Source: a virus. Taken from it: a DNA stretch of 35,631 nucleotides. A program made the translations under genes and the position numbers. This document shows positions 1 through 35,631 of the stretch, piece after piece. The first letter of the stretch is position 1; every line of letters begins with the position of its first letter. The stretch covers positions 1 through 35,631 of the IMG/VR virus record IMGVR_UViG_3300042874_000185. The stretch is one strand, 5' to 3'. Under the pieces are notes generated by a model. It was not told where the DNA came from. It saw only the letters and a list, made by a program, of their open reading frames with translations, and ran no database searches.

Positions 1-127
1 GCACTCAAGTCAGGTATCGAACCTGTTAATTGGTTGCTATTACAGTTAAAATAATTCAATAACGTATTGGCACTCAAGTCAGGTATCGAACCTGTTAATT
101 GGTTGCTATTACAGTTAAAATAATTCA
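1..127. repeat. Terminal direct repeat, left copy, made of 69-bp tandem units
   Basis: Bases 1-127 are identical to 35505-35631. The segment is one full 69-bp unit (1-69) plus 58 bases of a second (70-127). A 127-base end overlap is what a de Bruijn assembler run with k=127 leaves when a contig closes on itself. It is therefore probably an assembly signature of circularity, not a physical terminal repeat. Confidence 0.85.
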
Positions 128-455
128 TATTGACATTGTGTGAAATATCATGAATTGAGCCAGTAATCAAATTCCCAATTAACGAAAAATAAGTCAAACA
201 TCCATCAGGTGTTTCGGTAAATGTTAAATGACTATCGCTTGACGGTATTCCTACCGATATGTCATCCGCCCCTTGGTACACTACCCCATTAAGTGTCAGT
301 GAAGTACCTACAGGTGAAGTAAAATAATATAATTGATTTGTACTTGTTGAGTCATATTCAAATGTATGAGTGGTAACACCACCACCCCCGCCAGCGAACC
401 CATAGCCTGATGTTACGCCAAAGCCGAACCCATTTTTAGCCCCAAAGCCAAACAT
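1..455 (-). CDS. LRR tail-associated protein, N-terminal part (continues across the circle closure)
   Basis: The frame opens with ATG at 455, two bases after the stop of the upstream gene, and is still open at position 1. Because bases 1-127 equal 35505-35631, it continues in frame at 35504 and ends at 35150, giving about 269 residues in the assembled form. The first ~15 residues are rich in Gly and Phe (MFGFGAKNGFGFG), followed by a Gly5 linker and a ~65-residue beta-rich segment. Leucine-rich repeats of 23 residues then begin (NYFNCNSNQLTGSIPDLSA type). It lies after the tail fibre genes and before the lysis genes, a usual place for receptor-binding or accessory tail proteins. The role in adsorption is inference. 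The repeat number is uncertain because the assembly broke here. Confidence 0.75.
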   Translation of the reverse strand, partial: MFGFGAKNGFGFGVTSGYGFAGGGGGVTTHTFEYDSTSTNQLYYFTSPVGTSLTLNGVVYQGADDISVGIPSSDSHLTFTETPDGCLTYFSLIGNLITGSIHDISHNVNMNYFNCNSNQLTGSIPDLSANTLLNYFNCNSNQLTGSIPDLS

Positions 456-457
456 TG

Positions 458-697
458 TTATACCTCTGTGTCAGAGATAACAACTGCGGTATCTGTATAG
501 AGACACTTCGCCCATAATGTTTGATTGGCAGTACCGTTAAACTGCTCGTTCCCAGCGATGGTATGCCCTATTTCTGTAGCCGCTGGCTGTGTTGCCGCCG
601 TCATATACATAATGTAATCTTTCGATGTACAAAACCCTGAGCCAGTCAAAACCTCTGTGTAAGTGTTTGGGTAAACCTCTATATTTACTGTTGCCAT
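458..697 (-). CDS. Small tail-region protein, unknown function
   Basis: A 79-residue protein (MATVNIEVYPNTYTEVLTGS...), rich in Thr and beta-prone, with no membrane segment or signal peptide. The start is supported by an AAGGAT-type ribosome site about six bases upstream. It sits between the fibre genes and the LRR gene, two bases from the latter, so it is probably co-translated and a virion or fibre-attachment component. I do not recognise the family. It resembles in character the short beta-structured proteins found next to phage fibres, but this is only an impression. Confidence 0.7.
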   Translation of the reverse strand: MATVNIEVYPNTYTEVLTGSGFCTSKDYIMYMTAATQPAATEIGHTIAGNEQFNGTANQTLWAKCLYTDTAVVISDTEV

Positions 698-791
698 TGA
701 TAATCCTTTTTGTTAATTATATCTTAATTCCAACCTATTGTTGAAATTACATTGTTATAGTCTGTAACATCTAATTTACTCACGCTGACAT

Positions 792-1136
792 TTATGTTAT
801 AATCTCATCTTGTATTTCAAGCACCAACTGCGTATTGGCTATTGAACTGTTTACATAAGAGATATTAAAATCATTTACAATCTTCACGTTATACGTCTTT
901 GTTACACCGTAGATATGCAGGGGGATAGTAAACGCATCTATACCTCCTTTAAGGGTAGTGTAGTAGAAGCTACTAAGCCCTGCTATCTGCGCTGCAGTTT
1001 TGGAAAAGATAGTAAGATTAACCGTGGGTTTATATCGGTAGGTTTTAGTGCCTAAATACCTTTTAGTTGCCTCTTGATTACTTGCGTATCCGTCCGTTGT
1101 GATGCATCCATAAAGTGCCTCGTCATAGCTAGCCAT
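792..1136 (-). CDS. Hypothetical tail protein
   Basis: 114 residues with alternating hydrophobic and polar residues typical of beta sheet (TYRYKPTVNLTIFSK, PLHIYGVTKTYNVKIVNDF). No catalytic motif, signal peptide or membrane helix is visible. It begins nine bases after the large fibre gene ends and belongs to the same minus-strand unit. Position and fold type suggest a minor tail or fibre-associated protein; the family is not recognised. The ~95 bases after it contain a possible 19-codon GTG-started frame (724-783) that I do not call. Confidence 0.65.
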   Translation of the reverse strand: MASYDEALYGCITTDGYASNQEATKRYLGTKTYRYKPTVNLTIFSKTAAQIAGLSSFYYTTLKGGIDAFTIPLHIYGVTKTYNVKIVNDFNISYVNSSIANTQLVLEIQDEIIT

Positions 1137-1145
1137 ATTCTCTCC

Positions 1146-4100
1146 TTACCCGCAATGATAGGTACAAGCTATCATCTTTGTATTTGATGGTTCATCTGCC
1201 CAAATTACACTCTCTAATGCCTTTGCTACTGTATAGCTGTGCATTATATCATCACCTTGTTTCATTCCCTTTCCTTTCATGGTTGAGCTACAAATGTAAT
1301 CTCCTGATTGAATATCCCCATTCAAATCACAGACATTTATAGCCCCCTCTCCCACTGAATTAACTGAGCCAAACTTTAGGTTATCCTTTCTCATATCATC
1401 TACTGTCCCGCTCCACTTAGAGTGGGTTTTAACTTTAGAGTCTTTAGCGTCCAAGTCGCCAAAACACGCCTGCTGCAATGAATTGTCATCTATTTCAAAA
1501 TTTTCTCGACTGCAAACACCGAACACTCTCTTATCCATGGCTACAGTAGCAGGTGAACCATAACCAAAAGATTGACTCACATCAATCACAAAACAATTAT
1601 CTACTATGATAATATCCCCTATCTCGTATTGTTCTTTTGTTAAGAATAAGTGAGACCCAGTGAAAGGGTATACAGTACCACCAATGTACGCACTATCTGG
1701 AGTATAAAACCCGTATGTGCCGCCTGTTTGTGCTTGAACTGCATTGCCCGTACCCAGATTTACATTTGCGAACACAGCAATACCATCATTGGATTTAAAA
1801 TATCCTCCATATCCAAAATCCCCAGCGACTCCAAGCACCCCAATTGATGTGGTATCGGTCGAGTTGGTGTACCCATGAACCCCAATATTGTTAGAGTTAA
1901 AGGTAGTGTCATACCCCATTGAACCATCATCACTAGAAGAACCTAGAACACCGATTCCGTTGGTTGTTTTTTTGTTTATGCCGACCAAACCCATAGTGGG
2001 TAGGGTAGTAGTTGAATTATTATTCTCAGATATTAAGCCAGCATCTATGCCAAGTACATATGCGCCAATAGCTTGTCCTTGCGCTCTTAATCCACAGGTC
2101 TTAGTTCCAAATGGTGTTGTAATCCCAGTTGAAATTGTTGCATCAAAGTCAGCCGCCCCTTTTATAGTAAGCTTGTTATCAGTAGGTGTAAATGCTAACT
2201 TAGCAGTGCTACCCTCAGAGCCTAACGTCATGTTTTGACCCAAATAGAAGCTTCCATCTGTCTTTAGCACAGCAGATAATCCACCCGATGAAGCCCTGTA
2301 ACCATGAAGCCCTGTGTTGTTGATAAGTATGCCACCTGATGTTGGTGGTGTTGCGGAGGTTTTAATCACACCGCTTGTGTACATCTCATAAGTAGTTTCT
2401 TTAATTACACCTTTTGAAAACGTTGGGGCAGCCCCACTTGATGGTATGTCAAAAGTAGTGCCCAGTGTTGCACTAACTCCTTTGATACCAGTGCTATCAA
2501 CCTGCACATAGTTAGTTGCAGTTCCTGTTTTTATAATACCATTTGTACCATCTAATGTTACAACACCTGAAACAGATGCAAGGGTACTACCAATAACCCA
2601 ACCACCTATCGTGCCACTAGTAGCGGTTATAGCCCCATTTACAGAAAGCACATTAGTAGTACTATTAAATATCATCTTTCCACCGAAATTAACATCACCA
2701 GTATCTAGGTTTATAGTAGACTCACCGCTGGCAGCCGATAAAACCCCTGTGGTTACTTTTCCAGCTGACAATGTACCCGTTATGATAGAGTCGCCATCGA
2801 TATACTGTTGAACATCATATAAAAATTGACTAGCCCCGATTGAAGATACGGGTTGAGTTACACCTGTATAGACAACTGTTGTTGCACCAATCACAATTGG
2901 GGTAGTGGCATCATTGTACCAAGTTACCAAAAACGTATCACCCGATACGGCTGTAGTTTGATTTATTTGTGATAGAGCGTAGGCATCTTTAAGTGACTCA
3001 TAAAGCACTGTATTTAGATTTAGTTTAGTTGGCGTTGTAGACCCATAGACTGGTGCAAACGCATCATTGGCATCAGACAAGGCGGGTAAAGTGGTAGCTA
3101 CTACATTATCAAGTACTATTGAAATCGGATGGGTAAATGTTCCACGGACACCATTAGTTCCATTAGTACCTGGTGCTCCATCTGCCCCCGCAAAAGTTGG
3201 GCTAAATGTTACCACTATATAGTGGATAGAAGTAGTATTGTCTGTTGCTCTTACATAAAATTCTATTTGATACGTGGTAACAGAAGTTAGGTTACCAGCC
3301 CACGCATTATATCCCCCATTAGATGTCCCTCCTCCCAATAGTGGTGTAGGTATTGTCAGATTGTCCCCACTAACCTTTTGAATATTAACGTTAAATGAGC
3401 CTAGCCCAGTTGGGAATGATGATGATAGTGAACTTGATGATAATATATAAGCAACCCCTCCACGCTTCACAGAAAAGGCAGACCCTGAGCCTACCCAGTT
3501 TTCACTACCAAATGCAGACACTGGTACAGAATGATTAGAGTTGGACACAGTTACGTCATAGGCATCAGTCCCATTAGTACCTGGTGCTCCTGTTGCTCCA
3601 GCAAAGGTAGGGGTGATAGATACATCCTTGTATAGTTGGAAACTTGTTGTAGCGAGCTTAATGTAGAATGTCACCCTGTAGAGTGTTGCTTGCGTTAAGT
3701 TCTCTGCCCATACGCCAATGTTTGCAGTTGTACCACCTGCACCGGTAATCGTAGGTTCAGTGAGGGTATCACCGCTTATCTTGATGATGTCGATATTGTA
3801 TTGGTTAACACTGGCAGGGTATGATGCCGTTTGGGTGTTTGATGCAAGTGTCAGCGGCCCTGCGTCACCATTCACAATAGAAGCAATACTTGCCGATGCT
3901 GTCCAAGTCTCTGTACCACTCACATCAACAGGGATAGTCATCGCATCATTGCTATACGTTAATGTCACACCATCTATACCCTCAGCACCCGTCTTAGCTT
4001 TAGTAAATGATTGCTTCTTAGTGAGGGTGAAAGCTGTGCCGTTTAATCGTTTACCCGTTGCAGTGTAGGTTATGGACGCTAAGTTGGCTGTTATGTTTGA

Positions 4101-4994
4101 TGTATCTCCAGCAGTAGCATAGTTACCACTATCAACAATACCACCTGATGTTATGCTTGAACCACTACCCGTAACGCTCCACCTACCGTTACCAGCAATA
4201 GTATTGTATTCAAGCTCTGTTGTGCCCTCGTATACTCTCAAGATAGTACCTGACCCGACATACGCACCAGCTATTGGCGTTCCATCTGCATCACATGGGA
4301 TAGAGTGGTTTTCGTTCTCCACTATCATTGTTAAAGCACTCAAACCATCCTCACCCCCACCCTCTAACACAGTAGTGGACGCAGTGTCAAGCAGGGTTAC
4401 CCCATCACTTTCATACACCTTAAACTCAACACTTGTTGTACCAACTGCCAAGTTAAACGTATGCGTGAACTCAGGAGCAGGGCTGATGTAGTCGGGTGTT
4501 AATTGGGCGTTGGTGTATATCTTAAACACACCGTTATAGTCCAATCCATTCTTAGTGAGGTTGGCTACAACAGCACTTGGTGTAAACACCAACCCATCAG
4601 AACTAACACTCACGGTGTAGTTAGACAAAGAGAGCATATATTTGTCTGACGAGAAGACCAACCCTACCCAAACACTACCGTCATACACATAATACAGTCC
4701 ATCAGTCGTGTTGGTGTAGGTATCGCCACTTACTAAAGGTAAAATTATCGTGGTTGTATCAGCGTGTTCTCCACGATATGATGGGAGGGGTGGTATCACC
4801 ACGTCGGATGAAGGCGGTGTGTAAACAGGTGGAGTAGTCGGTACTTCTCCCCCCGTTGTGCCTATCTGAATAATAGTACCACTTGTATCTTTAGCATAGA
4901 TAACCTTATCCGCTGTATTCACTAAGATGTCTTGTTGCACCATTTGAAATGCTGTGGGCTTATACCCTCTAACGCTACTGAATTTAACTGCCAT
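1146..4994 (-). CDS. Large tail fibre / tail tip protein with collagen-like segments
   Basis: 1282 residues. The N-terminal ~70 residues contain a Pro-rich linker (PPVYTPPSSDVVIPPLP). Three related beta-domain repeats follow, with similar motifs such as ENENHSIPCDADGTPIAG and SNSNHSVPVSAFGSENW, each near a collagen-like Gly-X-Y run (GATGAPGTNGTDAYD, GADGAPGTNGTNGVRG). A middle region is rich in Gly, Ser and Thr. The C-terminal ~130 residues match the type seen in phage fibres ending with GDYICSS, KQGDD and YTVAKALE motifs, probably a trimerisation or chaperone domain. The start overlaps the stop of the previous gene by one base (TAATG). It is probably the host-recognition fibre; the domain repetition suggests growth by internal duplication. 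Confidence 0.85.
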   Translation of the reverse strand: MAVKFSSVRGYKPTAFQMVQQDILVNTADKVIYAKDTSGTIIQIGTTGGEVPTTPPVYTPPSSDVVIPPLPSYRGEHADTTTIILPLVSGDTYTNTTDGLYYVYDGSVWVGLVFSSDKYMLSLSNYTVSVSSDGLVFTPSAVVANLTKNGLDYNGVFKIYTNAQLTPDYISPAPEFTHTFNLAVGTTSVEFKVYESDGVTLLDTASTTVLEGGGEDGLSALTMIVENENHSIPCDADGTPIAGAYVGSGTILRVYEGTTELEYNTIAGNGRWSVTGSGSSITSGGIVDSGNYATAGDTSNITANLASITYTATGKRLNGTAFTLTKKQSFTKAKTGAEGIDGVTLTYSNDAMTIPVDVSGTETWTASASIASIVNGDAGPLTLASNTQTASYPASVNQYNIDIIKISGDTLTEPTITGAGGTTANIGVWAENLTQATLYRVTFYIKLATTSFQLYKDVSITPTFAGATGAPGTNGTDAYDVTVSNSNHSVPVSAFGSENWVGSGSAFSVKRGGVAYILSSSSLSSSFPTGLGSFNVNIQKVSGDNLTIPTPLLGGGTSNGGYNAWAGNLTSVTTYQIEFYVRATDNTTSIHYIVVTFSPTFAGADGAPGTNGTNGVRGTFTHPISIVLDNVVATTLPALSDANDAFAPVYGSTTPTKLNLNTVLYESLKDAYALSQINQTTAVSGDTFLVTWYNDATTPIVIGATTVVYTGVTQPVSSIGASQFLYDVQQYIDGDSIITGTLSAGKVTTGVLSAASGESTINLDTGDVNFGGKMIFNSTTNVLSVNGAITATSGTIGGWVIGSTLASVSGVVTLDGTNGIIKTGTATNYVQVDSTGIKGVSATLGTTFDIPSSGAAPTFSKGVIKETTYEMYTSGVIKTSATPPTSGGILINNTGLHGYRASSGGLSAVLKTDGSFYLGQNMTLGSEGSTAKLAFTPTDNKLTIKGAADFDATISTGITTPFGTKTCGLRAQGQAIGAYVLGIDAGLISENNNSTTTLPTMGLVGINKKTTNGIGVLGSSSDDGSMGYDTTFNSNNIGVHGYTNSTDTTSIGVLGVAGDFGYGGYFKSNDGIAVFANVNLGTGNAVQAQTGGTYGFYTPDSAYIGGTVYPFTGSHLFLTKEQYEIGDIIIVDNCFVIDVSQSFGYGSPATVAMDKRVFGVCSRENFEIDDNSLQQACFGDLDAKDSKVKTHSKWSGTVDDMRKDNLKFGSVNSVGEGAINVCDLNGDIQSGDYICSSTMKGKGMKQGDDIMHSYTVAKALESVIWADEPSNTKMIACTYHCG

Positions 4995-6481
4995 TAGACT
5001 ATCTCCTCAAATGTAAAACTATAGTTAGCCAATGGGTCTAGCATGGTTTGTTTCAGTCGTGTGTTCTGTTTGAATGAAGTAAACCGACCTACTTTTTGCG
5101 TGGCGGCAAACATATTATTGTCGCCTGTAGGTGCTTCATTGGTTGTACCATCAGAACCATCAATGATGACCGTTTGCTTCCCAATACTACCCATAAGCCT
5201 ATCTAGCCTATCGTAAGATGAGATTGGTATATCCACTGAGCCACTGTAAATTGCAACCCTCGCTCTATCTGTATAAGACACGTTACCCCATGGGTCATAC
5301 TCAAACACGCTAAAGTCTTTGTACTCATTGTTAAGTTCAAGGTTAGTCATGCCTTGATCCATCCAACCCCCAACTATGATACTGCCAAGCTCTACGTTGT
5401 CATTCCATACGCTGTCGTTGTAGATAGTGACAGTGATACTAGTACCTCCTGCAATTGTGACATCCACAGGATTGTAATAGATAACGGTGGTATACCAGTC
5501 TGGAAGCACCCCGTGTTCATCTCTTGATGCGTCTATAGGTATCGGTGCAGATGTTGGTGCAGTGCCTATCTTGTAGGTGTATGAAGTGCCTTTGACATAA
5601 CCCAACGCAAACATATTGGCATCAGAACCACTGTTGAAGGTGTAAACCATAGGCGATGGTGACGTTGCCTTGTTGTAGTTATTGCCGTCAAACGGTGCAA
5701 GTTTCTTATTGTCGCGTATGAAACTAAAGCGTGGTATATCTTCAGGTGATGTAACACTCTTAAACAGCATAGCGTCTTTAACATAGACAAATTGCTCTAC
5801 TGCGTTACCAGTTGTGATATGGGTTCTTATGTATAGCCCTCCAACATCGTTCACTGCACAGTTAGGAAACCAACTTGGGTAGATAGAACCCGTTACAGTC
5901 TGTATTGAAACAACGGGTAGTGATGTAAGGTCTGATATGGAAGTATACACAGGTATTCTAGCATCTGTGAACTCAACCGTTACGTCTGATGCATTTTTAA
6001 CAACAAGCCTGACATAAGCATCAGTAAAAGACCTCTGAAAGTAATAGTTATGCGTAAACCCATCAGGTTTGGTAATGGTGAACTCATACGGATTAGAGAG
6101 TGTCTCAGTACCTACTTCAAGGATATTACAAAATCTATTTGTCCAAGTTGTATGGTCACGTGTAGATGCACCCGATGCGACACTGATGTTATCGATAAGT
6201 GGATAGTATTGAGTAGGCATAGATGGTATATTACCCTCAGTCGCATACATAACCTGATTAGGATTAACCCCTTCACCCCACACGACATCGCCTAAAACAT
6301 AATGAGCATTTGGGTCATAGGTGAGGACGGGTATATCTTCAGTTGCATAATATACCTTGTTATTATATTGCACCTCTGATTTCTCTAAATATGTTTTCTG
6401 TGTCGTTATAGAGAATATCTCAGTATGGTCTACAACATTTGTTGATACAAAATTCGTATCAAAAGGGACTGATATTATCAT
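4994..6481 (-). CDS. Tail hub / distal tail protein, putative
   Basis: 495 residues directly after the tape measure gene (4-base ATGA overlap) and directly before the large fibre. Tape-measure neighbours at this point normally build the tail tip (distal tail or hub proteins). The sequence is almost entirely beta-type, with an early module resembling a carbohydrate-binding or YxxGD segment (YDPNAHYVLGDVVWGEGVNPNQ, near residues 53-74). No lysozyme or peptidase motif is visible. I infer the role from position; the exact family is not recognised. Confidence 0.7.
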   Translation of the reverse strand: MIISVPFDTNFVSTNVVDHTEIFSITTQKTYLEKSEVQYNNKVYYATEDIPVLTYDPNAHYVLGDVVWGEGVNPNQVMYATEGNIPSMPTQYYPLIDNISVASGASTRDHTTWTNRFCNILEVGTETLSNPYEFTITKPDGFTHNYYFQRSFTDAYVRLVVKNASDVTVEFTDARIPVYTSISDLTSLPVVSIQTVTGSIYPSWFPNCAVNDVGGLYIRTHITTGNAVEQFVYVKDAMLFKSVTSPEDIPRFSFIRDNKKLAPFDGNNYNKATSPSPMVYTFNSGSDANMFALGYVKGTSYTYKIGTAPTSAPIPIDASRDEHGVLPDWYTTVIYYNPVDVTIAGGTSITVTIYNDSVWNDNVELGSIIVGGWMDQGMTNLELNNEYKDFSVFEYDPWGNVSYTDRARVAIYSGSVDIPISSYDRLDRLMGSIGKQTVIIDGSDGTTNEAPTGDNNMFAATQKVGRFTSFKQNTRLKQTMLDPLANYSFTFEEIV

Positions 6482-9400
6482 GCTATTCTCCTTATTGTTT
6501 CTTCTTGTGATTTAACAATAGCATTCAAGTCTTTCAACTCTTTAACCACATCATCAAGCGTTGCTTCAGGTGCTTGATTTTCAAGCTCTTTTATATACGC
6601 ATCAAATATTGGTATGTATTCTTCTTTAGTTGATGTGCTTTTCAACCCTGCTTCAGCATACGCTCTTGCGGCATCAACACTGTTCAACTGCCCGTTACTC
6701 TCTTTTGTTAGGGCAAGGTAAGCACTGGCATAATCAGCTTTCTGTTTGAGTGTTAAATAGCTCAAGTTGCCTAACCACGCGTCAGCAACATCTTTAATCA
6801 TAGTGTTAATGACTTCAGCCGCCTCTTCAGCCGCGGTTGTCATATCGTTAAACCCACCAGCCAAACCAATCACTTCAGCGAACAGTGCAGCACCTGCGTC
6901 TGTAGTAGTATCTATGCCTTCAACCAGTCGTCTGAACTCTTCGTTGGTGTTAGGCATTGCTACACCCAGTGTCTCAAACGCTTTAGCCATCGTATTAGCT
7001 TGCATATCATACTGTTCTTGCGCACTAAAGAAGTTTTCAGTGTATGATGCCAAAGCACCGTTGAGTGCATCAAGACCACCTGCAATATCTACAATGATAT
7101 TAGCAGTTCTCCAGTCTACTGACTTGTTGATAAGCTCCATTGAGTGTCGCACTTGGTCAAAGTTTACAACGACACGTGTCAGTGTCTCAGCGAGACCCTC
7201 GCCCCCTCTTTGGAACTCTGCAACTGCACTAAAGTATGAATTAGCAATAGTGTCAAACTGTGCAGAGAACCTGCCCTCTAATTCTGCGGTCACTTCAGCA
7301 GCACTCATACCAGTGGTATCAAACGTGCCTATATTAATGGATTGGTTTGCAAGCCCTGCCGTGCTGATGCCCAGTGCCGTTCCAGCTGATGTGAGCATCT
7401 CAAACGCATTGGCTGTGGCTTCCTGTAGGTATTGTCCCAATAGCTCAGATATATTAGTGCTTGTGGTACTATAAGAAGTTTTAGTTTTAAGGATACCTTT
7501 CTTAACTGTCTTTGTCGTTTGAAGCAGGGTAGCGTTAACCCACCCTGCCATTACATCAGATAACGTTGCTGCACCAACTTGAATAGAAGTGCCAAAGAGT
7601 TCGGTTGATTTGCTAGTAAGTCCAAAGAACCCTGCACTTGCTGTCCCTTTGAAACTTGAACCCCCTAAGTCAAGCCCTGAGTTGAGCAGTGAGTTCTCCG
7701 CACCTGCAAACGCTTTATCAATGTTAGACAAGTACCCCGTCATTTCACGTGTAAGAGCTAACATCGGGTATTGGGCATCTTTAATATACTCTAAAGAGTT
7801 CGCCATTGACTCACTTGTCTTAGCCATATCATCAAGTACAGGCGGTGTTTGCTCTGTATCACCACCAAGAAGCGACCCCAATAAGCCAATACCAAGCCCC
7901 ACAAGTCCCTGACCCAACTCACCAAGTCCACCAAATAAAGAGCTTATACCACCTGTAAGGTTTTTAGATATACTGCTTATTAAACCTTTTGACAACTCTT
8001 GAGATATACCAGAGAACAAGCCTTTAACCGCTCCGCTCAGGTCACCGCTAATCAATCCCTCAAATAGCCCCTCAAACTGCTGTGAAAAGTCCAGTGCTAT
8101 CTCTTTGTTGGCATCTTTACCGCTGTTTGCGTATTTATCCCACATACCATCGTAAATATCTGATAACTGTTCCATGGAGTATTTACCGCTTTTAATAAAC
8201 TCTTGCATGGTCTCATCAACATCAAGCTGAAACAGTCCACTCTTATCACCTGTCAGCTCTAAGAACTTGCGGTATAGTTCTGTACTTTCTTTAATCGCAC
8301 CAGCTGTGTTTTTCATCGCTCCAGCTGCCTTTTTGCCTGCTGCTGCTGCCGCGTCCCCTGTTAGCCCGTACTTTTTAATATGGTCATCAAGTGCCTTGTC
8401 CGCAGCCGCTCTCTCTTTGGCTATCTTTTTCGCACCGTCTGACTCTTTAGCGTAACCCGCATTGATACTGTTGATAACCTCTTCACCATTTTTCTGTGAT
8501 GTGCCGTTTACAAGGTCATCAGCGTTTTTTTGATACTCAGCTTGTGCATCTGCCGCATACTTCCAAGCTGTTTCAACATTGGATATAGGTGCAACTATGG
8601 TTCCTATAGTTGCAGCTGTCTCTGCAAATGAAACTTCACTAATTGTGCCAAATATGGCATCCATCCCCACCGCGTTGCTCGCAGCATTAACATATCCTGA
8701 TATACTGTTGACACCCCTTATGATGTCGTTTATCATATCCGCGAACACTCTTTTGATGCCATTTGCAATATCAGCCCATAGCTGTGACATTCCGTTTCCA
8801 AGTGCTACCCATGACGACTGTATAGTATTTATGCCCGTACCTATTGCACCTACCATCTGCCAAAATACAGTCTTTATGAACCCAAACACCGCGCCAAAGC
8901 CTGATAGTGTATCTGACAATACCGCAAAGCTTCTGATAAGGAACTCAACACCGCCTTTGACTGCTTCTGCAAAGCCAGCCGCTGCACCCTTGCCACTGTC
9001 AAACATACCGCTCAGTAAGACCGATGCCTCTCCAGCCGCTGCTTTAATATAGGAGAATAGCCCAGCTTCACCTATCTCCTTGCCTGCCTGCTCAAAGTCT
9101 GTTTTGATACCCTGTAAAATCCCTTCCCATGATGATGCATAGCGTTCGAGCTGTCCAGCGTACTTTTGATTGAAAATAGCAGTGAGGGTACTTTCTATGA
9201 TTTCTTTGTTGTTTTGCACAATTACATTTCTGGCCGCACCGCTTGCATCAGTCCACGCGTAGCCTATCTTTGTACCAACTACAGACGCTTTGACACCAAA
9301 CTCTTTGAGCCTTTCATTTTCTCCCGTGAATGCATCAGCCATCGCTTCCACAAACTGGTCTAAGCTTTTACCACTGCCGATTGCCGTGTTCATAAAAGCT

Positions 9401-9810
9401 TTTAATGATTCTTCAGTGGGGTCGATGCCGTAGTTTTTCATCTTTATCATGGCATCAGTGGTTTCAGATAATGAGGTGTTATATTCGTCTGCAAAAGTAG
9501 ATGCAAAATTCATTACATCATTAACTTGATTTTGGGTTTTATAAAATGATGATAGTCTGTTTTCGTACTGCTCAAATTGTGAGGATAGTTTGACGATAGA
9601 TGAACCGATATCAAACGCCCCCCTGATAGATACAAAACTTGCATAGGTGGCGGCTAAAGTAGCCCCTAACGATTTCATTCTATCTGAAAAAATACCGCTT
9701 GACTTTGATATTTTACTAAAGGCTGCGTCAGTTTCGTTCGCTTTGGTTTTAATCGCGCTTAACTGCTTTTCAGCCTGTGAGCCGTCAACGGTTATCTTTA
9801 TTCTAGCCAT
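6478..9810 (-). CDS. Tape measure protein
   Basis: 1110 residues, the second-longest gene, located after the tail chaperone genes as in most siphophages. The N-terminus begins with a typical MARIKITVDGSQAEKQL segment and helical coiled-coil stretches. Hydrophobic helices occur around residues 280-330 and a Gly/Leu/Ala-rich stretch around 620-660 (GLGELGQGLVGLGIGLLGSL). It sets tail length. At about 0.15 nm per residue it would give a tail of roughly 160-170 nm, an inference from the family rule. It overlaps the chaperone frame by 8 bases and the next gene by 4. No peptidase domain is evident. Confidence 0.93.
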   Translation of the reverse strand: MARIKITVDGSQAEKQLSAIKTKANETDAAFSKISKSSGIFSDRMKSLGATLAATYASFVSIRGAFDIGSSIVKLSSQFEQYENRLSSFYKTQNQVNDVMNFASTFADEYNTSLSETTDAMIKMKNYGIDPTEESLKAFMNTAIGSGKSLDQFVEAMADAFTGENERLKEFGVKASVVGTKIGYAWTDASGAARNVIVQNNKEIIESTLTAIFNQKYAGQLERYASSWEGILQGIKTDFEQAGKEIGEAGLFSYIKAAAGEASVLLSGMFDSGKGAAAGFAEAVKGGVEFLIRSFAVLSDTLSGFGAVFGFIKTVFWQMVGAIGTGINTIQSSWVALGNGMSQLWADIANGIKRVFADMINDIIRGVNSISGYVNAASNAVGMDAIFGTISEVSFAETAATIGTIVAPISNVETAWKYAADAQAEYQKNADDLVNGTSQKNGEEVINSINAGYAKESDGAKKIAKERAAADKALDDHIKKYGLTGDAAAAAGKKAAGAMKNTAGAIKESTELYRKFLELTGDKSGLFQLDVDETMQEFIKSGKYSMEQLSDIYDGMWDKYANSGKDANKEIALDFSQQFEGLFEGLISGDLSGAVKGLFSGISQELSKGLISSISKNLTGGISSLFGGLGELGQGLVGLGIGLLGSLLGGDTEQTPPVLDDMAKTSESMANSLEYIKDAQYPMLALTREMTGYLSNIDKAFAGAENSLLNSGLDLGGSSFKGTASAGFFGLTSKSTELFGTSIQVGAATLSDVMAGWVNATLLQTTKTVKKGILKTKTSYSTTSTNISELLGQYLQEATANAFEMLTSAGTALGISTAGLANQSINIGTFDTTGMSAAEVTAELEGRFSAQFDTIANSYFSAVAEFQRGGEGLAETLTRVVVNFDQVRHSMELINKSVDWRTANIIVDIAGGLDALNGALASYTENFFSAQEQYDMQANTMAKAFETLGVAMPNTNEEFRRLVEGIDTTTDAGAALFAEVIGLAGGFNDMTTAAEEAAEVINTMIKDVADAWLGNLSYLTLKQKADYASAYLALTKESNGQLNSVDAARAYAEAGLKSTSTKEEYIPIFDAYIKELENQAPEATLDDVVKELKDLNAIVKSQEETIRRIA

Positions 9811-10129
9811 GGTTCATCGCCCTCGCCATTCTATCTATATCATCACCATTATATGCCCTTGCTACACTGCTTCTGGTCAAGAGTGAGCTGAATGTCTTAT
9901 CGTCAAGATATATCATCGACCCGATATTCATAACAGTTTTAATGTATTTTTTAACGCTCATTTTGTGCCACCTTAATACATCTTTAGCGCTCTCATAATA
10001 AAATGATGCGCTCATGCCGTTACTATAACTCACAACTTCAGAACACACAAGTGCCAGCTTGATTTTATACTCATCCCAGTCGTCTGGGAATGAGTCCTTA
10101 GATGAGTCCCGTAAAAACTCAGCTATCAC
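9803..10129 (-). CDS. Tail assembly chaperone, downstream frame (gpT-like, made by frameshift)
   Basis: 108 codons following the GTG at 10129, which overlaps the TAG of the upstream chaperone by one base. No Shine-Dalgarno supports a separate start. This frame is in the -1 register to the upstream gene and is entered through the GGGAAAG slippery site at 10138-10144. The extension would begin KAVLVIAEFLRDSS and the fusion would be about 268 residues. In phage lambda gpGT made this way binds the tape measure protein, and here too the tape measure gene follows directly with an 8-base overlap. It is mostly helical, with no enzymatic motif. Confidence 0.82.
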   Translation of the reverse strand: MIAEFLRDSSKDSFPDDWDEYKIKLALVCSEVVSYSNGMSASFYYESAKDVLRWHKMSVKKYIKTVMNIGSMIYLDDKTFSSLLTRSSVARAYNGDDIDRMARAMNHG

Positions 10130-10608
10130 TAATACCGCTTTCCCCTTGACTCCTTGGCATCTTCAGCTAACGCTGTAAGAACCTGACCAAAGTCACTTTC
10201 ATTTTCTGCAAACTCTCTAAGTGCGTCTTTGTCACCGCCAGTCACTACAGACTCAAAAGTTATTTTTGATGCTTCGATGAATCTATCAAAACCACCAAGG
10301 TCTTCAAACTTACTATCTAGTTCATCTTGCTCTAAATAAAGCTTCTTAAGTTCCTTGGTTGATGCCAGTAGCTCTTTGGGCTTGTTTAGCTCTTTGTGGG
10401 CTTCTACTTCGCTTTCAAGTATTTTCACCATCTTAGATAGCTCTTGGCTTTTTTTGAATAAGTCCAAAATGTCTTTATTCTCTTTGCCTATTTCGCGCTC
10501 TTGTTTCTTGGATAACTCTTTGTAGGTCACGTTAAAAATGCGCTCTACTTTGTTGTCTTCGTTTACGATTTCAAGTTTTAGCTTTAGTGATGGTTGAATT
10601 TTTGCCAT
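10129..10608 (-). CDS. Tail assembly chaperone (gpG-like)
   Basis: 159 residues. The first ~30 are beta-type (SLKLKLEIVNEDNKVERIFNV), the middle is strongly charged and helical (KKQEREIGKENKDILDLFKKSQ), and the end is acidic (EDAKESRGKRY). It lies between the tail tube and tape measure genes, the standard place for this pair. In lambda the product coats the tape measure during tail assembly and is absent from the virion. The last six codons contain the slippery heptamer G GGA AAG in the correct phase. Confidence 0.88.
   Translation of the reverse strand: MAKIQPSLKLKLEIVNEDNKVERIFNVTYKELSKKQEREIGKENKDILDLFKKSQELSKMVKILESEVEAHKELNKPKELLASTKELKKLYLEQDELDSKFEDLGGFDRFIEASKITFESVVTGGDKDALREFAENESDFGQVLTALAEDAKESRGKRY
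10138..10144 (-). promoter_or_regulatory. Programmed -1 ribosomal frameshift site (GGGAAAG)
   Basis: On the minus strand the codons read AGG GGA AAG CGG TAT TAG, so G GGA AAG has the X XXY YYZ phase required for -1 slippage. The same heptamer is used by lambda G/GT. After slippage the ribosome reads GCG GTA TTA GTG ATA GCT and enters the downstream frame without meeting a stop, passing the TAG at 10129-10131. I did not define a downstream pseudoknot. Confidence 0.85.
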
Positions 10609-10657
10609 TGTGTGTTTTCCTGTGTGTTTTATGCTTGTGTGATTTTACCTATAAAGA

Positions 10658-10679
10658 GGGGTGACACACAAAACACCCC
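10658..10679 (-). terminator. Possible terminator or attenuator hairpin after the tail tube gene
   Basis: GGGGTG at 10658-10663 pairs with CACCCC at 10674-10679 across a 10-base loop. On the minus strand this lies just after the tail tube gene and is followed by a short U-rich stretch (TCTTTAT). It may partly terminate transcription between the highly expressed tube gene and the chaperones, or protect mRNA 3' ends. Confidence 0.45.
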
Positions 10680-10692
10680 CCATGTGTACCCA

Positions 10693-11160
10693 TTAAACCG
10701 CTGGAGTCATTGTGTAGGCTACCATTTGTTTATAGGTGCAGGTTACTTTTGAGTCGCCTTGTGTTGTAAGCGTTGGTGAGAATGAACCAATCAACATCTC
10801 TACTTCCATGATTGCGCCTGACCCTGTGCTTGGTGTTTTTTGGTTGTTAAACTCTACTTCAAAAATAAGCGTGTTATCGTTTGCAAAGTCACCAGTGTGC
10901 ACGACTGCTGCTTCTAGCATAGTTTGTGCCGCATAAGTACCTGATGAGTCAAATACAAATGTAAATTCACCCTCTGGGAACTTCAAGATACCTGTACCAG
11001 TGCTTTCGCCAGTGTGACACTCTTCAGTGATGAAATCTCTTTGCCCCTTAGAAAAGGTAAGTTCACCCACCAAACAGGTGATAGTCTCCAACGTGGTTGG
11101 GTTTGATTTCGCCGCTATTCTGATTGTCGCGTCTGCAAGATTTACTTTTTCCATTGCCAT
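10693..11160 (-). CDS. Major tail tube protein
   Basis: 155 residues of beta-rich sequence typical of siphophage tube proteins. Examples are an N-terminal NLADATIRIAAKSNPTTLE, a central EGEFTFVFDSSG and a C-terminal LIGSFSPTLTTQGDSKVTC. It follows the tail terminator and precedes the G/GT chaperone pair, the canonical position. The likely start is ATG at 11160 (MAMEK) or the second Met. It polymerises into the tail tube around the tape measure. A hairpin follows the gene. Confidence 0.85.
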   Translation of the reverse strand: MAMEKVNLADATIRIAAKSNPTTLETITCLVGELTFSKGQRDFITEECHTGESTGTGILKFPEGEFTFVFDSSGTYAAQTMLEAAVVHTGDFANDNTLIFEVEFNNQKTPSTGSGAIMEVEMLIGSFSPTLTTQGDSKVTCTYKQMVAYTMTPAV

Positions 11161-11162
11161 TG

Positions 11163-11522
11163 TTAATCCCTTATGTTAAATTTAACGACACCTTCATAGA
11201 TGCCGCTGTCTAGTCTGATTATTGCACCCTCTGTGCGTACTTTTTCAAGTTGCACCCCGTTAGCAATAACACCGCTGAAATGTTCTACCACATCGCTCAT
11301 AAGCTTATGAACGCGTCCACGGTGAGTGTCATAACAGAGTATGCGTACCCCGTGAATGATGTTCATGTCGCTGTATTCAGTGTCCCCTCCCAATGGATAG
11401 ATATCAAGTGATACATAAGGCAGTGGGTCGGTTATCACTTCGCCGTTCATAAACAACGGGGTCTGTACCCAGCTTGTGCTTATGAATGTGGCTACCGTGC
11501 TGTATAGTTCATAAGATGTCAT
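11163..11522 (-). CDS. Tail terminator / tail completion protein, putative
   Basis: 119 residues with the look of gpU/DUF3168-like tail terminators. The N-terminal helix is ELYSTVATFIS; then comes a pattern of short strands (LPYVSLDIYPLGG, IHGVRILCYDTHRG), a helix (VHKLMSDVVEHF) and a final strand pair (AIIRLDSGIYEGVVKFNI). It lies between a gp10-like connector and the tail tube gene, where the terminator is normally found, and overlaps the upstream gene by four bases. The family call is by pattern and position. Confidence 0.7.
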   Translation of the reverse strand: MTSYELYSTVATFISTSWVQTPLFMNGEVITDPLPYVSLDIYPLGGDTEYSDMNIIHGVRILCYDTHRGRVHKLMSDVVEHFSGVIANGVQLEKVRTEGAIIRLDSGIYEGVVKFNIRD

Positions 11523-11821
11523 CTTTCAATTTCCTTTACAAATCTATCAAGCATCGGGTCGCCACCATCACGCCACTGCTCCGAACCGTACCAACGACCG
11601 CCTACAAACCGTCTACCACGCCACAATACATCAGCGTACTGCTGTGGGTTTTCAATCGTCCACGACAATTTACCGCCTTGCACCATCTCCCACGCTCCCC
11701 TGTATTCACCCGTATCAACAGGTGAGGCACGGATGAGGTCACCATAGAACTCTACTACTTTGCTTTCTACAAAATCAATGTCTTTATCGACTTCAATGTC
11801 AAGCTCTTTTAGTATCGTCAT
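11519..11821 (-). CDS. HK97 gp10-like neck / tail completion protein
   Basis: 100 residues. Its core IRASPVDTGEYRGAWEM is the recognisable signature of the HK97 gp10 family (SPVDTG..R..W followed by an NPQQYADVLWRG segment), which acts at the head-tail joining region. The length is slightly under the family's usual 110-150 residues. It overlaps both neighbours by four bases, showing tight translational coupling within the connector gene cluster. Confidence 0.83.
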   Translation of the reverse strand: MTILKELDIEVDKDIDFVESKVVEFYGDLIRASPVDTGEYRGAWEMVQGGKLSWTIENPQQYADVLWRGRRFVGGRWYGSEQWRDGGDPMLDRFVKEIER

Positions 11822-12165
11822 TTTCTAATCTGCGCCTCATAAACTATCTTTAGCCCCTGTGCTTCAGTAGGCTTTGGTGGTATAACTATCGTCCATTGGT
11901 CACCAACATCATCTACAAACTTCCAGTCTTGCATAGGTGTATTATCACTCACAAATGTGAGTTTAGCGTCCCCTGCCAGTATTCTGTTTTCAATTAAATC
12001 TTTAGTACTGTAGTACTCTCTATAGTAAGTGACACTCACCGTGGTATCTGTGCCACTCACTACACCGCTTATCGGGTCTATTGTTTGGCTGGTGATAAAA
12101 TACCCGACGCTTCCAAACTCTTTTATCAAGTCTATAGCGACTGATTTCAAATCATTACTAAGCAA
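11818..12165 (-). CDS. Head closure / head-tail adaptor protein, putative
   Basis: 115 residues with an N-terminal helix (LKSVAIDLIKEFGSVGYF) followed by small beta-barrel sequence (TVSVTYYREYYS, DAKLTFVSDNTPMQDWKFVDD, DQWTIVIPPKPTEAQGLKIVYE). This layout fits head-closure (stopper) proteins of the SPP1 gp16 / HK97 type, which often read K.GD..W.I. It lies between the adaptor and the gp10-like gene as expected, with an 8-base overlap upstream. The call rests on pattern plus position. Confidence 0.7.
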   Translation of the reverse strand: MLSNDLKSVAIDLIKEFGSVGYFITSQTIDPISGVVSGTDTTVSVTYYREYYSTKDLIENRILAGDAKLTFVSDNTPMQDWKFVDDVGDQWTIVIPPKPTEAQGLKIVYEAQIRK

Positions 12166-12577
12166 CGGTAAACCCTCTTGTTACTGGCATGCTGCTATCA
12201 ATCATACACGCCCTCAGGATTGACGACACGATAGGTGGGATAGGTACATATTTCCCTGCATCGTCTCTGTACTCTACCGCGATAGAGCCTATTTCGGTCG
12301 ATGTGTACAGCGTGCTTACATCTTTCAAGGACAAGTATTTACCGTCACTCTCAATGTTAGCCTGCAGGAACATCACCTGCGCCATAGCGAAATCGCACAC
12401 AGTGGATACCGTCGCGACACTCGCTAGTATTGTTGCAGACAGTACCAATTCTGCTTCTTGCTGCTCGAGTGTTAACGCTTCCCATCTGTGGAGTGGGTCT
12501 ATAGCGTTAAGTTGTGCAATTGCATCAGCCACACTTATAAAAGAGTTCCATCCATCAGCTGGGTATACGATTATCAT
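12158..12577 (-). CDS. DnaT-like / head-tail adaptor protein
   Basis: 139 residues. The segment YPADGWNSFISVADAIAQLNAIDPLHRWEALT, with a following helix of alternating Ala and Leu, is typical of the phage family annotated DnaT-like (PF20557). Despite that name, the family occurs next to connector genes and probably acts as the first head-tail adaptor. It includes a long helix (QEAELVLSATILASVATV) and a short C-terminal tail. It overlaps the upstream 70-codon gene by four bases. Assignment is based on family recognition and order. Confidence 0.72.
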   Translation of the reverse strand: MIIVYPADGWNSFISVADAIAQLNAIDPLHRWEALTLEQQEAELVLSATILASVATVSTVCDFAMAQVMFLQANIESDGKYLSLKDVSTLYTSTEIGSIAVEYRDDAGKYVPIPPIVSSILRACMIDSSMPVTRGFTVA

Positions 12578-12786
12578 TTTTTAGCCCTTGTTGATCTAGT
12601 GGGGGTTGCTTCTTTATCAAACGATACAAATTCAACCTCAACACCCATATCCGCATAAGCATCACGGATATTTTCTCTGTCCGTGATAACCTTGGCTGCA
12701 CTCTTGTTTGGTTCATGAAAGAAGTCAGGGTTAGAAAACACCCCGACCAGTCCGTCTACTTTATTGGAGGCATAGATGATAGTCAT
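12574..12786 (-). CDS. Small protein between capsid and adaptor genes, unknown
   Basis: 70 residues, starting one base after the major capsid stop. The N-terminus (MTIIYASNKVDGLVGVFSNPDFF) looks like a short strand-rich fold. A helical section follows (AAKVITDRENIRDAYADMG), and the C-terminus is basic (TPTRSTRAKK). Small genes in this position are often head decoration or connector-assisting proteins. I do not recognise the family, and no membrane segment is present. Confidence 0.65.
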   Translation of the reverse strand: MTIIYASNKVDGLVGVFSNPDFFHEPNKSAAKVITDRENIRDAYADMGVEVEFVSFDKEATPTRSTRAKK

Positions 12787-12787
12787 C

Positions 12788-13717
12788 TTATGCCCCTGCT
12801 TTAATCAGTACTCCAGCACTGCCTTTTCTGTCTCCAACCAAGTCCCATGAAGCAGCTGCTGCAAGAGTAGCGTCATCTGGGTTGATGCCTTGAGTTTGAA
12901 CATAAGTAAAGCCTTTGAGCTTGATAGTATAAGCACCCTCTTCACGTAAGTACATACCAGCATTTTCTTTGTCTAGTGACTCAGCTGTCATGAATCTGAT
13001 TGCTTCAGACTCATCGATAAGAATAGCCCCAAGAGTCAACCCGATAACCTTCTTAACACCCGTTGTAAGTGCATCAGAGTCAACCATCCAGATTGCTCGC
13101 CCCAAAGTACCCGTCTCACCTTTGTACACTGCACCGTAAGAAATTTGGTCACCGCTTGATGCCAAAGAGCCGTTTACCAACCCGCCTACTACAATGGAAG
13201 GGGATACAAATGTCACAATCGTATCAGATTGGTCACCGAATTTAAATACACCTGAGTTTAGGTCGTTGATAGTGATTGTGGCATCCGCTGTAGTATGTAT
13301 ACTATCTGCTTCCGTTCCAATCGCTGCAACTACTGAAATCAATGCGCGTTTAAGAATAAATCTTGTTACCGCGTCACCAATCTCTTCACCCAGTTTTGTT
13401 TGCATCGCTTCCATGGATGTGCCGTATCTAGCCAGCTCAGTGTACGTTGCAAATACCAACTCTTTAAAGTACAGCTTCACGTCTGTTTTTTCAAGGTTAG
13501 ACAATCTCTTTGCTGTTGCAGGTGTGTCCACTGTTACATCTCGTCTTGATGCTTCACCTAGTGCTGCAAAGATAGTGGTTTCTAAAAAGTCACCTTTATG
13601 GATTGAAGAACCTACTTCAATTGCACCGTTTGTTGCTGTCTGTGCAAGGAGTAGATTATCTTTAATCGTGTCCATTGCAATTAGTGTTACTACTTCTGTA
13701 TTGAAAATCATTGCCAT
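12788..13717 (-). CDS. Major capsid protein
   Basis: 309 residues, in the position expected directly after the scaffold. The N-terminus (MAMIFNTEVVTLIAMDTIKDNL), the long helix (LYFKELVFATYTELARYGTSMEAMQTKLGEEI), the beta-rich P-domain-like region (SDTIVTFVSPSIVVGGLVN) and the C-terminal A-domain-like segment are consistent with an HK97-type coat protein. There is no fused protease or delta domain, which agrees with a separate scaffold gene. Two near starts (Met1 and Met3) are possible. A one-base gap separates it from the preceding scaffold stop. Confidence 0.85.
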   Translation of the reverse strand: MAMIFNTEVVTLIAMDTIKDNLLLAQTATNGAIEVGSSIHKGDFLETTIFAALGEASRRDVTVDTPATAKRLSNLEKTDVKLYFKELVFATYTELARYGTSMEAMQTKLGEEIGDAVTRFILKRALISVVAAIGTEADSIHTTADATITINDLNSGVFKFGDQSDTIVTFVSPSIVVGGLVNGSLASSGDQISYGAVYKGETGTLGRAIWMVDSDALTTGVKKVIGLTLGAILIDESEAIRFMTAESLDKENAGMYLREEGAYTIKLKGFTYVQTQGINPDDATLAAAASWDLVGDRKGSAGVLIKAGA

Positions 13718-13718
13718 C

Positions 13719-14435
13719 TTAAGCTCCTATTGCTTTCTGTTCATAATGTTTAAACTTCTCAGCAGGTGTCATCTTTGATACGTCACCGCCTTGTTGTCCG
13801 CCGCCTTGTCCTAATTTACCCGCACTTGGTTGTGTGTGTGCTTTTCTGAATGATGCGTAAGTGTCTGTGCTCAATACACTTTTTACATACCCAGTGACAT
13901 CAAGCGTTTTCCCGTCATTCACGATGGGTACTCTTTGGTCTCCCACTACTGTAAACGGTGATATTGCATCACCTACCACACCCACACTTTTAGCGATGAT
14001 GTCTTTAAACGCACCTCTCAAAATAGGGTCGTCAACCAGTACATCACTGTTTCCGTCCAGTGCCTTTGCAAGTTCCGCATCAACTTTCATTGTTGTGAAC
14101 CGCGTTTCATACTCTGATTTGATGCGGTTAATCTCATCATCTTTACCAGACAACGCCTGTGTAAGTTCATGGATGTCTTTCGCCGTTTTGCTGTTTGAAG
14201 TAAGCTCGGCTATCTTTGCAGCAACCGTCTCTTCATTAACCTGCTCTAAGCCCAACGCACTTTTAAGAAGCTGATTCCCTTTTTTATAGTTATCTTTTTC
14301 TTTTTTAACCTCATCAAATTGACTTTGTAGACTTTGTATCGTCGCGTCCTTTTGTGATACTTGTGATTGTATTGCGCTTATTTCGGTTTTAGCCTCTGCA
14401 TTGTCTCCGACTGCCTGCATTAGTTTTTCAAACAT
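13719..14435 (-). CDS. Scaffold protein
   Basis: 238 residues from the preferred start at 14435 (MFEKLMQAV), which has AAGGGA upstream; an in-frame ATG ten codons earlier (14465) is less likely. Residues ~15-65 and ~95-115 are coiled-coil (SQKDATIQSLQSQFDEVKKE). The C-terminus is Gly/Gln-rich and flexible (GKLGQGGGQQGGD), ending in a basic short helix (PAEKFKHYEQKA) of the kind that contacts the coat protein. It lies directly upstream of the capsid gene. It is expected to be lost or cleaved at maturation, though no prohead protease gene is visible nearby. Confidence 0.82.
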   Translation of the reverse strand: MFEKLMQAVGDNAEAKTEISAIQSQVSQKDATIQSLQSQFDEVKKEKDNYKKGNQLLKSALGLEQVNEETVAAKIAELTSNSKTAKDIHELTQALSGKDDEINRIKSEYETRFTTMKVDAELAKALDGNSDVLVDDPILRGAFKDIIAKSVGVVGDAISPFTVVGDQRVPIVNDGKTLDVTGYVKSVLSTDTYASFRKAHTQPSAGKLGQGGGQQGGDVSKMTPAEKFKHYEQKAIGA

Positions 14436-14519
14436 TTTTAATCCCTTTTTGTGTTTATGTGGCACTTATGCTCACATCAGGATATCGCTCCCGCTAATAT
14501 CTCATAGGGGAATGATGAC

Positions 14520-15437
14520 TCACAAATTCGCCAACGATTGAAGTTTTGTAAGGTCTATTCTATTTTTTGATTTAATCGCATCCTGCACTGCCTTGGGTTG
14601 CAATGCCAGCCAGTCATAATAGTCAATGTTTGGGAACTGTGTACCCTCTTTGGGTGCGTTTTCAAAGTACTGCTGTCCTGCCCGTTTTGCGTCACCTGTA
14701 GTGATGGGTGCTAGTGTGCATCTACACCTAAAGTGTATCTTTGGTTTTTGGCTTGGCGGGATATCGCTTAGCTTCTCCCATTTTCTGCCATCAAGTGCGA
14801 CACATATAGCACAGGTTCTAGCATCAAGTGTTGCAACGTATTCATAGCCTTTTATCACCTGTCTTCTTTCGAGTTCCATAAACACATCGTCTTTTGCGCT
14901 CTCTCTTGCTGCAGCCATTGCACTTTGTATGATGGTCTGTGAGATGTGCTGGGTTTTCTTTTCTGCCAAATCTTTTAGATTTTTATACACCTGCTTTGAT
15001 GATAAGCCCTCTGATATCCCAATGGCTATCTCTCTCTTGAACTGCCTAATCGTATCTTCATTGTTTGACCTGATTAAGTCTTGGAGTTCATAGTTATGGA
15101 TGAGTGTATTCGCGGTGAAGTTCAATACCTTGGTCACAGGGTTTTCTAAAAAAGTAGCAGCCGTTGCGCCTGCTGTGAGCGTGGCTATAATGCCCATATC
15201 TTCCAATAGGTTCGCAGCCAGTTCTTGGTACAACGGGTCAATCTCTTCTAAGATTGCAGCGGTGATATCTTTGCGTCTTTGCAGCTGCGTTCTGCCGTCT
15301 GATTTTGTGTATGCAAGCACCATCTTATCCAGTGCCTTCAGCAGCCCCTCTGTGTAGGCATCTGTGCTATTGAGCCTTAGCTTGTATGCCAGTGCTTCAT
15401 ACCTGAGCAGCAGGTTTAAGCGTTCTTCATCGCCCAT
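14520..15437 (-). CDS. Minor head protein, SPP1 gp7 / Mu gpF-like
   Basis: 305 residues. The C-terminal hallmark is present: ATLDARTCAICVALDGRKW (about residues 204-222), followed by KIHFRCRCTLAP, the conserved Cys/His-rich end of the phage Mu F family. The helical N-terminal half is usual. The protein assists head morphogenesis and is thought to enter the procapsid together with the portal. It overlaps the portal gene by 11 bases (ATG at 15435-15437, portal TGA at 15427-15429). The order portal - gp7-like - scaffold - capsid matches many siphophages. Confidence 0.9.
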   Translation of the reverse strand: MGDEERLNLLLRYEALAYKLRLNSTDAYTEGLLKALDKMVLAYTKSDGRTQLQRRKDITAAILEEIDPLYQELAANLLEDMGIIATLTAGATAATFLENPVTKVLNFTANTLIHNYELQDLIRSNNEDTIRQFKREIAIGISEGLSSKQVYKNLKDLAEKKTQHISQTIIQSAMAAARESAKDDVFMELERRQVIKGYEYVATLDARTCAICVALDGRKWEKLSDIPPSQKPKIHFRCRCTLAPITTGDAKRAGQQYFENAPKEGTQFPNIDYYDWLALQPKAVQDAIKSKNRIDLTKLQSLANL

Positions 15438-16803
15438 TGACTATGTCTCTATCATTCAGCGCGCTGATATCAACCGTTTTCAACTCACCATAGTTTTGCA
15501 GCTCAGTCAGGTAGGCAGTCTTATCGATCGTTCCATCTGAATAAAGGTCGCTCAGCATTTTATAGCTCAGGTCATCCATGCTGGTGTCAAAGAACTCTTT
15601 GTTTGTGGTGATATAACCCTGTGGTGCTACCCCTGCGAACTTTGAAAACAGTGTATGTATCTGGTTGACATACTCTTCCATCTTGTACGATAATGACGCC
15701 ACCATGCTTTCACCGACTACCCGCTCGCTCTCTGATTGCGTCTGTGTTTTGTTCCCTGTGGTCTCAGATATAAACCGCACGAACCCGTCTACAATTGCAT
15801 CCTTTTTATCCTGCAGTGTGGACTTAAGCACCGCGTCCGCACTTCCATTGAGTTCCTTTATTTCCACATCACCCAGTTTTGCACCCGTCTCAGGGTTGAC
15901 ACTGAAGTCTACACCTTTGCTGGATTGAAATTCAACGACATTGATAGGGTTGCCGTTGTCGTCCGTGGATGGCATTGCTATACCCGCACTGTTAGCCATC
16001 ATTCCCCATGTGGTCACAAATGGGAAGGCTAACTTTTTGTTATAGCTGTCCTTGGCACTTTCAATGTTGTAGTACTGAAGCTGATAATTAGCTTCATTGA
16101 TAAACGGGGGGATATCTACCGTATCATCAAACACAAGCTCAATGATACTTAACTCATTCACACCGCTTTGGATAGTATCAGTGAGTACTATGCCGCCATC
16201 GGTTTCTCTAAACACCTCAACTGTGCCATCGCTGAAATAAACACGATATTCGGTCTTTGTCTCTTCCTCATATTTATCCTGTGAATATACATAAGTACCA
16301 GCTACGGCGATATGTTCTATATTTCCGTACTCATCCCGTCTAAGCACACTGTCCATAACCTTATCACGCGAGATAATTGACAAGTAGGGTCTAATGCCCA
16401 GTTGCTGTTCCTCTCTTGCATTTGATGCCTGTACAGGTGGTGTCCATACCAACACATATACTTTGTTCTCCAGTAGCATATACCGCAATAAATCCTTTGC
16501 CAGCTCATTGAGTGACTTAGTACCATCGGCGGTGTCGTAGTATCTTGTTATGTCATGGGACACTCCCTCATCGATGGTGATAGGATTCTTAAATATAATG
16601 TTGATAATTGAATTAACCGCGCGTCTGTAGGTAGTTCCACATGCTGATGAAGCTAGTCGACGATTGTATTCAGCTGCCGACTCACTGCCTGATTTTTCAA
16701 GATAAGCCTGCACTTTATCAGCCCCCGTGTAGGTATTGAAGCACTTTAGTGACTGGTCTATGACGACTTGGTTTTCGTAAGTAAAGTTTGGAACTGTAGC
16801 CAT
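15427..16803 (-). CDS. Portal protein (DUF4055 type)
   Basis: 458 residues. The sequence pattern EYNRRLASSACGTTYRRAVNSIINIIFKNP near residues 45-75, the VYVLVWTPP strand, SIIELVFDDTVDIPPF and a C-terminal helical segment are characteristic of DUF4055 portal proteins. The product forms the ring at one capsid vertex for DNA entry and tail attachment. It begins about 85 bases after the large terminase ends and overlaps the minor head gene. The start ATG at 16803 precedes MATVPNFTYENQ. Confidence 0.87.
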   Translation of the reverse strand: MATVPNFTYENQVVIDQSLKCFNTYTGADKVQAYLEKSGSESAAEYNRRLASSACGTTYRRAVNSIINIIFKNPITIDEGVSHDITRYYDTADGTKSLNELAKDLLRYMLLENKVYVLVWTPPVQASNAREEQQLGIRPYLSIISRDKVMDSVLRRDEYGNIEHIAVAGTYVYSQDKYEEETKTEYRVYFSDGTVEVFRETDGGIVLTDTIQSGVNELSIIELVFDDTVDIPPFINEANYQLQYYNIESAKDSYNKKLAFPFVTTWGMMANSAGIAMPSTDDNGNPINVVEFQSSKGVDFSVNPETGAKLGDVEIKELNGSADAVLKSTLQDKKDAIVDGFVRFISETTGNKTQTQSESERVVGESMVASLSYKMEEYVNQIHTLFSKFAGVAPQGYITTNKEFFDTSMDDLSYKMLSDLYSDGTIDKTAYLTELQNYGELKTVDISALNDRDIVNGR

Positions 16804-16846
16804 GTGAGTAAGCCTTTTGTTTTCAGGAATTATGACTCACAAATTT

Positions 16847-16855
16847 GGGGGGGGG
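16847..16855 (+). repeat. Poly-G tract (9 G) between terminase and portal genes
   Basis: Nine consecutive G on the plus strand (C9 on the coding strand), followed by a TG-rich stretch, lie in the short spacer between large terminase and portal genes. Tracts of this length slip during replication and also cause sequencing errors. It is outside coding sequence, so only spacer length would vary. Confidence 0.8.
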
Positions 16856-16889
16856 TGTGTGGTGGTGTTGGTGTGGTTAAGAACCCGTC

Positions 16890-18113
16890 CTAAAAAAACG
16901 CATGAATATTCGGTTTGACTTCAACTAACGGTATCGCACCGGTAAACACAGCGTAACGGATTGAGTCCATGGCATCATCATTCAGCTTGATGGGTTCATC
17001 CAACGGGTTATCAGATTTATCCAACTTCCAGCTGTACAGATTAAGCTCGTTGATGATATTGGTACTGCCTCTGGTCACATGAATATTATAGCTCGACACT
17101 TTATCAATCCCAGCCTTTACATTCTTGATAGCCTTGGTGACACTAAACCCTGCCTGCCTAAGCTCTTTGATACGGTCAGGTTCTGCACTGTCTGCCCTGC
17201 CCTGTAATCTCATAATATAGGGGTGCGTTTCTTTCACCGTGCGCATCATTTCAGAGGTGGTACTGTTTGAGCGATAATACACTTCATTGATATACATGTC
17301 GTTCCCGTCTATCATTACTTCAGTGAGTGCCATAGGGTGGTTGAACCCAAAGTCCAGTCCCCATCTATGCACCTCCGCATCACGTGGCATTCTATCTATA
17401 ACGGTGTACCTCTCAAAGATAAGCCCTTTGAGAACTCCCCACTTGCCCAAAGCATACACATCATAGTAAGTTCTGTTTGTATCCTTCAGCGCGGTCAGTA
17501 TCTCCACATATTTGGCATCGATAAATCGGTTATCAAGATAGGTGGTGTGCAGGATAACAGCGTCTTTGTCTTTAGTGTCAAAGAACCTGCTCTTGAGCCA
17601 GTGTTTGGAGCTGATAGGGTTGAACGAAATCATTATCTGTTTGTAGTTCTTGAGATGGTCACCACGCAATCTTAGATCCAGTTGCGTAAAATCATCAAGG
17701 GTAAACTCTGATGCTTCTTCCATCCAAAGTGAGGTGATGTCTTTGATAGACTTCATCTTTTCTTTATTATCTAGTCCCTTAAAAACAATGCAGCTGTTAT
17801 TAACGGTGCACTTTATTGTCATTTCACCCGTCAGGGACTCTGAATAGCTAAAGAGAGACGATAAGCCCATCGTATGTATCGCGCCTATTATTTCAGCACG
17901 TGAAGATTGTCTGATGGTATTTTCCACTTTTCTTAGAACTAGCAGGTTATGGTCTTTTTCAGTGAGTACACGGATAACTATCTTCTGCGCTGCAAACACA
18001 GACTTTCCCGAACCTGCACCCCCATACAGCACCAAGTAACGAGAGTCCGTCCAGATATGCTTAAAGTATTCATCATTGATGATTTTATCAAGATGGGTAA
18101 AGTCTACTTTCAT
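16890..18113 (-). CDS. terL: Terminase large subunit, PBSX type
   Basis: The motor that packages DNA into the head. Start chosen at 18113 (MKVDFTHLD), where ATG and the previous TGA overlap as ATGA; the in-frame ATG at 18131 would add six residues. Visible motifs are Walker A (YGGAGSGKS, ~residue 30), Walker B with catalytic acid (SLWMEEASEF, ~130) and the coupling region (ISFNPISSKHWLK). The C-terminal RNase H-like nuclease shows acidic residues in GLDFGFNHP, RADSAEPDRIKE and NDDAMDSIRYA. The PBSX family (Terminase_3) usually packages by headful, which fits a circular assembly. About 407 residues, normal for the family. Confidence 0.95.
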   Translation of the reverse strand: MKVDFTHLDKIINDEYFKHIWTDSRYLVLYGGAGSGKSVFAAQKIVIRVLTEKDHNLLVLRKVENTIRQSSRAEIIGAIHTMGLSSLFSYSESLTGEMTIKCTVNNSCIVFKGLDNKEKMKSIKDITSLWMEEASEFTLDDFTQLDLRLRGDHLKNYKQIMISFNPISSKHWLKSRFFDTKDKDAVILHTTYLDNRFIDAKYVEILTALKDTNRTYYDVYALGKWGVLKGLIFERYTVIDRMPRDAEVHRWGLDFGFNHPMALTEVMIDGNDMYINEVYYRSNSTTSEMMRTVKETHPYIMRLQGRADSAEPDRIKELRQAGFSVTKAIKNVKAGIDKVSSYNIHVTRGSTNIINELNLYSWKLDKSDNPLDEPIKLNDDAMDSIRYAVFTGAIPLVEVKPNIHAFF

Positions 18114-18448
18114 TCCAGCGACCTCTTCCATGCCTCCACTTCACGCGTGACATACAGGCACTCTATACACATCTCATCTTTGCTAGTCAGCTCAGTACCG
18201 CAGCGGGTGCATGGGTGGACATGGATGGTGATATTTTTAAATGCAAGAGCGGTCTTGCATTCATCAGAGCAGGTTGTAGCATATTTGACATTTAACTTTT
18301 TGTTGCAGTTCTTACAGTAACAGTCTCTTTTTGCTTTCTTGCACCATAAATCATTCGCATACTTTTGTCGGTGGCTGATGGTGCAGTACAAATAACCTGC
18401 TGGGAGGTGGTCTATGTTCTTCTTGCAATATTTACACAGCCGTGCCAT
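18110..18448 (-). CDS. Multi-zinc-ribbon protein between the terminase subunits
   Basis: 112 residues with several metal-binding motifs: CKYCKK near residue 5, CYCKNCNKK and TCSDEC in the middle, and CTRCGTEL with CIEC near the end. The spacing suggests two or three zinc modules. There is no HNH signature (no suitable His-Asn-His), so it is not the usual packaging-associated HNH nuclease. Its place between small and large terminase genes, with a 4-base overlap onto terL, suggests a packaging or DNA-binding accessory role. This is inference. Confidence 0.75.
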   Translation of the reverse strand: MARLCKYCKKNIDHLPAGYLYCTISHRQKYANDLWCKKAKRDCYCKNCNKKLNVKYATTCSDECKTALAFKNITIHVHPCTRCGTELTSKDEMCIECLYVTREVEAWKRSLE

Positions 18449-18451
18449 TGG

Positions 18452-18937
18452 TTACTCCTCAGGCTTTTCCAGCCCAACTATAATAACCTCTTCCGTGTTT
18501 TGCTGCATATTTATAATTTGCTTTGCATGCCTTGCTGCATTCCCTGATGTTACCATTGCTCTATCCAGTGTGTCCTGCGCGTTCTTATGGTCTTGCATCG
18601 TCTCTATCTGCTGCTTTGCTATCTTCTTTTTTACGCTCTTTATGTTCATCAGCGTGGCATCCAGCACCTCGTCTTTAATCTCATCTTTAACCGCCATTTG
18701 GAGGATTGCACGCTCAATTGCTTTGATTTCATTTGGATTTTTTAAGGAACTCTTGGCGTGCTCATACATCGCTCCAACCCTCACAATCTCGGCATTTGAC
18801 TGAGAAATCCCTTCAAGGATTTTCTTGACCGTCTTAGGGTCGACCCCGTGGAATGTTGCTATCGCGTTATGCGATGGGAAACTACCCGCTTTCCAGTCTG
18901 CAATAATCTTGTTACGCCTGTTACTTGTCAGTGCCAT
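18452..18937 (-). CDS. Terminase small subunit, putative
   Basis: 161 residues. The N-terminal ~45 residues form a helix-turn-helix (RNKIIADWKAGSFPSHNAIATFHGVDPKTVKKILEG), and a long helical, charged region follows that could oligomerise. An N-terminal DNA-binding domain followed by a helical oligomerisation domain is the small terminase layout, and the gene precedes terL at the head of the late unit. It would recognise the packaging site, often located in or near its own gene. Sequence identity to a named family is not obvious. Confidence 0.75.
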   Translation of the reverse strand: MALTSNRRNKIIADWKAGSFPSHNAIATFHGVDPKTVKKILEGISQSNAEIVRVGAMYEHAKSSLKNPNEIKAIERAILQMAVKDEIKDEVLDATLMNIKSVKKKIAKQQIETMQDHKNAQDTLDRAMVTSGNAARHAKQIINMQQNTEEVIIVGLEKPEE

Positions 18938-18951
18938 GGGTCTCCTTCACC

Positions 18952-19152
18952 TTAGTGTGTTTTGACGCTATCAACTCGTTTAATACTGCCTGCTATGAAT
19001 GCGTCCAAATCGTCACGGGTGAATATTGTGACACGGTCGCTTAGCTTCACGGGGTGTATGCGTCCTTGTTTTGCGTATAGCCAAATGGTTGATAGTCCCA
19101 CGCATAGATATTCCGCTGCCTCAAATGGTCTGAAATTTTGTTTTGCTGTCAT
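18952..19152 (-). CDS. Excisionase/AlpA-like helix-turn-helix protein
   Basis: 66 residues from the ATG at 19152, which has a GAAAGG ribosome site seven bases upstream; an in-frame ATG five codons earlier lacks one. The pattern FRPFEAAEYLCVGLSTIWLYAKQGRIHPVKLSDRVTIFTRDDLDAFI is the MerR-like HTH_17 fold of excisionases and AlpA regulators. With no integrase in the genome, it more likely regulates the late promoter just upstream or the origin region. It is the first gene of the late unit. Confidence 0.8.
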   Translation of the reverse strand: MTAKQNFRPFEAAEYLCVGLSTIWLYAKQGRIHPVKLSDRVTIFTRDDLDAFIAGSIKRVDSVKTH

Positions 19153-19224
19153 TTGGTAACCTTTCAAAGTTTCCCTATAGATAATGGTTTTTGTATGTAA
19201 TCGGTTGTTTGGTTTCGATTAGAC

Positions 19225-19273
19225 ACACTTGCAATTGATGGTATTATACCATTTTTTTTACAAGTGTCGTCAA
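19225..19273 (-). promoter_or_regulatory. Late-unit promoter with dyad operator over the -10 box
   Basis: On the minus strand TATAAT lies at 19248-19243 and TTGACG at 19273-19268, 19 bases apart (slightly long). The -10 is embedded in a 15-base palindrome, ATGGTATTATACCAT (19238-19252), nested within a wider inverted repeat ACACTTG/CAAGTGT (19225-19231, 19261-19267). The concentric dyads suggest a repressor or activator site. Transcription would start about 85 bases before the first late gene. Confidence 0.6.
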
Positions 19274-19284
19274 CCCAATGTCAG

Positions 19285-19320
19285 ACCATGTTTTGGCGCA
19301 TGGTGGTTTGATATTACCAC
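19285..19320. repeat. Two adjacent short inverted repeats upstream of the late promoter
   Basis: ACCATG (19285-19290) pairs with CATGGT (19299-19304) over an 8-base loop, and GTGGT (19303-19307) pairs with ACCAC (19316-19320) over another 8-base loop. They lie directly upstream of the late promoter candidate and could be further regulator sites or single-strand hairpins of the origin region. Confidence 0.4.
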
Positions 19321-19378
19321 GGTTTGATAAATAGCGATAATAGAATCGGAATCCCGCTTGTATTCTCGCACTGTATTA

Positions 19379-19790
19379 TGCTACAGCAAAAAAATCATAC
19401 GCTCAAATCAACCCAAAACACCCACAAAATACACACCAAACAGACCAGTGCTGCCTATAGTATAGAAACAAGCCCAGTCGCAATCAGACCAGCTCAGACC
19501 AAACATCCAACCCAACCCAAACCACCAACCCCAACCCCACTCAAAATATCAATCAAAATCTAGTCCCAAAACACACCCAAATCCAACCCCAAAATACAGA
19601 CCAAAAAACACACCAAAAACACACCCATAAAATCAATCAAAAACGCACCCAAAATATCACACCAAAACACAGCCCCAAATCAAACCCAAAAAATCAGTCA
19701 AAATAAAATAAAAATAAAATAAAATTTACCCCCTTTTCAAATACCCCCATAAAATACCCCCAAAAACAAACAAATCAGAATTAATATAAA
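19379..19790. other. G-poor AC-rich non-coding block (left flank of origin)
   Basis: About 400 bases in which the plus strand consists almost only of A and C, built from loose repeats such as CCCAAAA, CACCAAAA and AATCAA. The minus strand is correspondingly G/T-rich: 19506-19541 reads as runs of GG to GGGG separated by TT or TTT, and 19725-19766 has three G5 runs. These could fold into G-quadruplexes. No gene is credible here. A TAC/Pro-biased frame at 19324-19563 is a composition artefact. The block lies between the divergent promoters and is not transcribed by either. Confidence 0.7.
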
Positions 19791-19860
19791 TACCAACACA
19801 AACGCACAGAATAGCCCCTTAAATCAATTTAAACCTATCCACCTATACCGATACTTAGCC

Positions 19861-19877
19861 AGAGGGGTAAACCCTCT
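19861..19877. repeat. Short hairpin left of the iteron array
   Basis: AGAGGG at 19861-19866 pairs with CCCTCT at 19872-19877 around a 5-base loop. It lies about 20 bases before the first iteron. It is followed by mixed A/T, not a clear T run, so a terminator role is uncertain. Confidence 0.4.
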
Positions 19878-19894
19878 TAAAATCGATTTAAAAA

Positions 19895-20159
19895 ACTTTA
19901 TTAAAACTTTATTCGTTTTTTTAAATGAGTGATAAAGTTTTAAGCCCCGCCAGAGCGTGCTTTGCGGGAAACTTTATTAACTTTACTAACTTTATCCTAT
20001 TAGAGATAAATAGTATATAATTTAGTATATTACTATATATATGTATTTTTTTCTATTTTTCTATATTAGGATAAAGTTAATAAAGTTAATAAAGTTTTTC
20101 TAAGCCCCACCACACCGTGGTTATACTTTATTTTACTATGAATAAAGTTTTGATAAAGT
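19895..20159. other. Candidate replication origin: symmetric iteron array
   Basis: Twelve 7-mers, ACTTTAT (F) or ATAAAGT (R), start at 19895F, 19906F, 19932R, 19971F, 19980F (one base changed), 19989F, 20071R, 20080R, 20089R, 20125F, 20142R and 20153R. The order F F R - F F F - core - R R R - F R R is a perfect two-fold mirror. The spacings mirror as well: 11 bases in the outer pairs and 9 in the inner triplets. The 67-base core (20000-20066) is almost pure A/T, suitable for unwinding. GC-rich hairpins sit at matching places (19946-19968 and 20109-20121). Iterons plus an AT-rich unwinding element are the usual form of phage and plasmid origins. The likely initiator is encoded nearby at 20760. 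Confidence 0.7.
19969..20097. repeat. 31-bp inverted repeat around an AT-rich core
   Basis: Left arm 19969-19999 and right arm 20067-20097 are reverse complements with one mismatch. Each arm consists of three 9-base-spaced iterons followed by TCCTA/TAGGA. The arms are separated by 67 bases of A/T. Confidence 0.85.
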
Positions 20160-20200
20160 TGGTTTTAAAATCAAATACTAAAAAATATTAAAAAAATTAC

Positions 20201-20392
20201 AGAAAATCACCAAAAAATCACCAAATCACCCAAAAACAGCTCAAAATCAACCCAAATATTAACCCAAAAATCATATAAAATATCAAAAAATATTAGCCCA
20301 AAATATCACCCAAAAAACAGCTCAATTTATCACTCAATTTATCACCCAATTTATCACTCAAATCAACCCAAAATATCACCCAAGCCCCCCCC
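20201..20392. other. G-poor AC-rich non-coding block (right flank) with 12-bp repeats
   Basis: A second stretch with very few G, built from CACCAAAA, CCCAAAA and ATCACC motifs. It includes three tandem 12-base units, CAATTTATCACT or the C-ending variant, at 20323-20358, and ends in an eight-C run just before the early promoter. It resembles the left flank in composition. No open frame is credible. Confidence 0.65.
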
Positions 20393-20429
20393 TTGATTAA
20401 GAAACGATTAATCAATACTTTTATATAAT
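20393..20429 (+). promoter_or_regulatory. Early-unit promoter with 8-bp dyad operator
   Basis: A TATAAT box lies at 20424-20429. A perfect inverted repeat, TTGATTAA (20393-20400) and TTAATCAA (20408-20415) with a 7-base spacer, covers the position where a -35 box would be; no good -35 is present. This suggests regulation by a dimeric protein. The first early start codon is 37 bases downstream, with AAAGGG as ribosome site. Confidence 0.6.
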
Positions 20430-20465
20430 ACAAATGCACACCAATTTAAAAAGGGCATCAAAAAA

Positions 20466-20741
20466 ATGGAAGAAACCAAAAAAGATAATGAAACCAAAAA
20501 AGATAATGAAACCAAAAAAGATAATGAAACCAAAAAAGATAATGAAGTGCATGAAGTGTATTCTGACTATATAAAAGACCTGTTCAAAGACAAAACAGTG
20601 GGGGATAAGTTTGAAGTGGATTTAAAAGGGAACTACCCAGCACTGGTCAGGGCTTCTATTGCTCACCATGTAAGATGTGACTACAGAACCAGATACAACG
20701 GTGGAATTTTCACGGTTCAAATCATAGCACTCACTAAATAA
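20466..20741 (+). CDS. First early protein, with ETKKDN repeats
   Basis: 91 residues. Residues 3-26 are four exact copies of ETKKDN, a highly charged and probably disordered tail. The rest (residues ~30-91, HEVYSDYIKDLFKDKTVGDKFEVDLKGN...) is a small mixed fold with basic patches (HHVRCDYRTRYN). As the first gene after the origin and early promoter, just before the primase-helicase, it may bind DNA or act on the host early. The family is unknown. The start is supported by AAAGGG about ten bases upstream. Confidence 0.75.
   Translation: MEETKKDNETKKDNETKKDNETKKDNEVHEVYSDYIKDLFKDKTVGDKFEVDLKGNYPALVRASIAHHVRCDYRTRYNGGIFTVQIIALTK
20472..20543 (+). repeat. Four exact 18-bp tandem repeats in frame
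   Basis: Units start at 20472, 20490, 20508 and 20526, each GAAACCAAAAAAGATAAT. The length is a multiple of three, so slippage would change the number of ETKKDN units without breaking the frame. The identical DNA indicates recent expansion. Confidence 0.95.
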
Positions 20742-20755
20742 GCAAGCAAGCAAGC
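20740..20755 (+). repeat. Tetranucleotide repeat (AAGC)4 before the primase start
   Basis: Four AAGC units fill the space between the TAA of the first early gene and the ATG at 20760, where a ribosome site would be expected. No normal Shine-Dalgarno is visible. Changes in copy number would alter spacing and might tune translation of the replication protein. Confidence 0.7.
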
Positions 20756-20759
20756 CATA

Positions 20760-23006
20760 ATGATATATAGAGATTTTATTGACAATGGATATGCAATATT
20801 TGGGCTGTATGGTGCAAAAGACGGGTTATGCGATTGTCTTAACCCAAAGTGTCAAGCACTGTTTAAACACCCCCTTATATCAAACTGGCAGCACACAACA
20901 CCCATGGACGATGAACAACTAGAATGCGGTGAATTGACTGGGCAGTTTGAAACTGGGTACGGTGTACTGTGTAAGGGGTTACTGGTCATAGATGTAGATG
21001 CGCGCAATGGTGGTATTGAGAGTTATGAAAGACTGGTTGCTGATATCCCTGAGATTGCACAAAGCGGGCTGATAGTTGAAACTGGAAGCGGTGGAGGTTC
21101 ACGTCACCTGTTCTTTAGTGTACAAGGTGGTATTTCACTCCAGCAGCACCTTAACAAATATATGGGAATAGATTTTAAATCAAGCGGCTTTGTAGTGGGT
21201 GCTGGAAGCATACATAACAGCGGAAAAAGGTACAGGGTAGTCTATGGGTCACCCTCAGAGATAACAACCGCCCCTGAGCGTCTTTTGGAACTGCTGGTGC
21301 GTAATCATACTGTTGATAACAACAGCTATTCAACCACTTCTTCCAGCTCCATTGGGGATATGCTCAATATGCTCAATGTTATAGACCCTGACTGTAACTA
21401 TGAACAGTGGTATCGTATTGGTATGGCTATACATCATGAGACAAAAGGAGGGGAAAGCGGTTTTACACTGTGGAACGACTGGAGTAAAAAAGGCAAAAAA
21501 TATCCAGACTTGCAAGCACTGCAGGCACGATGGAACAGTTTCGGGAAATCAAGCGCAATTGTAACCGTTGGTACACTGGTTCATTACGCTGAAGAGGCTG
21601 GATATGTTACACCCGTTGAATTTGAAAATGTGGACTATTTTGAAGAAGAAACAAATATGTCTATCTTTGACCGGTTTAACCCACCTGCTCTAGCTGGCAG
21701 GATAGTAAGTTTTGTAAACAGCAAAAGCAGATTTCCACGTGAAAATCTAGCAGTCGCTGCTGCGCTTATGGCAATATCCAGTGCGTGTGGTTTGAGATAT
21801 AGATGCAAAGACACAGGCACAACTGCAAACATATTTACATTCGGTGTCGCAGGCTCTGGAACGGGTAAAGAAAACATACTGCAGACTTATACATCCCTTT
21901 TAGATGAGGCTGGTATAGTAAGTGCTGTACACGGTTCTATTAAATCAGAGCAGGAGATATACAGAAACATAACGCACCATCAAGCCGCGTTTTATGCGAT
22001 TGACGAAATGGGCGAAATGCTGAGTAAAATCCAAGGGGCTAGAAAAAAGAGCGGCAGCGCGGCTTATTTGGAGGGGATTATCGGGACACTGATGTCTATC
22101 TACTCAAAAGCAAACGGCATACAGCTTATTACGGGTGATGCAAAAAGAGAGATGCAAAAAGAGTTATCAATAAAAATATCCAGCGTGATGAGAAAGATTG
22201 AAAACAACGAAGCCACCGCTGCAGATAAAGAAAACCTGACAAGCTTGAAGAGTCAGTATGAGGAAAGCGAAAAAGGTATAGTCAATCCATACCTAAACCT
22301 TTTTGGATTAACCACTCCAAACAGATTTTATGAGTTGCTGGATAATGACATGGCAGAAAATGGGTTCTTTGCTAGAGCATTTATTTTCAAAGAAGATGAA
22401 GACAACCCACGTAAAAATAGTTCTTATACAGAACTGGATACAAATGATCGTGAGTTCAAAGCCATTGGGAATATTTTATCCAATATGCATCACGGAGGGT
22501 ACACAGCCAGCAGCAGAATAGAGAGGCTGGGTGAGCTTGAGTATATACCTACTAGCGCCAGTGGAAAGAATATCAGAGAAACAATAGCCAACCATTTTTG
22601 GGAAATGGGCGAAGTACAGAAAGAGACACAAGGCATGGTGGCACTGACACGCCGTGGTGCTGAAATGGTAAACAAATTGGCGTTAATTCTGGCAATAGAA
22701 GACGGTGAAATAAGAGATGAACACCTGCTATGGGCGTTTGAGTTTGTCAAAGACGATTTAAGAAGCAGAATACTTATCGCCCACTCAAACAGCACAGACG
22801 ATGGTGGCTTGGCAGTACTATCCAAAATAACATCAAGGCTGGACACAGTGAATGGATTATCTTTTGCAGTGCTGCAAAACAAAACAAAAATTAAAAAAGA
22901 AGACTTGAAGAACGCTATAGAATACCTCCTTAAACACAGCAAAATAAGTGAGGTTTGGACAACACCGGTGCGCGGCCCCAAAACAGTTAAATATGTATTA
23001 GTGTGA
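20760..23006 (+). CDS. Primase-polymerase / DUF3987-type helicase replication protein
   Basis: 748 residues. Residues ~1-185 are an archaeo-eukaryotic type Prim-Pol domain (PF09250): catalytic VIDVDARNGG, then GSGGGSRHLFF and the DFKSSGFVVGAGS motif. Residues ~195-285 match the PriCT_2 domain (NYEQWYRIGMAIHHE, KYPDLQALQARWNSF). The rest is a DUF3987-like ATPase, with Walker A GVAGSGTGKEN (~364-374) and acidic FYAIDEMGEM (~405-415). It should synthesise primers, and possibly copy DNA, and unwind at the fork; it probably acts as the initiator at the adjacent iteron origin. No other DNA polymerase is encoded. The start lacks a clear ribosome site. Confidence 0.9.
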   Translation: MIYRDFIDNGYAIFGLYGAKDGLCDCLNPKCQALFKHPLISNWQHTTPMDDEQLECGELTGQFETGYGVLCKGLLVIDVDARNGGIESYERLVADIPEIAQSGLIVETGSGGGSRHLFFSVQGGISLQQHLNKYMGIDFKSSGFVVGAGSIHNSGKRYRVVYGSPSEITTAPERLLELLVRNHTVDNNSYSTTSSSSIGDMLNMLNVIDPDCNYEQWYRIGMAIHHETKGGESGFTLWNDWSKKGKKYPDLQALQARWNSFGKSSAIVTVGTLVHYAEEAGYVTPVEFENVDYFEEETNMSIFDRFNPPALAGRIVSFVNSKSRFPRENLAVAAALMAISSACGLRYRCKDTGTTANIFTFGVAGSGTGKENILQTYTSLLDEAGIVSAVHGSIKSEQEIYRNITHHQAAFYAIDEMGEMLSKIQGARKKSGSAAYLEGIIGTLMSIYSKANGIQLITGDAKREMQKELSIKISSVMRKIENNEATAADKENLTSLKSQYEESEKGIVNPYLNLFGLTTPNRFYELLDNDMAENGFFARAFIFKEDEDNPRKNSSYTELDTNDREFKAIGNILSNMHHGGYTASSRIERLGELEYIPTSASGKNIRETIANHFWEMGEVQKETQGMVALTRRGAEMVNKLALILAIEDGEIRDEHLLWAFEFVKDDLRSRILIAHSNSTDDGGLAVLSKITSRLDTVNGLSFAVLQNKTKIKKEDLKNAIEYLLKHSKISEVWTTPVRGPKTVKYVLV

Positions 23007-23084
23007 CCTCCCCAGCTGCACAAACCCGCTTCATCCACGGGGTGGAGTATCATCCAATTAAGAATGATTTAATATTATATATTA

Positions 23085-23115
23085 TATAATACATATAAGG
23101 GATTAACCTCCCTTA
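23085..23115 (+). promoter_or_regulatory. Possible internal promoter and 5' leader hairpin
   Basis: TATAAT at 23085-23090 is followed by a perfect inverted repeat TAAGGGA (23096-23102) / TCCCTTA (23109-23115). The spacer between the helicase and the Sak4 gene is ~165 bases, unusual in this packed unit. Transcripts starting here would carry the hairpin at their 5' end, which could stabilise them. The hairpin could instead be a weak terminator followed by an A/T stretch. Confidence 0.4.
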
Positions 23116-23172
23116 AATAAAAATTTGAACATACCAAAATTAGATGGTATGGTTTACACGGAGGTAAACAAA

Positions 23173-23925
23173 ATGAGTTTATTGGACACAATAATCAAGC
23201 CCACCGACAGACCCGTGATTGTAACTATAACGGGTGATGCAGGACTGGGAAAAACATCATTGGCAGCTACATTCCCAAGTCCCATTTTTATACGGGCTGA
23301 AGACGGTATGCAATCCATAGAAGAGAGCATAAGACCTGATGCGTTCCCAGTAATTGGAGCAGCTGGGCAACTATGGGAACAGTTTAAAGCACTGATAAAT
23401 GAAGACCACAACTATAAGACCGTTGTCATTGACAGCGTCACAGCGTTGGAACGGTTATTCATACATGATGTACTGGATAACGACCCAAAAGCACCAAAGA
23501 GCATTAACACCGCGTTAGGTGGATATGGGGCTGGATTAAGCGCAGTTGGGGCTATGCATCAAAGAGTCAGGAAAGCAGCAGGACTACTGGTTGACAAGGG
23601 TGTCAATGTGGTATTCATAGCACATGCTGATACCGAGACAATTGAGCCGCCTGATGCGTCACCCTATACAAAGTATAACCTGAGACTGGGAAAGAAGTCT
23701 GTAGCACCATACATTGACGATGTGGACATGGTGGCATTTTTGAGACTTGAAACATTTTACACAAACATAGAGGGTGAACGGGCAAAAGCAAAAAGTGATG
23801 GAACGCGTGTAGCTATTACATATGCCAGTGCTGCAAATGTGAGTAAGAACAGGTTTGGTATCGAAGATGATATCATTGTAAACAAGGGTGAAAACCCATT
23901 CAAAAAATATATAAAAGGAATGTAG
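23173..23925 (+). CDS. Sak4-like RecA-fold ATPase (recombination)
   Basis: 250 residues from the ATG at 23173, chosen because GGAGG lies eight bases upstream; an upstream TTG frame extension is not supported. Walker A is TGDAGLGKTS (~residue 20-29) and Walker B is KTVVIDSVTALE (~90-101). A later NVVFIAHADTE strand is typical of Sak4/AAA_24 ATPases, RecA-core single-strand annealing proteins of phages. It is followed by an SSB-like and a YqaJ exonuclease gene, the usual partners of Sak4. It should promote strand annealing for replication-recombination. Confidence 0.88.
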   Translation: MSLLDTIIKPTDRPVIVTITGDAGLGKTSLAATFPSPIFIRAEDGMQSIEESIRPDAFPVIGAAGQLWEQFKALINEDHNYKTVVIDSVTALERLFIHDVLDNDPKAPKSINTALGGYGAGLSAVGAMHQRVRKAAGLLVDKGVNVVFIAHADTETIEPPDASPYTKYNLRLGKKSVAPYIDDVDMVAFLRLETFYTNIEGERAKAKSDGTRVAITYASAANVSKNRFGIEDDIIVNKGENPFKKYIKGM

Positions 23926-23926
23926 G

Positions 23927-24427
23927 ATGAGTGATTTTTGGTTGATTGAAGAGGATGTAAATGAGGAGCTTTTAGGTCAATTCACAATGAACGGGTCTAT
24001 GGAGCCAATACCAAACAATACCAAGTTGTTAGCGTTCATAGATGAAGCCAAGTGGGACGCGTTTGACGGGTTTGAATATATATCACTGCGATGGAATGTG
24101 ATTAAACCTGAAGAGTTTAAAAACAGAAAAATATTTCAAAAACTCAAGGTAAAAGAAGCAGACCCTAAAAAAGCAGACAAAGCGAAAAGAATGCTGATGG
24201 CTATTGACCACAACTCAAAAGCAGGGCTTATGGCTACAGGTCAAGAACCGACAACGGAACTGATGCAGAATAAGCTTACTAACCGTCCGATGGTGATTAA
24301 TGTGCAGGTGTGGGAGATGAATGACAAAAAAGGAAACTGGATTGTAGCAGTGGCACCCAAAAACAGTGGTGTACCTGATAAAGTGATAAAAGTAGTAGTG
24401 GAAGAAGACCCAAATGAGCTCTTCTAG
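23927..24427 (+). CDS. Single-stranded DNA-binding protein, DUF669-like
   Basis: 166 residues starting one base after the Sak4 stop. The fold looks like an OB-type beta barrel (YISLRWNVIKPEEFKNRKIFQKLKV, RPMVINVQVWEMNDKKGNWIV) with an acidic C-terminus (EEDPNELF), as in SSBs whose acidic tail recruits partners. DUF669 proteins adjoin Sak4-type ATPases in many phages. It probably coats single strands made by the exonuclease. It overlaps the exonuclease gene by 14 bases. Confidence 0.8.
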   Translation: MSDFWLIEEDVNEELLGQFTMNGSMEPIPNNTKLLAFIDEAKWDAFDGFEYISLRWNVIKPEEFKNRKIFQKLKVKEADPKKADKAKRMLMAIDHNSKAGLMATGQEPTTELMQNKLTNRPMVINVQVWEMNDKKGNWIVAVAPKNSGVPDKVIKVVVEEDPNELF

Positions 24428-25268
24428 TATTGAACAACGCACGCCTGAGTGGTTTGAGCAGCGAAATGGACGCGTCACTGCGTCTTCAGTCGGTGCAATA
24501 ATGGGGCTAGCACCCTACCAAAGCAGAAAAGATGTGCTGCGCCGTATGGTTCGAGAGTACCACGGGCTTGAGAGTGAGTTCTGTGGCAACGCTGCCACTG
24601 AGTGGGGAACTTTTAATGAAGCTGGTGCAATAGCTGAGTTTGAGATGGAAACGGGGCTAACCGTTACCAATGCACCGTTCGTAGCGTTTGGTCACAAACT
24701 GGGAGCTTCCCCAGATGGGTATGTGTCTGATGGAAAACTGATAGAAGTCAAATGTCCGTTTGGATTAAGAAATGGCGGTGAGTTTAAAAGCATTACTGAG
24801 CAGATGCACTACTATGCACAAATGCAAATGCAAATGTTATGCACCGAGCGGTTTGAGTGCTATTTTTACCAGTGGACACCGCACGCGACAAAGTTGGAAG
24901 TGGTTTTGATTGATATAGATTTTATCAATAAAATGTTAGCCAATATAGATGCCTTTTGGGATGAGTATTTAAGAGAGATTAAACACCCCGAGAGATACGG
25001 TGATAAAATAGTCATTGAGTCCGACTTGATGGATGAGTACCAGATTTTAAAAAAAGCAATAGCTGATTGCCAAAGCAGACAGAAAGAGTTACTAGCAGAA
25101 ATGGTAGCCCTAACTGGTGAAAAGGGCGGTAGGATTGGAAATCACACACTCTATAAAGTAGAAAGGGACGGTGCGATTAGTTATGCAAAAGCGATAAAAG
25201 AGCTGCTTCCAAACGCTGATTTAGAACCATACAGAGGTAGCCAAAGCACCTACTGGGCTATTAAATAA
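24414..25268 (+). CDS. YqaJ-family recombination exonuclease
   Basis: 284 residues. The N-terminal QRTPEWFEQRNGRVTASSVGAIMGL is the family hallmark (R, W, R then TAS). Catalytic residues of the PD-(D/E)XK core are visible in GASPDGYV (Asp) and KLIEVKCP (Glu and Lys), with a Gln-containing YYAQMQMQM helix downstream. It resects double-stranded ends 5'-3' to give the annealase its substrate. The last third is a helical extension. Its stop overlaps the next ATG by one base (TAATG). Confidence 0.92.
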   Translation: MSSSSIEQRTPEWFEQRNGRVTASSVGAIMGLAPYQSRKDVLRRMVREYHGLESEFCGNAATEWGTFNEAGAIAEFEMETGLTVTNAPFVAFGHKLGASPDGYVSDGKLIEVKCPFGLRNGGEFKSITEQMHYYAQMQMQMLCTERFECYFYQWTPHATKLEVVLIDIDFINKMLANIDAFWDEYLREIKHPERYGDKIVIESDLMDEYQILKKAIADCQSRQKELLAEMVALTGEKGGRIGNHTLYKVERDGAISYAKAIKELLPNADLEPYRGSQSTYWAIK

Positions 25269-27061
25269 TGGTACTGCGCCCTTACCAGCTGGAGGCACAT
25301 GACGCGGTTATCACGCACATAAGACAGAGTCTTGAGTCGAGTGTCGTGGTCGCTGCAACGGGTGCAGGGAAGTCACTTATTATTGCACAAATAGCTAAAA
25401 CAGTCCACGCAATCAGCAAGGGCAAAAGCATCCTAGTGTTATGCCCAAATAAAGAGATACTGGAGCAGAATAGGGCTAAGTATTTAGCAACAGGTGAACC
25501 AGCGTCAATCTTTAGTGCTTCGCTTGGTTCCAAGTGTTTGAGACACCCAGTTGTGTTTGGAACACCGCAGAGTGTTAAGAACAGTGTGCAGAACTTTGGG
25601 AACAGGTTCGCATTGATTATCATAGATGAAGCCCACGGTATAACACCCAGTGTGAAAACAATTGTGGAGCACTTTAAAGCGGTCAATGAACGCGTTAGAG
25701 TAGTAGGGCTTACCGCAACACCTTATCGCATGGGAACGGGGCTTATTTATGGCATAGATGATAAAAACAAAGCGGTATCAGAAAATGAAACGGTTTCACC
25801 GTACTTTTTTAAAAAGGTATACCAAATTGACGCACGGTATCTTATCAAACATGGGTATTTAACGCCACCGACCATTGGGGACCTTGGGGCTGAAAATTAT
25901 GATACCTCAACGCTGACAGTGAACACGATGGGAAAATTTGACAGCAGTTCGGTTGATAGATGTTTTGTAGGCTTGGGACGAAAAACCGCGTCAATCGTTG
26001 CAGACGTGGTGAACCAAAGCTATGACAGAAATGGAGTTATCTTTTTTGCCTCTACCATTAAGCACGCTGAAGAGATTTTGAGCAGTTTGCCGAAAGAGTT
26101 AAGTGCAATAGTTACAGGCGAAACACCAAAGGTTGAACGCTCAAATATCTTGACAAGATTTAAAGCACAGCAAATCAAATACATTGTGAATGTGTCTGTT
26201 TTGACTGTAGGCTTTGATGCGCCACATATAGATGTAGTGGCGGTGCTGCGCCCAACTGAAAGCTTGGGATTATTCCAGCAGATTATCGGGCGTGGGCTTA
26301 GGCTATTTGAGGGGAAAACAGATTGTTTACTGCTGGATTATGCTGAAAACATAGACAGGCACTGCCCTGATGGTGATTTATTTAACCCAAAAATATCTGT
26401 TAAATCAAAGCTTGGAAAAAGTGAAGTAGGAACTTTTGTATGTCCTCTTTGTAAAATGGATAATGAGTTTTCTTTACGTGAAAATGAGTGGGGATATGGA
26501 ATAAATGAAGAGGGTTATTTTACTGATTTGGAGGGTATAGTTATAGAGACCGAGAATAGAATGCCACTGCCTGCACACTATGGACGCAGGTGTCAGAACT
26601 ATCACCCCAAAACACTCTTGCAGTGTGACCACAGATGGAGCTTGAAAGTATGTGAAGCGTGCAGTGCTGAAAATGATATTACAGCAAGAAGATGTGTAGA
26701 GTGCAAGGGTGAACTGATAGACCCTAATGAGAAACTAATCATGGAGTTCAAACAGCACAAAAAAGACCCTACGCTGACACAGATAGATGAAGTGCTGGAC
26801 TACAGATACCAGAACACAGTAAGCCAAAGAGGCAACGTGTGCATCAAGGTATCCTTCGTAACACCGTATAGAAAGTTTGATATATGGTTGCAGAAAGAGC
26901 CAAAGAGCCAAACGGGTATGAACGACCTAGTCAGGTTTAATAGCACCAAAGACACTATCAAAACAGTCGAGTACAGAAAAGAGCCCACTGGGTTCTACAG
27001 GGTTTTATCCTACAACAAGGAGAGTGACAAATGCACAACACAGAACACACCGAACAGGTAA
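25268..27061 (+). CDS. SF2 DEAD/DEAH-box helicase with C-terminal zinc motifs
   Basis: 597 residues. Motif I is AATGAGKS (~33-40), motif II IIDEAHG (~118-124) and motif III GLTATPYR (~147-154). The C-terminal helicase half carries SVLTVGFDAPHIDVVAVLRPT and the QIIGRGLRLFEGK motif VI. After about residue 390 there are Cys clusters (CPLCKMDN; CDHRW, CEACSAEN, CVECKG), likely zinc ribbons for DNA contact. Similar phage helicases act at recombination intermediates or forks. The gene end overlaps the VRR-NUC gene by 31 bases. Confidence 0.92.
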   Translation: MVLRPYQLEAHDAVITHIRQSLESSVVVAATGAGKSLIIAQIAKTVHAISKGKSILVLCPNKEILEQNRAKYLATGEPASIFSASLGSKCLRHPVVFGTPQSVKNSVQNFGNRFALIIIDEAHGITPSVKTIVEHFKAVNERVRVVGLTATPYRMGTGLIYGIDDKNKAVSENETVSPYFFKKVYQIDARYLIKHGYLTPPTIGDLGAENYDTSTLTVNTMGKFDSSSVDRCFVGLGRKTASIVADVVNQSYDRNGVIFFASTIKHAEEILSSLPKELSAIVTGETPKVERSNILTRFKAQQIKYIVNVSVLTVGFDAPHIDVVAVLRPTESLGLFQQIIGRGLRLFEGKTDCLLLDYAENIDRHCPDGDLFNPKISVKSKLGKSEVGTFVCPLCKMDNEFSLRENEWGYGINEEGYFTDLEGIVIETENRMPLPAHYGRRCQNYHPKTLLQCDHRWSLKVCEACSAENDITARRCVECKGELIDPNEKLIMEFKQHKKDPTLTQIDEVLDYRYQNTVSQRGNVCIKVSFVTPYRKFDIWLQKEPKSQTGMNDLVRFNSTKDTIKTVEYRKEPTGFYRVLSYNKESDKCTTQNTPNR

Positions 27062-27411
27062 CACTTGTAAGATGGTTTAGAGATACCTACCCAGCTGGAC
27101 ACTATAGAATATTCGCAGTGCCAAACGGTGAGTTTAGGCATAAGTCTGTAGCGCAAAGGCTTAACAGTGAGGGAGTAACCTCAGGCATTAGCGATTTAAT
27201 AATACTTGATAGAGTAAAGCATCGAGTATTATTTTTAGAGATGAAGAAAACGCGAAAGACTCTCAAAAATGGGTCACCGTCAAAAGAAAATCTTGCAAGC
27301 CCAGAGCAGATTGAGTTCTTAGAGTTTGTCAATGGCATAGAGTGCTGTGATGGTATAGTGGCGTATGGATATTTAGAAGCGAAAGAGTTGGTAACACAAT
27401 GGTTAGACTGA
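27031..27411 (+). CDS. VRR-NUC domain nuclease
   Basis: 126 residues, a stand-alone VRR-NUC (PD-(D/E)XK) nuclease. EQVTLVRWFRDTYP opens the fold. FAVPNGEFR..AQRLNSEGVTSGISDLIIL carries the catalytic Asp, and VLFLEMKKTR the E-x-K. QIEFLEFVNGIECCDGIVAYGY completes the domain. Phage members are structure-specific (Holliday-type) resolvases or nucleases. It lies within the recombination gene set and starts inside the helicase 3' end, so translation is coupled. Confidence 0.9.
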   Translation: MHNTEHTEQVTLVRWFRDTYPAGHYRIFAVPNGEFRHKSVAQRLNSEGVTSGISDLIILDRVKHRVLFLEMKKTRKTLKNGSPSKENLASPEQIEFLEFVNGIECCDGIVAYGYLEAKELVTQWLD

Positions 27412-27764
27412 TACAAGCGGAAAAGATATTAGGAATTACAAGTGCGGCTATAGGGCAAAGTAGGCAGTACAGACCCTTTTTGAGAAAGACGGACAATAGG
27501 CGTGTGACGTACTTTGACATCGATGCGTACCTTATTCACCGAAAGGCACTGGAACAAGCCTACACTGAGGTTACACTGCTTATCGAGTACATTGGCTATT
27601 TCCACAAAGAGATAACCAAAGTTAGCTTATCCAAGATGGGTGGATGCAAAGCTGGGGCGATTAGTAGTCACTTCTTCAGCGGTGAGGTTGCAACCCTAAT
27701 TCTAAATGGCATCAAGAATGAATATGGTGACGTATATCAAGAGTTTTTGGAGTACTACAGATGA
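27399..27764 (+). CDS. HTH-type early protein, putative DNA-binding
   Basis: 121 residues. The first ~50 (RLIQAEKILGITSAAIGQSRQY..., then RRVTYFDIDAYL) fit a MerR/HTH_17-like fold: a helix-turn-helix followed by a short wing and a helix. The C-terminal part is helical (QAYTEVTLLIEYIGYFHKE). It may be a regulator of early or late promoters or assist replication. It overlaps the VRR-NUC gene by 13 bases and the next by 4. No closer family is recognised. Confidence 0.7.
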   Translation: MVRLIQAEKILGITSAAIGQSRQYRPFLRKTDNRRVTYFDIDAYLIHRKALEQAYTEVTLLIEYIGYFHKEITKVSLSKMGGCKAGAISSHFFSGEVATLILNGIKNEYGDVYQEFLEYYR

Positions 27765-27967
27765 AGCAGTCAAAGAGGCATAGCCACTACGAAATCATCA
27801 CCAATCAAATTGCAGGTATCATCATCGGATGGGGTTTGGTGTATTTTGCATTCCCTCTCATGGGTGTGACGGTGAGTGCAGCACAGGCTACAACTTCCAC
27901 AGCGATGTTCTTTGTGGCATCGTATGCAAGAGCGTATGTGATACGCAGAATTTTCAATAGGATATAG
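27761..27967 (+). CDS. Small two-helix membrane protein (DUF7220-like)
   Basis: 68 residues with a basic N-terminus (KQSKRHSHYEIITNQ) and two hydrophobic segments (~residues 18-35 and 43-58), separated by a short GVTVSAAQATT loop. The pattern ITNQIAGIIIGWGL is the signature of the small phage membrane family DUF7220. Function unknown; early expression argues against lysis and for a host-takeover or membrane-anchoring role. It overlaps the preceding gene by four bases and is two bases from the Dam gene. Confidence 0.75.
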   Translation: MKQSKRHSHYEIITNQIAGIIIGWGLVYFAFPLMGVTVSAAQATTSTAMFFVASYARAYVIRRIFNRI

Positions 27968-27969
27968 AA

Positions 27970-28873
27970 ATGAGTTTAGGTATACCATACATGGGCAGTA
28001 AGCGAGTCATAGCAAAAGAGTTGGTTGATTTTATGGTGCAGGCAAACCCAAACGCTAAGTATTTTTACGACCTCTTTGGCGGTGGTGCTGCGATGAGTTT
28101 TGAAGTACTCAAGCGAAATAGATTTGAAAAAGTGTTTTATAATGAACTTAACACAGGCGTGACCGAGCTTCTCAAGAAGATACAAAAAGACGGCGTGACG
28201 GATGAGTTTTACCGCTGGATAAGCCGTGAAGAGTTTCACACACGAAGGAACGAACCCACATGGCAGGGCGGTCTTTTACAGACATGTTGGAGCTTTGGAA
28301 GCAAGCAAAAAGATTATTTGTATGGGAAGCACATAGAAGAACCAAAAAGGCTACTGCATGAAATTATTGTAAACAGATGCAGTATTGCAAAAAGTAGATT
28401 TGAGAGCCTGACTGGCTTATGGATAGATGACTATTACCTGCAAGATGAAAGCATAAATAAACGTCGTCTAGCAGTCATGGTCATGGTCAAAGCTTCACTG
28501 GGTAGAGTATCCCTGGAACATCTACAAAGCATACAAACAGCTAGAACGCATACAGAACATACCGAACCTACAAATCTCAAACATGAGTTACACAGATGTT
28601 ACAATAACCACCCCGATCGATGAGACTATCATTTATCTTGACCCACCGTATAAAAATACAGAAAAGTACACAGAAATACTTTGTCACGATGAGCTAACGG
28701 ACTATATCAAAAACAGCCCGTACAAAATATATGTAAGCAGCTATGAGTTTGATTTACCGATGGTGTGGCAAAAGTACAAGCGATGCACCTTGTCAGCTAC
28801 AGCAAACAATAATATAGCAACAGAAAAACTGTTCTGCAACCGCGAAGACCATACAGGAGGCACACTATTTTGA
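27970..28873 (+). pseudogene. dam: DNA adenine methyltransferase (Dam type), interrupted by a +1 frameshift
   Basis: The first frame (27970-28623) has PYMGSKRVIAKELVDF (SAM-binding motif I) and FYDLFGGGAAMSFEV. The second frame holds YLDPPYKNT (motif IV) and continues to 28873. Reading the second frame upstream gives VEYPWNIYKAYKQLERIQN from 28502, which is normal Dam sequence. The break therefore lies at the GGG at 28500-28502. Removing one G restores KASLVEYPWN and a 300-residue protein. As written, the first product lacks the catalytic DPPY motif. It could be a true mutation, a sequencing error or recoding. It would methylate adenine, probably in GATC. Confidence 0.88.
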
Positions 28874-29034
28874 GACAAACGCTCCAAAGAGCCAAAGATG
28901 CTGCAAGCAGGATAGAAGAGCGGGTGCTCGTATGCATCAAGAAGCTTGAGGGGCTGACGTACAAGTCAAAACCATCTTTTGATGATATGGATATCATTAA
29001 AGATGTGCTGAAGATACTGAAAGACAAAGATTAA
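28870..29034 (+). CDS. Small charged helical protein, TTG start
   Basis: 54 residues (MRQTLQRAKDAASRIEERVL...). The TTG start overlaps the Dam stop (TTTTGA), and AGGAGG lies nine bases upstream, at 28855-28860. It is largely helical with balanced charge (DVLKILKDKD end). Function unknown. It is the last gene before a 97-base spacer, so it may close the replication cluster. Confidence 0.7.
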   Translation: MRQTLQRAKDAASRIEERVLVCIKKLEGLTYKSKPSFDDMDIIKDVLKILKDKD

Positions 29035-29061
29035 TTTAGCAAAATTTAAGTTTGCAAATGA

Positions 29062-29108
29062 TATACTTTTGCAGGTTTAAAATAAAACAACAACAACAAA
29101 CCTGCAAA
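29062..29108 (+). promoter_or_regulatory. 11-bp inverted repeat with possible -10 box
   Basis: TTTGCAGGTTT (29068-29078) and AAACCTGCAAA (29098-29108) are perfect complements separated by 19 bases rich in CAA. A TATACT sequence precedes them at 29062-29067. It may be an operator or leader hairpin for the downstream small-gene cluster, or a processing site. No T run follows, so a terminator is less likely. Confidence 0.5.
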
Positions 29109-29131
29109 TAATATTTCCATAAGGAGTAAAA

Positions 29132-29623
29132 ATGGAACCAACGGATAATAGCGTAATAGTTAGAAACAATCAAGCGGTAGAGTCGACAAGAGATATGTGG
29201 GAAGACTTCAAAAACAAAAAAAGCAGAAATGGTACATTTGTAGCTTTTGATGATTACAGACAGTCGTTAGGTGGCAGGGGTATTTGGGGAACTAAAATAT
29301 TCTTTAGGGCAATGGTGGAGATACGGTTTCTAACACTATGCGATGAAAATACCAACAGCAAAGGGAAGTATTGCCCTACCCAGTATGCTATTGAAAAATA
29401 TGGTGACTTGTTCCAATATGATGCTGATGCTGAAATATGGGGACTATGCGGGGAGCATCTTGAAGATTTTGACTTAATGATATTACCACATATTATGACA
29501 GTGGCTAGAAAACTAGATGTGATATACAAAGAGGAAAAAAAGGAAATGAACAGAATAAGATATGAAGCAAAAAAGAGACAAGCCCGAGTGAACCAACCAA
29601 TAGAAATGGAGGATGGGATATGA
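29132..29623 (+). CDS. Early protein, possible antirepressor-like C-terminal domain
   Basis: 163 residues, with AAGGAG as ribosome site. The central segment (GTFVAFDDYRQSLGGRGIWGTKIFFRAMVEIRFLTL then GKYCPTQYAIEKYGDLF) loosely resembles the KilA-C/ANT winged helix, in which a PTQ motif follows a helix. The last 30 residues are a basic helix (EEKKEMNRIRYEAKKRQAR). It opens the second early cluster behind the 11-bp dyad. The antirepressor idea is a weak inference; there is no known repressor gene here. Confidence 0.6.
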   Translation: MEPTDNSVIVRNNQAVESTRDMWEDFKNKKSRNGTFVAFDDYRQSLGGRGIWGTKIFFRAMVEIRFLTLCDENTNSKGKYCPTQYAIEKYGDLFQYDADAEIWGLCGEHLEDFDLMILPHIMTVARKLDVIYKEEKKEMNRIRYEAKKRQARVNQPIEMEDGI

Positions 29624-29649
29624 GTGAAGAATGGGGAGGCACTAAATGA
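29620..29649 (+). CDS. Tiny bridging ORF, MSEEWGGTK
   Basis: Nine codons plus stop. The ATG overlaps the preceding TGA (ATGA) and the stop overlaps the next ATG (ATGA). GGAGG lies about seven bases upstream, so initiation is plausible. Inside it, GGGGAGG forms the ribosome site for the next gene. It may serve as a coupling leader instead of making a useful peptide. Confidence 0.45.
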   Translation: MSEEWGGTK

Positions 29650-29957
29650 GTTATGAATTAGAATACACAAAAGAAGAGACACGAGCAAGCGAAGCACAAA
29701 TCAAAGAGGTATCGGAAGACACATTTTACCGGTATATCTTTGAGATGGGTGAAGTGCCTGATGAGTTGGAAGTCAAAGTTGAAGATGAGTATTTTGACAT
29801 TAATGTTGATGATGTATTCACCAAAAATGAACAACGACTGCTTAAGAACATCATAGAAAATGATGATTGCTTTGATGTGAGTTTTGATGCATTCGTGCAA
29901 AAAGTCAAAGAGATCTTCACTGGGTTCAACAGTGCAATTTTAGGAGGTGTGAAATGA
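29646..29957 (+). CDS. Acidic early protein, unknown
   Basis: 103 residues, strongly acidic (EEVSEDTFYRYIFEMGEVPDELEVKVEDEYFD; ENDDCFDVSFDAF). Acidic small early phage proteins can mimic DNA or bind basic host proteins, but nothing specific shows this here. Ribosome site GGGGAGG lies upstream. The stop overlaps the next start (ATGA). Confidence 0.65.
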   Translation: MSYELEYTKEETRASEAQIKEVSEDTFYRYIFEMGEVPDELEVKVEDEYFDINVDDVFTKNEQRLLKNIIENDDCFDVSFDAFVQKVKEIFTGFNSAILGGVK

Positions 29958-30052
29958 CGATAAATGAAATTAACGAAAAAATAATCAAGGCACTGGAAGA
30001 AAAAGTAGCGATACTTGAAAAGTATATAAAACTTTTGGAGAAAGATAGATGA
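29954..30052 (+). CDS. 32-residue coiled-coil peptide
   Basis: MTINEINEKIIKALEEKVAI..., 32 residues with a clear heptad of Ile/Leu (leucine-zipper-like). AGGAGG at 29942-29947 lies six bases before the ATG, and both ends overlap neighbouring genes as ATGA. It is likely translated. It could be an oligomerisation partner of a neighbouring protein; function unknown. Confidence 0.6.
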   Translation: MTINEINEKIIKALEEKVAILEKYIKLLEKDR

Positions 30053-30387
30053 GCAGTCGCAAGAAATTCAGCAGGTTACTTGGCAAAGAGCTTGAGTATA
30101 GTGCTACATTCTGCTGTGTTAATGACACTAGAGTGGTGGTAAAAGACGTGCATCAGGATGGCAAGTACATCACTGACCACGTGTGTATTTCTAATTGTTA
30201 TGCTTTAAACAAGTTTAAAGACGGTGACAAGATATCGTTCACAGGAACGGCTAGCACATACACAGACTCAAAAGGTGTCCGTAAACACGGATTGCAAAAA
30301 TGCCATGACTACCGCAAGAGTAATGATAGTTATCAGGTCGTTATGCACGACCATACGCATAGAACAAAAAGGGTTAAAAATGTTTGA
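30049..30387 (+). CDS. Hypothetical protein, possible OB-fold
   Basis: 112 residues. The pattern FCCVNDTRVVVKDVHQDGKYI, then FKDGDKISFTGTASTYTDSKG and HGLQKCHDY, resembles a small OB-like barrel (short strands, a GDKISFTGT turn). The C-terminus is rich in His, Arg and Lys (MHDHTHRTKRVKNV). It may bind nucleic acid. It is coupled to the previous mini-gene via ATGA. Confidence 0.6.
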   Translation: MSSRKKFSRLLGKELEYSATFCCVNDTRVVVKDVHQDGKYITDHVCISNCYALNKFKDGDKISFTGTASTYTDSKGVRKHGLQKCHDYRKSNDSYQVVMHDHTHRTKRVKNV

Positions 30388-30514
30388 TTTAATACTGATA
30401 CTGGGTATAGCTGGAGTGCTAACACACTTACTTACACTAAATCGTAAAGAGGTTACATTTCACGATACAGTGATTGAGTTTATTGGTGGTAAATTATGGG
30501 AGGTAAAAAAATGA
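30380..30514 (+). CDS. 44-residue single-span membrane protein
   Basis: MFDLILILGIAGVLTHLLTLN forms one N-terminal membrane helix, followed by a cytoplasmic-type tail (RKEVTFHDTVIEFIGGKLWE). AAAAGGG lies upstream. It overlaps the previous gene by 8 bases and the next by 4. A longer frame starting at 30224 is a shadow of the previous gene. Role unknown. Confidence 0.65.
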   Translation: MFDLILILGIAGVLTHLLTLNRKEVTFHDTVIEFIGGKLWEVKK

Positions 30515-31002
30515 ACCAAAATCATAAACGCACTATGATTTTGGCAGGCATCATCGGCATGCTATTTGCCTGTTATGACGAAAAAGAAAAAACACGGCTC
30601 CACAAAGAGCTGCACGAAGGTGTAGGTAGAGGTATCCGAAAGCAAGTGAAACTCTATTCGATCAAAGAAGTTATGGAGGTAACCCATAAAGACGGTAACG
30701 ACATTTGGGGGAAGGCAGTAGACCATTTTCTTGAGCGTGAGATAACCATTGAAGCCAGTGCATGTGTGCTTGCACTTTGGAACTTAGACGAGAAAGCCTT
30801 AGCCAAACACTTTGGGCTGAGCAGGTCAAAGATAGGACAGTGGGCGAAACCATCAAAGCGTGCAGACAGACGTGAACTTGAGATTGCAAGCCGTGAGGTA
30901 GCCAAGTATGTGTGGGGTGCTATCAACGCGCTTTACGGTATTGAGGAAGAGAAAAAGATGAGCGTGCTTGAGCGTATACGGTTAATGAAAGAAATGGCAT
31001 AA
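30511..31002 (+). CDS. HTH protein, putative transcription regulator
   Basis: 163 residues from ATG 30511 with GGGAGG eight bases upstream; an earlier ATG at 30496 would place the ribosome site inside the gene. A clear helix-turn-helix is ALAKHFGLSRSKIGQWAK (~residues 97-114). A helical N-terminal region and a conserved-looking segment LYSIKEVMEVTHKDGNDIWG precede it. As one of the later genes of the early unit it is a good candidate for the switch to late transcription; that is inference. No sigma-factor signature. Confidence 0.7.
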   Translation: MNQNHKRTMILAGIIGMLFACYDEKEKTRLHKELHEGVGRGIRKQVKLYSIKEVMEVTHKDGNDIWGKAVDHFLEREITIEASACVLALWNLDEKALAKHFGLSRSKIGQWAKPSKRADRRELEIASREVAKYVWGAINALYGIEEEKKMSVLERIRLMKEMA

Positions 31003-31027
31003 GTACATTAAAAAGAAAAGGATTAAC

Positions 31028-31060
31028 ATGACAAGAGTAAAATCAGAGGAGCTAAAATGA
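31028..31060 (+). CDS. Tiny bridging ORF, MTRVKSEELK
   Basis: Ten codons plus stop, with AAAGGA about seven bases upstream. The stop overlaps the ATG of the next gene as ATGA, and the internal GAGGAG is the ribosome site of that gene. Same layout as the tiny ORFs at 29620 and 31970. Confidence 0.4.
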   Translation: MTRVKSEELK

Positions 31061-31251
31061 GAGCGATGGTATTTAAAGGCAAGTACATTGTCACATACGG
31101 AAACGTTGAAGCGTATACTATCCACACAAATGGAGAAATGGTTATCCACTCTGCTGGTAACAGACCAGCTAAAACAGTCGATACCAATAAGCACAAAGTA
31201 GCCATAGTTGATGGCAAGCATGTGACATATATCAAAAACGGGAGGATATAA
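31057..31251 (+). CDS. 64-residue beta-type protein, unknown
   Basis: MRAMVFKGKYIVTYGNVEAYT... is a string of short strands with basic residues (KTVDTNKHKVAIVDGKHVTYIKNGRI). Ribosome site GAGGAG. It resembles small SH3-like or beta-barrel early phage proteins but no family is recognised. Its frame continues, after the TAA, into a Cys-rich stretch. Confidence 0.6.
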   Translation: MRAMVFKGKYIVTYGNVEAYTIHTNGEMVIHSAGNRPAKTVDTNKHKVAIVDGKHVTYIKNGRI

Positions 31252-31347
31252 GATAAAAAAATATGCATTAACTGCGCATACTTTGAGTGTTGCGATGAGT
31301 GGGTAGCGTGCAAGCAAAGAGAAAAAGATTTAAAGGATGGAATGTGA
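31252..31347 (+). other. Cys-rich in-frame segment after a stop codon
   Basis: Directly after the TAA at 31249-31251 the same frame stays open to the TGA at 31345-31347 and encodes KKICINCAYFECCDEWVACK, a CxxC...CC...C zinc-type motif. There is no ATG, GTG or TTG at its beginning, although GGAGG lies upstream. It may be a decayed small zinc protein whose start was lost, a non-standard (ATA) start, or a readthrough extension. Confidence 0.4.
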
Positions 31348-31658
31348 AACAAGAAAAAGCTATTAAAGCACTTGAGAAAGCTGGGTATAAAAAAAGTGAT
31401 AGAGACGGTTCATTTGGGGATGTAGTATTACACAAAAGGTCAGTTGGTAGCGAATGTCAAACAAACCATAGACCACCATTATTCACAATTTCAATATACG
31501 AAAATACCGACTTCAACCCAATGTCAATAAGGATTAGGGGCAAAACAGCAAGTAATAGGTGGATAGACACTGGATATTATTCTTTGCCTTTAGAAGAGGT
31601 AGACAATATAAAAGAGTTAGAATATACAATAGAAAAATCATGGGAGGCATTTAATTGA
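31344..31658 (+). CDS. Hypothetical early protein (GTG start)
   Basis: 104 residues from the GTG at 31344 (MKQEKAIKALEKAGYKK), with AAGGA upstream and overlap with the TGA of the preceding frame. The upstream GTG at 31299 would add 15 residues. Later sequence FTISIYENTDFNPMSIRIRGKTASNRWIDTGYYSL is an alpha/beta small fold. The start region is similar to the next gene (MKQ..., GYK, FGDVV), suggesting a partial tandem duplication. Function unknown. Confidence 0.65.
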   Translation: MKQEKAIKALEKAGYKKSDRDGSFGDVVLHKRSVGSECQTNHRPPLFTISIYENTDFNPMSIRIRGKTASNRWIDTGYYSLPLEEVDNIKELEYTIEKSWEAFN

Positions 31659-31798
31659 AACAAAAATTTAACAAACTGATGAGAAGTATGGGATACAAAG
31701 ACACACGGGGCGATTGGCTCAAAGACGAAATGTTTGGAGACGTTGTTATAGTAGCACTATTGTCTGCCATTGTCTTGATGGTTGTCTACTATGGGTAA
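31655..31798 (+). CDS. 47-residue membrane protein (TTG start), partial paralogue of the previous gene
   Basis: MKQKFNKLMRSMGYKDTRGD... ends in one membrane helix (VVIVALLSAIVLMVVYYG). GGGAGG lies about nine bases before the TTG, which overlaps the previous TGA. The N-terminal half parallels the previous protein (MKQ, GYK, FGDVV), so it may have arisen by duplication followed by truncation. Confidence 0.55.
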   Translation: MKQKFNKLMRSMGYKDTRGDWLKDEMFGDVVIVALLSAIVLMVVYYG

Positions 31799-31973
31799 GA
31801 GTCTAAAATATACCTTCAAGACTTGCGGTAAAGACTTCACATCAAGCAGTAGCACTAAAGTCTACTGCTCTGAAATATGTAGACGAAACAAGGCAGATGC
31901 AAGGATTTGGGGTTTAGACAACTATACTACTAGAGGTACAATAAGATATGCAGGTATAGGAGAATTGAAATGA
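31791..31973 (+). CDS. Small zinc-finger-like protein
   Basis: 60 residues. The segment TCGKDFTSSSSTKVYCSEICRRNK is the common C..F.....YCS..C zinc fold, but the first Cys of the usual CxxC pair seems replaced (KTCGKDF), so metal binding may be incomplete. The ATG overlaps the end of the previous gene and has no clear ribosome site. Its 3' end belongs to a 42-base repeat also found at 32498. Confidence 0.6.
   Translation: MGKSLKYTFKTCGKDFTSSSSTKVYCSEICRRNKADARIWGLDNYTTRGTIRYAGIGELK
31932..31973 (+). repeat. 42-bp direct repeat, copy 1
   Basis: Matches 32498-32539 at 38 of 42 positions. It contains GGTATAGGAGAATT, the ribosome site for the following start. Here it also encodes the end of the zinc-type protein (RGTIRYAGIGELK). 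Confidence 0.85.
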
Positions 31974-31996
31974 TTAAGAAGGAATTTGAAGAATGA
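31970..31996 (+). CDS. Tiny bridging ORF, MIKKEFEE
   Basis: Eight codons plus stop, with AGGAG seven bases upstream. The ATG overlaps the previous TGA and the TGA overlaps the next ATG. The internal AAGGAA is the ribosome site of the next gene. Confidence 0.4.
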   Translation: MIKKEFEE

Positions 31997-32202
31997 GTCT
32001 ATATAGCGATATGGAACTAGAACCATATGGAATAAAAAACACTAGAGACAAACACTGGAGAACAAGAGCAGGGGATAATATACTAATTGCTGATATGGAC
32101 AATGAGCATCTGCTTAACGCCTATAAAATGAGCCAAGATGAGAGACTCTATAAAGAGTTACAAATGAGAGTATTTCAAGACTATGTCAAGAGGAACTATT
32201 AG
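31993..32202 (+). CDS. 69-residue helical early protein, unknown
   Basis: MSLYSDMELEPYGIKNTRDK... with a helical second half (NEHLLNAYKMSQDERLYKELQMRVFQDYVKRNY). Ribosome site AAGGAA lies about eight bases upstream. No domain recognised. Confidence 0.6.
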   Translation: MSLYSDMELEPYGIKNTRDKHWRTRAGDNILIADMDNEHLLNAYKMSQDERLYKELQMRVFQDYVKRNY

Positions 32203-32243
32203 TCATAATGGCTATGGAAACCAAGTACAATAAAGGAATTGAA

Positions 32244-32510
32244 ATGAGTAGAAAACATAAAGAGGAAATGGTAATGAATAGAGAAGATATACCAATAATC
32301 GCCAACATAAAAGATAAGTACCATCACTACAAAAGGGAACACAACAGTGAAAAACCAAATTTCTTAGTATGTGATAATCAAACCTATTCAGATTTATTAA
32401 ATTCAAGATTTGGTGTTCATGTTTTGGAGAATATAAAAGGTGAGATATTATGTTTGGGTATAAAGATAGCCATCATTGATACACCAGATTTTGTTTTAGA
32501 GGTACGATAA
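32244..32510 (+). CDS. 88-residue early protein, unknown
   Basis: Start chosen at 32244 (MSRKHKEEM), where AAAGGA lies six bases upstream; an in-frame ATG at 32208 lacks a well-spaced site. The first nine codons are nearly the same as those of the next gene (MNRIHKEEM). The rest is alpha/beta (NFLVCDNQTYSDLLNSRFGVHVLENI, LGIKIAIIDTPDFVLEV) and resembles small phage structural-like folds, but the family is unknown. Confidence 0.62.
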   Translation: MSRKHKEEMVMNREDIPIIANIKDKYHHYKREHNSEKPNFLVCDNQTYSDLLNSRFGVHVLENIKGEILCLGIKIAIIDTPDFVLEVR

Positions 32511-32539
32511 GATATCAAGGTATAGGAGAATTAAAATGA
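32498..32539 (+). repeat. 42-bp direct repeat, copy 2
   Basis: Second copy of the repeat at 31932-31973, with four mismatches. It spans the end of the 88-residue gene and the ribosome site of the last early gene. Together with the 27-base start-region similarity (32244-32270 and 32536-32562; two mismatches) it points to duplication within this cluster. Confidence 0.85.
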
Positions 32540-32988
32540 ATAGAATACATAAAGAGGAAATGATTAGGTTTGCAAATAGTCCAGATGGGACATTGGTGTG
32601 GTGTAAGCTGCCTACTAATACGCTTTGGTGCACAAGAGATGCCCCTATTTGGGATAAGGATTTAGTCTACATAATAGACGATGAGTATGCGACACTACGA
32701 AAACAATTCATAGATGACCCAACGCAACTACAGTGGTTCGATAAAATATCTAAGGAGTGGGAAACAAGTACACTTACTGATTTAGATATCTTCACTAGGC
32801 AGTTACATGTCGGGTATATATATCGTATCAAGCCTAAAACTGTAACAAAATGGAGATGGGTGATGTATATTACAACCCAAAACGATTACTATGTCACCAT
32901 AGATTGGTATACGGAAGAAGAAGTGTCCAAAAGGACTGATAGACCTATCTACAAGATTGAAGAGTCAGCAAGAGAGTCTGAAGAATAA
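32536..32988 (+). CDS. Last early gene, hypothetical
   Basis: 150 residues, ribosome site AGGAG. Segments MIRFANSPDGTLVWCKLP, IWDKDLVYIIDDEYATLRKQFIDDPTQLQW and WRWVMYITTQNDYYVTIDWY suggest a mixed, Trp/Tyr-rich fold seen in hypothetical phage proteins of this kind. The C-terminus is acidic. No membrane helix or enzymatic motif. It is followed by the convergent terminator region. Confidence 0.7.
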   Translation: MNRIHKEEMIRFANSPDGTLVWCKLPTNTLWCTRDAPIWDKDLVYIIDDEYATLRKQFIDDPTQLQWFDKISKEWETSTLTDLDIFTRQLHVGYIYRIKPKTVTKWRWVMYITTQNDYYVTIDWYTEEEVSKRTDRPIYKIEESARESEE

Positions 32989-33075
32989 CCATCAGGTTAG
33001 CTGATTGAGTTCAGGCAATGGGCAATAAGGGTGATGACCATCATTAAACTATTTTTTGCAGGAAAGACTACCTTG

Positions 33076-33126
33076 TAGCCCTCAAAGAGGGTTATGAGGT
33101 GAGCTTATGTTCACCTCACCCTTTTT
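33076..33126 (+). terminator. Rho-independent terminator between convergent units
   Basis: A first hairpin, TAGCCCTC-AAA-GAGGGTTA (33076-33094), is followed by TGAGGTGA (33095-33102) pairing with TCACCTCA (33111-33118), then CCCTTTTT. The second is a strong terminator for the plus-strand early unit. The endolysin stop on the minus strand lies at 33125, so the hairpins also sit at the end of the late unit and may act in both directions. Confidence 0.85.
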
Positions 33127-33709
33127 AAGCTTCACCCACCGTCTTATTTGACGACCCAAGTGTGTAGTATGGAAGCTCCTCTTTATTGTGGGTTGTGGGT
33201 ACTCTAAAGTCTAAAAATACTTCTTTCGGGTACTTGCTTATGTTCACTTCATTGTTTTGGTTTCCACCGATACAGTAGAGTGAACCATCTTTATCTTTGC
33301 CTATCACCATACACACATGACCACCTCCTTCACGGCTTTTGATAGCGATTGACCCAACCACTGGCACGATGGACGATTTACCAAATGAAAGCCAAGACTT
33401 TGCTCGCTCTGGGTATTTCACAGTTTTTTCTTCATGGTGCAGCATCACCCAGTTGATAAAGCTTCCGCACCATGCCACTTCATCAGATGAATAATTGCCC
33501 GAGGCAGTATCGTGATATTCTAGCACTCTGGCACTATTGCCTTTACCAGCTACCTCTTTGACCCCTACCTCTTTTAGAGCCGTCTTTACCCAGTTGGGAA
33601 CGCTGATTTTCTCTATGGCATCGCGTGTCTTTTTGCCAAAGATGCCATCGACTTCAAGTATACTTCCGTTTTGGTTTAAGTAAGTCTGGAGTGTTTTAAC
33701 TGCGCGCAT
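33125..33709 (-). CDS. Endolysin: peptidoglycan-binding plus CHAP-like (TIGR02594) domain
   Basis: 194 residues. The first ~35 (AVKTLQTYLNQNGSILEVDGIFGKKTRDAIEK) are a peptidoglycan-binding repeat (PG_binding_1). Residues ~38-175 match the TIGR02594 family of CHAP-type amidases/peptidases: catalytic Cys in VAWCGSFINW, His in GGGHVCMVIG and Asn/Gln in GGNQNNEV. It cleaves cell-wall peptide or amide bonds at lysis. No signal peptide, so it needs a holin. It is the last gene of the late unit. Confidence 0.92.
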   Translation of the reverse strand: MRAVKTLQTYLNQNGSILEVDGIFGKKTRDAIEKISVPNWVKTALKEVGVKEVAGKGNSARVLEYHDTASGNYSSDEVAWCGSFINWVMLHHEEKTVKYPERAKSWLSFGKSSIVPVVGSIAIKSREGGGHVCMVIGKDKDGSLYCIGGNQNNEVNISKYPKEVFLDFRVPTTHNKEELPYYTLGSSNKTVGEA

Positions 33710-33890
33710 CTACAACCTCCACCACTATAGTTTTATCCCCATCGGTTGTGTACACACTCACTACATTCACCCTCTTGTCATCAAACAACACCGTATCAAG
33801 CCCATTATGTACCGCATCCACTATCTCACTGTAGTAGGGCTCAAGTAAGTGCTTATTCTCTCTTGTAATTACTTTGGTTTTCATTTGCAT
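33696..33890 (-). CDS. 64-residue hypothetical in the lysis cluster
   Basis: MQMKTKVITRENKHLLEPYYSEIVDAVHNGL..., a small alpha/beta protein with a terminal strand pair (NVVSVYTTDG, KTIVVEVVDARS). No membrane segment. It overlaps the endolysin gene by 14 bases and the lipoprotein-like gene by 10. Position suggests a lysis accessory or a virion-related small protein; function unknown. Confidence 0.6.
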   Translation of the reverse strand: MQMKTKVITRENKHLLEPYYSEIVDAVHNGLDTVLFDDKRVNVVSVYTTDGDKTIVVEVVDARS

Positions 33891-34117
33891 ACCTCGTTAG
33901 ATTTTTTGAGCTTATCCGCGTATTCTTTCATTTTGATATAGTTTCCAAGGCATTGCTTGGATGCAAGTAACAAAGTTGGAGGATGTTTATTTTCTATGAT
34001 TGGAGACGGAACTTCAGGGGTGATACATTTTTGATACACGATGCGCTCACCACACCCATTAAAACTTAAAGCCCCTAAGCATCCTAAAACTAGCATCGCA
34101 CTCGGTTTCATTATCAT
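33881..34117 (-). CDS. Outer-membrane spanin-like lipoprotein (Rz1-like)
   Basis: 78 residues. Start at 34117 (ribosome site AAAAAGGAT-like); Met3 at 34111 is also possible. The N-terminus AMLVLGCLGALSFNGCGE is a signal sequence with a lipobox-like Cys (FNGC, atypical at -3). The mature part is short and Pro-rich (PEVPSPIIENKHPP) with a charged helical end (MKEYADKLKKSNEVCK). It starts inside the upstream i-spanin-like frame (59-base overlap), the classic Rz/Rz1 arrangement. It implies a Gram-negative host. Confidence 0.72.
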   Translation of the reverse strand: MIMKPSAMLVLGCLGALSFNGCGERIVYQKCITPEVPSPIIENKHPPTLLLASKQCLGNYIKMKEYADKLKKSNEVCK

Positions 34118-34361
34118 CCTTTTTAAAGTCCGTTATTTTGCTTAACTCAAAATCATAAAATTGAGTTATAGCCAAAACATCTTTGTCGTAAGTCTTCATC
34201 CGTGCCTCTAATTGCGCCATTTCTTGCCTTGCCAATTCACTTGCAACCTTTGAGTTAAGTTGGCACTCTTCTTTGGCTGTATGCTCTATAAACCCATACG
34301 CAGACAGAAACACTATCACCCCAGCCATTGCATAGATGATATATTGCTGTATCACTTCCAT
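34059..34361 (-). CDS. Inner-membrane spanin-like protein (Rz-like)
   Basis: 100 residues with one N-terminal membrane anchor (QQYIIYAMAGVIVFLSAYGF) and a periplasmic coiled-coil (CQLNSKVASELARQEMAQLEARMKTYD). The gene end overlaps the Rz1-like gene in another frame. i-Spanins join with the outer-membrane lipoprotein to fuse the membranes in the last step of lysis. It overlaps the holin-like gene by 10 bases. Confidence 0.75.
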   Translation of the reverse strand: MEVIQQYIIYAMAGVIVFLSAYGFIEHTAKEECQLNSKVASELARQEMAQLEARMKTYDKDVLAITQFYDFELSKITDFKKDDNETECDASFRMLRGFKF

Positions 34362-34603
34362 AACCTATCATATTCTTTTGTGAGTATCGCTCTTATCACT
34401 GCTACGATTGACACGATGTTTATAGCAATCAAACTCATCTTGTTTTCAACAAACATCCCACCGCAATCTTTTGCATAGTAAAACGCAAATGACAACCCCA
34501 CTATAAAAGCAGTGGTCGTGTAGCTGTTCTTGTATGACTTTGTAGCAAAAAGCACAAACAGTAGCCCTAGTGTTATCATATAATGAATGTTTAGAAGCAT
34601 CAC
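34352..34603 (-). CDS. Holin-like protein (three membrane segments)
   Basis: 83 residues with hydrophobic segments around 9-20 (ITLGLLFVLFAT), 30-44 (TAFIVGLSFAFYYAK) and 56-73 (MSLIAINIVSIVAVIRAI), and a basic/acidic end (LTKEYDRLWK). Size and topology fit a class I holin. It lies between the second holin candidate and the spanin pair. It could also be an antiholin to the neighbour. Confidence 0.65.
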   Translation of the reverse strand: MMLLNIHYMITLGLLFVLFATKSYKNSYTTTAFIVGLSFAFYYAKDCGGMFVENKMSLIAINIVSIVAVIRAILTKEYDRLWK

Positions 34604-35043
34604 TTTGAGCCTCCCAAAAATCTATTTAAAATAAAGTTAGCAACTTTTATAGAGCTTTGAAAGAACCAGTTAAATAATGGTACGGTAAACCAAGATAACA
34701 TAAAACTTATAATTAGCATCACTGATTTACCAACCTTTGTGGGTTCTGCAAATCCAAAGATTTCTTTTATCACATCGTTACCAGCATCCGTCAAAAGCAA
34801 GTACCACAATGGTATAGCAAGAAGCCCCAATACAATACCCTTTAGCACTTCAGCCAATGCCTTAAATAATTTAACTTCATCATGCTTACTCAACTCATGT
34901 ATCACCCCACTTGCAGAAACTATAGCACCAACCAAAGAGAGCGGTATATATGATGGGTCATTGAATATAATTAAGTCGCCTATTAATCCACCTGAAGCCA
35001 CCATAGCCCCCCCTTTGATAATTGTTGCCGTCTCTGTCGTCAT
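34600..35043 (-). CDS. Holin candidate, larger multi-span membrane protein
   Basis: 147 residues with several hydrophobic stretches: ~12-25, ~33-45, ~65-85 (VLKGIVLGLLAIPLWYLLL) and ~108-125 (MLIISFMLSWFTVPLFNWFF). Phage lysis clusters often hold such a protein upstream of the spanins. No enzymatic motif. The start overlaps the preceding 37-codon gene as ATGA, and the end overlaps the next holin gene by four bases. It could be the pore-former, with the 83-residue protein modulating timing. Confidence 0.65.
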   Translation of the reverse strand: MTTETATIIKGGAMVASGGLIGDLIIFNDPSYIPLSLVGAIVSASGVIHELSKHDEVKLFKALAEVLKGIVLGLLAIPLWYLLLTDAGNDVIKEIFGFAEPTKVGKSVMLIISFMLSWFTVPLFNWFFQSSIKVANFILNRFLGGSK

Positions 35044-35153
35044 ACCATAATTTCCTGTACGTATAGTGGTGATACCTTCACAAACGGCATAGGATAGTAC
35101 GTAAGCCCTGATGGCTTGATGAAGTAAAACCGATTTATGTTAGTTGTTCTCAT
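35040..35153 (-). CDS. 37-residue bridging protein between LRR and holin genes
   Basis: MRTTNINRFYFIKPSGLTYY... ends PLYVQEIMV. The ATG at 35151-35153 overlaps the LRR TGA, and its TGA at 35040-35042 overlaps the holin ATG, both as ATGA. The Tyr/Phe/Pro-rich composition (YYPMPFVKVSP) looks like a real small protein, not a random frame. Function unknown. Confidence 0.6.
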   Translation of the reverse strand: MRTTNINRFYFIKPSGLTYYPMPFVKVSPLYVQEIMV

Positions 35154-35631
35154 CTTATTCTCTTTAGTTTGGTAGTCACAGTACAACCATTGCCTTCAAG
35201 GATGGCTTTGTTTGCTAAACCAGCAGAGCTAGGTATACCATTCGTGCCACCCTCTAGCGAAATAGTAGCACCAATGACTCCAGCATTAACGCACGCCTGT
35301 AAAATATCGTCTACTGCTTGAACACTTAAGTTATTATCAGTTGCGGAAAAACTGTATAATGATGCAGGTAGTGAACCACCTGCAAAGCCTGTTAATTGGT
35401 TAGCACCAATATCTATTTCTTCCAACGCAGTATTGGCACTCAAGTCAGGTATCGAACCTGTTAATTGGTTGCTATTACAGTTAAAATAATTCAATAACGT
35501 ATTGGCACTCAAGTCAGGTATCGAACCTGTTAATTGGTTGCTATTACAGTTAAAATAATTCAATAACGTATTGGCACTCAAGTCAGGTATCGAACCTGTT
35601 AATTGGTTGCTATTACAGTTAAAATAATTCA
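35150..35631 (-). CDS. LRR tail-associated protein, C-terminal part (same gene as at 1-455)
   Basis: This is the 3' part of the gene that starts at 455. It holds two full near-identical 23-residue LRR units plus a partial one, then a diverged unit (ALEEIDIGANQLTG), a last irregular LRR-like stretch (SLPASLYSFSATDNNL) and a C-terminal cap ending TTKLKRIR. The pattern LxxxxCxxNQLTGSIPDL is typical of bacterial and phage LRR proteins that bind surface ligands. There is no signal peptide, as expected for a virion part. The stop TGA overlaps the ATG of the next small gene (ATGA), so the two are translationally coupled. An internal TTG within a repeat is not a credible start. Confidence 0.75.
   Translation of the reverse strand, partial: NYFNCNSNQLTGSIPDLSANTLLNYFNCNSNQLTGSIPDLSANTLLNYFNCNSNQLTGSIPDLSANTALEEIDIGANQLTGFAGGSLPASLYSFSATDNNLSVQAVDDILQACVNAGVIGATISLEGGTNGIPSSAGLANKAILEGNGCTVTTKLKRIR
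35436..35631. repeat. 69-bp tandem repeat (LRR units) at the right end
   Basis: Units start at 35436, 35505 and 35574, the last cut after 58 bases. They appear identical. Each unit encodes one 23-residue leucine-rich repeat on the minus strand. The tract length of 196 equals 127+69, exactly the length at which a 127-mer recurs within the tract. The assembler could not count the copies, so the real number may be larger. Confidence 0.85.

Follow-up and report, generated by a model that had tools for sequence, protein, structure and literature searches.

Restriction-site avoidance and phage-borne methylases

In Rusinov et al. (2018, PMC6286503), approximately one-fourth of viral genomes are described with a significant under-representation of restriction sites and approximately one-tenth with a complete or near-complete elimination of such sites, which is more pronounced in non-temperate phages. 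Of the 46 phages in that study with hosts encoding a GATC enzyme, 45 show an under-representation of GATC. The DNA studied here, hereafter referred to as the window (the whole stretch of 35,631 b), resembles these cases as a dsDNA phage with observed/expected ratios near 0.1 or below at palindromic Type II sites, among them the commonly avoided site GATC. Unlike those cases, it combines seven strongly depleted motifs in one genome, and CCGG is spared in a single context, ACCGGT.

DpnI cleaves lactococcal phage DNA that carries methylated GATC, whereas DpnII does not (PMC4190342). Compared to the orphan adenine methylases of the lactococcal 936-type phages treated in that paper and of phage Lau218, the window carries a split gene that is homologous to the Lau218 gene in both halves, but its reading frame is broken and its GATC specificity is putative. 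A phage-borne RGATCY restriction-modification system with its own nuclease and methylase is described for Nitratiruptor phage NrS-3 in PMC9723563 and PMC10734518. Similarities to NrS-3 are given by a related capsid protein and by the relevance of GATC-type sites in the Nitratiruptor host group. Unlike the fetched NrS-3 stretch, which is undepleted with 113 GATC sites observed and 120 expected, the window is GATC-depleted, and an NrS-3-type nuclease was not seen among the window proteins scanned.

Genome organization and relatives

The window is a viral-collection record whose ends share an exact direct repeat of 127 b, which suggests a complete genome. Judged by its predicted genes, the gene set looks siphovirus-like. 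Structural genes (tape measure, capsid, portal, and terminase) are located on the minus strand, and replication/recombination genes (primase, Sak4, single-strand binding protein, RecE-like nuclease, and helicase) on the plus strand. A CHAP-domain protein, probably the lysin, is located on the minus strand at 33125-33709. PHROGs, Pfam, and NCBIfam scans of window proteins (a subset of the ORFs) revealed no integrase, no tRNA gene was found in the window, and none of the publications searched was recognisable as describing this phage.

Clues to host and relatives are given by three minus-strand genes. The major capsid protein (12788..13717) is 45.7% identical to those of Nitratiruptor phages NrS-1/2/3, the next matches being at about 31%, and 23% of the tape measure protein (6478..9810) aligns with Nitratiruptor phages NrS-2/3 at 36% identity. 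The terminase large subunit (16890..18131), which served as a query for finding relatives, shows 47% identity to Helicobacter pullorum prophages. Among the 80 genome contigs listed, it is matched best by a gammaproteobacterial bin (52%), followed by an epsilonproteobacterial bin and H. pullorum (47% each). The replication genes are nearer to phages of marine gammaproteobacteria and pseudomonads. On these grounds, we tentatively favour a campylobacterotal or similar proteobacterial host.

Scans for relatives yielded 23 loci with the terminase, 67 with the helicase, and, as the best 80 of 100, those with Sak4, most of them distant. Megablast with window positions 1-12000 found nothing in the phage collection, the portal protein was likewise without a match there, and viral-contig scans with primase, tape measure, and portal returned no relative. 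Comparison of both window halves at the DNA level to 298 candidate-phylum genomes gave short, weak matches of background type and no convincing prophage or spacer link; short matches at E <= 0.01 occurred in 55 and 129 of the 298 genomes for the two halves, respectively.

Depletion of GATC

An exact recount gave eight GATC sites in 35,631 b, all at the coordinates listed in the initial annotation, compared to 131 sites expected from base composition. First- and second-order Markov models predict 95 and 132 sites (z = -13.8 for the latter), respectively. The residual sites (no strand assigned) are located at 5356..5359, 12593..12596, 15526..15529, 17675..17678, 22446..22449, 28615..28618, 29912..29915, and 30660..30663, of which the sixth lies at the overlap of two methylase reading frames. 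They are unclustered and evenly spread (KS p = 0.72).

Synonymous-codon shuffling of 45 gene calls covering 31,719 b (300 shuffles, hereafter the codon null) predicts 94.9 +/- 7.7 GATC sites within genes, with a minimum of 75 in all shuffles, compared to 8 observed. The observed/expected ratio of 0.08 is well below 1 with composition and coding controlled. Both large modules are affected, the structural one with 4 sites vs. 60.0 expected and the early one with 4 vs. 28.8. Of the single-base variants of GATC, the nearest ones (TATC/GATA and CATC/GATG) exceed expectation by a factor of 1.28-1.29 (z about 7), and the remaining ones occur at 0.86-1.06. An equal depletion of all 4-base palindromes, considered in the initial annotation as a point against avoidance, was not observed, since GTAC, AGCT, and TGCA occur at 0.97-1.02 of the first-order expectation.

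Further depleted motifs and their controls

Besides GATC, the 4-base palindromes GGCC (3 observed/76 expected) and CCGG (5/46) are depleted as strongly as GATC. Over the whole window, the same type of depletion was observed for the interrupted palindromes CCNGG (3/68), GGNCC (3/68), and GGNNCC (8/68), and for GAWTC (8/58) vs. GASTC (41/42). Based on motif counts and the codon null, the depletion of GATC, GGCC, CCGG (not ACCGGT), CCNGG, GGNCC, GGNNCC, and GAWTC extends over 1..35631 (no strand assigned). The codon null gives 3 observed vs. 37.0 expected sites for GGCC, 5 vs. 40.6 for CCGG, 3 vs. 32.7 for CCNGG, 3 vs. 27.1 for GGNCC, 8 vs. 50.9 for GGNNCC, and 6 vs. 46.5 for GAWTC. GGNNNCC is near expectation (38 vs. 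49.8, z = -2.0), GASTC is unaffected (37 vs. 35.1 as module sums), and the control words GTAC and AGCT are near expectation as well. The boundaries are sharp: GAWTC is purged and GASTC spared, and GG-N0..2-CC is hit far harder than GG-N3-CC. The depleted words are Type II recognition-type sequences, near-identical words being spared, and the boundaries agree with the known specificities of Type II enzymes.

In case of CATG, the count is low compared to the Markov model (78/188), but the codon null predicts about 74 sites for the 70 observed (module sums), close to expectation, which illustrates why the codon null matters. Milder deviations in the codon null concern AATT (0.54, 95 vs. 176), TCGA (0.39, 35 vs. 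89), ACGT (0.51), and CGNCG (0.28).

The deviation of AATT and TCGA could be taken to indicate that base composition, codon usage, or protein sequence gave rise to the depletion as a side effect. This explanation is hardly credible, because the GATC count lies outside all 300 shuffles with proteins and codon usage fixed (8 vs. 94.9) and close words (GASTC, GGNNNCC, GTAC, and AGCT) are normal. Composition-only and codon explanations are largely refuted by the codon-preserving null, and the depletion is specific to the motifs, independent of codon usage and protein sequence, and present in both large modules.

Like GATC, GGCC and CCNGG are scarce in each of the two large modules. For GGNNCC, the purging is strong in the structural module (1 vs. 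28.2) and less so in the early one (7 vs. 17.6), and the reverse pattern was observed for GAWTC (6 vs. 28.8 in the structural and 0 vs. 16.1 in the early module). These opposite patterns would fit a mosaic genome. The distribution of GGNNCC, appearing as if module histories differed, may also be read as avoidance inherited as a fossil from an earlier host, without current selection. We consider this quite improbable, since the scarcity of GATC, GGCC, and CCNGG extends to both large modules and mutation would restore sites once selection had ended.

The split D12 methylase

A gene of the D12 class of adenine methylases (27970-28873, plus strand) is split by a frameshift, the N-terminal and DPPY-containing parts being located in two frames. 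The N-terminal part (27970..28623, plus strand; domain match to PF02086 positions 1-75) is out of frame with the C-terminal part (28583..28873, plus strand), which carries the DPPY motif and whose frame shows homology to Lau218 from about 28535. Both halves match one intact methylase of Lau218 with 44% identity each, and a single continuous frame comprising the N-terminal part and DPPY, as in Dam-like D12 enzymes, is absent from the window. A PDB sequence search with the N-terminal part gave no match.

The proposal of the initial annotation that GATC depletion explains the presence of a Dam-type methylase was not borne out. Besides the split frame, contig L293 encodes an intact homologue (67% identical to the methylase of the window) and is itself GATC-poor (3 observed/19 expected), and Lau218 with its two annotated N6-adenine methylases is mildly GATC-depleted (42/97). 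Depletion and self-methylation are alternative defences, so that neither accounts for the other: with GATC sites protected by an active methylase of this specificity, the selection against them would be relaxed. The link between depletion and methylase is weak.

A different connection would be given by a methyl-dependent (DpnI- or Mrr-like) nuclease, in whose presence GATC became harmful when marked by the phage's own methylase, such that both sites and methylase were lost. The frameshifted D12 gene, the few GATC sites left, and the DpnI sensitivity and DpnII resistance of GATC-methylated lactococcal phage DNA (PMC4190342) are in agreement with this scenario. It nevertheless appears improbable, since six other motifs, not marked by a D12 GATC adenine methylase (a putative specificity here), would still need explaining.

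Depletion in other loci

The degree of depletion in the window is unexceptional, since 7 of 86 surveyed sequences show more depleted motifs. In this crude survey of sequences >= 11.5 kb with a 48-motif panel without GAWTC, in which phages, prophages, and host flanks are mixed and related loci were kept, the window has six depleted motifs; six other sequences tie and 72 have fewer. Both H. pullorum prophage loci were included and belong to the seven sequences exceeding the window, with 15 and 13 depleted motifs.

From 185 loci >= 7 kb, 130 representatives were drawn, leaving out shorter loci and motifs with an expectation < 8. Among these, depletion was observed for GATC in 38/130, GGCC in 29/129, GGNCC in 33/128, and GGNNCC in 14/128. 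One per-locus motif table covers part of the loci (one in four above L030). Overlapping depletion sets occur in unrelated phages, for instance L190 (all seven motifs) and L186, with similar sets in L217 and L193. The full motif set of the window was matched by none of 13 genome stretches counted. The closest terminase relative, L002, is depleted in GGCC, GGNCC, GGNNCC, and CCNGG like the window, with GATC mildly low (22 observed/39 expected) and CCGG hardly low (6/8). The nearest named relatives by capsid are the Nitratiruptor phages, of which the NrS-3 stretch is undepleted in GATC as given above.

In the window, as in L015, L217, and L023 (0/0/0), three GG..CC spacings are jointly purged and N3 marks the boundary. 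On this basis, a single activity with relaxed spacing for GG-N0..2-CC and CC-N0..1-GG may be considered, with separate enzymes for GATC and GAWTC. GGCC and GGNNCC are indeed co-depleted with an odds ratio of 13 in 128 representative loci. In the same contingency table, however, the 28 GGCC-depleted loci comprise 18 that are not GGNNCC-depleted and 10 that are, and L195 retains GGNNCC (13/25) with GGCC and GGNCC at 0. To our knowledge, no enzyme has this combined specificity. The relaxed activity is very improbable for the window, and as a general rule a single relaxed GG/CC enzyme was discarded, since other loci are depleted in some of these motifs and not in others.

Type II nucleases in the candidate host phylum

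A search for DpnII-type systems in candidate hosts, suggested in the initial annotation, was run on 200 genomes from the phylum of the epsilonproteobacterial bin (the candidate host phylum). Matches to the GATC-specific DpnII family were found in 46 and to the HaeIII family in 11 of the 200 genomes, some of them being fragments or containing stops. The LlaMI family (specific for CCNGG) had no match in the 200 genomes; this carries no weight, since the controls were silent too.

Restriction-site avoidance as the best explanation

With a probability of about 0.8, the depletion of the seven motifs reflects site avoidance in response to Type II restriction by hosts with several specificities. Support is given by the codon null, the occurrence in both modules, the Type II-like boundaries, the enriched GATC neighbours, the nucleases of the candidate phylum, the overlapping sets elsewhere, and the findings of PMC6286503. 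We count against it that a host, prophage, or CRISPR spacer link was not found in the genomes compared, that LlaMI matches are missing in 200 genomes (with silent controls), and that GATC is present at 113/120 in the NrS-3 stretch and 22/39 in L002. The long exposure to restriction assumed in the initial annotation remains the best reading and is strengthened by the sharply specific purging of further motifs, but a single GATC enzyme is too narrow, since seven recognition-type motifs are involved. Presumably restriction enzymes are the cause, and several of them probably contributed.

In detail, several orthodox Type II enzymes would be present in the hosts, either in separate strains or at successive times, and unmethylated sites would be cut on phage entry. 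Lineages losing sites, mostly via synonymous change, would survive better, and repeated selection would nearly empty the genome of GATC, GGCC, CCGG, CCNGG, GGNCC, GGNNCC, and GAWTC. The case looks like known restriction-site avoidance and not like a new mechanism, and the process behind it is textbook knowledge. What the case contributes is an uncultivated phage with a genome strongly and specifically marked by several restriction specificities together, and such imprints can help to predict hosts and defence repertoires of metagenomic phages.

The ACCGGT exception

All five residual CCGG sites, starting at 3742 (3742..3745), 16939, 21671, 22965, and 29729 (no strand assigned), are located inside ACCGGT according to their motif context. 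This context is found 5 times with 6.8 expected, and the other 15 of the 16 CCGG contexts are found 0 times vs. about 33.5 expected. Going beyond avoidance as such, one may speculate that the restriction repertoire of the host can be read from the seven depleted motifs, with ACCGGT as the one protected exception; we regard this reading as rather doubtful. If true, a methylase of host or phage would shield ACCGGT from a CCGG enzyme, or the CCGG enzyme would be unable to cut there, and the phage's own broken methylase would represent a discarded, redundant defence. The ACCGGT exception and the contrast between GAWTC and GASTC are sharp enough for testing against a host methylome.

Motif depletion in the window and in other loci

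All five CCGG sites left in the window (positions 3742, 16939, 21671, 22965, and 29729) are located inside ACCGGT, with no site in any of the 15 remaining contexts.

Joint loss of GGCC, GGNCC, and GGNNCC recurs across three of the loci fetched for comparison, L015, L217, and L023, each with zero sites for all three motifs. In the same comparison, observed/expected counts of GGNNNCC were 20/26, 8/16, and 2/17, respectively. This recurring co-depletion might merit a larger survey.

In the Helicobacter pullorum prophages L114 and L027, 15 and 13, respectively, of the 48 short palindromic motifs in the panel were depleted, among them GATC, CATG, GGCC, and GGNNCC. GANTC is nearly gone (2/189) from L113 (MW202675, Manatee Spring), as the sole depleted motif within this panel, and the low-GC phage contigs L017 and L018 are devoid of GATC, CTAG, GTAC, GANTC, and TGCA.

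Methylase gene and genome ends

The D12 methylase gene (27970-28873, + strand) is split by a frameshift, and sequence comparison revealed homology of both its N- and C-terminal halves to the intact protein of phage Lau218. At the corresponding place, the methylase of the related contig L293 carries a long, repetitive linker of the LQSLES type.

Positions 1-127 and 35505-35631 form an exact direct terminal repeat of 127 bases, which suggests that the window represents a complete, circularly assembled genome. An ORF with leucine-rich-repeat matches is situated at the genome end (35150-35581, - strand).

Follow-up and report, generated by a model that had tools for sequence, protein, structure and literature searches.

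A two-fold symmetric iteron array beside a Prim-Pol/DUF3987 gene is a likely replication origin of a tailed phage

The closest known counterparts of the locus reported here are the origins of PICI/SaPI satellite islands, in which two iteron sets flank an AT-rich region, an arrangement that in 2018 was reported from "no other known bacterial replicon". Such PICI origins, with iteron sets on both sides of the AT-rich region, drive plasmid replication (PMC6092414); for EcCICFT073 the plasmid assay was made in E. coli DH5alpha. SaPI Rep reads the iterons by its C-terminal domain, and the origin lies 3' of its own gene (PMC7581432). In the origin of SaPIbov1, the iteron sets are reportedly symmetric about an AT-rich region that is melted by Rep.

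Three other systems are related by their proteins. The pRN1 family (orf56/orf904) resembles our locus in pairing a gene for a small DNA-binding protein with one for a PrimPol-helicase-winged-helix protein, and in having its presumed origin in adjacent non-coding DNA (PMC4234260), but its helicase belongs to SF3, its origin is defined as a stem-loop of about 100 nt beside the replication gene, and no iterons have been recognised. Phage NrS-1, a phage of Epsilonproteobacteria, has a PrimPol fused to a ring-forming helicase domain and defined template start motifs (PMC7102993, PMC8718748), but no iteron array is reported in the NrS-1 literature that we examined. The PrimQH family of AEPs combines an AEP with PriCT, helicase and C-terminal winged helix domains (PMC5862659); the protein encoded at our locus meets this description, as judged from domain order only (Pfam and a model). 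That work concerned proteins only and described no origin. A search of the open-licence literature yielded no description of such arrays in PrimPol-DUF3987 phages.

The stretch of DNA analysed here (the window, 35,631 bp) is the record of a complete virus. It carries a 127-bp direct terminal repeat, which fits a circular assembly. This repeat (1-127 / 35505-35631) sits within a 69-bp (23-aa) tandem repeat, which may affect the end join. At 19895-20159 the window contains eleven exact copies of the 7-mer ACTTTAT, in forward (F) or reverse (R, ATAAAGT) orientation, and one copy with a single mismatch (ACTTTAC, 19980). Their order is F F R - F F F - core - R R R - F R R, so that six sites lie on each side of an 84% AT core. 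The parts of the array are as follows, with the first position of each site in brackets:

19895..19912, + strand: left outer iteron pair (ACTTTAT at 19895 and 19906, 11 bp apart); in relatives, outer sites are mostly 10-12 bp apart
19932..19938, - strand: left inverted iteron of the outer tier (ATAAAGT at 19932); inverted outer sites are also common in relatives
19939..19970, no strand: left GC-rich spacer between the tiers (AAGCCCCGCCAGAGCG...); its hairpin is not significant (z -0.64)
19971..19995, + strand: left inner iteron triplet (19971, 19980 with one mismatch, 19989; 9 bp apart)
19996..20070, no strand: AT-rich core (84% AT), presumed DNA-unwinding element; cores are AT-rich in relatives too
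20071..20095, - strand: right inner iteron triplet (20071, 20080, 20089; 9 bp apart)
20096..20124, no strand: right GC-rich spacer with a small hairpin (ACCACACCGTGGT; z -2.5) and GTGGTTA
20125..20131, + strand: right inverted iteron of the outer tier (ACTTTAT at 20125)
20142..20159, - strand: right outer iteron pair (20142, 20153; 11 bp apart)

The spacing is thus mirrored, with 11 bp between the sites of each outer pair and steps of 9,9 in each triplet of the inner tier. A 31-bp inverted repeat (19969-19999 / 20067-20097) has one mismatch and extends to arms of 53 nt with 87% complementarity.

The array was compared with chance expectation under an order-2 Markov model. ACTTTAT is expected 0.24 times in 265 bp and was seen 11 times; across 1,500 simulated sequences, the most frequent 7-mer never rose above 6 copies in that length. 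Within the 35.6-kb record, no short-repeat cluster is stronger than the array, and no other non-coding repeat cluster comes close. Symmetry was scored by a dyad-pairing test; a two-block statistic is blind to the F F R / F R R pattern. In the hand-checked site list, each of the twelve sites has a partner of opposite orientation at the mirrored position around a common centre, to within +-7 bp, and for 10/12 the fit is within +-4 bp. The automated scan of the window also included three AATTTATC repeats (20324-20354), and symmetry was then scored as a tie. Random orientations on the fixed positions gave 12/12 pairing in 4% of trials, and orientation alone is therefore weaker evidence; copy number and the relatives carry the case. 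A first-pass annotation, made from the sequence alone, had described twelve 7-mers, their F/R order, the spacings of 11 and 9, a 31-bp inverted repeat with one mismatch, and a regularity beyond composition. All of these claims held, the first as eleven exact copies plus one near-exact copy and the last by the 11 copies against a simulated maximum of 6.

To the right of the array, the + strand encodes, in order, a 91-aa protein, a 748-aa Prim-Pol/PriCT-2/DUF3987 protein, a Sak4-like annealase, an SSB, a RecE-like nuclease and an SF2 helicase. On the other side, left of the array, the - strand carries a large terminase gene (16890-18131, 1.8 kb from the array) and further genes. The best matches of the terminase are Helicobacter pullorum prophages (47%), which makes a Campylobacterota host plausible without showing it. 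The two genes nearest to the array on the right are:

20466..20741, + strand: 91-aa protein that carries four ETKKDN repeats and, at its C-terminus, a conserved domain modelled as helix-strand-helix-hairpin
20760..23006, + strand: 748-aa presumed initiator with Prim-Pol (residues 34-173), PriCT-2 (203-277), DUF3987 (about 309-672) and a C-terminal winged helix (682-747)

The 748-aa protein was modelled with AlphaFold2 from 27 aligned homologues (pLDDT 86). In the predicted model, residues 309-672 resemble archaeal and eukaryotic MCM proteins (Z 15.7-17.2), the best match being an archaeal MCM (Z 17.2, rmsd 3.6 A over 248 residues). DUF3987 is therefore predicted to adopt an MCM-type AAA+ helicase fold. 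The resemblance is one of fold only; helicase activity and assembly into a hexamer or double hexamer are inferred, and the winged helix likewise rests on the model. A sequence profile search of the PDB found no relative.

The C-terminal domain of the 91-aa protein is conserved and confidently modelled, and homologues occur at the equivalent position in L034, L035, L046, L115-117, L120 and pYD21-A. Neither Pfam nor PHROG gave a match to this protein. A fold search returned nothing above noise (best Z 6.3; SCCmec LP1413 at 4.8), and we therefore name no family for it. The four exact ETKKDN repeats with which the protein starts are absent from its homologues.

Relatives of the presumed initiator provided the strongest evidence for an origin, which is comparative. 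A single-protein search of viral contigs found no homologues; an alignment-based search of these contigs succeeded and, together with cultured phages such as Pseudoalteromonas H103 and Vibrio pYD21-A, supplied homologous genes and their flanking DNA. For 152 homologous genes, which form 91 clusters at 80% identity, we scanned flanks of 1,200 bp. Arrays were picked by copy number only, blind to orientation, with the 5% level of 484 control stretches as the cut-off. A significant array was present in 43/91 clusters; in the remaining clusters the locus is truncated, the repeats have diverged, or the array is absent. Inverted pairing was better in 23 of the 43 arrays and same-orientation pairing in 7, with 13 ties, compared to 1, 9 and 4, respectively, among control arrays (Fisher p 3e-4; sign test 0.005).

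Spacing was analysed in dyad arrays, which had been selected on symmetry and not on spacing. The window was excluded, and each side was split into groups more than 25 bp apart. Same-orientation neighbours were 7-9 bp apart in 61/69 inner cases and 10-12 bp apart in 40/65 outer cases (Fisher p about 1e-15). An inverted site within the outer group, as in the window, was found on 38/62 sides. The core was AT-richer than its own locus in 29/32 dyad arrays, and the array lay 3' of the primase gene in 24/32.

The repeat word was much less constant. In the nearest relatives (L034, L035 and L046), the order array - small ORF - primase is as in the window; the word is ACTTTAT in L034 and L046 and ACTTTTG in L035. 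The distant L023 has the window's motif (AACTTTAT) with 9-bp spacing in a mirrored array, on the 3' side of the primase gene. That gene (L023:980-3225) is broken into an 83-aa and a 699-aa frame that overlap, probably by an assembly frameshift or by a real break. Mirrored arrays were also built from other words, namely ATACACA (L041, L163), CAAGATAG (L094), AGATAGTC (L109), ACCGTTAGTA together with GATACAC (L132), CTATCTACTATC (H103, between co-directional genes) and CTATTTGCC (E. coli phage Sa179lw). The Sa179lw primase is about 31% identical to that of the window, and its array (L178 3379-3612) reads 11,11 / about 8,9, core, 8,9 / 11,11. The two-tier mirrored anatomy recurs in L132, L163, L094 and L101. 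Geometry is thus kept beside a homologous gene while the repeat sequence changes. The arrays of L075 and L098 are mainly direct repeats and not dyads, and a motif-pattern match in L019 was a coding repeat and was discarded.

The spacers between the tiers yielded a second shared feature. A consensus for IHF, WATCAANNNNTTR, was first noticed between the outer and inner tiers of three relatives. With one mismatch allowed, the spacers contain 23 IHF-like sites compared to 5.7 expected, and the cores 1 compared to 6.5 expected. The enrichment in relatives persisted without the three discovery loci (17 spacer sites vs 5.2 expected, 0/500 simulations). The window's own spacers contain no IHF-like site; one-mismatch matches occur only at 19899, 19922, 20143 and 20169. 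In the window group, the spacers hold GC-rich blocks where relatives of other hosts often have an IHF-like site. Among the spacer hairpins of this group, only the right one beats shuffles (z -2.5), and we therefore make no claim of an RSF1010-ssi-like role for the spacers. The right spacer also holds GTGGTTA (20110-20128), which overlaps both start motifs of the NrS-1 PrimPol, GTGG and TTTGGTTA (PMC8718748). A role as a priming site is possible, but this is a lead only.

We consider it likely that the array is the replication origin of the phage, read by the neighbouring initiator. This reading is based on the adjacent Prim-Pol/DUF3987 gene, the AT-rich core, and the mirrored arrays beside homologous genes in many relatives. 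No experiment has been done on the phage or its close relatives, and binding is inferred. The nearest known kind is the PICI/SaPI origin (SaPIbov1, EcCICFT073), and by analogy the window origin would work alike, with initiator binding and autonomous replication inferred. Set against published descriptions of PICI/SaPI origins, there are also differences. The window is not a satellite but a tailed phage, circular-looking and 35.6 kb long, with a terminase and other structural-type matches. Its helicase domain is DUF3987, whereas PICI/SaPI proteins have DUF927 or Primase_Cterm/D5_N. The phage arrays have two tiers per side with distinct spacing (8-9 vs 10-12 bp) and often an inverted outer site. 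Finally, the PICI/SaPI origin lies immediately 3' of the initiator gene, whereas the window array lies 5' of a small gene and the primase, and the arrays of relatives lie 5' or 3'.

The first-pass annotation had also proposed a replication origin, which is supported by the three observations above. It missed the PICI/SaPI precedent, and the array is therefore less unprecedented than it had thought. Its placement just before the primase-helicase gene held only in part, because the 91-aa gene intervenes. Its divergent promoters gained no support, with 9 promoter-like matches compared to 7.2 expected. Conservation of the motif among homologues, one of the conditions that it had set for the origin, is seen in L034, L046 and the distant L023; elsewhere the word changes and the geometry stays. 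Symmetric loading of two helicases and bidirectional replication remain inferred. The GC-skew check that it had suggested gave a minimum near 20-21 kb, yet this is uninformative. Coding-strand skew does not change sign in genes that a fork from the array would meet head-on (0.157 vs 0.043); skew switches with gene direction and so cannot separate replication from transcription. The arms on either side of the array (19168-19860 and 20160-20465) show a marked lack of G on the + strand (GC skew -0.47 and -0.67), and both carry degenerate CCCAAAATATCACC repeats. Since the same strand is G-poor on both sides, the arms provide no signature of bidirectional forks.

Which protein reads the repeats was approached by correlating motif similarity with domain identity over the 43 arrays. 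Motif similarity rose with sequence identity in the helicase domain (partial rank correlation 0.19, p 0.003) and in the winged helix (0.11, p 0.03); the primase and PriCT-2 domains showed no such relation. The correlations are weak but favour the C-terminal half, which may be the repeat reader, although there are no binding data. In SaPI Rep and SCCmec Cch2 it is the C-terminal domain that binds the origin (PMC7581432). L023 shares the motif with the window, yet the two have only 19% identity in the winged helix and differ in the type of small ORF. The binding protein therefore remains unidentified. The two tiers of L132 (6320-6520) use different words, ACCGTTAGTA in the outer and GATACAC in the inner tier, which suggests two different readers in some members.

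A mechanism can be proposed in which the identity of the binding protein, the double ring, DNA bending, melting and bidirectionality are all inferred. The twelve ACTTTAT sites would be bound by the PrimPol-DUF3987 protein through its C-terminal winged helix, or else by the adjacent small protein. Each inner triplet would seed an MCM-like ring, so that two rings face each other across the 84% AT core. The outer tier, an 11-bp-spaced pair and one inverted site, would strengthen or regulate assembly via DNA bending; in related phages, the bend would probably be made by IHF. Melting of the core would provide the template on which the fused primase begins synthesis, and two forks would depart in opposite directions.

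A bolder reading, which might as easily prove wrong as right, is that a sequence-independent grammar of two-tier dyad origins extends across a widespread lineage of tailed phages. Its mirrored layout would comprise an outer spacing of 10-12 bp, an IHF-type bend, an inner spacing of 8-9 bp and an AT core, with words that drift fast and a geometry that is kept, and one PrimPol-MCM-like protein would load itself as two facing rings without a separate loader. If true, the system would parallel the eukaryotic MCM double hexamer with a single protein. The present data put likely origins of the PICI/SaPI kind next to a helicase of MCM-like fold in tailed phages that are not satellites, with hosts that include at least E. 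coli, Vibrio, Pseudoalteromonas and uncultured ones, which suggests a link between satellite and phage replicons. They also offer a route to finding origins in thousands of PrimPol phages, and a one-protein system for testing the placement of two facing helicase rings by DNA geometry.

The alternative that survives best, though we regard it as unlikely, is an operator cluster, in which an adjacent repressor binds the repeats and controls divergent transcription while replication begins elsewhere. In its favour, the window array separates oppositely oriented gene blocks, and in many relatives the primase gene is directly preceded by one for a small HTH protein of the Cro/XRE type. Against it, most dyad arrays (24/32) lie on the 3' side of the primase gene, that of H103 between co-directional genes, for example; promoter-like sites in the window are at chance level; and one motif goes with two unrelated types of small protein, in the window and in L023.

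Somewhat less support remains for an origin of the pRN1 type, in which the functional unit would be a large stem-loop (cruciform) of the inner arms rather than iterons read by a protein. The 129-nt inner dyad folds strongly as single-stranded DNA (z -8.2), and pRN1 likewise has a small DNA-binding protein and a PrimPol-helicase, with the origin downstream of the gene (PMC4234260). However, the window's repeats reach beyond the stem and obey iteron spacing. In relatives, the repeats are discrete 7-10-mers with fixed spacing of 8-9 and 10-12 bp and outer tiers beyond the palindrome, and it is the repeat units that are conserved rather than a long perfect stem (e.g. L041, L163). A packaging (pac/cos) or partition site is also very improbable: the large terminase gene lies 1.8 kb to the left, and a terminase is within a few kb in H103 and pYD21-A, but the constant neighbour in relatives is the primase gene, and in Sa179lw the 10-kb stretch surrounding this gene has no annotated terminase.

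Outside the relatives that support the preferred reading of a protein-read iteron origin, a mirrored GGAACTTTA array (FF|RR, FF, FF|RR) was observed in L114 (10910-11229), after a gene with a DnaG-type zinc ribbon and TOPRIM. A similar origin layout thus stands there beside an unrelated type of primase.
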